Below are positions 1 through 64,000 of a stretch of DNA of 64,000 nucleotides, one piece after another. The stretch is from Trissonchulus latispiculum (taxonomy: Eukaryota > Nematoda > Enoplea > Enoplida > Ironidae). Both the position numbers and the translations under genes were made by a program. Numbering within the stretch: position 1 is the first letter of the stretch; each line of letters opens with the position of its first letter. The DNA lies in the NCBI GenBank assembly GCA_030248195.1, contig JASAND010023840.1, positions 62,001-126,000 on the forward strand. The letters are read 5' to 3'. A model generated the notes under the pieces. That model was not told the DNA's origin. It was given only the letters and a program-made list of their open reading frames with translations, and ran no database searches.

Positions 1-1503
1 TAACTATAAACATTTTATTTTAAAACAAACTAAGCGGTACACACACTGCAATTTGAGGTTTTAAAAGTTGGTTATGTACTGCTTTCTATCAGTTGCTTCT
101 TCTGACAACAGGCAGGGAAGTCTTAATCTGAAACAATATTTAAAAACAATCAGCGTTTAAGTTACGATTTGTTTAGAAGAAATCAGATTATTCTAGATTA
201 GAATCTCACTGTTATAAAATCAGCAGGAAGAGTTGACAGAAAACAGCTGTGGGTAACCGGTAACCAACCGCAGCCTGAAGGTATTCCATTATACTTTGCC
301 ACTGTCAAAACGAAAACTGTCTTCCGACCAAACTAAATACTAAAAACCAAATACATCAGTTTTGCAAATTCGGTTGGCACCGGTCAAAAATTTTTTAGGA
401 TGCTTTACTAAAACGACCACAGTACGAACTAAACTGTCGGATCTATGACATAATTTTTGAAATAAAAGAATTATTAAAATAATTTAACAGGTTGCTGGGA
501 TGGATGATATAAATTTGCAAAACTAAATAATTCATTTATGAATAAAGATACTGCCAGGCGAAAAAGTAATTAATTAATAATGCATTTTTCTCTAGTTTGC
601 TTTTGCTGCGCCAGACTATTTGTTGGTTCAACCGCATTAACATTTTGGTAACTAAAGCTTTTTTAATTTTTAGGTACACCGTATTCTAAAGGTGGATATC
701 ATCGTATCCTCAAGTTTGGCAACGTTGTCTAGGTCCTAGGAATACACATTAATTTTAACAGGGAGCCACACTGAATAAAACTCAGATCTATCTAATAATT
801 AAGATCAAGTAAATGATGCCCCCAACCTCAATTAGGTTTCGATAGTTTACTGATGCTAGCTTTAGCACTTAACCAATTCAGCTCAAACTTTGGGTGCATT
901 CCATTGGCAATAAAATTTGTCTTAGTTTTGACATTTAAAAGATACTGGACCACCGGAGTAGAGGCTGTTCGTGTCACCGGGTCTGAAAATGGTGACTTGG
1001 TTTCATTTCTGGCCATCAAAATCAAAGAAGCTAAGGCTGAAAACTTATCCAGCTGCGAGAAAATTCAATGCGAAGTTGCAAAATTTAGTGTCGCCGTACG
1101 TTGAGCGAATTTCCAGGATTATAGAGAGACAAATCCAGCAGGTTGTCCCCAGGGTATCATGTCCTACATATCACAATACAAAAAATTTGTCAGATTCAAC
1201 AGTTTTAAGAAATCAATGTTAAAGATCACTCAGTCGCTCATATGCAACGTTTTGCGGATTCTGCCCGGACGATTCACTCCACTCGCATCGGGGTAGTTAC
1301 CATTGCACTTGTACTATATATGTGTACCTGGAGAGAACAGGTATGATAGTTTCCGTGTATTATATTAATCAAGTGCTTTCCAAAATACCTACATCCTTTT
1401 TTCAGGCTGCATGAAATGTGGATGTACATAGGACTGCCGCTGAAAGTTAGGTTCCAAAATTATTTGCACTCTTAGAAGTTAGCGGCCACTCACTTGCCTC
1501 AGC
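1..1503. other. Intergenic sequence, no gene recognised
   Basis: AT-rich sequence 3' of the minus-strand secreted-protein gene. Open frames of about 65-83 codons around 830-1220 overlap on both strands and have no motif, signal peptide or splice context that I can support. Part of 1300-1503 is probably the 3' UTR of the neighbouring gene, but I saw no clean AATAAA close to its stop. Confidence 0.4.
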
Positions 1504-1836
1504 TTATTTTCCAGGAATTGCTCCCTTGGCAGCATCAGCTCCTTTCTGCGCTCCACCTTTGGCAGCATCTCCTCCCTTCGAGGCCTGGTCAGCTCCCTGC
1601 TGAGCACCGTCTTTGGCTGCGTCAGTTCCCTTATTGGCTCCGTCTTTTGCGGCATCCTTTCCCTGATCCGCGCCATCCTTTGCAGCATCCTTTCCTTGAT
1701 CTGCGCCATCTTTAGCAGCATCCTTTCCTTGATCGGCTCCGTCTTTGGCGGCATCCTTTCCTTGATCGGCTCCGTCTTTGGCGGCATCCTTTCCTTCGTC
1801 GGCTCCATCCTTTGCGGCATCTTTAGCATCGTCTCC
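1504..1836 (-). repeat. LEA-like 11-residue tandem repeats in the last coding exon
   Basis: The last exon encodes about six near-identical copies of KDAAKDGADQG followed by degenerate copies, ending in IPGK and TAA. The period is 33 bases. An 11-residue, Ala-rich, alternating Lys/Asp repeat resembles the periodicity of group 3 LEA proteins, which are disordered and fold into amphipathic helix on drying. The match is to pattern only; homology is not shown. A Gly-Ser/Glu-Lys-Ser-rich stretch precedes it. Confidence 0.8.
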
Positions 1837-4800
1837 TTTACCTTCTCCACTCTTTTCTTTGCTTCCCTTGCTCTTTTCTTTGCTACCTTTGCTTTTCTCT
1901 CCACTGCCACTTCCGCTCTTTTCCCCACTGCCGCTGCCGCTTCCGCTTCCTTAAATAGGGCACATATATTAAAAAACTAAAAAGTATACATACATAGAAG
2001 TTCCTGTAACATTGTGATAAATTAGGTACTAAAATACAATGATAGTGCGAAAAAATCAAGTACTAGCTGACCACCTAAGCCAATGAAGCAAAAACATATC
2101 TGTGTGGGCGGGATTTTGCTTGGATGTTGGATGTTGGTTCAGAAGATGACGCATGAGACTTCTGACTCCTGATTTATACATACATACCTCACGAGGAGCC
2201 CAGGGATTGGGTCTAGATGTTATGTTCAGTTCAGCCAAACAATAGGCCAACCTTAAGCTTCTTTTTAACCCAGGGTGCGCAGTGTGCTATGTGCCTAACT
2301 TTAGGCAGGACTCACGTGATTATAATATAACTTCTGGGGGAATGGGAGGGTGCAGACCCCACAGATCCACAAAAAATGTGTAACCGCTCTCGGCAAGATG
2401 GGAAAAGTGCAGAAGGGGATAAAGGGTAAAGCCGTAAGCGGTTTTCACCAATATTGCTATTTTGTAGCAAATTTTAGCGATTTCTTTCAAAAATCGTTAC
2501 AAATCTTCATTTTTGCTGCTTTTGGCCAAAAATATTAAAAATTTGCAATTTTTGCAAATTTTGGGGAAGACTTCTCTAAAATGTTTGAACTTTTCAGGGG
2601 TAGACCCCTCGTCAGAGTTGAGGTAGACCTCTCAGAATTAGACCACGTGTTAATGTATGCGCACAGCAGCCATTAATCAATCAAGCGTGACCTCTGCTAG
2701 TGATAGTTCCTTCACCTTCCCCACTATTTACATACATGAGAACATACATAAGCGCCTCACCTTCTTTGCACTCATCACCGCCTTCTTCTCCTTCCTGGCC
2801 TTCTGTGTTTGAAGTCTTTGTTTCAGTCTTCGTTTCCGTTTTCTGAAAGAAAATAGGTACGTGCTTCGATGCTGCACATGCAATACTACATCCGAAGTAC
2901 AACTCCAAATCTTATTTCTTTTAGATAAAAAGCAGACACTCTTAAACTAATCTTTGGCAATATATATATAAGGAATAAGGATACAAAAATGTCTTAGAAT
3001 GTTTGATTTTTCTGGAGACGCTAGGGACGCATACAAACCGTCGTCTTGGTTGATCCGTTGCTGGACTCAGTCTTAGTCTCAGTCTTTGTAGTCTTAGTTT
3101 CCGTTTTGGAACTGCTGCTGCTACTGCTGCTGCTGCTGCTGCTGCTTGTGCACTTGTAAGATGAAGATGATGATGAGCTTGAGGCTAAAATCAAAAGTTA
3201 AATCAGTATTCGTCTATCTAAACCTGAGGAGGACTAAAACCAGTTTCTTTATCTGTGACAAAACAAAGATTCTTGAAAGAGGAAAACTAAAACCAGCTAT
3301 AACAACCTTTCTTGCTACTCCACGAACACACATAAACAAGATTTGAAGGCCGTCCCATTTACTTACTGACAGTGACTTTTGTAATAGTTATGGTCTTTGA
3401 AGAGGAGGTAGTCAGAGTAACTGTTTTGCTGCTGGATTTGCGTTCGATGATCTTGACATAGGATGAGGCTTCTTCGCTCAAAATCATGACGATCGTTGTG
3501 CCTAAAGCAAGAAAATGGCAACAAATGATAAAACATATAGTTATGTACATATATATGTGTGGAGCTTGTATTATCTGCAGATAAATTAAGGAAATGGAGT
3601 TTCCTAAACTAGAGAAATTAAATATTTATAACGAAGAGCAATATATATGTATAAAGAGAGTTATTTATTATGTTTATTATGTTATCTTGCTGTGCGTGGA
3701 GAAGAGTTATCTTACTCAGTGAATTGTCGAAGGGCCACCTACTTGAAGTGATTTCAACCTTCTTGATATATTCCTTCTTCAATCGGAAGACCATCATCAA
3801 ACTTCTTGTGATAGCTTCAACTTCCTCTTCGGTTTGCTGCAATTCAGCTCCGGAAATTTCAAATTCGCATTGCTTTTCACCACCTAAAACGTTACATCCC
3901 CTGGGAATCAGATCATAAATTTCTTCCAACGATGAATCACCACAAATCAAGCGATTGCTTAGTTTCTGTTAATTAGCTTAGCTTAAAGGTCAATTAGCCT
4001 GCTTGCTGCCAATGTGTACATTTTACATATAACACATAAATGGATTGACCACCCAGCCCGTTGAAAAAATCTTTTATTAGGTTGAAAGCGCAATACCTAA
4101 CAGTGAGAAATGTATGCCTATTCTATCCTCTGTGTCTATAATCTATTCCTCACCTTCTTCTTCTTCAGGAGCCTCTGATGCTTGACCATCCGTGGACTCA
4201 TCTGCGGCCGAAGTGGCATCAGAGCCCTCAGTGGAATCCCCGCTTGACTCTTCACTGGCCGCAGTTGATGCCTCACTGGCCCCGGATGAGGCCTCACTCG
4301 CGTCAGAAGCAGCCTCACTGGCAGCGGTTGTGGCTCCACTGGACGCTTCGCTCGCTCCGCTTGACTCTTCGTCGCCACCTTCACCTAAAAATAATCTAAT
4401 TTGCATAAAGCTAACAATTAATATTAAGTCATGATATCAAACTATTGAACTACCTGGGGCCAATTTCATAAAACATTGCAAGTTGCGGATTCCGCAACTC
4501 GCAGCTGCAAGTTGCGGATTTGCAAACTGCAAGTGTTGCATAAAGGGTCAAGTGCGGAATCCGCACTTGCACTTGAATTGCGAGTCAAGTATGCAGCAAG
4601 TTGCGAGTTCGCTTGAACACAAGCAGCAAGTAAGTGTTTCATAAAACCCGCTGGAACACTCACTAACTTGTAAGTGCGAGCAAAGTCGTCCAGCAGATTT
4701 TAACTAGACGATTTTCAAAAAAATTGAATATCTTTGTCAATCTTCGTCACATTTTAACCAAATTTAAGAAATAACTGCTTTAACATGTTTTGCACACGTT

Positions 4801-7030
4801 GTGAAAATTTCAGTAAATTTTCAGTTGTTTTGAAAAAGTTACGAGTTTTTAACGAATTACGGTCAATTTTGCTTTTACTCGCACTTGCAATGCTAGTGGG
4901 TCAAGTTTCGCAACTTGCTTAGCTAATTTCCGCAAGTTTGCAGAAAAGTTTTATGAAACACTTGTAATCCGCACTTGCGTTTCAAGTGAGAGTACTCGCA
5001 AACTCGCACTTGCAAATCCGCAAGTTTTCATGAAATTGGCCCCTGAATACTGAATGCTAAAGTGAATCTGCGTTTCTGGATTGGGTAACGTATAGGCTCT
5101 TTTGGTGGAAAACAAAAGCCATTGCCGCGAGTCCAATCAAAACACTCAAGCTGAAGAGATGAAATCAGATAATATCATCTTTTCTAAGGAACACCAGTTA
5201 TAGACTGTGTTCTCTAGCTTTCCTCCCCCTTTTGACTATATATTGCCTGTAGTAGTAGCCTTCTAATTTACGACTACAGAGCGGGAGGTTTGAGGTTCAA
5301 CTCCGCCAAAGAAATTTGTATTTAATAGAAATTATAGAATTTGAAACCAGAAAGTAAGTATCTTTGTACAGTGATTTTTACAGCCACCTAACCCCAGTCG
5401 GTGAACCGGTTAGGGGTAGTGTCAACGATTTTGGGATTTGGTCGGGGTAGCTGACAGTTGCCACAGCAATTATCCGTGGTGTTCTACAAAGGCTATCAGT
5501 ACGTGCATTACTTTCACCGTAGTGGAGATCCTGTGGTAACTCGACTAGCAAGCGGCCATCCCTAGATAGTCTCGATAAATTGTGATATGTGATATGGGAT
5601 ATGTGCAGGATTTCCCCTGTTGGATTACCAGTAGCGGACCCGCTTCGGAAGCGGAAAATGAGCATAGACAAGAGTTGATCAGATTCTCACAACATAGACC
5701 CGTAGGATCTAAATTTTCGTATTATTGGCCGATGTCATGCAGAAAGTACATCCTCATTCCTTTCTGATCCGCCTGTGCAAACGCCTAGGTTACTTTTCTG
5801 ATTCTAATTTTATTAATATTGCTATAACACTAAATTCTGAATCGAAGATAAGGCTTTAAAGCTGTTTATTTTATTGTCTAGAATTTCTAAAACAGTAATT
5901 AGCAAGGCCCCAGAAGCAGGGACGAACACAGAAAGACCTACACTCGCCATGCCCCTCCCTGCTCCAAGCCATACCTCAAAAGATTAGACGCTTGTTGTAT
6001 ATTTCTTAATTTTAGATGAATGGTTAATTTACTATAAACTTTATGCAATATATATGTCATCTAATGATCGAGGCATATGTGTCCTTTGATACCCCGGTAC
6101 AGTAATTTACTCCCTAGTCCCTACTCTTTCTTGATTTCAATTGTAACATTGGTTGCTGTTATTATTATTATGGTTATTATATATAGTTTTGTTATGTAAA
6201 CTTACCGTCAACAGAAACTGATGTTATAGCGAGCTCCTTTCCTGAGACACTCTTTATTTTCAGGAGTCCAGATTCAACTCTAATTTGAATGGCCTGCACA
6301 TACGAGGCATATTCCTCGGAGATAACCACTTGGAATGACGAAGCTGAAAATACAAGCTAAACTATATTATAGCTAGCTTAAATGTTTGCAATTGCTACAC
6401 AGTTCGATAGTTGGATTACAGTTAAAATCTACCAAGCCAAGCCCGGCCTGCTGACCGTCCGTCGTCTACACATGACCAGGCAAAAGATGGTCCGGACATC
6501 GGCAGGCCGACGACTTGGCTTGGCCGGCTGTTCTCAAACACTATACTACTGTAACTATTTAATTAATAAAAAGGAACGCTTAACGTACTGGAGGTCACAG
6601 TGACACTTTCAACGGTTTCTTGACGGAATCTGAAAATTGATTGAACTTGCTTCTGAATATTCTCTTCTTCCGCTGCGGATTCTTCCAGACCTTCTTCAGT
6701 CTGAAAGTCGCACGGCGTTCCTGCTGAAACAATAGAAACTAGTCCAGGGTGGATGCCTGTTGAGTTAAACAGAGCAACAAACCATACATTCAAAAGTTTA
6801 ACTGAAAAGCATAATATTGATGAGGCATAGGACTGAATTTTTAGTTGGGTGTTGTTAAAAGTGCAGAGTAAAGACCTCACCATTCCGTTCTGAATGAAAG
6901 TCAAATCATCACAGTCTAAAACTGAAGAGCGATCACCAGATACGATGGTCAAAGGACAACCTCAATTGGACTTACCATTAGCGTATGCGCTAAAAAGCAG
7001 AAGCAATGCAAGTAATAGCTGTTGTTTCAT
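1504..7030 (-). CDS. Secreted low-complexity protein, long isoform (9 exons)
   Basis: Exons by splice signals and reading phase (minus strand): 7030-6976, 6720-6589, 6343-6206, 4384-4154, 3883-3743, 3501-3367, 3184-3039, 2842-2761, 1949-1504. The junctions are GT-AG and the phases join without a break, giving about 501 residues. Exon 1 encodes a signal peptide (MKQQLLLALLLLFSAYA). Exons 2+3 and exons 5+6 are two copies of one module: a C-[DE]-F motif near the start, then an acidic stretch ending in TSS, then a SEE(Y/A)xSYV segment. Exon 4 is Ser/Ala/Glu-rich. Exon 7 has a run of Ser and KTETKT repeats, exon 8 continues KTETKT, and exon 9 holds 11-residue repeats. Symmetric 1-1 phases of exons 2-6 fit exon duplication. 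I infer an extracellular or matrix protein; the family is not recognised. Two acceptors are possible for exon 2 (6723 or 6720). Confidence 0.72.
4073..4078 (-). terminator. Poly(A) signal AATAAA for the short isoform
   Basis: TTTATT on the plus strand reads AATAAA on the minus strand, about 65 bases past the TAG at 4145-4143. The spacing suits an mRNA 3' end. Confidence 0.5.
4143..7030 (-). CDS. Short isoform ending in the Ser/Ala/Glu exon
   Basis: The exon beginning at 4384 can be read to a TAG at 4145-4143, giving a 188-residue protein from exons 7030-6976, 6720-6589, 6343-6206 and 4384-4143. An AATAAA on the minus strand at 4078-4073 lies about 65 bases after this stop. The same exon contains a good donor (GAAG|gtgagg, exon end 4154) that would remove the stop and splice in phase to 3883. 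Seen: stop, poly(A) signal and donor in one exon. Inferred: a choice between early polyadenylation and splicing to a longer tail. The short product would be the signal peptide, one Cys-containing module and an acidic Ser-rich tail. Confidence 0.6.
4457..5042. mobile_element. PIF/Harbinger-like MITE in an intron
   Basis: The ends are inverted: GGGCCAATTTCATAAAAC at the left and its near complement (CATGAAATTGGCCC) at the right. The 3-bp direct repeat CTG flanks both ends (4454-4456 and 5043-5045), matching the CWG/TWA duplications known for PIF/Harbinger. The interior (586 bp) has no coding capacity and is packed with variants of GCAAGTTGCG and GCGAGT. It lies in the intron between exons 6206 and 4384 of the secreted-protein gene. 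Confidence 0.75.
5046..6205. other. Intron sequence with a weak tRNA-like B box
   Basis: This is the rest of the intron between coding exons. It contains GGTTCAACTCC at 5294-5304, which fits the Pol III B-box consensus, but I find no A box or tRNA fold. It may be a SINE scrap or chance. No exon is recognised. Confidence 0.3.
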
Positions 7031-7987
7031 AATTGGATTCGTGAATTCGTTAGTCAAAAATTCGCAGACTGTCGTAAACGGCGTGAAAAATATTCACTGG
7101 ATTTTCACTGATTGCAGTAATTTTTAATTATTTCTTTGGCGTGCCTCGGGGCACTTTGTTAAACTAATCTGCTCTTTTGTAAATTAGAGGAGGGGGTGCA
7201 TGATGTTAATTTAAGAATAAATTTTTGAAAATCTGAAAACGCTATTTTTAATGAAAAATTAATTTTTTGAACAATATGGTTCCACGTTTCCACACGGATT
7301 TCAGCAAGTTTCATGAAAAGAAAACATTTTTCTAAATATCACAGCAAATTGAAATTGTGTGTAACGTAACAGTTTTTGACAAGCTGTTACTTTGTTTCAC
7401 AGTGGCAGAAATCCGCTATTCTGAGATCACTATCACATTTCGTCAACAGATCATCACAAGTTCCGGTTTATACATATAGTTAGGCCGCAAATTGTTTTCG
7501 TTGATGCAAAATGTGCGCTGCAACATGAATCCTAGTAATAACGGAACAGGTAGTAACTAGTGACATAGTAATATCTCCCTAAATATTGATTGCTGGCACT
7601 ATTCAATTTTGATGACGAACATAAGCAACAAACGCAACCAATCCAATTGATTTATGCAGTTGGGCTTTCTGAATGAACGAATCAAAATTTCCCGGATACT
7701 GCTGGCTGACCAATTAATGAAAATTCCAAACTATGTTTTAGAAATGTAGATAGTGAATCAGTAGGGGCGTATTCAATATTTTGTAAAGTGGAGCCAACGA
7801 GCGGACGACCGGAGTTTTATTTTGCCGGACTGCTGGAATCTGACCTGAGCCTAAGCCAGAGTGTATCCTAAAACCCGATAAAAACTAAAATTTTCAGTAT
7901 TTACAGTTGAAGTTCAGTAGAAAATAAATAACATTTTGCACGAAAGGATATATATATACATATATATATATATACATATATATATAT

Positions 7988-8039
<52 letters not shown>

Positions 8040-8380
8040 TTTCTATTCCTGTCACGGTAATAATTGTTTTGTTCAGTAAAAGGCCATTCGTGTTCTTACA
8101 GCCTTCTCCAGTAACTAGTTACAACTATCTCAACTAATTGGTACAAAAATGGCCTAACCAGAAGTAAATTGGGCCGTGTCAAGAAATTAACCAAAAAATG
8201 AGGAATTAGGTGACTAATACTTGTTTCTATACGAAGATCTCATGGTCATTCCAATGTTCTGTGTCAGGTAATCACGTATTAAGAGAATCTGTACTTATAT
8301 TTGCCATTCATTGCCTATGTGTTGTCAAGAAATGCCAATTGCCTCAAAATCTCAACATTACAATTAGGTACCCGGGACTT
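7031..8380. other. Upstream region of the secreted-protein gene, with AT microsatellite
   Basis: No ORF with support. A (TA)n/(ATAC) microsatellite runs from about 7949 to 8033. The promoter of the minus-strand gene should lie just above 7030, but I cannot point to a convincing TATA box. Confidence 0.4.
7949..8033. repeat. (TA)n microsatellite
   Basis: About 85 bases of alternating TA with occasional TACATA units. Confidence 0.9.
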
Positions 8381-8386
8381 TATAGT

Positions 8387-9075
8387 GGGGCGTTTCACAA
8401 AGGGCTCATAGCGCTAAGAGCTCTTAACTTTACTACTTATGAGAAAAGGTGACTATGATATAAAAGTTAGGAGAATGGTGTTTCACAAAGAGCTCCTAAA
8501 CTAAGAGCCTAAAGCGGCTCTTAAAACTAGGAGCCCAAAATCGGGCTCATCTCATAGCGCACTCTCAAGTGCTATTTGTTCCAAATTTAGCTAAGATAAC
8601 GGCGCTATGTGTTGTATTCGTCTCAGAAAAGTTCTGTAAAAGCTTATTAGTAAATTTATGAGCTTCATCTGCTGAATATATAGTATAAATAAGTAATAGT
8701 AAATATTTGGAATTTCGTCATTACTTTTGTCAAAAAATAAGAAACAAGTTAATTTTATCCTTGCCTTTAAATTTGAGATTGGTCGATTTAAATGTTCTAT
8801 TACTTATCATATTTAGTTGGTGACTATGATATAAAGTCATATTAACTTGTAAGTCTCTTAACATTGCCTGCACACCTCAAGTTCCCAACGTAAAAGCGCT
8901 TAGAAAGTTAAGAGAAACGCGCTAAGAGGTGGTTATGAGCGAATGTCTAGGAGCAGTTTAAGAGGAGCTTTGTGAAACAGTTTAGGAGCTGCTCATAAAT
9001 GGCTCGTAAACTGCTCATAAGAGATAAGATAGGAGGGACTTAGCAGCTAGATTTAGGAGCCCTTTGTGAAACTCC
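8387..9075. mobile_element. Foldback/MITE-like element with GCTCCTAA arrays
   Basis: Left end GGGGCGTTTCACAAAGGGCTC and, inverted at the right, GGGAGTTTCACAAAGGGCTC. The interior repeats variants of CTAAGAGCTCTTA and GCTCCTAAA on both strands, so the element can fold on itself. No coding capacity. The target duplication is unclear. The head (GGGGC, then TTTCAYAAA) resembles the PIF-like MITEs at 4457 and 60690. Confidence 0.6.
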
Positions 9076-9099
9076 CTACTGGTGTCTATTTAGTTGTGT

Positions 9100-9345
9100 T
9101 CATGCGGCCGTATTGAGACCTTGAGTTACACAAGGTTAAGAGTGGAATTTACAAGTATGGAAAACAATTAATGGGTGTGTCTAAACAGTAATGCCTCAAC
9201 TCTTATTCGAAACGGATTCGAACCTTTGACCTCTTAACCTTCCAGTACGTGTGTGGGGCGGCCGTATTGAAGCCTCACACATTGGTGTAATGTCCTTTAT
9301 TACGTCAGCACTATCACAAGGCGGTCGTATTTGAGACCCCCTTAA
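9100..9345 (-). repeat. SINE-like trace with B box and repeated GCGGCCGTATTGA motif
   Basis: The minus strand holds a perfect Pol III B box, GGTTCGAATCC (9224-9214), preceded by AGGTCAAA as in the variable loop and T arm of a tRNA. A motif close to GCGGCCGTATTGAGACC recurs on the plus strand at 9104, 9258 and 9321. No complete tRNA or A box is seen, so a decayed tRNA-derived SINE is the best guess. Confidence 0.3.
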
Positions 9346-11050
9346 TTCCCCTGTTTTCGTCATCTTACACCAGTCATCATGTAATAATCACTTTCGGCAC
9401 AAATCTGTGTAAAATATCAAGAAAACACATTTTAATTAGTACTATTACAACAATTACGCAAGAATTAAAGCAATTACACAATACTAAAAGTGTTCTTCTT
9501 CTAATTCCTGAAACAACAAAAAGTACAAGTTAAATTACGCAAATAAAAGCTTACGTATTGGTTTTTATTTCCATTTCTTTAAGGAGTGCTTAACTCCTTC
9601 TTTTCCCTTTTCCTTTTCACTGGGCGACTTTCATCTTTTTCGCCAGCCCAGCTGTCTGGCGAGCGAGGAGAGCTCCCAGACCTTATGCGAATGAGTGTCA
9701 TTCACACACTCATTCACGTAAGTCTCATAATGGTGACCTCACGAGAGGTCACAGCTGATCTCCCCTCTAGTAGGCTGAGGCCAGCCTTAGCACTACTCAG
9801 TGTACAAACATAGGTAGCAAATAGATAACGGAGGGGGCTAGCCCCTCTAAAGAAATAATAAATAATAAGATTAGGTACTTAGGTAGCTTAGCTAATAGCC
9901 GTAGGTAAGATAAAGTATTGGTTTTAACTTAAATAGTGTTTATTGTTACGTATTTATTAGTTTTGTTTTAAGGTCCCTACTGGACTAAAAGGGTGTCTTT
10001 TTTGCTTGCTACTAAGCAGAGATCCTTTCTTCAAGCCGCCACGAGGCTTTGAAGTGGTCGCTGGAAGGCCAAGACTCTGAGAAATAGGAACTTTTGTTCC
10101 TCATGGATTAATGAGTTCCAGGCGTGACCCTAAACATTTGACACCCAAAACTCGGCCAAAAGGCCATCCATTTTTACAATTTATGGGTCACCTGGGCTCA
10201 TTAATCCCAGGGTCATCCATCAGAACTAGCGCACGTGGGCTTCCGTAGGTCACGACTCGGTAGCCCAATCATGAAACGTGATCACGTCCAAACAGCCAAT
10301 CGGCTGTTAGCAGCTAGTAGGCCAGCTCCCCCTAATGGGGCCTCGACTAAAAAGCTAACTTTTTAGCCAGTGCTTGGCTGGCAGTCGGGGAGAGACGTTG
10401 GTCTATCCCCACATTTTTTGCCCCCTTTATGTCCGAATGTTCCTGGGGAGGTGTGTCCTGTGCCAATTATATGGAGGCCTGGACAATAGCACCTCTCCTC
10501 TTCCCTCCTTCCCTGTTAGGTTTTCTATTTCAGGTTCCGCCAGCACACAAATCTGGCCGCCCACGTGAGCCCATATGTCTTCGGACGGCTCACAGGGTGC
10601 ACTGCACTAATCCTGGGGACCATTATGCCTTCGAGGCGGTCACCAGAATCTTCTATTTCTACTATTTGCCGGGGTCTTCGGACCCCGACGACCACATTTT
10701 TCTATCTATTCGGTCGGGGCTAGTGCCCTATATTTTTTATATTGTATTTTGTGAGGGTGTGCGCCTTTCGACCCACCCTCTGGGGTGTTTTCGGTGGGTT
10801 TTTCAGGTGGTTTGCGAGCAGCCGAGCCCTCGTAAACAACACTTCTCAAGATTTGTCCTAAAACCCCAGTTTTTATTTGCCTTTATATACCTTTTCTGAA
10901 AAGTCTTAAAAAGGGGCTTTTCTTAGCCGAATTTTCAGTTGTACACCCATCGTTTTTTCTCTGTTCATTCACTCCAAAACAGTCGTTTTTCTACCTTTTA
11001 AACTTCTTAGTTTTCATCCAAAGCTGACTTTAAAACCTCAAAAACAACAT
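9346..11050. other. Non-coding stretch, partly GC-richer, unassigned
   Basis: The segment 10200-10850 is richer in G+C than its surroundings and has short hairpins such as CCGGGGTCTTCGGACCCCG (about 10670). A 156-codon open frame at 10429-10899 has no recognisable motif. The block abuts copia fragments and could be an old LTR or leader, but I found no matching copy in the window. Confidence 0.3.
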
Positions 11051-11059
11051 AAGCTTGTG

Positions 11060-11198
11060 TAGTCAGTTACAGGGGAGGACCCTCACCCATGCCTCCTAAG
11101 GAAAATGCTTGACCTTTGATGGCGTTGGCGTTGCCAACTTTAAGCTGTAAATGTACAGTACCTTTGCCCATGACAAAAACTTTGCGTCCATCTCCAAG
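11060..11198 (-). pseudogene. copia protease-region fragment
   Basis: Translation of the minus strand gives DGRKVFVMGKGTVHLQLKVG then a GEGPPL segment. This fits the part of a Ty1/copia polyprotein between the protease and the NLFSV region. The same GEG-PL segment precedes NLFSV in the minus-strand copia copy at 26.6 kb, so both belong to one family. It lies head-to-head with the plus-strand RT fragment that starts just after it. Confidence 0.55.
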
Positions 11199-11204
11199 CA
11201 TTGA

Positions 11205-14200
11205 CAGCCCCAGATTCCAGTTTATGGAAACAAGCTGCAGAAAAAGAATACAACTCCTTGATCGAGAATAAAACTTGGGATCTGGTTGAACTGCCGCCTG
11301 GCCGGAAAGCTGTTGGCAGTAAATGGGTATTTACTAGGCATGGGCACGGGTCCAAAAATTTGGACCCGGGTACCCGGTACTACCCGAAGCCCTATGTCGG
11401 GTAATTGCGACACTACCCGGGTACCCGGGTACCCGAGCATTTTCGGGTACCCGAGAAATTTTAAACCCATTTTTCGGATTTGACCATTTTGAAATTTAAC
11501 TCTTTTCAGGGGTCTTTATTCACATTGAGCTTAGATTGGATAGATTTTTATTCCGAAGTTATTTCAAAGGAGTTTTAAAGACTTTTAATGGATTATAAGG
11601 ACTTTCGATTAACTGTAACGGTATCAGAAGCTGATGCTGATACAGACGACATTGGTTTTTATTTTATAACCGCTCTCAGACCAGCAATTTTCTAAGTTTC
11701 GTACCACCGTTGCGCTGTCCGCTTCCTCTAACCTTTAAATATTCACTAATTTTAGAAAGCATTTGGATTATAAGAGCAAATCCCCATGACAAAACTTAGC
11801 TAACTTCAATTGCTTGTCTCTGGAAATTGGAATAGCACAAAAGGCAGCAAACAAGCAAAACCTGCACGAAGTATTACGTTTTACGTCGTTTTTATTCCTT
11901 TTAGTTTACGTAATTTCCAAATAAAACCACGTAAAAATAAAATGTATTGGATGAAAACTAAACCTCTTGTGACCGGATACTACACTTTACTGACAACAAA
12001 TGTAAAATTTTGAACTCATTCGTTCAGTAAATTGACTTATAGGTTGAGATTTACACTTTCCGTTTAGATATTTTATAATTTTTACCTGAAAACAATTGCT
12101 ACTTTCCAATTTCCTTTCCCTCTCTCTGTCCTTTTACTTTTGGAGTATGTTTACTAAACGTAAAACTGATGAGAGATGCAAGTCCTTTAGAACTTTTATT
12201 AAACGTTTGCAAGACATTTATTAAATATTCCATGAAATAAATTCATTTATTGTCATTACGATTCCACTGTATCCAAAGAAATTCAAAGTAACCATCTCCC
12301 TCAAGTTGGCTCAACTTTCTCAGTCACTAAAGGCGTGCGCATACCAAAGAATCATCCAAAAGCTCGTGTGCTAAGATTTGGTTAAATGAATGTTGAATAT
12401 GTACTTGAAACAATCTGGGAGCATTTTCTTAGTTCAGAATTCAGTTTAGAAACAGCTAAAATTGACAAAAATTGAAACCTAATGAGCATTGGCCGTTAGT
12501 GAAAGAAGTTTTTCAACGTTGACCATGTGGCATTAAAGAGAATCACTAAACTTTCAAGATCATATCAGTCACTATTGACACCATCTAATGGTATCTAGTA
12601 TTGTTACTTACAGTTTACAGAACAACGCAGAGCTGTGGCAAAAGTCACTGATTTGATGCGAACAGTTTTGTTTGTATCTTGCGAACTTTAAGTTTTAATT
12701 AATTCATCGACTTCCGCATTATGACTGCTCCAACAGGAATTTAAAGGAAGAAAAAATTATTAGAGCAAGGTAAATTTAATATTTTAAAGACAAATCTAAA
12801 AATGAAAATTATAAAATGTTTGAAAAATACCAGGACTAATTTCTCTTCCCATTATATACGTTTTTCTGTTGTAGTATCTTTTATAATAGTAAGTTTTATA
12901 ATAAACTGAAAAATCTTCGGTGGTTACACATTTTCTTAGCCAAAACTTTTCGGTGGTTAAAAATTTTCTGAGCCAAAAAATTTCTCTCTGCTTGATCCAG
13001 ATTAATCCGGTTTTATCCGGTTTTTTCCGGTTTTAACTGGATATCGGGTACCCGAAGCAGGACCCGGGTACCCGCAAATTTTCGGGTACCCGGGTACCCG
13101 TCGGGTACCCGACTACCCGTGCCCATGCCTAGTATTTACTATCAAAAGAAAATCAGATGGTACAATAGAACGCTATAAGGCCCGTTTGGTTGCTCAGGGG
13201 TTTTCTCAAAAATTAGGGGTGGACTATGAGGAGACTTTCCCCCTGTCGTATGATTTACTTCAGTACGAACCCTGTTAGTCTTAGCTGTTCAATGTGGATT
13301 AAAGATTCACCAAATGGACGTCGTTACAGCATTCTTGAATGGAAATCTGGAGGAGAAGATATATATGTCGCAGCCCGATGGGTTTGTTACGGCTAATCAA
13401 CAAAGATTGGTGTGTCGGCTCAGGAATAGCCTGTATGGATTGAAGCAGGCCCCACGCTGCTGGAATCAAACATTTCACGACCATCTAATCTGTCTCGGGT
13501 TCAAACAGTCTCCGGTCGAAGCCTGCGTCTACATAAAAGATGGAGAAAATCTGCTTATTTTAGCTGTGTACGAGGATGATATAATCATCATGGCAAAGGA
13601 TGAAAAGGACATTCAAGATGTGAAAACTTCAATTGCTGATAAATTTAAAGTCAAAGATCTTGATGTTTACCATCATTTTCTTGGAATCAAAGTGATCCAG
13701 AACCAGGAGATACACGAAGTGCTCTTATGTCAGGATCATTACGTAGACAAATTGCTGATTCGGTTCAACATGGTTGATGCTAATGCAATCTGTACTCCAA
13801 CAGAGCCTGGGCTCAAGCTCTGTACGGCTAAAGAAGAAGATCAACGGTATGATCCAGCATTGCACCAGTCGGCGGTTGGAGCACTATACGCAACAAGGCC
13901 GGATATTGCAGCTACTGTGGGTATCTTGGCTCGTTATTGCTCTGATCCTGGTGTGGTACACTGGTCTGCGTTAAAATGTGTTTTCCGATATTTAAAAGGA
14001 ACAAAAAGTTTAGGCCTAAAGTTCAAAAAGGCGGAGTCTGTGGCGGCAGATTTTATTCTGATGCCGACCGGGTTGGGGATACGGGGAGTAGACGCTCTAC
14101 TTCTGGGTATGTCTTCCAAGTCTTTGGAACGTCAGTTTCCTGGTACAGCAAAAGGAAACCGACAGTTGCTTTGTCGACCGCTGAAGCAGAATACATTTCC

Positions 14201-14482
14201 CTTTCTGCTTCAGTACAAGAGTGCATTTGGATGCAGTCTTTACTGAAGAGCTTAAACAAGCCTGTTATCTACCCAACAACTCTCTTTGAAGACAATCAGA
14301 GTGCTATTTTCATGGCTAAGTATCCTTCGTTATATGCCCGCAGCAAACACATTGATATCAAATACCACTACGTTAGAGAAAAGCTGCTCTACCGACAAGA
14401 CGGTCAAAGTTCAGTATTGTCCTACAAGAGAGAGATGTTGGCAGATATTTTTAACAAAAATCCCCCAAAGAAAGGTTCATAG
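11205..14482 (+). pseudogene. copia reverse transcriptase-RNase H, broken by a hAT-like insertion
   Basis: The segment 11205-11334 encodes the start of copia RT (PDSSLWKQAAEKEYNSLI, then TWDLV and GSKWVF). The coding sense resumes at 13140 ([11 protein letters not shown]) after the 1.8-kb insertion. Then come TAFLNG, YGLKQAPR, an active-site YEDD in place of the usual YVDD, and LGIK. A frameshift near 14000 precedes RNase H (STAEAEYISL, EDNQSAI, SKHIDIKYHYVRE), which ends about 14482. There is also a stop/frameshift near 13250. The gag, protease and integrase parts are missing, so this is a dead 5'-truncated copy. GGAG|TGTTAAAG at about 14536 could mark the 3' LTR start. Confidence 0.8.
11335..13131. 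mobile_element. hAT-like element with decayed transposase tail
   Basis: Terminal inverted repeats TAGGCATGGGCACGGGT at both ends, flanked by the perfect 8-bp duplication GTATTTAC (11327-11334 and 13132-13139). Both features are diagnostic of hAT. The ends contain GGGTACCC arrays. Inside, about 12494-12520 plus, the sequence encodes VSERSFSTL, like the start of the hAT C-terminal dimerisation domain, but no long ORF remains. Inserted in the copia RT. Confidence 0.85.
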
Positions 14483-14636
14483 AGCTGAGAAGATGTCTTG
14501 GTGTCACCAAAGAATCCATTTCCGAATTGAAGCGGAGTGTTAAAGAAGACCAATTCGTAAATTAAGAAAGCAAAAAATGCTTAAACTTCTTTGGTTTTTG
14601 TTCCTCTGATCTTTGTCTGTTGTTCGTCATTACGTT
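14483..14636. other. 3' flank of the copia copy, possible LTR start
   Basis: After RNase H the frame continues with a typical copia tail (LGV, then SELKRS). TGTTAAAGAAGACC from about 14539 could be LTR sequence; no second copy is present. Confidence 0.3.
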
Positions 14637-14821
14637 TAACTACTTTGTTGTCTTGCTATAGCTTAAGTAGCTCCTCAGAGCCCTTATCATGTATTCGCTT
14701 TTTGCTGCTTGTTTTTATAAACTGGAATCTGGGGCTCTAAACGCCTCACCAATCGTTTCTGGATGAGGCGTTTTCAAGTTTGCATTTGGAACATAGTCTT
14801 CTATCTCAGGGAACACTCTTT
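14637..14821 (-). pseudogene. copia fragment, RT start, opposite strand
   Basis: The minus strand reads PEIEDYVPNANLKTPHPE, then GEAFRAPDSSL, a stop, and KQAAKSEY. APDSSL-x-KQAA is the same RT-start block seen at 11205 on the plus strand, which explains the inverted 18-bp match between 11205 and 14725. It is probably the continuation of the minus-strand copia copy at 24.8-26.65 kb, separated by the nested palindromic and gypsy elements and by a coding deletion. Confidence 0.6.
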
Positions 14822-14866
14822 GGGGGGCGACTAAAATGGGGGTGCCCCGAATTTGTCCGATTGGCC

Positions 14867-15612
14867 TGTAGCGGGGCTAGAAAGTTTCACCTACGTACTA
14901 ACTCCGTTACCACGCCCTGACGTAGCGGACGCGGAGACCGTGGCACAGATAGATAACGAACCGACTTCAAGAGACGGTCGGGACAGCCTCGCCAGATAAA
15001 TACGCAGTGATAGATCCGATCCTAAGGGCGAGATGACTCGCACTCTCACTCACTCAGAATTAGTCTACCTACCTAGCAGGAGCTCCGTGATACTAAACCT
15101 AACAAAATACAGTTTAATAAGAACAAACAACAAGTTATTATTATAATAAGATAAAATAAATGGGTCGAACCCTCACACACAAACAACAAACAAACACACA
15201 ACTTACAGTTACTGACAGGAGAGAGAGTTGGCTAAGCCAACGTACCAAAGCTCTGGGGAGAGCTGGGGGAGCAATAAATATAATACACAGTAAAATTGAG
15301 GAGACGAATAAATAGGAGAGAGAGCAGGTATTCGCGTTGACAGGAATAACAACAATAATAAAGGGGGAAGCGAGTGTTGGGCTGAACCCTCCCACGAGCG
15401 CCCCCTAGTGAGAATTTCCCCCAATCACGTAGCTCCCAAGTCTCGAGGGGGGAACCCACCCAATTCCAAACATACACGTTGGGGGAGCTACGTGACTTGC
15501 AAAGTTCTCCCAACCCAAGGTGATGATGTTATACAAAGCCTGACGGGTAGCTATGCTAGCTACAGCCGCCAGCAACGGAAAGGTTGACCGTGTGTCACCA
15601 TGATCCTTTACA
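14867..15612 (-). repeat. 3' LTR of the minus-strand gypsy element
   Basis: TGTAGCGGGG...TTACA on the plus strand. Nearly identical in sequence to 22919-23664, with scattered substitutions and small indels. Positions 15141-15513 contain open frames that are only LTR sequence. Confidence 0.92.
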
Positions 15613-16921
15613 TCTCCCCAGGGCTAGCCATCCGAACTCCCGAGAGGATCACTGCACAAATGGCGAACTGGTACGTGAGCTGAACTCTCAACAAGTACAT
15701 ACAGTACAGAGCAATGATGCTACTGGTACAAAACAAGACCAACTGTAGACTGCAAGTCATAAGCTCACAACTAAACTAGACTAGTCTAAATTAACTATAA
15801 GTGTAGAAAAACACAGAAAAACAAAAGATTAAATACTACATAGTACAGTGAATTAAGCATATACTAGGCACCATGAGATGCTAGTAACAGTCGAATTAAA
15901 GCACAAAAATAGCAAAATATACATACGTATTTGGCCAAAGAAATACACGTAGTAAATTAGAACCGTATTAATAACTGGGATTGTAAGTAGCTTAATATGA
16001 AAATACAAATGTCTTTCCAAAAGTAACTCATGGGAAAGAGGAGTTACCCTCCTTTGGAATGTTTAGTCAAACGAGTGTGTTAATAAATGTTAACAAAGAA
16101 AATAAGATGAACTTTCAGATAAAATATTAATTAAATTTAAATATTTAACCAAGCTGAGCTAGGGTTTATCAGGCCTTCGCTCAACAAGGCAAACTGCCTA
16201 TGATAATAATTATCAAAATAATAAAATAACCATGAAAAGACACACCGTTAGGGGTAGATCCTATGGGAACAAATACCCACCCTCCAATGGAAAAATTTTG
16301 TATTTTCTTATGACGATGACGTCACTGGGTTTTTCGACAATAAATGGCATATAATAAAATACTTGTAGAAAAATACGAAAAAATTTTGAATAACATACGA
16401 CATAGTTACGATAGAGACACAGGTTCACAAACTGACTATACTAAGATGAATTCTAGATTCGCAAACTAACAAACAAAAGACAAGTTCGTAGAAATTAATA
16501 GAAAACGTACGTACACAAAATTTAAGTACACATTGCACATAACAGAGATTCGGCTCGTAGGTAAATACTAATACAATTCAATAAAAATAACACCAAACAA
16601 TAGAAACCAAATTCCAAATTCGTGAATTAAAATTCAAAATAACAATGCAATTATGCAAAAGTGTCACTATCACAAAAACAAATAAAACATAGATCTATAT
16701 GGTGATCAGGATCCGAAGATCAATGGGATTGAAGTCAAGTCCAGGTTCCGGCATCGGCTGAACCGTCATCATGTTGGGCGACATGGATCAAGTCCAAACT
16801 GATGCCAGAAAAAGTCACAATCAGAGGAGTCTACAATCAGGAAAGATGACTTTCCAGACTGTAGAAGTCATATGTGATGGAATGAACGGATCATGGGTCA
16901 TGAGGCTCGATGACGACGCAC
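15613..16921. other. Non-coding internal sequence where RNase H and integrase would be expected
   Basis: AT-rich, no long frame, no HHCC or D,D-35-E motif on the minus strand. Either a deletion with unrelated filler or a long 3' untranslated region. The polypurine tract could be the CCCTGGGGAGA (minus strand) just before the 3' LTR. Confidence 0.5.
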
Positions 16922-18192
16922 TCAATATTCGTAGCCATCCTGACTGATCAAATGTCCTAAGAAAGGGACATCCTTGCGGATGAAGACACATTTCTTCAAT
17001 TTGATCCGTAGTCCGTTATCACGCAACTTCTGGAAGGCGACCTTGAGCATTTTCAGATGCTCACTGAAGGATCTTGATGGAATCAGGACATCATCAATGT
17101 AGACAGGCAATCCGGTCAAAACCTTTTCCACGATCCTCTGAAAGGTGGCTGGCGCATTGCACAGCCCAAAAGGCATGACGTTCATGTGGAACAGTCCCAT
17201 ATGAGACACGAACGCTGTCTTCTCCCGATGCTCAGGGTATACCTCGACCTGCCAATAACCAGCTGCTAAATCTATCGTTGAGAAGATTGCACTACCCTTG
17301 AGCTGGTCCATGATCTCGTCAATCTTTGGCACTGGATAGTTGTCCTTCTTGGTGATCTTATTCAGGCTGCGGTAATCAATGACCAATCTGGTTGGACCAT
17401 CCTTCTTTCCAACCAGAATGCAGGGAAAAGACCACGGGCTTGTCGAGGGTTCGCATACCCCTTCCTTGAGCATGGAGTTAATGTGCTTCTCGACCTCAGC
17501 CTTCTGCTTCGGGTTCATACGATAGACACGGTTCTTCAGAGGTCCATCCTTGCCTGTATCAATCAGATGCTGATCGATTTTCGTCCGACCAGGATTACCT
17601 GGTCGGGCCACCACGTCATAATATTCAAAGAGCAACTTCTTGAACTCAACTTTGATGTCGTCCGAGCAATCCATCTTATCAAAATCAACATTGGCCTCAA
17701 TATCCTTCAGTTTTTCTTGCTCTGTAGGTTCGGGACGTGGCTCCCGATCCTCAGCAGAGTAGAAATGTCCACCAGTGGCCGTTTCCGAAGGCATTTCCCG
17801 ATCCTTATCCGCATCAGGATCAGTTAACTTATGGATCTCGGTTCTATGTTTAGGTTCCTGGACCGCATAAGTTACTGGCGATTTGGGCCGCTGGACCACG
17901 ACTGCGTCAGCTTGTTCCATAGATGGCTTCAACGGTAAATCCAATGGATAGAATCCCGGAAACATCCTGTGTAACTTGCTTACACTTTTCCAACCTGTTC
18001 CGCCCATAGCGAATAGGTGGCCGGATGACCGAACCATCTATTGAGATTGTAATGGACGGTCTGCAAATCGACCCCTGCCTCCATTACGTAGGATGTTGGC
18101 CGTTCCGCTTCACGAACCTGGACTGCTGGACAGGCCTCTCCCATTACCATTCCTTTAGGGAGGTCAACAATTTGGTCTCCTTCATTGTACAC
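16922..18192 (-). pseudogene. gypsy reverse transcriptase
   Basis: Main frame 18037-16922. Motifs in order: SPWSFPCILVGKKDG, RLVIDYRSLNKIT, FSTIDLAAGYWQ, MPFGLCNAPATFQR, the catalytic YIDD (codons 17101-17090) and FLGHLIS. The frame ends with GYEY and a stop straight after the RT thumb. The linker at 18192-17980 is in another frame, so a frameshift separates RT from protease. Confidence 0.85.
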
Positions 18193-19201
18193 GAATGTAG
18201 GTGACCTTTGGTGTCACAGTCAGGAGCATGAACTGGCTCTTCGGTACGGCTAGGCCTCCTGCCATCGTAGCCTTTACCGGAACATCCTTTTCTCGACCAG
18301 GGAGTACTCTGACCCTTTCCCTGATGCACAAGTTGACCGCTGCAGCCAATGGGATATTGTACACCACCGATATCCCCTGCAGTTCAGCTGAATTCAAAAA
18401 CAACACTCTTCCATAGTAGCTGGACATGAAACCACCACCAGGATGAATGCTGTAACCCATATCATATAGGAAGTCATACCCTATCAGCATTTCCTGTTGT
18501 AACTCCGGAACCACATAGAACCTGTATGTAGTACTTTCTGCCATCTGTCCTTGCGTTTGACAAAACCGCAACGTCAGTTTGCATTGACCAAGGATCGTCA
18601 ATTTGTTTCCCTCTCCGGCTGCCGAAATGCTAGGCATCTCCGCCTCTGTCATAGGCGTCAATGCGTGATGCTTGACCCTGTCATAGAACTCCTTTGAGAT
18701 CAATGAGACAGAAGCGCCGGTGTCCACCAGACCCAGGGCAGTGACATCATTAATCCGGAAAAGGATATATGGCGAGTGACGTAATGAGATGGAAGCCACT
18801 GAATTCGCAAAATAGACCGCCTCGCCGTTCATAACCTGTCGAACAGCTTCACGAATGTCCTTTTCGGCCGATCCGTCGTGGTCAGCCTCGTCTTCGGGAT
18901 GACCCGAAGTCGAGGGACGATCCGTGTCATCTTCAGGTTCGGTGGCCTTTGACACCTTTTCGAAAACATTAGCGGTGTCTTCCTGACGGAATTTCTTCAT
19001 GAAGGCACTCAGAACCTCCTCGAAATCCTCCATATTGTCCACGACTGTCTTCGCTGCTGCCTTCGTTTTGGGGGTTTGCCGTTGACCGGCACCCTCCATT
19101 TTTCCCAGTTTATCCTCTTCTTGACTCCAGGCGTCCTGCGCTTTCGTCAGTCGAGTCCAGTATGCCTCCAACATATCCGCGTCTACCTTGGACAAATCCA
19201 A
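18182..19201 (-). pseudogene. gypsy retropepsin (protease) segment of pol
   Basis: About 340 codons. The aspartic protease centre is LGLVDTGASVSLIS at about residue 160, and LIGYDFLYDMGYSI follows at about 80-90 residues, the usual spacing for retropepsin. The preceding acidic region (EDDTDRPSTSGHPEDEADH) is linker. It is in the same frame as the upstream segment 20086-19295, from which it is separated by a TAA at about 19292, and as the RT frame. Confidence 0.8.
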
Positions 19202-19294
19202 CGGATCAAACCTGTTGAACGTCGGAATATCGTCCTGACCTTTAGTGGAGGTCCGGTTCGCAGCTTTACGAGGAGTCTGCCAGGTATCACCAAC

Positions 19295-20086
19295 TTACCT
19301 CTGGAGCTTCAATTTCGGAATAGCCGGAAATTCCTGGTTCGCAATATCAGTCTTCTTGGCAGTAGCAGACGTCGATGACGACGTAGGCTGATCCCGAGGT
19401 TCGTCCCCGGGGCTCGTGCGAGAAACCCGAGTTGAACTCGAGTTCGAAGCACGAGCATCCGGTGAACTAGGTTCCGGATTGCAATCCTTTGATGCAGCCT
19501 CCTGAAGTGACAAGCCGTCCTTGACCGTGACAGCTTGTGTTGCCACCGAATTCATGGGTGACTGTTCCGAATCCGATTCCTGACAAACAGACCCATCCTG
19601 TGATTGAGCCTTGCCCTTCTTCTTCTTACCATTTTTGTTGAGCTTCTTGGGTTTCTTCGGCTTTTTCGGTCCCCGAGGTTCCTGAAATTCCTCAGGTTCC
19701 TGACGCTCCCGAGGCCTCAAAGGTTCCTGGGCTTGCCGTTGAGGCAAGTGAAGTCTTCTGGGGAAGACCCCGACCGAATGGCGATCCTGCTTCCGTCCAT
19801 TATGCAGTACACAAGCCATATGGAAGCACTTAGCTTCGGGATATCCTTCAATGCATTTCCAACGTGGGGTATGCAATTCCTCATTCGTCAAATCCCCAAT
19901 GTGTTGATATCGCAACATGTTGACATGACCTGAATGACGAGACTGGCTGGCTGGTCGGACCCAATGGCCGACCTGAGATCCCTGTGATCCACGGTTCGGG
20001 AATTTGTGACCCTTGTGGTCGGGTGGCCTCCTAATCATGCTAACATGACCGGCCTGCGGTTTTTTGGCGGGGGTCCGCTCCCCCAT
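19295..20086 (-). pseudogene. gypsy pol N-terminal linker
   Basis: The -1 frame after gag. It begins in the overlap with gag and is read from the slippery site as KKPQAGHVSM. It is rich in Pro, Lys, Ser and Glu and has no enzyme motif. The frame ends at TAA in CTCCAGAG|GTAAGT, which also reads as a strong splice donor. Either the stop is a mutation or the site is chance. Confidence 0.6.
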
Positions 20087-20493
20087 GATTCGTTTCCCGA
20101 ATTGCCACCAGTTCGTTGACCAGCATTGCTTCCACCACCACCACCACCTCGCTTCCTGAACCCACCACCGCCGCGACCTGATGACAGGAAGCGACCCAAA
20201 GCACGCATTGCACCTCCACCGCCGGATGGGCGTTTCACTTCGAACTGACCAGTGCCATCATCCTTCTGTTTCAGCAAACATCCAAAGAATCTGCTGTTGA
20301 CCATTCTGACCCAAAGTGGGTCGTCACCCCAGAAGGTGATGTTCTTATTATACACCGGACAATGTGCCCACCTGTGACCAGGTTCCGCGCAGTAGGTACA
20401 ACGATTGGACCTATCCTGACTAGAGGAGGCCTTTCCTGAGCTTCCAGAGTTCGCCTGTTGCTCCACCAAGAAGCAGACTTCCTCCGGGTCCAA
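20035..20493 (-). pseudogene. gypsy gag nucleocapsid with zinc knuckle
   Basis: C-TYC-AEPGH-RWAHC is a CCHC zinc knuckle (Cys-x2-Cys-x4-His-x4-Cys). It is followed by Gly/Arg-rich RNA-binding sequence. Same frame as the capsid segment upstream but cut off by a TAA at 20496-20494. Confidence 0.82.
20059..20065 (-). promoter_or_regulatory. -1 programmed frameshift site A_AAA_AAC
   Basis: The minus strand reads CCA AAA AAC CGC in the gag frame, so the heptamer has the canonical X_XXY_YYZ phase. Gag ends at a TGA at 20037-20035. The -1 frame stays open into pol. This is the usual retroviral mechanism for Gag-Pol. Confidence 0.85.
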
Positions 20494-20496
20494 ATC

Positions 20497-21914
20497 TTAC
20501 ATGTTCGGATCGTCCAATATCTCACAGGTTGCGACCACTTCATCGTCCCAGGTTTGCTGACCTGTTGCCATCGCCTGGCCTTGGACGATCGAGTTCCTGA
20601 TGTCCTGAAGCTCACGTTTGAGTTCGCGTACGTACGCTGGACATTCCTGCTGATCAATGGGCTGAACCCTCTCACCATCACCAACGCTACAAATGGTCTC
20701 CATGGGCTTTGATTGAGTATCACCGTCCTCGACCGCTTCCAGAATACGCACGGCTCGCATGAAGATATTATTAGGCCTGCGATGCTCCCAATTTCCGGCA
20801 TCAGCGAACAAACTCGCGACCTTTGCTCGCAATGCCACTTTGAGTCCTCTAGAGGCCCTCTCCACCACCTTAAGTTAACGATCCTTCAGCTCAGCCGTCG
20901 GAAAGGCTTTACAGGCGAGGGACCTCAACTCATTGAGATAGTCCAGGCTCGATTCTGATGAGAGTTGTTTCCGTTCGAAGAATTCCCGAGCGTATTTATC
21001 GGCCGATTTGGTGACCGGCTCATACAGCTGATGAAGAATGGACACTAATTCCTCATAGGTTCCCATGGTCTGACCTTCCAAGTCTTGCTTGACCGCATCA
21101 TCAAGCAGGTACCACAACAATGGCCGTTTGAGTTCCAGCTCGGCTCCACATGCCTCCCAAGTTGACTCAAACATCTTCAGACATGTTGACAATTTGATGG
21201 CCCCTTTTCGGCCCTTGAACTCGGAGATTGACGTGAACCACTTGGTGTAGTAATTCAACATCTGCACCTGTTGAGGCGTCATTCTGATGATTGGTGTGGG
21301 GACAGTCGGGTGAACCGTCTGTTCCTGTGATGGCTGTTGACTGGCTGATGGTTCCATTGACCCCAAATGATCAGCTGGACTGGTTTCCGGAATTGACGAC
21401 ATCAAAGTCCGGCCACCAGCATGAACCCGATGACCGGTTCGTCCACCACGAACCGATGGTCGCAAGATATTTGGTCGTCTGGTCACCGGTAATGAGGCTT
21501 GTGATGGGGTTGACCAAATTTCTGGTCGCAAAATCTGGTTATTCACGACGGTCGTGTTCAACGTGGTCACGACTGTTCCTCATCAACGTGACCACGTCCC
21601 CTGGTCGTCGTTTGTGAGGGCTGAGACACCATGACTTGTTGTTCCATTCCATGATTCGCTGCTACCGGGGTGATGACACCCGCGGAACTCCTTGATGGAC
21701 TGGTCTGATGAGACGGTGAAGCCAAAGCCTGAGTTCCAACGTCAAATGATGGATGCCAGGACAGCCTATGCTGTGCTCCCGCATCCATGGCCCAATTGTT
21801 CAGTGCCGCCGTTCCAAGTGAGAACTCGTGCTCCAAGTCAATTCCGAGGTACTGGAACACTGAGTGAACCAGGTCGTCCAAAGGTGGCAATCCAGGCATC
21901 GCCGCAGCTCCCAA
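20497..21914 (-). pseudogene. gypsy gag matrix/capsid region
   Basis: Frame segments 21914-21567, 21570-20875 and 20868-20497. The second contains a capsid-like stretch (YEELVSILHQLYEP, then AREFFERKQLSSESSLDYLNE) typical of Ty3/gypsy Gag. Segments two and three share one frame and are separated by TAA at 20877-20875. The start of the protein is not fixed. Confidence 0.65.
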
Positions 21915-22918
21915 GGGCCGTCATATCATCAGATTCCTGTAGAGCCTGCTCACGGTCTCAGGGCGATCCCAAGTCCATGCGCTCCTCAAGACCGATGACG
22001 ATCTGGTCCCCGGGACTCGACTCAGAACTCTGAGGAGAGTGCTTCTGTTCCAATCCAATTTCATTCCAGTCCAGTGTCCTATTGATTTCATCGAATTTCA
22101 TCATTTCACGAAAACTTCGTGTCTGAGCGACTGAATCACCAGATTGGTTGTCATCCAAAGATACTTAGGCTTGATGCTGCTGTCACGAAGGCCGAGTCCG
22201 ATGATGGACCCATTCCAGACGATTCAGGCTCAGATAATGTGGTCAAAGAACTGGAAATCGTTGGATCCAGAGAAGAGGCACTGCTTTTCCGAGCAGTCCC
22301 CAATGCCCTGCCACTCTTCTTTCTTCTCAGGTCCGCTGTCGTAGCAGAACTCAATTAAGCACAACTCAAAAATATTCCTAGGTGCCCCAGAAAAATACAA
22401 ATGTATACGTATATAAAAGGTTGCACAAAATACAATTATATTGGTGTAAATTTGAGCAGATGACTGCTATTTTTGGCCTGAAAAAGAAACAATTACCAAA
22501 ATTAACCTAAAATAAATGCGATTAGACAAGCACAATCACAAATACAAAACAAAATTACCGCAATAAAATTATTTGTATTTTTAGGTGCGAACTTTGGAAA
22601 AAATTCCTAGCTCAAATCTCAAAAATAGCCCTAAAATTAGCTCACCCCAAAACAATGCTGTATTAGAGCTTAGATTGAGGAGAGATAGCCACACAACTTA
22701 TACAAGTATACAAACCACACAAACCCTAGGAAAAAATATTTTCAGATTTTTGACCCTAGGGGGGTTTACCTACCTAAGAAAATTGGAAAAAACTCGTGCG
22801 CTGAACGCGAAGAACTACTGGGGGAACCCCAACGAAACTATAACAAACATTGACAAAAATTTGAAAAAATTTTACGAAGGGGTTCAGGCAAGAAATCCCT
22901 GAGCTCCTGGCAGCCTAA
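21915..22918 (-). other. gypsy 5' leader
   Basis: Sequence between the 5' LTR and gag. Short frames at 21958-22158 and 22151-22354 may be the N-terminus of Gag; no motif. The first bases inside the LTR (minus: TTAGGCTGCCAGGAGC) do not show an obvious primer-binding site. Confidence 0.4.
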
Positions 22919-23664
22919 TGTAGCGGGGCTAGTAAGTTTCACCTACGTACTAACTCCGTTACCACGCCCTGACGTAGCGGACGCGGAGACCGTGGCACAA
23001 ATGGATAACGAACCGACTTCAAGAGACGGTCGGGACAGCCTCGCCAGATAAATACGCAGTGATAGATCCGATCCTAAGGACGAGATGACTCGCACTCTCA
23101 CTCACTCAGAATTAGTCTACCTACCTAGCAGGAGCTCAGTGATACTAAACCTAACAAAATACAGTTTAATAAGAACAAACAACAAGCTTTTGTTATAATA
23201 AGATAAAATAAACGGGTCGAACCCTCACACACAAACAACAAAGAAACACACAACTTACAGTTACTGGCAGGAGAGAGAGTTGGCCAAGCCAACGTACCAA
23301 AGCTCTGGGGAGAGCTGGGGGAGCAATAAATATAATACATAGTAAAATTGGGGGAGACGAATAAATAGGAGAGAGCAGGTATTCGCGTTGACAGAAATAA
23401 CAACAATAATGAAGGGGGGAAGCGAGTGTTGGGCTGAACCCTCCCACGAGCGTCCCCTAGTGAGAATTTCCCCCAATCACGTAGCTCCCCAGTCACGAGG
23501 GGGGGAACCCACCCAATCCCAAACATACACGTTGGGGAGCTACGTGACTTGCAAAGTTCTCCCAACCTAAGGTGATGATGTTATACAAAGCCTGACGGGT
23601 AGCTATGCTAGCTACAGCCGCCAGCAACGGAAAGGTTGACCGTGTGTTACCTTGATCCGTTACA
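22919..23664 (-). repeat. 5' LTR of the minus-strand gypsy element
   Basis: 746 bp, TG...CA ends, followed by the GGCC target duplication. Pair of 14867-15612. Confidence 0.92.
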
Positions 23665-24819
23665 GGCCTACTTTTTGGCGAGGATTGAGAGCATAGGTGG
23701 GGTCAAAAAATACCAGGTACTCAGATCTTAGCTGCCTTCCAGTCATGTGCAGCCGTTTCGTTTATGTGCCCGACCCCCACTTTTTCACAACTACCAACAT
23801 AATTAATTACAAATTTCTGCTGGCTGCAAAATCCTAGCTGCAAGGTTGCCATTCACCAATGTGATGTGGCACATGTGCCCGTATCTTATCTGCTGAAAAA
23901 TACTAGACGTCTGTATCCTATCTGCATCTAAGAGAATTACTCTTCAAAGTTTCGGCAAAAATTTAAAAATTTTTGGCTAACGAAAGGAAAATTTTATTAC
24001 TGGTGCGAGCTATAAGGCTGTAATTTAGCATAAAAGGAGGCCCTATAGGAGTACTCATTTGTGCCAAATGGCAAGAAATTCTACCGCGTGAAAAAATTTT
24101 TATGACAACTTTAATCTTCAAAAATTGCCGAAACCGCCATTTTCAGTCTGTCAGATCCTCTGTATAGACTTTCTGCAGCCATAGAAATCCCAAACCTTCA
24201 CTAATCGAGCTGAAATCTTTTGTAGGTGTGTTTTCGATCACGCTGAGTTGAAATATGTATTTCAAAAAATTTTTATTTCAAAAAATTGATTTTTTCGATT
24301 TCTGTGGTACCATTGCCCAAAAAAGGCGACTTTGTCAATTTTTGAAGATTAAAGTTGACATAAAAATTTTTTGAGGCGGCAGAATTTCTTGCCATTTGGC
24401 ACAAATGAGTACTCCTATAGAGCCTCTGTATATACCAAATTACAGCCTTATAGCTCGCACCAGTAATAAAATTTTCCTTTCGTTAGCCAAAATTTTTTAA
24501 ATTTTTTGCCGAACTTCAACTTTGAAGAATAATTCCCTTAGATGTAGACAAGATAGAGACGTCTAATAATTTTCTGCAGATAGGACCAGATTGGAAAATG
24601 GCAACCTTGAAGTTAGGGTCTTGCAGCAAGCAGAAATTTTTAATTAATTATGTTGGCAGTTGTGAAAAAGGGTGGGGGTCGGGCACATAAACCCGACGGC
24701 TGCGCATGGATGGAAGGCAGCTAAGAACCAACGACCAAGTATTTTTGACCACACCCATGAGCCAAAACGTAGGCCAATCTGACAACGTCGGGGCAAAGGT
24801 TTAGTCGCCCCCTTAAACT

Positions 24820-26660
24820 GAGCAAAAACCTCGCTGTTATCTTTGATAAAGTAAACCTTTGTATATCTCGGTAAATCGTCAATAAAGGTGACAAAATAAT
24901 CAGCACCCTCCAGAGATTGAATCCCTGTTTTACCACAGACATCACTGTGAACTAATCCCAAGGTGCAATCCGACCTTGATGCTTTTCCTCTGGGAAAATG
25001 TTACGATTGATTTTTCCAGGAGCACAATCCTCGCACATTGGTAAATTTTTAATGTTATTACAATCAAGGTCAACAACAACCTTCGTAGCGGATTTCAAAC
25101 TTAGTCTCAAATGACCAAAAGGTTTATGCCAAAGAGTTGCTGTGTCAACAAACCCCTCAGCCGTAGTGTTGTTTCAGTAGCCCATTTTAGTTTCAGTTTC
25201 AGTTTCAGTTTCAGTCGACAACCTGAGTTAATTTCAGTTTCAGTTTCAGTTTCAGTCAGATACCAAAAATAATTTCAGTTTCAGTTTCAGTTTCAGTCGT
25301 CATCCCAAAATAATTTCAGTTTTAGTTTCAGTTTCAGTCGCCGGTAGAAATTAGTTTCAGTTTCAGTTTCAGTTTCAGTCGGTGACGCAAAATAGTTTCA
25401 GTTTCAGTTTCAGTCCACGTTTTAGAAGTTTCAGTTTTAGTCCGGCTTTTTCAGTTGAAGTCATCGCCCAAAAAGGTAAATTTCAGTTTTCGAATATTTG
25501 GAATTTAAAACTGCTGAAGCTGCAATTTTATTTTAAATGTCAGCTTCTATGTCTGTTCTGAGTAAAACAGTTTTATCTAGTATATTGTACTTTTCAATCT
25601 AATCATTTTCTTTGTGAAGACAAAAAATTAAGATTCGTTCTGAATTAAGTTTTAATAGTTGCTTGCTGTATTGACTTTCTCATTAACTAGCCTAAGTACC
25701 TAAACCATCTTGGCTATTCGCTTAAGTAAAGGATCTCTCCAAAATGTAAAGCTGTTCAGGCTATAAAGCTTCATTGCTGCAATTCGATGCTTAGCTTCTG
25801 GGGGCCACATCAACCACTTGTGCTTTAAAAACTATATAAAGCAACTACGCTTTAACATAACTTCCTAGTTTAACTTTATCTAAATAATACGAGAAGCTAA
25901 AACGTAACACATTCTTTCATTGCTTTCGCAAGGAAAACTATTATGGGGAATCTGCAATTGCATTTTACAGAGAACTTAACCATACGCAGAGACTGAAAGG
26001 GTCTTGCACGCAGAGACTGAAATGGAGTTTCAGTTCCAGCATGAACTGAAACCGGTTTCAGCTCCAGCTACAAGGAAAAACTTCAGATTTTACGCTGGGA
26101 CTAAAACTGTTTCAGACTTTTCTAGTTTCAGTTTCAGTTTCAGTTTCAGTTCTAGAATTAGGGTAGTTTCAGTTTCAGTTTCAGTTTCAGTCGGATACCA
26201 AAAATAATTTCAGTTTCAGTTTCAGTTTCAGTCGGCTAGTCTAAATGGTTTCAGTTTTAGTTTCAGTTTCAGTCCGTTTTCCAAAATAGTTTCAGTTTCA
26301 GTTTCAGTTTCAGTGACTGAAACTGAAACATGTAGAGACTGAAACCTAGTTTCAGTTTCAGTTTCAGCGACTGAAACATCACTACTCAGCCGTAAGGCCA
26401 AAACCGGAGACTCAGCCACATCCAGCCAGAAAGTAAAGATTCCCCACTAAGTTCCCTTCCAGCTCGAAGATTTCCTTCTTTATCAGAAATGGTACAGCCA
26501 TCTTTCAGGAACTTTACTTGTTTTCCTTTCCTAGCAGCAGCAGCCACGCTGAACAAGTTATGTGACAAAGCAGGGACGAACAGAACTTAGGTAGGTAGCT
26601 TCAGGGGAAGACCCTCACCCACCCCACCCCTAAGGAAGGGGGGGTTAGATGGTTCCCCGG
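24820..26660 (-). pseudogene. copia protease/integrase region, minus strand, with nested hAT-like element
   Basis: From the right: GEGLPLKL, stop, VLFVPALSHNLFSVAAAARKG and GKQVKFLKDGCTIS (26660-26390). After the insertion, WHKPFGHLRL and CEDCAPGK (the H-x-H..C-x2-C finger of the GAG-pre-integrase/integrase region, about 25155-24990). Then SDVCG, ADYFVTFIDD and YFIKDNSEVFAQFK of the integrase core (to about 24825), where it is cut by the palindromic element. Stops and frameshifts throughout. Confidence 0.75.
25164..26384. mobile_element. hAT-like non-autonomous element built of TTTCAG arrays
   Basis: Ends TAGTGTTGTTTCAGT and, inverted, TAGTGATGTTTCAGTC. The perfect 8-bp duplication CTCAGCCG flanks it (25156-25163 and 26385-26392). 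Both ends consist of (TTTCAG)4-5 blocks separated by 15-30 bp of unique sequence, in the same orientation at both ends. The middle (25500-26000) is unique and non-coding. Inserted in copia. Confidence 0.85.
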
Positions 26661-26958
26661 GAGTAAGACTTTCAGGGTAAGAATCCCCTTTAACCCTGCA
26701 GCCGGCAACTAAAGTTGCCGGCCATGCTTTTCATGGCATTTAAGCTGATCCGACATTTCCGATTATACCCTACACTCTCCCAGCCTGTAGCTGTCATTAT
26801 CCCTTTTCAGAGACGGAACATCTCTCGAAATTCAGTTGTCTGGGCACTCAATTACACGGAGACGGCAGAACATAGCCAACCTCGCTCCCACCCGATTCGG
26901 ATTATAACTTACATTAATTTGGGTGTAGTTTTGTGTGTTTAGTCCTTAGAGTACTGCA
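26661..26958. other. Junction between copia and gypsy fragments
   Basis: Contains a GCCGGCAACTAAAGTTGCCGGC hairpin (about 26701-26722). It could be what remains of a gypsy leader or 5' LTR, but it does not match the 3' LTR start at 30939. Confidence 0.3.
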
Positions 26959-27900
26959 ATGTCGAACATCTGGCGCACTGGAAAAGGAATTATGCCTATC
27001 AAAGGGAAATTGAATGTCTTCGACCCGGACACGGAGTGCTGGGACAGTTACGCTGAACGAATGTCAGCTTATTTCGTTGCCAATGATATTGAAGACGACG
27101 AAAAAAAGAAAATGACACTAATGTCAAGTATGGGCAGTGGAACCTATCAAATTTTGCGGAACCTGGTGGCCCCGTAAAAACCAACAGACATTCCTTATCC
27201 CCAGGTCCTTCAAGCCCTAACTAGACATTTCACTCCCCAACCGTTGGTTATCGCTGAGACTTTTAAGTTCAACCAGCGTAATCAACGTTCTGGAGAAAAT
27301 GTCGCCTCATATTTAGCCGAATTGCGACATCTTGCGGAAAGATGCGATTTCGGACAGTTTCTGAACCGGGCACTAAGGGATCGGTTCGTGGGTGGACTTG
27401 CAAACCAGGTTATTTAGCAACGTCTTCTCTCAGAAAGAGATCTGCCACTGGATCGAGCCTTCGAATTGGCTCAGGCTATGGAACCGCAGAAAAGGGCTCA
27501 TCTGCGTTAACTAATTCCGGTTCCCCGGGAACAGTTGCGGTGATCAAAAAGATGGGAAATGCTCGAAATTCTTCGTCATCAGCCAAACCCTGTTTTCGCT
27601 GCAATGGGAAGAATCACAGGCAAGAAGAATGCAGGTTCAAGTCTTCAGACTGTCGCTACTGTGGAGTTCAAAGGACATATTGAAAGAGCATGTCGCAAGA
27701 AAGGACAGACTGGAAGATTCAAAGCAGCATCTAAAGGAAAGGCCCTTGTCATCGCTGAACAAGAGCAAGAAGCGGAAAGTTCCGATGGTGACGTTTTATT
27801 TATTAATGTAGTGTCATCAAAAGATTCGAACAGTTGGATGCAAGACTGTGATGCTGATCGACACTGGGGCAGACTGGACTATAGTTAGCGAAGACGTCTA
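26959..27900 (+). pseudogene. gypsy gag, decayed
   Basis: ATG at 26959, with MSNIWRTGKGIMPIKGKL leading into a capsid-like region (MSAYFVANDI, ALTRHFTPQ, FKFNQRNQRSGENVASYL, LRHLAERCDFG). A CCHC finger follows (CFRCNGKNHRQEECRF, then CRYC). The gag and finger type are like those of the K02A2.6-type gypsy lineage common in invertebrates. Stops at 27175 and about 27417 and several frameshifts break it. Confidence 0.72.
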
Positions 27901-30600
27901 GAAAAAGGTACTAAAGAAACCTAAACTTTCACCTTCAGATTGTAAGCTACGCACTTACACAAACGACCCTGTCGAAATTAAAGGGCAAGTACAAGTCGAA
28001 GTTGAAGTCAATAATCAGAAAGAATTCCTGCCTCTGCTGGTGGTCGGGGGAAAAGGACCATCTCTGTTTGGAAGGAATTGGCTAGCGAAACTTCAACTGG
28101 ATTGGCAAAGTTTTCAACCATGTGGCAGGTGTTGCTTTGTTAATTCCCCGGATTCAAAGCTGAGCAAGATACTACAAAAGTATGCTAATCTGTTCAAAGA
28201 AGAACTGGGAAAAATAAAAGATATAAAGGCTCATCTTCATGTAAAACAAGATGTGAGACCTAAATATCTCCGAGCAAGACCTGTACCCCTAGTCTTAAAA
28301 GAAAAGATAGAAGCTGACCTCAGCAGATTAGAGAATATGGGGGTGATCGAGAAAGTTCCTATCTCTCAGTGGGCAGCCCCCATCGTCCCGGTTTTAAAAC
28401 CATCAGGCGAGGTTCGCATCTGCGGAGATCTACGCCTGACGATAAACCCTCAGCTCGACGTAGATAAATACCCTTTGCCCAGAGCAGAAGAAATCCTGTG
28501 CTCGCTAGAAGAAGGAGCCTTCTTTTCCAATCGGGACCTCAGAGATGCTTATCTACAAATGGAGCTGACTGAGGAATCGAAGCAATACATTGTGATCAAT
28601 CCTCACGAAGGGCTCTACCGATACAACCGTCTGCCATTCGGAGTTAGTTCAGCTCCGGCCATCTATCAAAGAACCATGGAACAAGTCCTTGCCGATTTAC
28701 CTGGGGTAACTGTCTACCTCGACGATATAGTGATTAAAGGAGAAACGGAAGAACAGCACTTGAAGAATCTGGATCGGGTGCTGCAACGATTAATGGAATG
28801 CGGCATACGACTACGGATGAACAAATGTAAGTTCATGCAGAAGAACATAAAGTATTTGGGCTTTATCATCAGTAAAGAAGGTATCTCTCCAGCCCCTGCA
28901 AAGCTTGAAGTAGTGGTGAAAATGCCGGAACCAAAGAGAGTTGAGATTTTTTCTTGGTGGAGTCGATTTCTTGGTGGAGTTTATTACAACCGATTCATCG
29001 ACAATCTCTCAACAACGGCGGCTCCACTGTTTGAGCTATTGCGGAAAGAACAAGAGTGGAGTTGGACACCTTAACACAGACAAAGTTTTGAAAGCCTAAA
29101 GACATCTCTAACAACTTTGCCTGTCTTATGTCATTTTGACGGTAAAAGTCCACTTCGACTGGTGTGTGATGCCTCAGCCGTTGGCATTGGTGCCGTGCTC
29201 TCACATATCTTCCTTGATGGATCAGAGCGACCAATCGCCTACGCTTCAAGAAGTTTGGCACAGAGCGAGCGGAACTATTCACAAATAGAGAGAGAGGCCC
29301 TAGCCATTGTCTTTGGTGTGAAGAAATTTTATCAATTCCTTTTTGGAAGAAAATTTGAACTGTTCACTGATCATAAGCCACTAACTACCATTTTCGGTGA
29401 CAAGACCGGAGTATCAAGCATTGCAGTGGCTCGCCTGCAAAGATGGGCCTTACTTCTTATGGCCTAGGTCTACACGATCAAGTATAAAAAGTCGGAAGAA
29501 AACGCGAATGCCGACTGCTTATCGCGACTCCCAAGCACGGCAGCCGAGAAAAACATTTGGGAAGAAAAGAATTTGATTAAAGGAATTTTCGTTAGAGTGG
29601 TTCAAGAATCTGATTTGCCGATTACTATCCGTGATATTAAAGTGGCCACCGAAGCCGATATGATGCTTCAGAAAATCATGAGATATGTTCGAGATGGTTG
29701 GCCGAAGAGATCAAAACTGGCGGATTCAGACCAGAGATTCTTTGATAACAAGAAAGATTTCTCAATTGTCGAAAATTGCCTACTTAAAGGTAACAGAATT
29801 GTGATCCCAGAGTCACTCCACCCCCCAAGTCCTTAAAGAGTTACACAGCAGTCATTACGGAATCCTTAGAACAAAGTATTCTGCAAGAAATTACGTTTGG
29901 TGGCCTGCCATCAACAAAGATATTGAACATGTGGTTCAAAGTTGTGTCAACTGCCAGCGAGAACGACCAAATCCAAGTTTGGCACCCGTGCAACCATGGC
30001 CAGCAACGGATAGACCCTGGAAAAGACTTCACGTTGATTTCGCTGGTCCTTTCCAAAGAAAGCTGTTTCTGATTCTGGTTGACAGTTATTCTAAATGGCC
30101 TGAAGTGGTTCAGGTACCAGCTACTTCAGCAAAGGCTACCGTCAACGCCCTCACCCCGATATTCGCCAAATTTGGGTTACCAGATCAACTGGTTTCAGAC
30201 AATGGTCCCCCTTTTCGTTCCCATGAATTTTCGGAATTCCTGAAGCGCTGTGGGATCGAAGCTATCTTCATTAGTCCATATCATCCTCAAACGAATGGAC
30301 TGGCTGAAAGATTTGTGCGTACTTTCAAAAATGCCATGAGCAAGATGAAATACAGATACAGATGAAATGTTTGCAAAGAAGCTTCAAAGTGTTTTGCTTA
30401 GGTACAGAACAACTCTCATACCTGAGATCCACAAGTCTCCAGCTGAGTTGCTGCAAAATCGGAAGCTGAAGACGAGGTTGGATTTACTGTTGCCGAAGAA
30501 AGAAAGGCCGGTTCAAAATCCGCGGAACCATCAAGAAGTTTTGTTCCTGGCCAAAACATCTGGGTAAAGGACTATGCTAACCCGCAAAAGCCAAAATGGG
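27850..30600 (+). pseudogene. gypsy pol: protease, RT, RNase H, integrase, decayed
   Basis: The protease core (LIDTGADWTIVSEDV) is near 27855. RT is in one frame at 28040-29074 (IVPVLKPSGEVRICGD, LPFGVSSAPAIYQR, catalytic YLDD near 28720). A TAA at 29072 separates RNase H (29117-29467: CDASAVGIGAVLS, YSQIEREALAIVFG, TDHKPL). Integrase follows: a zinc finger region (HSSHYG near 29850, CVNCQRERP), HVDFAGP, SDNGPPF and PYHPQTNGLAERF (29931-30365). Further stops and frameshifts occur. A short repeat CTTGGTGGAGT is duplicated near 28950-28977. Inactive. Confidence 0.82.
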
Positions 30601-30938
30601 ACAGGGGGAAAGTGCTGCAAAGAACTTCTCCAGTTTCGTATAAAGTATCCCTGAACGGTCGTGCCCTTCGTCGACACCTGGATCAAATTCTGGGTCCAGA
30701 CCGCAGTTCAGTACCGATCAAGCAGCCTATGGCTGTCTGTGCCTTTGCCGAACCGTGATCCACCCGGAATGTTTCCGCCTGTCATACCGTTGCCTGTTTT
30801 CGATCGACAGGAGCCGGTTTCGCCAGCCCCTCGAAGATCAACTCGACCCAGACAGAGACCCTTGGCGTTTCATCCCGGACGTGACTTTAACGCTTTCCAG
30901 AGACCTCCTTAACTCTTTCTTAGGGGAGGAAAAGAAGA

Positions 30939-31204
30939 TGCAATGTCTGAAGCTATAGAGTTTTACAGAAATATAAAATAGTTAAAATGGTTTGAGTTTG
31001 ATCCTATGCTTATGTTGGGTAGTTTTGATTATAAGTAGCCACCTTGCGTTGTGAGATTGAACAAGTACTGTAAGGGACAGAGTCACAGTGGAGGCTGAAT
31101 AGAGCCTAAGAGTTGAGTAAGGAAGCACATAGGAGTGTGTTTTGTGCCTGATGATAGAGCACTAGAATCCCGAAACCGGAGGACTAAAGCCCTAACAGCG
31201 AAAG
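30939..31204 (+). repeat. Truncated 3' LTR of the plus-strand gypsy element
   Basis: A purine tract (GGGGAGGAAAAGAAGA, 30923-30938) is followed by TGCAATGTCTGAAGC, the usual polypurine tract-LTR junction. The LTR is cut off where the giant element's repeat array begins. No partner 5' LTR is found in the window. Confidence 0.55.
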
Positions 31205-33810
31205 ATACGCCGGTCGCCAGTGAACAGCGTCAGCATCGTCAGCGTCAGCGTCAGCGTCAGCGTCAACGTCATCATCGTCAGCATCCTTCCCGTCAGACCG
31301 TATCCCGGTCGCCAGTGAACAGCGTCAGCATCGTCAGCGTCAGCGTCAGCGTCAGCGTCAACGTCATCATCGTCAGCATCCTTCCCGTCAGACCGTATCC
31401 CGGTCGCCAGTGAACAGCGTCAGCATCGTCAGCGTCAGCGTCAGCGTCATCATCGTCAGACCGTATCCCGGTCGTCAGCGAACAGCGTCAGCATCATCGT
31501 CAGCATCATCATCGACAGACCGTACCCCGGTCGTCAGCAATAGCGTCAGCGTCAGCGTCAACATCAGCACCATCATCGTCAGCGTTATCGCCGTCCTCAT
31601 CACCATCATCCTCACCAACCCCTCCTGTCTGTGGCTCTGCCTGGCCACTCAACATACTACAGAACTGATTGGACTATTGCCACAGCTACAGCCGAACTGT
31701 TTGGATTTCTGCCACAGATGATTCCTGGTCCCATCCTGCTCCGGCGCTGGTTACCATGATTTGGTAACCTACTCCCTATAGACAGTTGGGAGTAGCTACA
31801 AACTCTCTTAGCGCTACCCCCGATCCAAATCCTGATCTAAAATGTTAACAGTATCATAAAATGTATGCATAAAATGTATTGGTATTGTACTCTGCGGTTT
31901 CTTCCTTTTGCCTATAAAGGTTGGTAACTTTCATTGTGCTTGCTGACTGGTTAGCTGTGAATGTTTGTGGTTGTGCCCCCGGTTTGCTCCTTTCGTCCTA
32001 AAAGGTTCCTCGGATTGACTCCTTTGCTGACTAAAACCTAATCTGGCAAACTGTGACGATGGGTTTTCTGGTATGGCGTTTTGTCTGTTTTTGTCTGTAT
32101 ATTTTGTCCCCCTAGTGTAACTTTACCGGCTTTTTTTATTGTGTGAAGTGTGATGGGTAGGCTGAGTTTTGGCTATTTTTGTCTGTATATTTTGGGTTCC
32201 AATTGCCCTTTGTACAGATGCAGTTTCCTTTGTACAATTGCAATCTAGGATTTTTGGAGAGTATCTGAAAAATACTAACTATGCTTGTTTGTGTTGCTTA
32301 CTTGGTCGTTTGTGTAATTAACCTATTCGTAAACTAAGCTCGTAAACTAATCTAATTGTAATAATTTTGTAATTTTTTGTGTAATTAACCTATTCGTAAA
32401 CTAAGCTCGTAAACTACTCTAAGTGTAATAATTTTGTAATTTACCTATTCGTAAATTAATCTAATTGTAATAATTTAATAATCGAATTGTAATAATTTAA
32501 TACTCGTGTTGTGACCCCCTCCTCGGTAATTGTGCATGTCCATGGAATTTTCCTGTTTGTTTCGTTTGCTGGGGTCCCTTGCTGATTAATCTGGAAATTG
32601 AACGAAAAATATTTGTCAAACTACTTACCTGGGGAGTTTTTCGTCCCCAGGTAAGCCTCTTAGAAACCAATTAAGAAACGATAAGAATCGTCTTCCTTTC
32701 TAATCGGAAAAATTATGGCCGCTCGGTAAAAGACTTCCAACAGGCACCGCAAAATCCTGACTGACAGTTGCAGTCAGGACAAAGAAAGATAAGCTGGGGT
32801 GACTGACTCAGCCACAATTTTGTTTTTCCACCCAAGTCAGTCTTGGGGCAGACTCGAAAGAGAAAGGTTGTGTCTTAGTTTTACTATCTCTGGTTCTCTG
32901 GTCCGTGCTTGGACAGAGTGTATGTACGCCGTTTGCAGGCAAGATTGAGTCGATTTTTCTCGGGTTTCGCTGAACAGTTTGGTCCCCTACAATTACAGTT
33001 GTCATTATTTGATCGTCAGTCACCAGTCCCTTATTTGCAGTATTTTATATTCCAGTCAAGTTTGGATCCACCAAGGGTAAGAGTAAGTTGATGAGTCTCA
33101 GACAACGAGCCAACGGTCATTTTTAGCTTTGATCAAGTTTTATCGAATCTTGCATAGTCTCTCTAGTGGTTTGCCTTAACGTTATATCCTGAAGTTTTGC
33201 TTAAACCGATAAAAAGGGGAAATAGACTTGTTGCGTTAACTAATTTTTGTGCTGCTTATTGAAACTTCATTTCCAAATATTGATTCTTTTGTATTTGTAC
33301 CTTGTCACTCAATCAAACGTCATGTTCAATGTCTACTGACTCGTCTTGTATTTGGTATTACTGTATTACCTATGAATATTGTCTGAACAATTGTCGTGAA
33401 ACTTTAATATAATCAATCTTTCCAGTCTTGCTTTCAGTAGGGAATTATTGTCTAGATCTACTAGTTATTCATCTGATGAGCACAATTCTAACGCAGACAA
33501 CTAGTCAGTTTTACGAAGTTCAGATTAATATCCAGCTACATATTTTATTACTATAGTTCGATTTAAACGCGCAATAAACCGGTATCTCTAGTCGAAGACC
33601 CTGAAGAAGAGGTACCTACATTGGGAGATAACAACGATAACCATAGTGACTCGGTATAGGATTGTAATTGTGATAATTTGGGCTATTCTGTGGGTTGGAT
33701 GCTTAAACCCCTGGAAGGTTGAAAAGTGATTGCAAAACCAGTGTTCTAGAGTTTAAAGTGAAGAAAGTTCGACTAAAATTAACCCTCAGTGCTAGCCTAT
33801 TTTATTACAT
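31205..33810 (+). repeat. 5' LTR of the giant element (left end truncated)
   Basis: Matches the 3' LTR up to TTATTACAT (33810). It begins inside an array of 95-bp units (starts at 31211, 31306, 31401, then 31469) built of GTCAGC hexamers. A likely U3 TATA box is TATAAAGG at 31913-31920 and a poly(A) signal AATAAA is at 33573-33578. Open frames in the hexamer array (Val-Ser repeats) are not genes. Confidence 0.88.
31913..31920 (+). promoter_or_regulatory. Candidate LTR TATA box
   Basis: TATAAAGG in the 5' LTR, conserved at 50075-50082 in the 3' LTR. Position between the tandem array (U3) and the AATAAA suits a U3 promoter. Not tested. Confidence 0.4.
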
Positions 33811-34284
33811 GTGGAGCTCCCTCAGGCGAGGAAAAACGTGGGGTGATAATTTTCATTAGAGCTCTACAATTTGAAAAGATTTCAAATTTGTCACTTAAGT
33901 TTGAAAATTATCTGACCTCTTTTCCTCGGAAATCTCACGACCTTTTTCTATATTGTTTAAGCCCTCCCCCTGGATTACGAATTGTGTCTTTGTATCGTCG
34001 TAATTGTAATTAATCTTCATTTAATTTGTTATTTAAATTTTACATTACGTAGGCCTTAAACTTTAATAAATTTCATTATACGTACGGTTAGATAGTAAAC
34101 TTTCAAATTTCCTAGATTGGACCTTTTCTCTACGACCTTAATGGACTGATTTTCCGTGTTGAGATACTGCTATACAATATTTAAAGTTATCAATAGTTTT
34201 TGAAGGAGCACTACACTTTTCTTGAGTTTTCAAGTTGATTTTTTGATATCAATTTATTTTTGCTGAGGCGAACTTCGGGATAAG
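33811..34284 (+). other. Leader of the giant element
   Basis: Non-coding. TGGAGCTCCCTCAGGCG starts two or three bases after the LTR end and could be a primer-binding site (TGG start), but I cannot match it to a particular tRNA. Confidence 0.35.
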
Positions 34285-34521
34285 ATGCCGAATGAGACAG
34301 CTGAGCTTGGGCCGCCTGCGCAGCCAGGGCCCCGGGGAAACCAAAATAATCCCCCTAGCGTTAAGACACAAGTTTTGCAGAGATTGACAGACACGCTTTC
34401 CGACATTGTTGTTCCCTTCGGGGACCACGATCATTTCTATGATCACCCTGATAGTTCCTATCACTTGGTTGATATCGGTCTCGTCGACCATTCTGGTCAA
34501 AATTTCAAGTTTCAATTGTAA
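34285..34521 (+). pseudogene. Gag N-terminal remnant
   Basis: ATG-initiated frame beginning MPNETAELGPPAQPGPRG, a plausible start of a Gag protein. From 34407 the sequence is the inverted copy of 34671-34770, so the rest of this frame is an artefact of the rearrangement and ends at TAA 34521. A usual capsid domain is missing. The zinc knuckle lies in a different frame just downstream. Confidence 0.5.
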
Positions 34522-37500
34522 TAGGCCAGGGCATGTCCGTCGAGAATGCCGCCAACCTGGTGGAGGTGCCTATCGGCCTAATAATCAGGGTTCGGACCGA
34601 AACTTTCAGAGAAGGCCGGACGCAAATAGGAATTTTAGGAGTAATCAGAATTACCAAGGCCGACGAGAGGGAAATTTTGACCAGAATGGTCGACGAGACC
34701 GATATCAACCAAGTGATAGGAACTATCAGGGTGATCATAGAAATGATCGTGGTCCCCGAAGGGAACAACACCATGGAAATCAAAATTATGATCGCAGGGA
34801 TCGGGGTAGAGATTTTCCCCCGGAAATGAAGAGGGAATATGGGCCTAAGTTTGCGGTGTCTTGTTCCAAGACACAGGAAGAAGATCGACGCCATGAGGGC
34901 GGATATCGATCTGGGCGCTACTCTAGTGCCTCTGGTTCGGTCCATAGTGAGTATCGGGATGATCGCTACGAGGGTGAGCGATATTATTCTCCCCGTCGCA
35001 GAGGAGATTCTAGGTCTGACTTGTCCGGGCAATATTCGGTTCGCTCTGCGCGAAACATTTCTCGAGATTGCATGATGCATGCCAAGCGTTGTCTAGTCTC
35101 ACCGCATTTCCAACATAAAGTTTTGATGTGCCGACAGCCCTTGATCTGTACTTGTCGAGCACCACAGCCGTATGTACCTTATGAACGGCATGTAGTTAGA
35201 CCACCTAGTGCTAGCTCATTCACATCAACTGAGGAGGAACTCTTTGTACCTGTTCCTCGCAATTCTACTCGTATGCCTAGTGCCAGGCGGGTCCGCAAAG
35301 TTCATGAGCCCATTGTGGATACCAACACAGTTGCAGTTCAGTGCAGCCTTGAACCAACTGAGAATAGTGTAGAGGTTCAGGGTAGTGAGGAAAATAAGCC
35401 TAGCCTAGGCCAACTTTCCTCGGTAGTCATGTGCCTGCTGTGGGCCATGACTGTATTGGTTCGAAGTTTGAGAAAGGCCGCCGTACCCGCTGCTTGGGTT
35501 TTGTTGGCCTTTTTAGTGTCGAAAGCCAACGCACAGACGCAGGCTGACACCGATTCTTCGCGATTTCTAGCGGATGAGATAGCGAAAATTGGAACGCTGG
35601 TCTTACCCCGTTGGGGAGCAGTTTTGAGTCCCGCTGGGATAGGGGTCATTTCTCAGAAAACCGAATATCTAGCTTTGATAGTACAGTTGGCGGTGCCGCC
35701 AATGTCTCCTCAATGGAAGCCCCCCGAATGGGCTAATGAGGAAGACTGTATCGATTTAGCTACCGGAAAAACGAAGACTGACCAATATTGCGTTCGTATG
35801 ATTAATCAAAGTTGCCCACAGTTCGATTACTTAGAGCGCGACGTTGATGCTATTAAGTTAGAATATCGGAAATTATATTCAGGAGTGCTGAATACGCATT
35901 TTTACTCGAAGCTTCTATCTAGTTTGTGCCGATCTACGCCTGGGGTTTGTACGTCATATCCGACACCTGAGCAAACACATAGCCGACCAAAACGATTCAT
36001 CGAATTCCTGTTAGCTGGGGCTCTGGGATTAGGAGGTTTAGCGAATAGTTTGGCTAACACTTATCATATGGGACAGTTAGATTATCGAGTTTCTGCTGTT
36101 GAACATGGATTTAACGTTTTGCGAGAGGATCAACTTAAGATTACTGACTCAATTAAGAGAATAGTTCATGCTAATGAGCAGGTTTACGCTTTCTTACATC
36201 ACACCGTGCAGGATTTGACTACGCTGATTATTAGGGCTCGATGTTCAAACTTTTCCTATATGCGACAAATTTATATGCAACTTTTAGCACACATTTTTAC
36301 TTCCTCTTTGAGAGATGGTTTAAATTCTGTTATGAGAGCCGGACTGCATTCAGAAATTAATCCGAATTTGATAAATTTGCAAACGTTAAAAGGAATTATT
36401 CGAACTCATCCGTCATTACGGAATTCCTTGCTCAGCCAAGAGCCAAGTTTGATTTACCAATTTGGAAAAGTTTACCCGATCAAAATTGACTTCAATACCC
36501 TACGTTTCGGGTTCATGCTTGAAATTCCCGTTCCCCTGGAACAGGAGGTACGTCCACTTTACGCCATTCATAATGTTGGTTATAACTCTCGAGAAAAAGG
36601 AATTACAGCTTTGGCGCCTTTACCTGAGTATGCGCAGCGTTTAAACACTGGTGAAGTTCGCGAAATTGATGTTTCAGAATGTAAAACCGCGCCTGGATTA
36701 TGGTTTTGCCCGCCTAATGCGATTGTAACTAGCTTAAAAGCGAAATGTCTGCAAATCTTAATTAGCCGTCCTATTGATCATATGGGGAAGGAATTTGAAC
36801 ACTGTCGAGAATATATTCAAGTTAAAGTTTTAGATAATTCTACTATCTACCGCACTACACCAGCAGGAGTTTTAATTAGGACAAATTATACTGAGGTCAT
36901 TGTCGCTCGTTCTCCCTCGCTGAATCATGTAGCAGAAGGTGAGAGAGTACCAGTCCCTGCAACTGGAACACTTTGGTTTGAGCACGGACGCTATCTACAT
37001 TTAATCATAGGGAATACGATTCTAACCAGCACCTTAGGTGTAGCCAAAACTACCATAACCATGTCTGATCTACAGGAAATTATTGTTCCCGCCCCATTGG
37101 GACGGATCCCGTTGCATTTCACCGAACTCTCTACCGCCGCTTATGAAAACGAGCAAGCCAAAAACCTGATCCAAAGTCAGGTGAAGAATTATGTGCATCT
37201 GCCGCTAATACCCTTAGAGCTTAGGCATGGTTTAGTAATAGTGATTGTAATTGTTTTAGTAGGATGTTTTATAGTTTGGTGGATTACGCCCTGTGGCAGG
37301 AAATTTAGGGCCAGAATACGTAATCGACGAGGTCCCCCGCCGCGACCTGACCGTCCAACTATCTCAGTACCGGTAGAGAGCCAAAAGTTACAGGCATCTC
37401 TGTTTAGCGATGATGAAGAGGAACCTCCCCTAGAATTGGGAAACCTATCAGTTAAGAGTGATCCTATGCCGTACCGGCCACGAGAAAATTTAGAAACTTC

Positions 37501-38740
37501 TTTCGCAGAAAGAAATCGTAGATCAATGGCCAACCGCTGCCACGTGATGGCACACTATAAGCCTATATCCCGAGACACCTCCTATGCCTCGTCTATGTCC
37601 GACTACGGACATGACCATCTAGACCTGAGTTCTCGGCCTATGACTGATGACAGTCAGGAAGGTCAACCATCACCACTAATTGATTTAGATTTCGGAAATA
37701 CGAAAGGAAGAGGGGAAAGGATCGTGCGCTTTTCACGACAAGTGACTTTTGAGGGTTCTGAGGACGAGAATAGTGGGTCACCTGGCCATACACAGGCTGA
37801 CGCCGCCACGAGTCCTTTTAAGCGACATGTTAGGCCAACCAGTCCTGAATCTGACGGATCAGGACCTCAGACTCGCTCAGGAATTAGGAATTCCGGAAGA
37901 ACTGTAAATGCACATTCCGTTCTGATGGTACGAACTATACCGCTGATGATCAGTCTGCTTTTAGTAGGTAGGCCGGTGGATGCGCTTTTTGACACTGGCT
38001 CATTGGTATCTGTCGTCTCACAAAGTTTAGTCGAAAAGCTGGGTTTAACCATTACGCCGGTAGAAACTTTAGGTTCACTTCGGACTGCTAACGGTGGGAA
38101 ATGTCAAATTTTGGGGTATGTTAAAATACAGATTTTTTTCCGTGGAGCCGAAAGACGTCTACCCGTTCATAACTGGAAATTTTTAGTGGTCGAAAAACTT
38201 ACAACAAATTGTATCCTAGGATCTGACTTCATGGTAACCTTTCCTGGAGAAATTCCCTTAGATCTAGGGCAGCACACGATAACTTGGCCAGCGCTTGATG
38301 GCACCCGTGTGACCTTGCCTCTTACTATACCGGCTAAACAGAAAACGAGCAAAATTTTTCAGATAGGAATGACCAAACGTGAATGTTGTACTTGTCACCT
38401 GGAGGAGGAAGTTGTTTCCCTGCCTCCCAGGCCGTTCCCTATGATTTACGTAAATCTGAATGGGCAACTCGTGCAAACTTTATTGGATACTGGCGCAAAT
38501 TTGAGCTTAATGAATGAAAGTTTGGTTAGGCACTTAAAGTTGAAGATTTTACCTATGGATAGACCTTTACGTGCTGAGGGTGTAAACGGACAGGCTTTGA
38601 AATTTCGGGGTGCTGTCAAAGTTCCCGTTGAATTTTATGATACACCAGGAATTACTGTTGAGCACACTTTTCTAGTACCAAAAGGTTTGGCAGAAGACTG
38701 TTTAATTGGGACTGACTTTTTACACGAGCATGGGGGGTGA
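34406..38740 (+). CDS. Nucleocapsid-Env-tandem protease polyprotein (ORF1)
   Basis: A 1444-codon frame with no ATG at its 5' end because of the rearrangement. Residues about 38-48: partial zinc knuckle (C-x4-H-x4-C; the first Cys is absent at the junction). Residues 50-210: Asn/Arg/Gly/Asp-rich, nucleocapsid-like. About 342-377: hydrophobic signal/anchor ending in KANAQ. Env-like ectodomain with furin-type RPKR at 527-530 followed by a Gly/Ala/Leu-rich fusion-peptide-like segment. Transmembrane helix about 943-960 (LVIVIVIVLVGCFIVWW), then a 200-residue Ser/Arg-rich tail. First retropepsin: FDTGS, Asp 1196, then ILGSDF. Second retropepsin: LDTGA, Asp 1361, then LIGTDF. It stops at TGA 38738-38740. 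Family: Ty3/gypsy; Env of class I F-like type by layout only. Env upstream of protease is unusual. Confidence 0.82.
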   Translation: MLFPSGTTIISMITLIVPITWLISVSSTILVKISSFNCNRPGHVRRECRQPGGGAYRPNNQGSDRNFQRRPDANRNFRSNQNYQGRREGNFDQNGRRDRYQPSDRNYQGDHRNDRGPRREQHHGNQNYDRRDRGRDFPPEMKREYGPKFAVSCSKTQEEDRRHEGGYRSGRYSSASGSVHSEYRDDRYEGERYYSPRRRGDSRSDLSGQYSVRSARNISRDCMMHAKRCLVSPHFQHKVLMCRQPLICTCRAPQPYVPYERHVVRPPSASSFTSTEEELFVPVPRNSTRMPSARRVRKVHEPIVDTNTVAVQCSLEPTENSVEVQGSEENKPSLGQLSSVVMCLLWAMTVLVRSLRKAAVPAAWVLLAFLVSKANAQTQADTDSSRFLADEIAKIGTLVLPRWGAVLSPAGIGVISQKTEYLALIVQLAVPPMSPQWKPPEWANEEDCIDLATGKTKTDQYCVRMINQSCPQFDYLERDVDAIKLEYRKLYSGVLNTHFYSKLLSSLCRSTPGVCTSYPTPEQTHSRPKRFIEFLLAGALGLGGLANSLANTYHMGQLDYRVSAVEHGFNVLREDQLKITDSIKRIVHANEQVYAFLHHTVQDLTTLIIRARCSNFSYMRQIYMQLLAHIFTSSLRDGLNSVMRAGLHSEINPNLINLQTLKGIIRTHPSLRNSLLSQEPSLIYQFGKVYPIKIDFNTLRFGFMLEIPVPLEQEVRPLYAIHNVGYNSREKGITALAPLPEYAQRLNTGEVREIDVSECKTAPGLWFCPPNAIVTSLKAKCLQILISRPIDHMGKEFEHCREYIQVKVLDNSTIYRTTPAGVLIRTNYTEVIVARSPSLNHVAEGERVPVPATGTLWFEHGRYLHLIIGNTILTSTLGVAKTTITMSDLQEIIVPAPLGRIPLHFTELSTAAYENEQAKNLIQSQVKNYVHLPLIPLELRHGLVIVIVIVLVGCFIVWWITPCGRKFRARIRNRRGPPPRPDRPTISVPVESQKLQASLFSDDEEEPPLELGNLSVKSDPMPYRPRENLETSFAERNRRSMANRCHVMAHYKPISRDTSYASSMSDYGHDHLDLSSRPMTDDSQEGQPSPLIDLDFGNTKGRGERIVRFSRQVTFEGSEDENSGSPGHTQADAATSPFKRHVRPTSPESDGSGPQTRSGIRNSGRTVNAHSVLMVRTIPLMISLLLVGRPVDALFDTGSLVSVVSQSLVEKLGLTITPVETLGSLRTANGGKCQILGYVKIQIFFRGAERRLPVHNWKFLVVEKLTTNCILGSDFMVTFPGEIPLDLGQHTITWPALDGTRVTLPLTIPAKQKTSKIFQIGMTKRECCTCHLEEEVVSLPPRPFPMIYVNLNGQLVQTLLDTGANLSLMNESLVRHLKLKILPMDRPLRAEGVNGQALKFRGAVKVPVEFYDTPGITVEHTFLVPKGLAEDCLIGTDFLHEHGG
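34407..34770. repeat. Perfect 100-bp inverted repeat inside gag
   Basis: 34407-34506 is the exact reverse complement of 34671-34770; the loop is 164 bp. The right arm is in normal nucleocapsid coding context. The left arm is foreign to its frame and ends one codon before the second Cys of the zinc knuckle. It could reflect template switching in reverse transcription with loss of most of gag, or an assembly artefact. Confidence 0.9.
35429..37360 (+). other. Envelope-like fusion glycoprotein domain
   Basis: Part of ORF1. A signal-like hydrophobic segment (VLLAFLVSKANA) is followed by a Cys-containing surface part. The proteolytic site RPKR is next to a hydrophobic segment FIEFLLAGALGLGGLA. A long helical region with no Cys and then a Cys-containing membrane-proximal part follow. 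The membrane span is followed by a basic stop-transfer (CGRKFRARIRNRR). N-glycosylation sequons occur (for example NQS, NFS, NYT). The layout fits class I fusion proteins of errantiviruses and baculovirus F. To act as Env it would have to be released from the polyprotein or made from a spliced RNA; neither is shown. Confidence 0.72.
37920..38740 (+). other. Two tandem retropepsin domains
   Basis: The first has DALFDTGSLVSVVS (Asp 1196) and NCILGSDFMVTF; the second has TLLDTGANLSLMN (Asp 1361) and DCLIGTDFLHEHGG. Both keep the flap-to-helix spacing of about 80-95 residues. A short Cys-containing linker (CCTCHLEEE) joins them. Retropepsins act as homodimers of one-motif units, so two in one chain could pair inside the molecule. 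Confidence 0.82.
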
Positions 38741-41700
38741 TTTGGTCTTAAGTTTTGCGCAAGGGGGATTAAAATTGTCCAAGCCTGAGAGACCGCCCAT
38801 GATTGCAAAGTTAATCCATCACACGCCTGCCACACAGACTGCTTATAGGGTGTCAGCAATTAGGAAAGTTACAATTCCTGCTTATTCTGAAGTTACTGTG
38901 CCCGCCTTGGTGGAAAGTATGGAAAAATTGAAATATGACGGAATTTTCGAACCCTCCGAATTGAAATTTGAGAGCAATGACTCCACTATACAAGTCATGC
39001 CCGCTATGGTCAATCTGAGACAAAGGTTAATTCCGGTTTTGATGAAAAACAAGACTGGCCACCCGTTAACTGTTTATGAAAATTCTACATTGGGCAATGT
39101 CACCCCTAAAAATGAACTTAGGAAGGGACAAATTATGCGCGAGTACAAACCACTTGTCAATGAGCGAGGTGAGACAGTCTGTCTCAGAAATTCATTCAAG
39201 TCTAATTGTGCAAAGAACGTTAAGGGAAGCCGAGATTTCAATGTCAATATTTGCAAAATTAGTCACCCGTGTAAATTGGATGACTTCCCAGAGGCCATGC
39301 GGGAGATTTCTTTTGACAAGGAAAATTTAAGCGACAATGAAATTGGACGATTCCTCGGTCTTTTGAATGAGAACAAAATTTGTTTTTCCCAGCATCCGTT
39401 TGATATCGGAAAATGCACCATTTTCAAAGCACATATTAACACTAGTGAGTCAAAACCAATTTACGCAACGCCCTATCGGTTGCCCGTGCATCTGAGGCAA
39501 CCCTTATTAGAGGAACTGACAGAAATTCTAAAATACGGATTGATTAGGCCCTCCACAAGTCCTTGGAGCTCACCCATGATTTATGTCCCGAAACCGGGGG
39601 GAAAATTGCGATTATGCGTAGATTTCAGGAAAGTTAACAAAATTAGCGACCCAGATGTCTATCCGATTCCTCGAATAGATGATATTATGACCTCTTTAAA
39701 GGGAGCAAAATATTTTTCGACAATTGATTTAAGTAAAGGTTTCAACCAAATTGAATTGGACGATGAATCTAAGGCTAAAGCCAGTTTCAATACTTTTCAT
39801 GGCCAGTTTGAATATAATGTTTTACCTTTCGGGTTAAAATGTGCGCCAGGTAATTTTCAGCGTTGTATGGAGCGCATTTTAGGAGATCTGCAATGGAAAA
39901 AGTGCATTATTTATATCGACGATATTCTGATTTTTTCCAAAACCTTTGAGGAACATCTGGAAATTATGCAGGAAGTTTTTGATCGTTTACGTGCAGCTGA
40001 TTTAAAAATGAACCCCGGAAAGTGCCACTTTTTGAAAAAATCTGTGACCTATCTTGGGCACATCGTTTCGGAACAAGGTGTCGAGCCTCTGAAAGAGCGA
40101 ATTCAGGCTATTCATGATTTAGCTGTTCCTAAAAATATCAAGGATGTCGAAAGTTTTTTAGGAATGTGCGCGTACTATGCTAAATTTATCAAAGGATTCG
40201 CGCATCTAGCCGCACCACTTTACTCGCTAAAAAAGAAAGGAGTTCGCTTTGTCTGGAATAATACGCAGCAGCAATCTTTCGATCTTCTCAAGAAAAGTTT
40301 AGTAGAGGCACCCGTGCTCGCTCACCCCGACTTGGCTAAAGGATTCATTCTGCATACAGATGCTTCTGATTTAGGATTAGGAGCTGTTTTCTCTCAAGAA
40401 CAGGATGATGGTAAATACCATCCTGTCGCTTATGCAGCACGGTCACTCAAAAAATATGAGCGAAATTACTCTACGCATGATAAAGAATGTTTAGCTATGA
40501 AGTTCGGAATTGAACATTTTCGGCACTGCTTGTACGGGGGTCCGCCTTTTACGCTATTCACTGATCATTCTGCCTTGAGGTGGTTAATGAAACACCCTCC
40601 TCGAAATTCTCGTTTAGCTAGATGGCAGATGACCTTTTCAGAATATGATTTTGAAATTAAACATCGGAATAACCCACAACTTCGAAACTCTGATGGACTT
40701 TCACGAAATCCACTTTTTGCAGATATTGCTAAAGGTCTGCTTGGAGACGAAAAGGAGAATGATCGAAAATTTGTCCAAGTATATCAGGATGAAAGTGAAG
40801 AGCTAGTTGCACACATAAATTCAGTAGTTGTTCGTAATGGAGCCCAGAGGGCTCGAGATCCTAATATTTCGGTTGTCAACAAATTACGCGCTAAAAAGGG
40901 TATAACCACTGTTCGATCCAAAGTTTCGAAGATTTCTCAACCCTCTAGTTCTAGTAGCTCAGGTGAAGAGAAAGGCCAACCTTCGCCTGAAAAACAACCA
41001 AAATTGAAAGGTACTAGTAAAATTTCTAGATCGGATTCCGAAGAATCGGAACCAACGGTTAAAAGGCCGGTTAGACCCAGAATACTAGACTTGGACTATC
41101 CTAGTAAGGCATATGAGAAGTCAACAGAACCGCGATCCGAACGTCCGTCTTCGGATACTAGCCGACCTAAACGGAATGACCCGGCTACAGCCATGTTTAG
41201 CGAGGTTTTTCACCATGCCGTACGGGATAATTCTAATGTTTCTCTTAACCCTAAATCTTGGACAAAATTACAGGCTTTGCAACGAGAAGATTTACTTTTG
41301 AATGGCATTATAGATTACAAAGTTAATGGAAATCTACCTAGCAACTTTAATCTCGCAGTCAAAATTACTTCGCTAGCTGAGCAATGCGATATGCGCGATG
41401 ACGTCCTAGTGCATTTAGAGAAAGTACGAGATACCACCCTTGAAGTTTTAGCTGTACCCGAAAGTTTACGAGATGAGGCGCTTGCTGCGTGTCATGATAG
41501 TCCCTACGCCGCACACAGCGGGAGAAATAAGACCTGTTTTCGATTATCTCAACATTTTTGGTGGCCCGGAATGTATACGGACGTTAAACGTTGGGTAGAA
41601 TCCTGCCCGCGCTGTCAAAAACGAAAAGGCCCACCCAAAAATCCAAAAGCACCTTTACAGCATGCTCCTATGGCTGTAGAACCTTTTGAACGTGTTCACT

Positions 41701-43718
41701 GTGATCTCATGGATGTAAGCAAAGCTTCCAGAAGTGGTATGAAACATATTTTGAGTTTTGTCGACGCCTTTTCTAAATACGCCATTGCAATTCCTATTAA
41801 AAACAAGACAGCCTACACTGTGGCACAAAGTTTTCTCGAATTTGTTATTCTGCAATATGGCTCTCCAAAACTGCTTATTTCAGACCAAGGAAAGGAGTTT
41901 GTTGCGCTGCTAAATAAGGAAATTTGCTCGCAGGTGCAAACTCGAAAACTTGAGACTACTCGCTATCACCCCGCTGCGAATGGTCAAGTTGAACGTTGGC
42001 ATCGGACTTTACTTGATATGCTAGCTACAGTAACCGAAAACCACTTGGAATGGGATAATATGGTCCCTTATTGCCAATTTGCCTATAACACTTCCATAAT
42101 TTCGACTACGGGTGAAACTCCGCATTACCTTTTACATGCCTTGGATCCTGTCTTGCCTAGTGCAACTAATGTTTCTATACCTACTGATCGAAAATATTCT
42201 GGGTTTGATTATGTTAGAGAGGCGACTGAAGCATTGCAATTAGCCTGGTCTTTAGCTCGCGAAAAAATAGGAGCTGCTAGAAAAGTTCAGGATGCAAATT
42301 ATAATCAAAATGCAGTTGAGCCGAAATTTCAGGTTGGTGATTTGGTTATGATTAAAGCATCTAATGTCGCAAAAAGAGATCAAGTTTTCAAACTCTTAGA
42401 TAAAAAAATTGGACCATATCGTATAGAAAAAATTATTGGGTGTGTCGCAGAAGTTTATCCCGCAGGAAACCGACGCGCGAAACGGGTTAAAATTCAGTTT
42501 AATAATATGTATCCCTGTGTCGAACCTCGCGTAATTACAGCACCCGTTCACGAACATGATGATTCGAACTCCGATAAAGACGAATCTCCTGCTCCTAAGG
42601 TGCGGCACTCGAAAGCTGCCAAAGTACCGTTACAGCCGGAACCCCCTAAAACACCGCCTATTGCTGACTCTCCCTCTGAGAATGAGGATCCACGACCGCA
42701 AATTCGTAAACAGCCTAGTAGGAAATCTAAAGCTGTTCGTTCTGATACCAGTCCGGAAAAACCGGCTGTACAGCCTCGGAAACGAGTTCCACTCTCTCCT
42801 AAACAGAAGAGCGCTGCTCCCGTAAAAGTTGCTATTTCTTCTCAAGATTCCGCTTCGGATTCCGATAGCATTCCCCAATTCATGGGTGAAGAGTCTTTGA
42901 CACCGGAAAAGGACCCCATCGCCTTTAACCGTAGACATTTTTTTAATCCCGTTGACGCTCGTTGGCAACGTCACATGGCACTGCTACGCGGTCTACCGAT
43001 TGACCATATTTTGCCTGAAATGATGAGGCATACCCCACTCCATGAACCTTATGAGGTCATTAACATTATCGGAGACGGGAATTGCTATTATCGTGCTATC
43101 TCACTAGCCATTACTGGCTCTGAAGAGCACTGGTTACATATCAAGCGAGACTTATTCACATTTCTTGAGACATACGAGCATAAACGGCGTTTTCGTACAC
43201 TTTTTAACGATCTGGAGTCAGTCAAAAACAGACTTACCAAGACCGCCGAATATGCCACTGATGATGAATTCTTTTTGACTGCTGCCTGGCTACGCACGCC
43301 CATACAGTCATACTCAAAGTTTGGTCCTGTTTGGGCTTGGCAACAATTCTTGCCAGACGCTTTGCTCGGATCAAGCCAAAGTTATGAGAGAAATTCGCTC
43401 TATCTATACAATGAGAATAGCGATCACTTTATGGTAGTGCTATCCGTACAGACACCAGCCGGATTCCAATGGCCTACCAAGAACTCACCTAAAATCAAGA
43501 TTATGGAACTAGTTTCTAGTTCATCTTCAAACCAGTCTTCCCCTGCTGATGATCCTAAGAAATCGGATAGATCCTCTGCACCCAATGTAGAGAAACTTTT
43601 CTCAGAAAGCCCTTTGTTTTCTGGGCCAAGTCCCCTTTTTCAGAATCCCTTTAGGAGGTCCAAGCGAGGAAACGCCTCCTCTGACCCTACCTCGGGTCGG
43701 TACTCGTCTGAACAATAA
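38706..43718 (+). CDS. Pol: RT, RNase H, integrase and OTU-like protease (ORF2)
   Basis: Intact 1670-codon frame, entered from ORF1 by a +1 shift (codon 1 is TTG; TAA lies just upstream). RT: SPWSSPMIYVPKPGG, CVDFRKVNKI, YIDD at 403-406. RNase H: HTDASDLGLGAVF with Asp 552, then FTDHSAL. A Ser/Lys/Glu-rich linker at about 720-810. Integrase: HHCC finger (His 930, His 937, Cys 967, Cys 970) and catalytic triad Asp 1000, Asp 1060, Glu 1096 (35 residues between the last two). GPY module near 1236 (KKIGPYRIEKIIG). A basic disordered linker at 1280-1400. Then an OTU-like domain: GDGNCYYRAIS with Asp 1457 and Cys 1460, and SDHFMVVL with His 1574. A Ser-rich tail ends at TAA. Ty3/gypsy clade by RT/IN layout; the OTU addition is unusual. 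Confidence 0.88.
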   Translation: MGLTFYTSMGGDLVLSFAQGGLKLSKPERPPMIAKLIHHTPATQTAYRVSAIRKVTIPAYSEVTVPALVESMEKLKYDGIFEPSELKFESNDSTIQVMPAMVNLRQRLIPVLMKNKTGHPLTVYENSTLGNVTPKNELRKGQIMREYKPLVNERGETVCLRNSFKSNCAKNVKGSRDFNVNICKISHPCKLDDFPEAMREISFDKENLSDNEIGRFLGLLNENKICFSQHPFDIGKCTIFKAHINTSESKPIYATPYRLPVHLRQPLLEELTEILKYGLIRPSTSPWSSPMIYVPKPGGKLRLCVDFRKVNKISDPDVYPIPRIDDIMTSLKGAKYFSTIDLSKGFNQIELDDESKAKASFNTFHGQFEYNVLPFGLKCAPGNFQRCMERILGDLQWKKCIIYIDDILIFSKTFEEHLEIMQEVFDRLRAADLKMNPGKCHFLKKSVTYLGHIVSEQGVEPLKERIQAIHDLAVPKNIKDVESFLGMCAYYAKFIKGFAHLAAPLYSLKKKGVRFVWNNTQQQSFDLLKKSLVEAPVLAHPDLAKGFILHTDASDLGLGAVFSQEQDDGKYHPVAYAARSLKKYERNYSTHDKECLAMKFGIEHFRHCLYGGPPFTLFTDHSALRWLMKHPPRNSRLARWQMTFSEYDFEIKHRNNPQLRNSDGLSRNPLFADIAKGLLGDEKENDRKFVQVYQDESEELVAHINSVVVRNGAQRARDPNISVVNKLRAKKGITTVRSKVSKISQPSSSSSSGEEKGQPSPEKQPKLKGTSKISRSDSEESEPTVKRPVRPRILDLDYPSKAYEKSTEPRSERPSSDTSRPKRNDPATAMFSEVFHHAVRDNSNVSLNPKSWTKLQALQREDLLLNGIIDYKVNGNLPSNFNLAVKITSLAEQCDMRDDVLVHLEKVRDTTLEVLAVPESLRDEALAACHDSPYAAHSGRNKTCFRLSQHFWWPGMYTDVKRWVESCPRCQKRKGPPKNPKAPLQHAPMAVEPFERVHCDLMDVSKASRSGMKHILSFVDAFSKYAIAIPIKNKTAYTVAQSFLEFVILQYGSPKLLISDQGKEFVALLNKEICSQVQTRKLETTRYHPAANGQVERWHRTLLDMLATVTENHLEWDNMVPYCQFAYNTSIISTTGETPHYLLHALDPVLPSATNVSIPTDRKYSGFDYVREATEALQLAWSLAREKIGAARKVQDANYNQNAVEPKFQVGDLVMIKASNVAKRDQVFKLLDKKIGPYRIEKIIGCVAEVYPAGNRRAKRVKIQFNNMYPCVEPRVITAPVHEHDDSNSDKDESPAPKVRHSKAAKVPLQPEPPKTPPIADSPSENEDPRPQIRKQPSRKSKAVRSDTSPEKPAVQPRKRVPLSPKQKSAAPVKVAISSQDSASDSDSIPQFMGEESLTPEKDPIAFNRRHFFNPVDARWQRHMALLRGLPIDHILPEMMRHTPLHEPYEVINIIGDGNCYYRAISLAITGSEEHWLHIKRDLFTFLETYEHKRRFRTLFNDLESVKNRLTKTAEYATDDEFFLTAAWLRTPIQSYSKFGPVWAWQQFLPDALLGSSQSYERNSLYLYNENSDHFMVVLSVQTPAGFQWPTKNSPKIKIMELVSSSSSNQSSPADDPKKSDRSSAPNVEKLFSESPLFSGPSPLFQNPFRRSKRGNASSDPTSGRYSSEQ
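38729..38742 (+). promoter_or_regulatory. Candidate +1 frameshift site GGG-GGG-TGA-T
   Basis: ORF1 reads CAT GGG GGG TGA; ORF2 is open from 38706 in the +1 frame and reads through the same G run as GGG GGT GAT. A P-site GGG followed by TGA T resembles stop-assisted +1 shifting (antizyme uses UCC UGA U). An extra G in a G run by mutation or sequencing error would look the same. Confidence 0.45.
43026..43460 (+). other. OTU-like cysteine protease (deubiquitinase fold) domain
   Basis: C-terminal part of ORF2. The block GDGNC-x2-RA carries the expected Asp and Cys, and an NSDHF-M-V block carries the His, 114 residues later. The spacing and the order fit OTU family proteases, which cleave ubiquitin chains in hosts and process polyproteins in some viruses. 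The catalytic residues are present. The target is unknown. Confidence 0.78.
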
Positions 43719-44878
43719 GTTTGGACGCTAAACAGTGTTGTGATTGTAAAGTAGAATCTGTATAAAATTTGTAGAAAATAGCTGCCAAGTTTGTAAAGAA
43801 ATTTGTAGAAATTTAGGAATAGTGCATAGCACGCTAAACTTGTATAGTTTTGACTGTCGTAACCTTGTATTGACCAAACTTCCTTCTAGCGAATAGTGTT
43901 TTGATTTGTGAATAAGAGGTCTCGGTTATACCATCTGTACCGATGATCTAGAATTTGGATTTTGCTAAAGTTGCTCCATGTTGGGCATTGCCTCAGTACA
44001 TAACATCCGTACTGTAGGAAGAAATGTGTATTAGTTATTGCCGCTTGCTCCATGTTGGGCACAGTACCTCGACTTCAACATCTGTCGATGGTATAGGCAT
44101 AAATTCGCAGGAGTTAGGTCTTCGGGCTAAGCCCATGTATTGCCCTCGGAAATTCTTGTCCGAATTGGGCATCGATAACAATGTTTGTGTAGAAAATCTA
44201 GGTTTGTAATTTAGCTAATCTAGAACCATAAAAATGTTAGAAAATCTTAGAAATAACAAAAAAATAACGAATGTACTGTATAGTTTAATGAACGTAAACT
44301 TTGTACGTAAACTGATGTAATCACTGTAAAATAGATACCTATTATAGACTTCTATTACTGTACATTATTATTGCTAGAATAAAAATAAAACTCATCATAA
44401 AAAGCAATATAAAAACATAGAAAATTCTCAAAAAATATCAAAACCATTCTTCTTCTTCTTCTTTCTTCGTTAAATAACGTTGTGTTATAGTATAATGTGT
44501 AAGTGTTATGATAGTAAATTGTGGTAACTTGCTAAGTGTAATATTAAGTCGTAAATGTACTTTTAGCTGACATTTTATAATGTTGTAACCTTTAATTAAG
44601 AAATCGCTGACAAATTGTAACTTTTAACTGAAAATTCGCTGACCACTCTGTAACCTTAGGTAGTTTTAGGTTTAGCTGACTTCTTCTTTTCCTGAATGTT
44701 TGATAGTGTATGTTCCATAGATTCTTACTGGAATGTTCTTAGGTCTCCTCTCGTCTCTAATTGTGAGTTGCTTGTATGAATGATAATCGTTGCTAATTAG
44801 TGTGGATAGTTATCTAACAGAGCATGGTGTTGCTAGGAACGTTCTTACTAAAAGTTGGCATGAACTTTAGATTTACGA
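43719..44878 (+). other. Intergenic RNA region with three similar stem-loops
   Basis: Non-coding between pol and the accessory ORFs. Three short hairpins share an ACCATCTG or AACATCYG loop: about 43923 (CGGT/ACCG), 43996 (CAGTAC/GTACTG) and 44068 (TCGAC/GTCGA). The latter two follow a repeated GCTCCATGTTGGGCA. Otherwise AT-rich. Confidence 0.45.
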
Positions 44879-47089
44879 ATGGCTCCAAAGTTGGTTGTAA
44901 CGTCAGTCGAATCGAACGAGAAAATTGAAGGTGTTGCTGATCCAGAGTTCCCCTTACCGTTAGATTGTCCTGAATCCTTAAGAGGTCCTCATCGTTGGAG
45001 TAGTGATTTGCCCGAAGTGTCAGTGTATTGCGCGATCATTTGATTTTTCGAAAATATTAAAAATCAAAAATCAAGAAACAACGCGTTGATTTTTGTTTTT
45101 TGTTTTTTGTTTTCTCTGTAAAAACAAAAAACAACAGCTAGTTATTTGTGTTTAGTTTTTCCAGCAAATAAACAAAAATCAAAAATCAAAAACCAAACTT
45201 TTTCTAAAGCTACCCGTTATTGAATTGAACTTGGATTCAAAAACAAAAATCAAGAAACAAGCGATTGATTTTTGTTTTTTGATTTCAAAACAAAAATCAA
45301 AAATCAAGAAACAAGCGCTTGATTTTTGTTTTTTGATTTCAAAACAAAAATCAAAAATCAAGAAACAAGCGTTTGATTTTTGTTATTTGATTTCAAACCA
45401 AAAATCAAAAATCAAGTAACAAGCGTTTGATTTTTTTGATTTTGTTTTTCAAACGTAAAATCAAAATTAAACTGCTCTCTTCAAGTTTAACGTTTATTTT
45501 TGTTTAAATAGTAATTAAATATTAATTAGTTAAATATTAAATGGTTAAATATTAATTAATTAAATAATAATTAATTAAATATTAATTAAATATTTAGTTT
45601 TTCTTGCGCAATTACCCCAGCCGTAACTTCTGATTTTTTGACCAATAACTTTGCAATTTTGAATGGGTGCATACTCGAGGTTAATAAATTCAAAAATTTA
45701 AAGATTTTAAAAAATTTCAAAAAAATTTAAAATTTTCGTTTGGCAAGGGGGAACAAGGGGAACTGAAACATTTTTTGGAAAACATTTGCTGAAAACCTGA
45801 ATACAGGGGTATCAGGGGCGCCGAGCACGAATCTGAACTTCGTTTTCCGATAAACCTTTTCGTTAGCTCAGAATGAGCTTATATACATCTTAAGCTTTAG
45901 CTCATATTAGGCTAATGAACAGCTTTATCGAAAAACGGATTTCGAATTCGTGCTCACCGCCCCTGAAACCCCCTGTTTTCAAGTTTTCAGCAAATTTTTT
46001 CAAAAAATTTTCAGTTCCCCTTGGTCCCCCTTGCCAAACAATACTTTAAAATTTTTAAAATTTTTTAAAATCTTTTAATTTTTAAATTTTTGAATTTATC
46101 AGCGTCCAGTATGCACACACAAAAATTGCAAAGTTATTGGTCAAAAAGTCAGAAGTTACGGCTGGGGGGAATTGCGCAAGAAAAACTAAATATTTAATTT
46201 ATTATTTAATTAATTAATATTTAACCAATTAATATTTAACTAATTAATATTTAATTACTATTTAAATAAAAATAAATGTTAAACTTGAAGAGAGCAGTTT
46301 AATTTTGATTTTACGTTTGAAAAACAAAAATCAAAAAACAAAAATCAAGCGCTTGTTTCTTGATTTTTGTTTTTGAATCCAAGTTCAATGCAATAACGGG
46401 TAGCTTTAGAAAAAGTTTGATTTTTGATTTTTGATTATTGTTTATTTGCTGGAAAAACTAAAAACAAATAACAAGCTGTTGTTTTTTGTTTTTACAGAGA
46501 AAACAAAAAACAAAAAACAAAAATCAACGCGTTGTTTCTTGATTTTTGATTTTTAATAGTTTCGAAAAATCAAATGATCGCGCAATACACTGACACCGAA
46601 GGTCTCAGAATGGAGCCTGGAATGATTGATATCTACACAGATCCCCGTAGAGCTGAGTTGTTTCGTCCTAATGTGCGTGTGCAGTTAGTGTCCCAGATTG
46701 CCCAAATTTGCACGTTCTTGTGCTTGTAATGTTTTTGGAGAGTGGGTTTAAGTTTTTATGGAGTCCCGTTCGTAGTCTTTCCATTGTCTGATGATGTGCG
46801 TTTGTCCCGTGATCCTCATAAATTGCGTCTGCTTGAGCTTGTTCCCTCGTTAGGAGGTGGAATGTTTCGTTGTCCTAACATTAGGTGTCAGTGTCCTAAA
46901 GTCGTTATTTTACATGAGCATGAGGATTGGTATTATGGTAACGGTGTGCAAGTGTTGCCTGCAGAGGCTAGGTTTTTGTTGAATAACATCCATCGTGTGT
47001 TTCCGTTGCATGTCCCTTGTGATGTCTTAGATTACTATATGCGTATGCTTGGTGAGTGTCCACTATTTCATCCTATCATCCTTAACTAA
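44879..47089 (+). pseudogene. Accessory ORF 1, interrupted by a palindromic element and a stop
   Basis: ATG at 44879 opens 46 codons up to the insertion (45018-46595). The frame is kept on the far side, from 46602, until TAA at 46727. It then continues to 47089 with LSFYGVPF, FRCPNIRCQCP and VILHEHEDW. Those blocks match accessory ORF 2 (LSYFGVPF, FRCPNRICL, IILHEIPNW), and the stop falls exactly between LC and CFW, which are joined by one more residue in ORF 2. The function is unknown; a Cys-rich, possibly zinc-binding protein. A splice-donor-like TTG|GTGAGT is at 47052. Confidence 0.65.
45018..46595. mobile_element. 1.58-kb palindromic foldback element in accessory ORF 1
   Basis: Ends TGTCAGTGTATTGCGCGATC in inverted copies, flanked by the 6-bp duplication CCGAAG (45012-45017 and 46596-46601). 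The whole element is a long inverted repeat centred near 45880. The outer arms are arrays of AAAATCAAAAATCAAGAAAC units and the inner arms have a TTAAATATTAATTA tract. No coding capacity. A 4-bp duplication (CGAA) with a longer terminal repeat is an alternative. Superfamily not assigned. Confidence 0.85.
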
Positions 47090-47281
47090 GTTCCTATTTC
47101 CTTAAGTCCATAAGTCCGAGTAAGATCCTTATCCCTTAGTTGTCATGATTCTTTAGTCCTTAGTTACAACCTTAGGTAGACATCAGAATAGAGTCAGAAG
47201 TAATACTGTGAAGTAATAGTAATAGTGTGAATGTTCGATATCTCTCCAAAGATCCTTATTTTCCTTTTGTTTTGTAGAATC

Positions 47282-48040
47282 ATGTCAAGTTACGTTGCCC
47301 GTTGGTTGGCCCAGTGTGATCTGTTGAGTGAGGAGAGTGATGACGATTATCATTCGGCAGCTGCATATCTGCCGTCGTCCTGGTCTTCTTCTTCTTCTTC
47401 GTCTTCTTCTTCTTCCTCCTCCTCTTCGCCGTCTTCCGGCATTGCGTGCTGGAGTCGTTCTTCTACCATCCTGCCGAAGGTCCTTCAGTTGAGATATGAT
47501 CCCGGTCCCCCGGAGAGCTGTTGTCCATCGTCCGCCCAGCGAGGTCCAATGAGAGTTGAAAGCCAATTGCCGCCGGAGCTGAAGATGCTCCACTACCGTG
47601 GTCAGCGAGATGTCATCTACTGTGCGCCAGGTGCCAATGATAAGTTCGTCCCCTTCCGCCCCCTCTGTGTGTTGAGTTCTGATGTGGTTGCGTGTTGCAC
47701 TCTGTTGTGTGTGAACTGTTTTTGGAAATTTAGTTTAAGTTATTTTGGAGTGCCTTTTCGTTTTGTTCCTGCACCTACTAAGTTCCAGTTTTATGATTTT
47801 CCCACTAAGTCTTCTCTGTTGAATTTAGTTCTTCCTAACCGTTCGCCTGCCTTCCGTTGCCCTAACAGGATCTGTTTGAGTTCTTCTACTATCATTTTGC
47901 ACGAGATCCCTAATTGGCGTTTGCATGGCCCGTTCACTATTCGTAACCGGCATCCCATTTTTGTTGAAACTTTGTTGGATTGTTTGCCTGGTTTGCATGA
48001 CCCTCCCATTCCGGAGGATTTTCTGAATGTTGACTTTTAA
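47282..48040 (+). CDS. Accessory ORF 2, intact
   Basis: Open from 47231 to the stop at 48040. I prefer the ATG at 47282 because the acceptor-like TTTTGTTTTGTAG lies just before it, suggesting a spliced RNA. About 252 residues: acidic N-terminus, a run of about 17 Ser, then a Cys-containing domain (CCTLLCVNCFW, LSYFGVPF, FRCPNRICL, IILHEIPNW). It is a paralog of accessory ORF 1. No known family recognised. Position after pol is where retroviral accessory genes lie. Confidence 0.72.
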   Translation: MSSYVARWLAQCDLLSEESDDDYHSAAAYLPSSWSSSSSSSSSSSSSSSPSSGIACWSRSSTILPKVLQLRYDPGPPESCCPSSAQRGPMRVESQLPPELKMLHYRGQRDVIYCAPGANDKFVPFRPLCVLSSDVVACCTLLCVNCFWKFSLSYFGVPFRFVPAPTKFQFYDFPTKSSLLNLVLPNRSPAFRCPNRICLSSSTIILHEIPNWRLHGPFTIRNRHPIFVETLLDCLPGLHDPPIPEDFLNVDF

Positions 48041-49224
48041 GTTTGTTTAGTTGAGGTGCAACTATCTAGATTGTAACATCAGCCCTTCTAGACTCCCAGT
48101 TGCTTATACCTATGATTTAATAATGATAAGTTAGTAGAGTAGGAAGTTCCCACATGTACGGCATGTCCGGACACAGGATCCCTTAGGCATACAGTGAATA
48201 CTGCCCAGTTGTGTTCAGCATTAACGCACGAGTTTTATTTTGTTTTACTCCAGCCACCTCCACCATCCTTAACTTAGTCGTTTGTAGTATTTGATTTGAT
48301 TACTAACGCACACTTGAATTGATAGAGAACGTTTATTGATGGAACTAAAACTAATAACAATAAAGTAACACGAATTAATTTGAAGTAGCTGATTCGTTAA
48401 CCATGCATGTCGTGTACTAGTTTTAGATTCTTTCTTTTCTGCACTGTTTGGTTCCAGTTCCAGCACCCTTCACCATGGATCTTCAAGCACAGCACACCTG
48501 CACTTGGATTTGTCATGAGTTTCACCTTATTGTCGGTTTTGTTTTCTTAGTTTCTGAGATTCGAATTTGTAAAGAGAGAGAGAGTGAGTTTTGAAATGAT
48601 TTGGTAGCTGATTTTAAGGGTTAACTTTCGACTTTTGAATGAAAAGCTGACATTTTGGTTCTAACCATCTTCATTGAAAGGCTTGTTTTTGTACTACCAA
48701 AACCTGTCTTAGAAAAAAATGGGTCTAGGCTACTTTTACCCGACCTTTAGACCAACTTTCTCTTGTTTTTAGGCCAACTTTCCTTGTTACTAGGCTGACT
48801 TTTTGCGAGTATCAGAGTATTGCTGACGTTATAGTCATTATGGAAAAGGGAAATATTAACTGTGGTCGTGTATATTTGCTGACTAAAAAGTTTTGGGAAG
48901 ATTGTAGAACCACGTATACATTTACTGAGCTGACTGTCCTATTTCCTAAGTTTCGTCCAAGAGATTGTGAAAGCTGACACAAATTTCCCCTTGAGTGCCT
49001 TGTCCTTGCGAATAAAAGTTAGATACTTCCCCTGGTGGACAGAATCAGGTCCTCGAGTGATTTTCGTCAGTTGCTTGGCATTGCTGCTAGCTACCCCTGT
49101 TTAACCTTACTTATTTGTGTGTGTTCGATTTTAGGCTGAATCTCAGCAATGGTATTTTTCTGGTTTCTTGGTCCAGTGGTGGTTGGTCCGATGGTTCGAT
49201 TCCCGGCCAGCAACCTCAGCGTGT
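48041..49224 (+). other. 3' untranslated region of the giant element
   Basis: No ORF of note. A GAGAGAGAGAG purine tract at about 48574 and a perfect Pol III B-box-like GGTTCGATTCC (49193-49203, in a CCCGGCC context) just before the LTR array. The true start of the 3' LTR may lie anywhere from about 48.6 to 49.23 kb. Confidence 0.4.
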
Positions 49225-51976
49225 AGCCCGTCAGACCGTATCCCGGTCGCCAGTGATCAGCGTCCGCGTCAGCGTCAACGTCAGCATCGTCAGCATCCTT
49301 CCCGTCAGACCGTATCCCGGTCACCAGTGAACAGCGTCAGCATCGTCAGCGTCAGCGTCAGCATCAGCGTCAGCATCGTCAGCATCCTCAAAATCAGACC
49401 GTATCCCGGTCGTCAGCGTCAGCGTCAACGTCATCATCGTCAGCATCCTTCCCGTCAGACCGTATCCCGGTCGCCAGTGAACAGCGTCAGCATCGTCAGC
49501 GTCAGCGTCAGCGTCAGCGTCAACGTCATCATCGTCAGCATCCTTCCCGTCAGACCGTATCCCGGTCGCCAGTGAACAGCGTCAGCATCGTCAGCGTCAG
49601 CGTCAGCGTCATCATCGTCAGACCGTATCCCGGTCGTCAGCGAACAGCGTCAGCGTCATCGTCAGCATCAGCATCGACAGACCGTACCCCGGTCGTCAGC
49701 AACAGCGTCAACGTCAGCGTCAACATCAGCACCATCATCGTCAGCGTTATCGCCGTCCTCATCACCATCATCCTCACCAACCCCTCCTGTCTGTGGCTCT
49801 GCCTGGCCACTCAACATACTACAGAACTGATTGGACTATTGCCACAGCTACAGCCGAACTGTTTGGATTTCTGCCACAGATGATTCCTGGTCCCATCCTG
49901 CTCCGGCGCTGGTTACCATGATTTGGTAACCTACTCCCTATAGACAGTTGGGAGTAGCTACAAACTCTCTTAGCGCTACCCCCGATCCAAATCCTGATCT
50001 AAAATGTTAACAGTATCATAAAATGTATGCATAAAATGTATTGGTATTGTACTCTGCGGTTTCTTCCTTTTGCCTATAAAGGTTGGTAACTTTCATTGTG
50101 CTTGCTGACTGGTTAGCTGTGAATGTTTGTGGTTGTGCCCCCGGTTTGCTCCTTTCGTCCTAAAAGGTTCCTCGGATTGACTCCTTTGGCTGACTAAAAC
50201 CTAATCTGGCAAACTGTGACGATGGGTTTTCTGGTATGGCGTTTTGTCTGTTTTTGTCTGTATATTTTGTCCCCCTAGTGTAACTTTACCGGCTTTTTTA
50301 TTGTGTGAAGTGTGATGGGTAGGCTGAGTTTTGGCTATTTTTGTCTGTATATTTTGGGTTCCAATTGCCCTTTGTACAGATGCAGTTTCCTTTGTACAAT
50401 TGCAATCTAGGATTTTTGGAGAGTATCTGAAAAATACTAACTATGCTTGTTTGTGTTGCTTACTTGGTCGTTTGTGTAATTAACCTATTCGTAAACTAAG
50501 CTCGTAAACTAATCTAATTGTAATAATTTTGTAATTTTTTGTGTAATTAACCTATTCGTAAACTAAGCTCGTAAACTACTCTAAGTGTAATAATTTTGTA
50601 ATTTACCTATTCGTAAATTAATCTAATTGTAATAATTTAATAATCGAATTGTAATAATTTAATACTCGTGTTGTGACCCCCTCCTCGGTAATTGTGCATG
50701 TCCATGGAATTTTCCTGTTTGTTTCGTTTGCTGGGGTCCCTTGCTGATTAATCTGGAAATTGAACGAAAAATATTTGTCAAACTACTTACCTGGGGAGTT
50801 TTTCGTCCCCAGGTAAGCCTCTTAGAAACCAATTAAGAAACGATAAGAATCGTCTTCCTTTCTAATCGGAAAAATTATGGCCGCTCGGTAAAAGACTTCC
50901 AACAGGCACCGCAAAATCCTGACTGACAGTTGCAGTCAGGACAAAGAAAGATAAGCTGGGGTGACTGACTCAGCCACAATTTTGTTTTTCCACCCAAGTC
51001 AGTCTTGGGGCAGACTCGAAAGAGAAAGGTTGTGTCTTAGTTTTACTATCTCTGGTTCTCTGGTCCGTGCTTGGACAGAGTGTATGTACGCCGTTTGCAG
51101 GCAAGATTGAGTCGATTTTTCTCGGGTTTCGCTGAACAGTTTGGTCCCCTACAATTACAGTTGTGAGCCCCTATTTGATCGTCAGTCACCAGTCCCTTAT
51201 TTGCAGTATTTTATATTCCAGTCAAGTTTGGATCCACCAAGGGTAAGAGTAAGTTGATGAGTCTCAGACAACGAGCCAACGGTCATTTTTAGCTTTGATC
51301 AAGTTTTATCGAATCTTGCATAGTCTCTCTAGTGGTTTGCCTTAACGTTATATCCTGAAGTTTTGCTTAAACCGATAAAAAGGGGAAATAGACTTGTTGC
51401 GTTAACTAATTTTTGTGCTGCTTATTGAAACTTCATTTCCAAATATTGATTCTTTTGTATTTGTACCTTGTCACTCAATCAAACGTCATGTTCAATGTCT
51501 ACTGACTCGTCTTGTATTTGGTATTACTGTATTACCTATGAATATTGTCTGAACAATTGTCGTGAAACTTTAATATAATCAATCTTTCCAGTCTTGCTTT
51601 CAGTAGGGAATTATTGTCTAGATCTACTAGTTATTCATCTGATGAGCACAATTCTAACGCAGACAACTAGTCAGTTTTACGAAGTTCAGATTAATATCCA
51701 GCTACATATTTTATTACTATAGTTCGATTTAAACGCGCAATAAACCGGTATCTCTAGTCGAAGACCCTGAAGAAGAGGTACCTACATTGGGAGATAACAA
51801 CGATAACCATAGTGACTCGGTATAGGATTGTAATTGTGATAATTTGGGCTATTCTGTGGGTTGGATGCTTAAACCCCTGGAAGGTTGAAAAGTGATTGCA
51901 AAACCAGTGTTCTAGAGTTTAAAGTGAAGAAAGTTCGACTAAAATTAACCCTCAGTGCTAGCCTATTTTATTACAT
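49225..51976 (+). repeat. 3' LTR of the giant element
   Basis: Starts with the GTCAGC-hexamer array (CCGGTCG unit starts at 49244, 49318, 49407, 49468, 49563 and 49631), with more units than the 5' copy. From 49468 it is collinear with 31306 onward to the end at 51976 (LTR...TTACAT). Visible differences: CTTTGGCTGAC, a T-run length change and GTGAGCCCC in place of GTCATT near 51163. AATAAA at 51739-51744. Confidence 0.9.
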
Positions 51977-52844
51977 TAAAAACGAAACAACCTGGAAATT
52001 TCCCAAAATGTATGATTTTCAAGTTTAAGCATGCGAAGGTTCCGGTCCGCAGAAGCTGGAGCTTGAGCATCTTCAACACCCACCACCCCCGGAGCCTCTT
52101 GAACCTCCCGAGCCTCTCAGCCTTACAGGACATAAATCTTTTTTAGACATAAACTTGAAATTATAATTCCAGAACTTGACTATAAAGATTTAAAACTTTC
52201 TTTTTCATAAACCTTAATTTATGTTAAAGCACCTCCTTGACGTAAGAAATCTGGAGGCTAAGTCCATGTTTCGCTTCCGTATGGTAGCAAACATCGGATC
52301 CAATGCTGTATGCACACTCTTTCTAACCAATAATTGTGAACTTACAGTTTCCTGCTGCTATATGCATTACAGCGTTTTCGTGTATATTACGTGAAAAACT
52401 GCATCTTTTAAACGGAATGCATTTGACATAAACCAACCTATGCAGATTTGGTAGAATTTAATAATCATTAGGATGATCGATGATATAGTATATAGTTATT
52501 CCAAGGAGCACTGTTAAATATAATAGATAAAAACATAGAGCATAGTTAAATATAATTAAATATCATAGATACTGGCTAGATACATAGCTTATTTTTACAG
52601 ATGATTTTTATGTTTATGATTTATTTGTAGCGTAGGCGACGTTAAGATTTAAGATCCTAGTTGCTTTGCGTCAAAACGGAAGCCAACATTGAAATCTAGA
52701 AAGACATGAACAAGCGTTGTGCACTCATCACGGCAGTGTTGTTGTAATTAATTTGATTGAATCCTGTTTTGCAGAAAGTCGAAACAAACGAAAACAGTTT
52801 AACTACGATTCTGCCTTTCAGACGTTGCTTACGACTCTAACGAA
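51977..52844. other. Intergenic, upstream of the secreted Cys-rich gene
   Basis: AT-rich, no coding or repeat feature recognised. It should contain the promoter of the next gene. Confidence 0.4.
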
Positions 52845-55393
52845 ATGGGCGGCTCAAACATTCTGTGGAGCACTTCGATATTTTTGGCGGTTTTTACTGT
52901 TCTTGAAGGTATATATTTTTTAGAGATTCGTTTCGCGCTAAATTTAGAGCACACATCAATGTCTTTTTATTTCCTGGTCTAAACAGTCGAAAATATAACA
53001 ATCTGAGTAGTCGCTGGTTTGTGTGCGGAAGACGATACCGAAAGGATGGGAAACCAAAAGTCTGAATTTCCGTTTCTCAAACTTGAAACTTCAGTCCGGA
53101 AGACAAAGACACTGGTTTCCAAGAAATTAATTAATTATTGTTTAGTGGCAGAAAATAATCGAATTTCGCTTTTTCTCGGTGTGTTTCTGCCGCAAATGAA
53201 GTTGGTATGCCGACTCCTCTAGACCTCCCAAGACCTCAATATTTAATGCATAAGCCTTAATATGATGATATAGCGATCATTAATTATTTACCTGTCCGTC
53301 TGACAGCCAGCAGGCTAGATGCAGTTTAACAGCATCAAACTCTGTGCAATAACGGATAAATAACTGATATCTTTTGTATTTATACATTTTATGTTGGATT
53401 TTGTTTTTAGCCCAATCGATGTTGTGTGACATAGGCTAAGATTTATCAATTTAGTAACACTTGAAGATGTCAAAAACATTGAAAATTGAAACTAAAAGAG
53501 TTTTGTTATTGCTTACTGTTTATTCTTTTTAGTTCATGGCCAAATTCCGACGCTCTTCGGTTTTACGGAACGGGAGTCCAAGAGGGACGGCGGATGCGAT
53601 GGTTGGAGTGACTGGGGTCAGTGCACCTGGATCCGAGGGTCAGACGCCTGGGATAAGCCTCATCTGCAACAGGTCCCGGAAATATGTCAGAAAACCGAAT
53701 TCTTCCAGGAGGCACAGAAGCTGTACGGGGATGCCGTGGACAATGTGATGGAGTACTTCCGAAAGATCATTGTTAACAGGCGGCCTTGTGGGTTCTGCTC
53801 ATTCCAGCAGTCCTGCCAGCCTAATGAGTCAAAGTGTTCAAATGGGTAGGAAAATAGTGGCAATGCATGTCAGAACTTAATAAAAGTGCCACTATATTTC
53901 GCTGCCATACTCAATGTTTTCTTGGTGTGACACTGCAAACAAAACCTTTTGTGGTAGCACTATAGTTTAAGTATTCATTTAAAAATTTCTTTTAACAGTA
54001 CATAGTAAGTAGTTAGAAAGGTAAATGTTAGAGAATCTTTTGGCATGAGCCCCAAACTGTTGATGATTACATCTGTCCAAGAGTGATAATTCCCTTTATA
54101 TTAGAAAAAGAGTAAGCCACTAGAGGGTTCCTTTCAGACTTGTGCAGGAGGGGAAGTTTTGTGGGGTGAACCGGCGGCTCACGGCCACCGGAAAACCGGA
54201 TTTTCCGGTTTTTGCCCAAAAAACCGGAAACATCATCCGGATTCTGTGGGAGGTAAGGTCCAGGTCTGGGGGGGGGGTGAAAGCCCCCCAAACCCCCCAA
54301 GCACATGTTCCTTTTCATTATTGGGGGTCGGCAAACATAGCTTCTCCCCGTTTGTTGGAGGGAGTTAGCCACAGGTACCTGTTGATTGGGGTGGCCAAAA
54401 AGGGGTCACTGAGGAGGGAGTAGGTCACTGAAAGAGGTCTCTGTTTGGAGAGGGAAGTCCTTTTTCGGCTACACACCTCCAACTTTATGAGGAGGGGATG
54501 TATTTGTCGACCCCCTCAGCCCTCAGCAACGGTGGACATTCGCGTAATGTGATCTGAACTCTGAGCATTGCTGCGCAATGCCCTGTATTGGCATATACTT
54601 CTTCTAGTATATAAGGGAATTATATATGGCGTTTCAAATTTTCTTTAACAAAGGCTATCATCTTAATTAAATTAAATTAATTAAGCAAATTAAAGGACGA
54701 ATTTATCTTCCAACTTCGAGGCACTACAAGATTCCTACAAAAAAGTGCAGACAAACACAAAGGTGTAGTTGTGCACTAGCGGTAGCACATTTCATGCTTT
54801 TGCTCAAACTTTATATGTAGCTTTATATGTAACTTTATATGCATGACCTTAAAGCAGACTCCTGCTTCTTCATTAGCCGCATTTCATTTCCCTGTTCTCA
54901 TTTCAGAAAGATGGGAGTAGCAGAACGTGTCTGCCCCTATGTTAGGCAGAGCAGTACCTGCACCATCAAACCATACCATTCACCAGACAACTGTAAGATT
55001 TGGCCGAACAAGGAAGTGGAACTACCAGGTCTCTCGCCGGTGGTTCGAGCTGTTGTGGATCAGTCACCCTTTATGCACTGCGTTTCTGGGTATGTCTCAA
55101 ATTTGGCTCTTTTTGCATTCACTTTCCGAATATTCAGCACCTAAGAGACCTCTATTAGTTAGCATAGCACAAGTATTTGTGTTATTTGTGTCACAACAAC
55201 AAAATGTTGCGGATAATCTTTCCAAAAATAAAGAAAATATAGAACGTAGTTCACAGGTGTCGCTGCTGTGGTTTGTGTTCATATTCTTGTTTTTCTTCGT
55301 TTCAGAACGTCCTCACTTGGAGACCACATCTGCCTTTGCTGTTGCGATCCCTATAAACCTGACAGAAGCGGACGAGAGTGTATTGCGCCTTAA
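52845..55393 (+). CDS. Small secreted 16-cysteine protein (4 exons)
   Basis: Exons 52845-52908, 53533-53845, 54907-55089 and 55306-55393, all with GT-AG borders and matching phases (1, 2, 2), sum to 648 bases: 215 residues. Signal peptide MGGSNILWSTSIFLAVFTVLEVHG. The mature part has 16 Cys, enough for eight disulphides. It begins CDGWSDWGQC, like the first strand of a thrombospondin type-1 repeat, but the CSxTCG part is missing. The middle exon has RPCGFCSFQQSCQ; the end has HICLCCCDPY and GREC. Acts outside the cell, by inference. The family is not recognised. AATAAA follows the stop at 65 bases. A TIR element sits in intron 2. An alternative frame in the last exon (no Cys) breaks the phase. 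Confidence 0.75.
54078..54628. mobile_element. TIR element, degenerate member of the AGAAGAAGAGTAAGCC family
   Basis: Left end CAAGAGTGATAATTCC, then AGAAAAAGAGTAAGCCACTA. The right end holds CTTCTTCTAGTATATAAGGG and GGGAATTAT in inverse order, but the last bases are lost. Contains GGGGGGGTGAAAGCCCCCC. Lies in intron 2 of the secreted Cys-rich gene. See 63136-63862 for a complete member. Confidence 0.5.
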
Positions 55394-55457
55394 AAACGAA
55401 GAGACGAACAAACCTTAGTTAACTGTCTGTCTGTAAACGCATTTCTTTGTATCTACA

Positions 55458-55463
55458 AATAAA
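55458..55463 (+). terminator. Poly(A) signal of the Cys-rich secreted gene
   Basis: AATAAA 65 bases after the TAA at 55391-55393. Confidence 0.6.
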
Positions 55464-55476
55464 CCCTTCTTTCTAG

Positions 55477-55587
55477 GTATATGAACTGAATCAGGCGAAA
55501 GCAGTCAAATATTGGGCTGACATGAATTCGTCACAACCAGAGGTTAACACGGTGTACCTGGGGACCAAGCCTCCCCTTGCCGGATAA
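55477..55587 (+). other. Possible orphan exon
   Basis: After an acceptor-like TTCTTTCTAG there are 36 open codons (VYELNQAKAVKYWADMNSS...) ending in TAA. It lies beyond the poly(A) signal of the Cys-rich gene, and I see no donor that would join it in phase. It may be an alternative last exon or chance. Confidence 0.2.
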
Positions 55588-58236
55588 AGTTAAGCCCTAC
55601 CTCTGCCAAATACAAGAGGTCTAGGAAAATGGACAAGCGATAAGCAGTTATTACACTACAAAAAATCAGTTTGCAAAATTCATAAAATGTTAAAAAATAG
55701 TATTCAATTTTTCATAAAAATAGGTCAAATTGAAATTTTCCTAATTTTGAAGAAATCGCAATTAGCATTATTTTTCTGAAAATTTTTTAATTTAATCTCT
55801 CTAGAACATTTCAGGTCACTGTACAGGCCCTTTAAAAATGTTCGTGGGGCAAGCCCCTCTCCAAACACGACCCTATGTTTATATCCTAATCCTAATATAC
55901 AACTTTTAAATTTTTATTTCTGCTTTAGCAGGAATGTATAAATGATATGTAGATATGTGTATTTTCTCAATTTCACCACATCGAGTATTGGGAACTTTTT
56001 TGCGAATGTTAATTTTTGCAAATTAGGGGGGGACTACGAAGGGGTTGGCACGACATCGTCGGAGAGAGCTACTTTTCCCCACAACGTTAGCCAACATATC
56101 AAAGTAAAAATGTTTAGGGTGGGCAACAATATATCTCACCTACACTGTTTTTGGCAGGACGCCAAAGTACAAATTTTGGTGGAAAAACTGGGATTTTTCA
56201 AAAAGGTTTTTTCAGCTCTGGTGGATCAACGGTTTGACCAATTCTGAAGCTTACAGCCATAGTGCTAAATATTAAAAGTATTCCGGCTTTCGAGCGTTGC
56301 TTCCTTCTTCAGCTATAATAGCTCAAAGTTTGAAATTTGGCGAAAAGTTGCGATGTGACCGTGTGCCGTTTTCGATCTAATAAAATTGACAGCCCCTAGC
56401 CTACCCCAGCTTTTTAGCAAATATTAGGCTCTAATAGGGGCAAACTGTCTGTAAGTTTCGAGGACTTTGGCTTTCTGGTTAGTGTGCTAGCAAATAGCAA
56501 ACCTTTTGTTAAGAAATAACCCTTATTTTTAGGCCTGAAAAGCTATCAAAGCGCAGCAAAAATGGGGTCTAAACTTTTTGTCTCCGATTTCGCCGAAAAG
56601 CTGTTTGTAGGGGTTATTTGACCTGCTGAATCCGAATACAAATCCGTTTTTCGATATGACGCTTCCTTCATTCAGTATGCGCTTACAACTGTCTTAGAGC
56701 TTTTTGGAGCGATAGCTATCCATACTTCGAGAAATCAATCTAGCATTTCTAAACACTGAAGCGAGGTTTAGTGACCTAGCTTTCTGCATAGCTTGGTATA
56801 CTCACTGGTCTGTAATGCGCAAAGTTTCAGCCGATTCTGCTACAGTAATTTGGAGTAATTGACTCACATCTTGGCCCACATCTTCGAAATGGCACCAAAT
56901 AACAGCGACAATATCGATAATGTAATCTAGCACTGCGAATGCAGGGATTAACGAAATCACGTCATTTTTACATAAGTTAAGACAGATACTTGGAGTATTA
57001 ATTGGAGCAAAGTTGGGTTCATTTGGTAAACCACAGCTCATTAGACGTTAATTAACCTCCACCCGTATAGAACTACAACACCCGATGTTTCGCTCTTTGA
57101 TTGTATCTCACAGAAAAGTATACATTGATCTAAGGACTGTTTTACACAATATCAAAGCTCTATATGTCAGAACTATTTGTGGAAAATTTGGGTACCGTAT
57201 CTTGCCCACAGCGATCAGAGCGAGGCGAAGTTTGTGTACGTGCGATGTCGAGCTTTGGACCGACAACACCAACTTCTGATGGCGCCACAGGACGCTATGC
57301 TGCATGGAATTCTTTCAAACTTTAAACTCTTTCACACTAAACCTAATACTATTATGTGGCAAAAGACTAGCTAGCTTTTCCAACACCGAACTTTTAGTGA
57401 AATTCGTAGCCCTTCCTTAACGGTTGCACATATACATTAACATAGGGTAGGGTCCTGGAGGGGCCTTAAAATTTTGAGGGGGCTTGTACCCAGAACTGAA
57501 ATTTTCAAGGGGACTTGTACCTCAAGAACAAATTAGCGAAATTCAAAGCGAAGCTAATGTTATCAAAATCATGATTTTTTAAAATTTGCTTCAAAATTGT
57601 CAATTTTTTGAAAAATTCAAAATTTTGGCCGATTTTCGAGAAAAATTAAACATTTTACTAAAAATTCCGGCGAAGCTGGTTATATAATCTGGTATAATTG
57701 GTCAAAGTTCCAGCATTTTTGGTCGCACGATAGTTACTCTCACTGGATTGGCGGATTTCTATAATGGGGAGTAGAAGAATCCGCCTCCGGTTGGATATCT
57801 CCTTCCTGCTGCGGTCGATGCTGCTGGTGCTTATCCTTCCACGTGCTCTCTGGAGCGCCTGACCAACGCGCTGAATGGATTCTGCCTTTGCGGGACATGA
57901 CTGTGGCTTGTGACCTTAATCATCGGTCAGTATTGGTGAGGTCCGAGAACAATTCACAAACCATAAATTATTGAAATTTATTCGCTTTATTTGAATTTAT
58001 TCGCCAATTCGCTGGATCGAATGCACTAATCCGAGCTAATTTGGCATTCCAGCGGCAAAGACGTGTGCTGGATTGCAGATTGATAGCTCCCTACATGGAC
58101 TTATCCGCCTGCAGCCTGTAGTCACTAGTCACCTTTACATTCCATTATAACAAGAGGCTCCTTGTAACACATGCTTGCCTTCTGTGCATCTGTACATGTG
58201 CATCGTGCAAAAGGCCCAAAACGTCAGCTTCACATC
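55588..58236. other. Intergenic, no confident gene
   Basis: AT-rich. A 79-codon frame at 57041-56802 (minus) starts with ATG and has a hydrophobic middle (ALDYIIDIVAVIW-like), but no context. A GC-richer scrap at 57770-58110 may be an old transposon fragment. Nothing else is supported. Confidence 0.35.
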
Positions 58237-58244
58237 ATCTGCAG

Positions 58245-59840
58245 TAGAGCTGGGGCCGGTTCCACTAGAACCGGTTGGAACCGGAACCGGAACCGGAACC
58301 GAACCGGAAGGATTTTTAGAACCAGAACCGGAACCGGAACCGGAACCGGAACCGGTAGAATTTGGAACCGGCCGGTTCCAGGCTCAAAAATTGAGCTTGA
58401 ACTAAAATTTTTCCAAAATGTCAAATTTGGAATAGTTGGATTTTGGGCCAGCAGCATTGGATTCTGATTCATGAGTCTCTTGTCTCTGAAGCTGAAGCTG
58501 GAACTGCGTTGGCACGAATGTAGAATCATTAGCGAATTTTATAATTCGAAATCGGCGATTGCTACATACCAGTATTCGAATGGTTGTTTACATTTCAAGA
58601 ATACTTACCATAAATTTAATAATTTTAAAGTTATATACTACAAGTTTGCAGAGTACGGCAGTGTCACAGCAAATGCCCGACTTGGACATGCGATAACACG
58701 AAAACAAGTTTTAAACGGATTGATTTCTCGACGTGTGGGAAGCTAAGGAAAAGCGATCACAGCTCACGCTACAAAAAGCGCTTACCGAGGGCTATTTGTT
58801 CTGAAATTGCTTAATGAACAAAAAAGCTCAATATTTTCAGAAAATGTAAACTTTGTCCGAATTTCGCCAAAAGCTTCGAGCTTGGACGCTTATATTTCTC
58901 CCGAACAAAATTTACCAAACACAAAACTTAAAAATTTCTCTGAACAGTTTTCTCAAAAATGTGTGCGTAAAGACGCTTTTTAATTGCTGGAATGAGTTGA
59001 GAGGAATCCGTGTTCATAAGAATCTAGCCGCAATGTTCAAAATTTCGTATCTTCATTGCTGTGCTTAGGCAGAGATGCTGCAGAGCAGAGAGACCAAACT
59101 CGAAAACCAAACCAAAATCAAACAAGCTGTGAAATCCAATTTTCCTTATTATCACTTAAACCGCAAGGGATCGAAGAATACTTTGAAGTTGTATGTTTTG
59201 GTGAGAACATGCGAATGAATATAGGTTTGTATATAATAGTTTTATTTTAATTAATTTCGTTACTTTTGCTTCCAAAACGCAGCTACTTTTAAAACGCCTT
59301 CAATTATATATTCTTTGGATATAAGCTGGAGCCAACATTATCTCCGAAGAACAATTTAAATTTTGCAGGAGCAGAAACATTTGAAAACTGCTAGTACCCC
59401 TTTTCCTATTTTTCAAAAATTCGTAAGTGAAGGTGCATAAATAGAAGAGACGTCGGCATAACTAATCTGTTGTTAGGAACTAAATACCTACATTCATAGA
59501 GGTGTGTCTGTGTGAAAGAGCACTAAATTAAATTTTAATATTTCCTTTCTTTCAAATATCTTAACTACATTTAAAATTTCTGGAAACATCGTTCGGAAGC
59601 GACTGTAGTTTTTAAAATAAATTTAAAACTAAGCTTTCAGCAATTTTTTTGTTTTGCTGTTTCTGTTTGTTTTCCTGCTTTTAAGATTTTTTTGGGTTGG
59701 TAGGCGCTCTTAGTATACCGCGCTGTTTGTTCATTTTTTTAAATCCATAATTTCAGGTTAGGTATCATAAACATTTTGATACACAGTACCACTGAACAGT
59801 CAACTGTCGAAACCGAAAATTGGAACCGGCCCCAGCTCTA
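58245..59840. mobile_element. hAT-like element with GGAACC arrays
   Basis: Ends TAGAGCTGGGGCCGGTTCCA in inverted copies, with the perfect 8-bp duplication ATCTGCAG (58237-58244 and 59841-59848). The left end has blocks of GGAACC (58265-58380). The right end has only one or two. No intact transposase frame. Non-autonomous hAT-type. Confidence 0.85.
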
Positions 59841-60034
59841 ATCTGCAGTCTTAAAGCATGTGATTAAGCAAAGCTATTCCATTGTACCACCTTACATAAA
59901 AATTGCTTAAAAACTTCAAGTTTTCTGTTTTTCAACTAAAATACTCTATTCAACAAGTTAAGCACACAAGCACGACATTTTAATCTATGGAGGTTATCAT
60001 GTAAGTTCGAATTGCCGCACTGTTCATTTCGCCT

Positions 60035-61619
60035 TTAAAAGCAAGATACGGGCGAGAAATAGCATTTCACTGGAAGTCGCTGTCGTTTAGTTGGCTCTCG
60101 TCTCCTTCGCTCCATCCAAGAGAAATCGCTGGCGTACTTGGAACTGAAGGGTTCTCCATAGGACAGGGAATCTTGAAAGTTATCTGTGCCAGGATAATAT
60201 TCCTTAAAATAAAAAACCTGTCAAATATTGTCTTCTTATCTTACATCACCGTAGCTGTCAACAAGAGTGCATGATTCCAATATTTATCAGAAGAAGAGTA
60301 AGCTGCTAGACCGCCCTCTTCTCTTCTACATTAAGACCGCAGTGGTCTTCCGACCACAATACACGACCGTCACCCCGTTTAGTTGGAGGGTCGACAAAAC
60401 ATACACCCGCCATCATTTGAAGAGGAAGTTTCCAGCAATCAGATTGCAAGGAACGCGATTGGTAGAGTACAGGATTTACGGTAGTTACGGCTTATTTCCA
60501 CAAGGGTCCCGGCTGTTGGGCTGACCGCCTAAACAGACTCCTATTAGCAAAGTATATATGATTGGCTGTTGGCTACCTCCCCAAACTGAAAGGGGTACTG
60601 TATTGTCTAACCGAGTGATCGCCCACCAATACTACTCGCATGGTCCGGTCGAAGAACGGTTACGCAATGCAAAGAAGAACAGAAACCTGGGGCCCGTTGC
60701 ATAAAAAGTATTACTAATAAATTACTAGTGATTAGTTGATTAGTGCAGCGGTATTAATGAGCAAAGCTATTAATTGAACTAACAAATTTTGGTGTTATCG
60801 GTATGATTTTGTAGAATGATGAAGTGATTAATTCAAAAATGACCAAAACTTTCAACAATTTTTTCAACTCAATAGTTTTGATCACACATATCAGAAAAAA
60901 CGCAATCTTTTAAGGTTATTCCTTTAGCTTAGTACAAATTTTAATTTTACACAAATTTAGAATATATAGTGCGCTAGAGCATCTCAAAAGCTCCAAAGCG
61001 ACATATAGAATATCTCTCAGGCTCTTCCACAACTTTAGCTATTTTGAAGCAAACTGCTACACTAATCAACTAATCACCAATAATTTATTAGTAATACCTT
61101 TTATGCAACGGGCCCCTGATGCCTTACTCTTCTTCTTCTTGTGAATAAAATATTATGCACTCTTGCCATCAGGATTCACTCTTCATACATTTCTAGATGA
61201 ACTGAGGCCATAAACTCAAATATTGCAACTCAGAATATTAATAGGATACAAAGGAGCCAGGTAAAATATTACTTCTATTACAAATCTTCCGTCTTCCACA
61301 GATAAATCACTTTTATATTTTATTTAGATATTCTTTCGTTGTATACGTAATACTTTTCTTCGCATACCACCCTTGTGAAAAATTTGTCAAATAGCGACGG
61401 TTTTATTTTGAATTATATTTTCCTTGTTATGACCTATTATTGGTCTCTGTGACCACGTATGTAGTAGTACGAAATTGTTCATGAAATCGTTCGAATTCCC
61501 GATTAAAATATTTTTAAATATTTAGGTTTTTCTTAACTTACCCAAGCTCTGGTCAGTGTGATCAGTGCGAAAATGAAAAGAGTTGTTGTCACAGATGAAG
61601 TAAATTTTAAAAGCGGCAT
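60035..61619 (-). CDS. AstC: Allatostatin-C-type neuropeptide precursor (2 exons)
   Basis: Exon 1 61619-61542 encodes a signal peptide (MPLLKFTSSVTTTLFIFALITLTRAW) and ends at a GTAAGT donor. Exon 2 60202-60035 starts after TTTTATTTTAAG and ends at TAA. Together 81 residues, phase 0. The C-terminus is KR-QRLPVKCYFSPVSCF: a dibasic cleavage site, then 15 residues starting with Gln (likely pyroglutamate), with the C-Y-F-x-P-x-S-C-F core of allatostatin C and no amidation Gly. In insects and crustaceans the peptide has 15 residues with a Cys-Cys loop and acts on somatostatin-like receptors (juvenile hormone, gut or heart control). An extra, unseen middle exon is possible, since precursors are often longer. 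A mobile element occupies the intron. Confidence 0.83.
60262..61165. mobile_element. TIR element with nested PIF-like MITE, in the AstC intron
   Basis: Left end CAAGAGTGCATGATTCC, then AGAAGAAGAGTAAGCTGC; right end the inverse (CTTACTCTTCTTC, then TATTATGCACTCTTG). The same end as 63136-63862. No target duplication found. A PIF-like MITE is inserted at 60690. Confidence 0.65.
60690..61115. mobile_element. PIF/Harbinger-like MITE with ATTAGT arrays
   Basis: Ends GGGCCCGTTGCATAAAA in inverted copies, CTG duplications at 60687-60689 and 61116-61118. 426 bp. Near the ends are arrays of ATTACTAATAAATTACTAGTGATTAG type on both strands. Same class as 4457-5042. Confidence 0.85.
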
Positions 61620-63128
61620 TCTTTGGGTTTGCTTGGAAAGAAATGAACAACTGAACCAGGAAAATCACTAATCCATTCATCAAGACTGTAACGCTTCTTT
61701 CCCATTTATTTTATATCAGCATAATGGTCATAGTATTAGCTTGGTTCTAATAGATGTTAGGTTACTGTTATTGGTACCAACTCAAGCCTAACTTTGCTCA
61801 CGAATGTTAATTAATAGAATGCATTCAAGCTGACGCATCTGAAGCCAAAATAATCATTAAGACCAAAGCCTTACGTCTCAACATTGTCGGACTAGGATTT
61901 AAAATAAACCTAACGGTAATGAGCAATGAAACTGCCATCGGGATTCAGTATCTATACGTATGTAGTGTACATTGTACAGTATGTTTATATTAAAATCCAT
62001 AGTTTCCAAATTATCACAATAGTTTCCAAATTACTACAATAGTTTCCAAATAGTTTCCAATGACAAAAAATTTCACAGAAACAACCTGGATTCTAGTGAT
62101 GCCATCTGAGTCAGATTTTCTTACGTAATATTAGCACAGTCGCGCGAATCCTTGCTAAAAATGCTAAATCCCACTGCTGCCCACTCCCACTGCCCGATGC
62201 TAAATCCCACTCCCACTGCCCGATGCTAAATCCCACTCCCAATGTCACAAGAACTGAAGCGCCGCTAGTCATATTCATCCTCAAGCTCAAATTCAAATTT
62301 TTCAGACCTTACCCGAACGAGAACTTAATTTGATCAAATCATTTCGGAGAAACAGTTCCGGGTAGTAAACATACTTCTGTTCAGAGTGTGCTGACAACCG
62401 CGGGTAACCGTGGAGCGTCTAGTGTAGGACTTCCAACCTTAAGAGTAGCTACGTGGACTTGGCAAAATATGCACCTACCTAATATCATATTCTCAGGCTT
62501 CCCCTAGCATAAGGTATGGTAGTGAGCAATTTAGTTCACAATTATGCTGGTCATTAAGCTGTTTGAGAAACTATGATTAATTAAAAGTTTCGGATCGTTG
62601 ATTTTTCTAATTTTCCAGTACCGACTAGTTATGACTTCAATAATGCCTTACATAGCAACATAGGAAATGAACTAAACTATTCAATTAAGAACTTGGTGTA
62701 AATTTTGCTATTTGCAAATCTTCGGACTGTGGGTGTCAGGCCAGGGTAACTCATTTAAATGTTACAAACCGGTTTAATGCTTCTTCCTTTCATGACAGTT
62801 TCTACTAAGGCTTTTGTACGTCAGCAATGTCATCATGTCAGCAACAGCAACGTCATGTAATGATATTTAAAAACAAATGGGCTCAAATCAAAGATTACTG
62901 CTGAAAGATTTTATCGAAAATTTTTTATTTTTATCTGGCGAGTTTTAAACGCTAAAAATAAGCAAGACCCCCACTCTACATGAAAACAGCAATGACACAG
63001 ATTAAAGTCTGGTGTTCGATTAAATTAGCCTTTGGGATGCCGAATTGGCTTGAACTCTCGATTATAATTAAAGTAAAAGTCGAACACATCGAAAAACTCT
63101 GAAAAGATCACTTAGTACCTATACTACT
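61620..63128. other. Intergenic, upstream of AstC
   Basis: No supported gene. Short tandem traces: AGTTTCCAAATT near 62000-62060 and CCCACTGCCCGATGCTAAAT at 62165-62240. The AstC promoter should be just above 61619. Confidence 0.35.
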
Positions 63129-63135
63129 CTAAAAC

Positions 63136-63862
63136 CAAGAGTGCATAATTGCACTATTATTAAGAAGAAGAGTAAGCCACTAGAGGGCTTCTCTTCACTG
63201 CATTGCGTAACGGTGCTCCGACCACAATACGCGAATGTTCCCCCGTTTGGGGGGGTCGACCAAATCGACATCGCATACCCCTCCTCCGTTGGGGGGGGGG
63301 GGGGTAGCCAAAAAGAGGTCCCCGTTTGGTGGGGGGGGGGTAGCCAACAGCCAATCAGATTGCAGAAACCCCCCCTCCGTTTGGTGGGGGGGGGGGTAGA
63401 GCAGAGGATTACGGTCGTTTTTGTTATATTCGAAAATGGGTCCCCGGTTGGGGGGGGTCGCTCAAGCAGGCTAAGTTTTGCTCATTCTGATTGGCTGTTG
63501 GCGACCCCCCAAAACAGGGACCCATTTTTGTGACCCCCCCCCAAACGGGGACCCCTTTTGCATACCCCCCACCAAACGGGGACCTCGTGTGTCGACCACC
63601 CCCCCCACAAACGGGGACCCTTTTTCAAAAGCCAGAATCAGCCTGCCTACCCCCCACCAAACGGGGAGGGGGTTTCTGCAATCTGATTGGCTGTTGTCTA
63701 CCCCCCCACCAAACGGGGAGGGGGTATGATTTGGCGACCTCCCCCCCAAACGGGGGAACATTCGCGTATTGTGGTCGGAGCACCGTTACGCAATGCCAAG
63801 ACGAGGAGCCCTCTAGTGGCTTACTCTTCTTCTAATATATAGAAGAAAATCATGGACTCTTG
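63136..63862. mobile_element. Complete palindromic TIR element with GTTTGGGGGG arrays
   Basis: Ends CAAGAGTGCATAATTG and, inverted, CAAGAGTCCATGATT, both followed within 35 bp by AGAAGAAGAGTAAGCCACTA. The 7-bp duplication CTAAAAC flanks it (63129-63135 and 63863-63869). The interior is a palindrome of CCGTTTGGGGGGG units separated by short spacers. All ORFs in it are repeat artefacts. Type member of the three-copy family (54078, 60262, 63136). Confidence 0.8.
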
Positions 63863-63966
63863 CTAAAACTTTCATTATACAATATGTAAAACCTGAACAA
63901 TATTCTATATTCTATTGTAATGATATAAATAATAATAACAATGGTAATAATAGTATAATATAAGTA

Positions 63967-63969
<3 letters not shown>

Positions 63970-64000
<31 letters not shown>
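63970..64000. repeat. (AAT)n microsatellite at window end
   Basis: Uninterrupted ATA/AAT triplets run to the window edge. Confidence 0.9.

What the first reader, a model, noticed from the sequence alone, without database searches (positions are those of the whole stretch)
31205..51976. Giant retrovirus-like element with the order NC-Env-PR-PR-RT-RH-IN-OTU-accessory
Env-like sequence (signal segment, RPKR, fusion-like segment, membrane span) sits in the same frame between the nucleocapsid and the protease, upstream of pol. In retroviruses and errantiviruses env is normally 3' of pol. Combined with doubled proteases, an OTU domain and two accessory paralogs, this looks like a separate lineage of Ty3/gypsy-related virus-like elements. 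LTRs are near identical, so the lineage was active recently.
Basis: partly seen in the sequence, partly recalled or inferred. Interest (0 to 1): 0.92.

Follow-up and report, generated by a model that had tools for sequence, protein, structure and literature searches.

The report
Giant gypsy-type element with mid-polyprotein Env
This is a large, recently inserted but damaged virus-like jumping element whose envelope-like protein sits inside the main polyprotein, before the enzymes, an arrangement that has been reported for giant planarian elements called Burro.

Summary
About 20.8 kb is bounded by near-identical 2.6-kb LTRs. One 1450-codon frame holds a zinc-knuckle remnant, an Env-like module (signal segment, RPKR, hydrophobic segment, membrane span) and two aspartic proteases. 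An overlapping frame holds RT, RNase H, integrase and an OTU-like domain. Two accessory paralogs follow. RT-RH matches Ty3 best among solved structures, so it is Metaviridae-like.

Three corrections. (1) Env in frame between gag and pol has a precedent: Arkhipova & Yushenova 2019 (PMC6431247) reported it for planarian Burro elements as the first case. (2) This copy is damaged: gag is lost after about 40 codons, no capsid is left, and a 100-nt inverted copy of the NC region sits at the break; a nested 1.58-kb inverted-repeat element and an in-frame stop break accessory 1. (3) Env homology is not proven: the best PDB match is a fusion protein F0 at E 0.13-0.2, chance level, though colinear.

Best reading: a new variant of the Burro-like plan, possibly made as one membrane-threading polyprotein. 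Other copies could not be sought: the own-genome search did not complete and homolog search was off. Lineage status is untested.

The parts
31210..33810 (+). 5' LTR (its start lies inside a CGTCAG tandem-repeat block, so the exact first base is uncertain)
34285..34406 (+). probable start of gag: ATG and about 40 codons, then the reading is lost
34407..34506 (-). 100-nt exact inverted copy of 34671-34770 (NC coding region) at the gag break
34511..35374 (+). nucleocapsid remnant (CCHC knuckle without its first Cys, basic tail) and linker to Env; same frame as Env
35405..35533 (+). double hydrophobic stretch ending SKANA: signal-peptide-like start of Env
35534..35995 (+). SU-like part of Env, ending in the furin-type motif RPKR (35984-35995)
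35996..37285 (+). TM-like part of Env: hydrophobic fusion-like segment, Cys-rich region, membrane span 37229-37285
37931..38233 (+). aspartic protease 1 (DTG)
38429..38737 (+). aspartic protease 2 (DTG); its last strand appears to continue in the ORF2 frame
38706..43718 (+). ORF2, +1 relative to ORF1, overlap 35 nt
39585..40067 (+). reverse transcriptase (YIDD)
40329..40646 (+). RNase H
41454..42185 (+). integrase: H2C2 zinc domain and rve core with D, D, E (residues assigned by eye)
43071..43445 (+). OTU-like cysteine protease domain (GDGNCYYRA ... SDHF)
45017..46596 (.). nested 1.58-kb inverted-repeat DNA element (outer arms 97%), CGAA at both flanks
46730..47089 (+). accessory 1, C-terminal part; pieces further upstream lie on either side of the nested element
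47231..48040 (+). accessory 2, paralog of accessory 1
49372..51976 (+). 3' LTR (start given in register with the 5' LTR; repeats continue upstream)

Best explanation
It is a damaged, recently inserted copy of a giant Ty3/gypsy-type (Metaviridae-like) endogenous retrovirus-like element built on the plan Gag-Env-PR-PR / RT-RH-IN-OTU plus 3' accessory genes. Shown: the order, the continuous frame from NC to PR2, the duplicated PR, the LTRs, the damage. Inferred: an intact copy makes one Gag-Env-PR polyprotein whose Env part enters the secretory pathway at an internal signal and leaves it at one membrane span, so that Gag and PR stay in the cytosol, much as flaviviruses order capsid, envelope and enzymes (recalled comparison); a +1 frame change then gives the pol product; the OTU part removes ubiquitin-like tags to protect the particle or blunt host defence. 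Env would allow passage between cells.
For: 1450-codon frame with no stop. Env codon usage resembles the RT-RH/IN reference (r 0.82 in frame, against 0.13 and 0.61 in the other two frames), which suggests that Env and pol have long been together. RT-RH best PDB match is Ty3 Gag-Pol, E 1.1e-99. PR1/PR2 homologous, both with DTG. Same plan reported for Burro: Gag ... Env - PR - RT in one frame. Signal-like segment, RPKR plus hydrophobic segment, and membrane span in the right order. LTRs 99.5% alike.
Against: Only one copy seen, and it is rearranged just upstream of NC-Env. No significant homology of Env to any fusion protein: the F0 match has E 0.13-0.2, and of three other pieces tried one reached E 0.1 (accessory 1 to adenovirus LH3), one 0.42 (tail) and one 1.3 (accessory 2). 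OTU below the Pfam cut-off. PR2 seems split between the frames, which fits a frameshift mutation as well as a programmed shift. PR1PR2 codon usage hardly favours its own frame (0.53, -0.04, 0.50); tail (0.25) and OTU region (0.48) are weak to moderate. Single-sequence models were too poor to use (mean pLDDT 36.8 and 36.0).
Confidence: 0.55

Rival explanations
1. Same element, but Env is not made within the polyprotein: splicing joins gag to protease-pol (Env is an intron) and a second message makes Env from an internal ATG.
For: The signal-like segment has nearby Met codons. Retroviruses use a spliced env message (established knowledge). Cer1 of C. elegans makes CERV from spliced RNA (PMC10309623, passages). 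No splice-site analysis was run here.
Against: The frame is open all the way through NC, linker, Env and tail, which spliced genes need not keep; Burro has the same in-frame plan.
Confidence: 0.25
2. The order is a product of local rearrangement in this copy: the break that removed capsid also brought NC next to Env.
For: A clear break with a 100-nt exact inverted copy lies at 34407-34506, right before the zinc knuckle.
Against: The inverted copy's source (34671-34770) lies in the NC frame that runs on into Env without a stop. Env also runs in frame into PR1, and codon usage of Env resembles that of pol. Burro shows the same order.
Confidence: 0.1
3. The Env-like part is a membrane protein of another kind, such as a captured host surface protein.
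For: No significant match to a fusion protein in Pfam or PDB; PHROGs, a phage library, gave nothing either.
Against: RPKR directly followed by a hydrophobic segment, a Cys-rich region and one membrane span; for the part after RPKR the single PDB match up to E 10 is F0, aligned from the 155th residue after RPKR with residue 260 of F0, ECKTAPGLWFCP against ECIEAPSSYICP.
Confidence: 0.1

Closest known systems
Burro (GYPSM1) giant gypsy-like LTR elements of planarians (Arkhipova & Yushenova 2019, PMC6431247: passages and the whole of section 7 seen; the original Grohme 2018 paper not held)
   Same: Giant LTR element of gypsy type; Gag with CCHC; Env with fusion-protein likeness in frame between gag and PR-RT-RH-IN; extra domains tied to ubiquitin or cell-death control; accessory ORFs.
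   Different: Here total 20.8 kb rather than over 30 kb; no MATH, BIR, ankyrin or BCL2 match found; two proteases; OTU-like domain after integrase; ORF1 ends before RT and a +1 frame change follows. Sequence relation to Burro could not be tested.
Errantivirus / gypsy of insects (ICTV Metaviridae profile PMC7879559, whole text seen)
   Same: Ty3-type pol, LTRs, Env with RXXR-type site (recalled for gypsy).
   Different: The profile puts Env of Metaviridae downstream of integrase; here it is upstream of protease.
TelKA elements of bdelloid rotifers (PMC5408684, passages)
   Same: LTR element with a class I paramyxovirus-like fusion protein.
   Different: There Env is the ORF after pol; OTU does not occur in the text (0 occurrences).
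Cer1 of C. elegans (PMC10309623, passages)
   Same: Gypsy/Ty3 type; no stop between gag and pol; an extra protein from spliced RNA.
   Different: No Env within the Gag-Pol frame described in the passages seen.

Membership tests
Metaviridae (Ty3/gypsy) | Pol order PR-RT-RH-IN with Ty3-like RT | tested here: met
   order met; Ty3 the best PDB match, E 1.1e-99. No tree built.
Metaviridae (Ty3/gypsy) | LTRs at both ends | tested here: met
Metaviridae (Ty3/gypsy) | Gag with capsid and nucleocapsid | tested here: inconclusive
   Only a probable gag start and a CCHC without its first Cys are left; no capsid sequence in between
Metaviridae (Ty3/gypsy) | Env, where present, downstream of integrase | tested here: not met
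   Env-like region 35405-37285 lies upstream of both proteases; rule as in PMC7879559. Burro already breaks this rule.
Metaviridae (Ty3/gypsy) | PBS and polypurine tract | tested here: inconclusive
   TGG follows the 5' LTR end closely, no tRNA match tested; purine runs seen upstream of the 3' LTR but its start is unclear
Burro-like elements | Env in frame between gag and PR | tested here: met
   Env identity itself rests on layout
Burro-like elements | MATH, BIR, ankyrin or BCL2 domains in ORF1 | tested here: not met
   None among Pfam matches of ORF1, ORF2 and accessory ORFs; sequence lost with gag cannot be judged
Burro-like elements | Sequence kinship of RT/IN with Burro | not testable with these tools
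   No Burro sequence held; homolog search off
Errantivirus | Env as separate gene 3' of pol | tested here: not met
   By eye, none of the 28 ORFs of 60 aa or more listed for 43600-49500 has the Env layout
Class I viral fusion proteins | Significant homology or fold match | tested here: inconclusive
   F0 at E 0.13-0.2 only; model unusable
OTU cysteine proteases | Pfam score at or above cut-off with catalytic Cys and His | tested here: inconclusive
   19.7 and 22.9 bits against 23.3; best PDB matches are VCPIP1 (E 0.015) and viral polymerase OTU-type entries (E 0.03-0.08); DGNC and SDHF motifs present

The most novel reading that the evidence does not exclude
The element belongs to a lineage, distinct from Burro, of enveloped Ty3-type viruses that make Gag, Env and enzymes as one membrane-threading polyprotein with a doubled protease, one of which is completed only after the frame change, and with a deubiquitinase-like domain on the pol end.
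Probability: 0.25. Interest if true: 0.8.

Novelty: new variant of a known kind. Interest (0 to 1): 0.5.

Why it matters
A second, differently equipped element with Env inside the Gag-Pol polyprotein would show that the planarian Burro plan is not a one-off, and would raise a testable question: can an LTR retrovirus make Gag, Env and enzymes in one chain that crosses the membrane twice. The doubled protease and OTU-like domain add a possible link to host ubiquitin control.

Tried and rejected
Own-genome search for other copies: the same request (Env piece) sent (15 calls), never answered. Relatives: ORF2 in IMG/VR (6 pattern stretches, 0 confirmed), Env in IMG/VR (5 stretches, 0 confirmed), ORF2 in prokaryote genome contigs (6 stretches, 0 confirmed); Env was not scanned in prokaryote contigs. 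Homologous proteins: switched off. RT and IN trees: not built, no reference set of gypsy elements at hand; the only placement is the PDB ranking (best 60 of 218 shown). Structure models of Env (599 aa) and the OTU region (177 aa), single sequence: mean pLDDT 36.0 and 36.8, not used; no fold search run. Accessory proteins: no Pfam match and no PDB match better than E 0.1. Host: of 10 flanking ORFs scanned with Pfam, 1 is an integrase of a neighbouring element and none of the other 9 reached a cut-off, so no host gene was named; no tRNA, no Rfam family at gathering score. Literature: OTU in gypsy elements, (26 papers with at least 4 of 5 terms; 'OTU domain' 0 times in each of the 20 listed; 0 papers); Env between gag and pol, (7 papers; 2; 0); other listings. 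PMC9040795, PMC13172572 and PMC11410931 were seen as passages and gave no further precedent. Chary & Hayashi 2025 on envelope-carrying retrotransposons of metazoans, seen only as a citation, is not held, nor is Grohme 2018, so precedents there cannot be excluded.
Full report
What is there. The window holds a direct repeat of about 2.6 kb at 31210-33810 and 49372-51976. The aligned parts 31249-33810 and 49411-51976 are 99.5% identical over 2567 columns; outside the tandem-repeat block there are 2 mismatches and 6 gap columns against 2236 compared positions. The LTR start lies in a CGTCAG tandem-repeat block, the repeats run on upstream of the 3' LTR, and I saw no target-site duplication next to the chosen ends. 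Either the 5' LTR is shortened or the ends are blurred by repeat changes.

ORF1 (34388-38740, stop to stop, 1450 codons). In order: a CCHC remnant (Pfam 20.0 bits against a cut-off of 20.8, profile positions 4-18 of 18), a basic linker, a double hydrophobic stretch ending SKANA, an SU-like part, RPKR followed at once by a hydrophobic segment, a Cys-rich region, one strong membrane span (Kyte-Doolittle 3.05, the highest in the ORF), a hydrophilic tail, and two aspartic proteases with DTG. The proteases are 34% identical over 101 residues (E 2e-13), so they are a duplication. Mononucleotide-shuffled ORF1 sequence gave longest frames of mean 103 and at most 202 codons in 300 trials.

ORF2 (38706-43718, 1670 codons) overlaps ORF1 by 35 nt in the +1 relation. 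It holds RT, RNase H, H2C2 and the rve integrase core, and an OTU-like stretch with DGNC and SDHF motifs. The OTU match is below Pfam's cut-off (19.7 bits in the whole ORF, 22.9 in the piece, cut-off 23.3); the PDB list for the piece is headed by VCPIP1 (E 0.015) and OTU-type viral polymerase entries. RT-RH matches Ty3 Gag-Pol best among PDB chains (7q5b, E 1.1e-99), then an RT/RNase H entry (4ol8; Ty3 by recall), an 'Enzymatic polyprotein' entry (8r0s; a caulimovirus by recall) and retroviral RTs. What looks like the last strand of PR2 continues in the ORF2 frame (my reading), so either a programmed +1 shift completes PR2 or a frameshift mutation split it; one copy cannot tell.

Damage. A probable gag start (ATG at 34285, about 40 codons) runs into a 100-nt exact inverted copy of 34671-34770, after which the sequence resumes inside the zinc knuckle. 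No room is left for a capsid, and the first cysteine of the knuckle is missing; that both were once there is inferred. Since the arms are still identical, the event is probably young. Accessory 1 is split by a 1.58-kb inverted-repeat element (45017-46596, outer arms 97%) flanked by CGAA on both sides, and has an in-frame stop before CFWRVG. Three separate pieces match accessory 2 (47231-48040) in the same order: one before the nested element (accessory 2 residues 98-114, E 0.003), one between it and the stop (129-161, E 0.008), and one after the stop (163-229, 40% identity, E 1e-14); the first two are weak and were compared with this one protein only. The copy is thus defective, and its 20.8-kb span includes the nested element.

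Is the order real or made by the rearrangement? The source of the inverted copy (34671-34770) lies in the NC frame that runs without a stop into the Env-like part, so NC-Env contiguity very probably preceded the break. Synonymous codon usage was compared with a reference made from RT-RH and IN: Env 0.82 in its own frame (0.13 and 0.61 in the others); NC plus linker 0.51, -0.33, -0.19; tail 0.25, -0.12, -0.29; PR1PR2 0.53, -0.04, 0.50; RH-IN linker 0.67, -0.34, 0.29; OTU region 0.48, -0.15, 0.19 (RT-RH at 0.89 and IN at 0.91 are part of the reference). PR1PR2 hardly separates two of the frames. On balance Env looks like an old part of the coding region.

Is it Env? The layout fits a class I fusion protein. 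Sequence does not prove it: Pfam gave nothing for the whole piece and only unrelated sub-threshold matches for its parts. PDB gave, for the whole piece, an F0 chain (8v5a, E 0.13) and a WD-repeat protein (E 1.3), and for the part after RPKR the same F0 alone (E 0.2). The alignment is colinear with the cleavage site (position of that site in F0 recalled) and keeps a Cys-rich motif, but as a yardstick three other pieces of the element reached E 1.3, 0.1 and 0.42 to unrelated proteins, so such E-values arise by chance. The single-sequence model is unusable (mean pLDDT 36.0).

Comparison with what is known. The ICTV profile puts Env of Metaviridae downstream of integrase (PMC7879559). What I did not find described is the combination of Env in that place with a doubled protease and an OTU-like domain after integrase (searches; open-access library only, and two directly relevant papers not held). 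Whether this element descends from Burro cannot be tested here, as no Burro sequence or host genome was reachable; the host itself is not identified.

How it may work. Inferred: with gag intact, translation would give Gag-Env-PR; the internal signal would thread the Env part into the secretory route, RPKR would be cut by a furin-type protease, and the span would return the chain to the cytosol, leaving Gag and PR on the same side of the membrane. PR could then free Gag and pol. The +1 frame change would set the ratio to pol. The OTU part would remove ubiquitin-like tags. None of these steps was tested. The strongest rival is that splicing separates Env from Gag-PR. Both are decided by RNA reads and by other copies.

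Verdict. A real, giant, Ty3-type element with an Env-like region in the unusual place; a defective copy; a new variant of a plan already reported for Burro; lineage status untested.

Noticed in passing
14867-23664: Second LTR element on the minus strand: LTR-like repeat pieces between 14867-15612 and 22919-23664 (90-97% identical), with PR (18182-19294) and RT (16922-18037) frames; broken into several frames.
   Followed up: partly
27282-30758: Third gypsy-type element directly upstream of the giant one: RT at 27902-29074, RH-like frame (by eye) and integrase (29805-30365), frames interrupted.
   Followed up: partly
13254-14246: Copia-type reverse transcriptase fragment (RVT_2, E 3e-56).
   Followed up: no
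25147-25461 and 26123-26355: Two arrays of a 41-nt unit whose consensus holds four TTTCAG hexamers.
   Followed up: no
1504-1950: Minus-strand frame with an 11-residue repeat of the type KDAAKDGADQG, resembling LEA-like repeats (recalled likeness).
   Followed up: no
3618-3968 and 6563-6961: Two minus-strand frames with a similar C-terminal stretch (FRLKKEYIKKVEITSS / FRFRQETVESVTVTSS), possibly exons of related host genes; similarity seen by eye.
   Followed up: no
38706-39450: Stretch between PR2 and RT resembles the dUTPase-like pre-RT region of gypsy elements (recalled); no Pfam dUTPase match.
   Followed up: no
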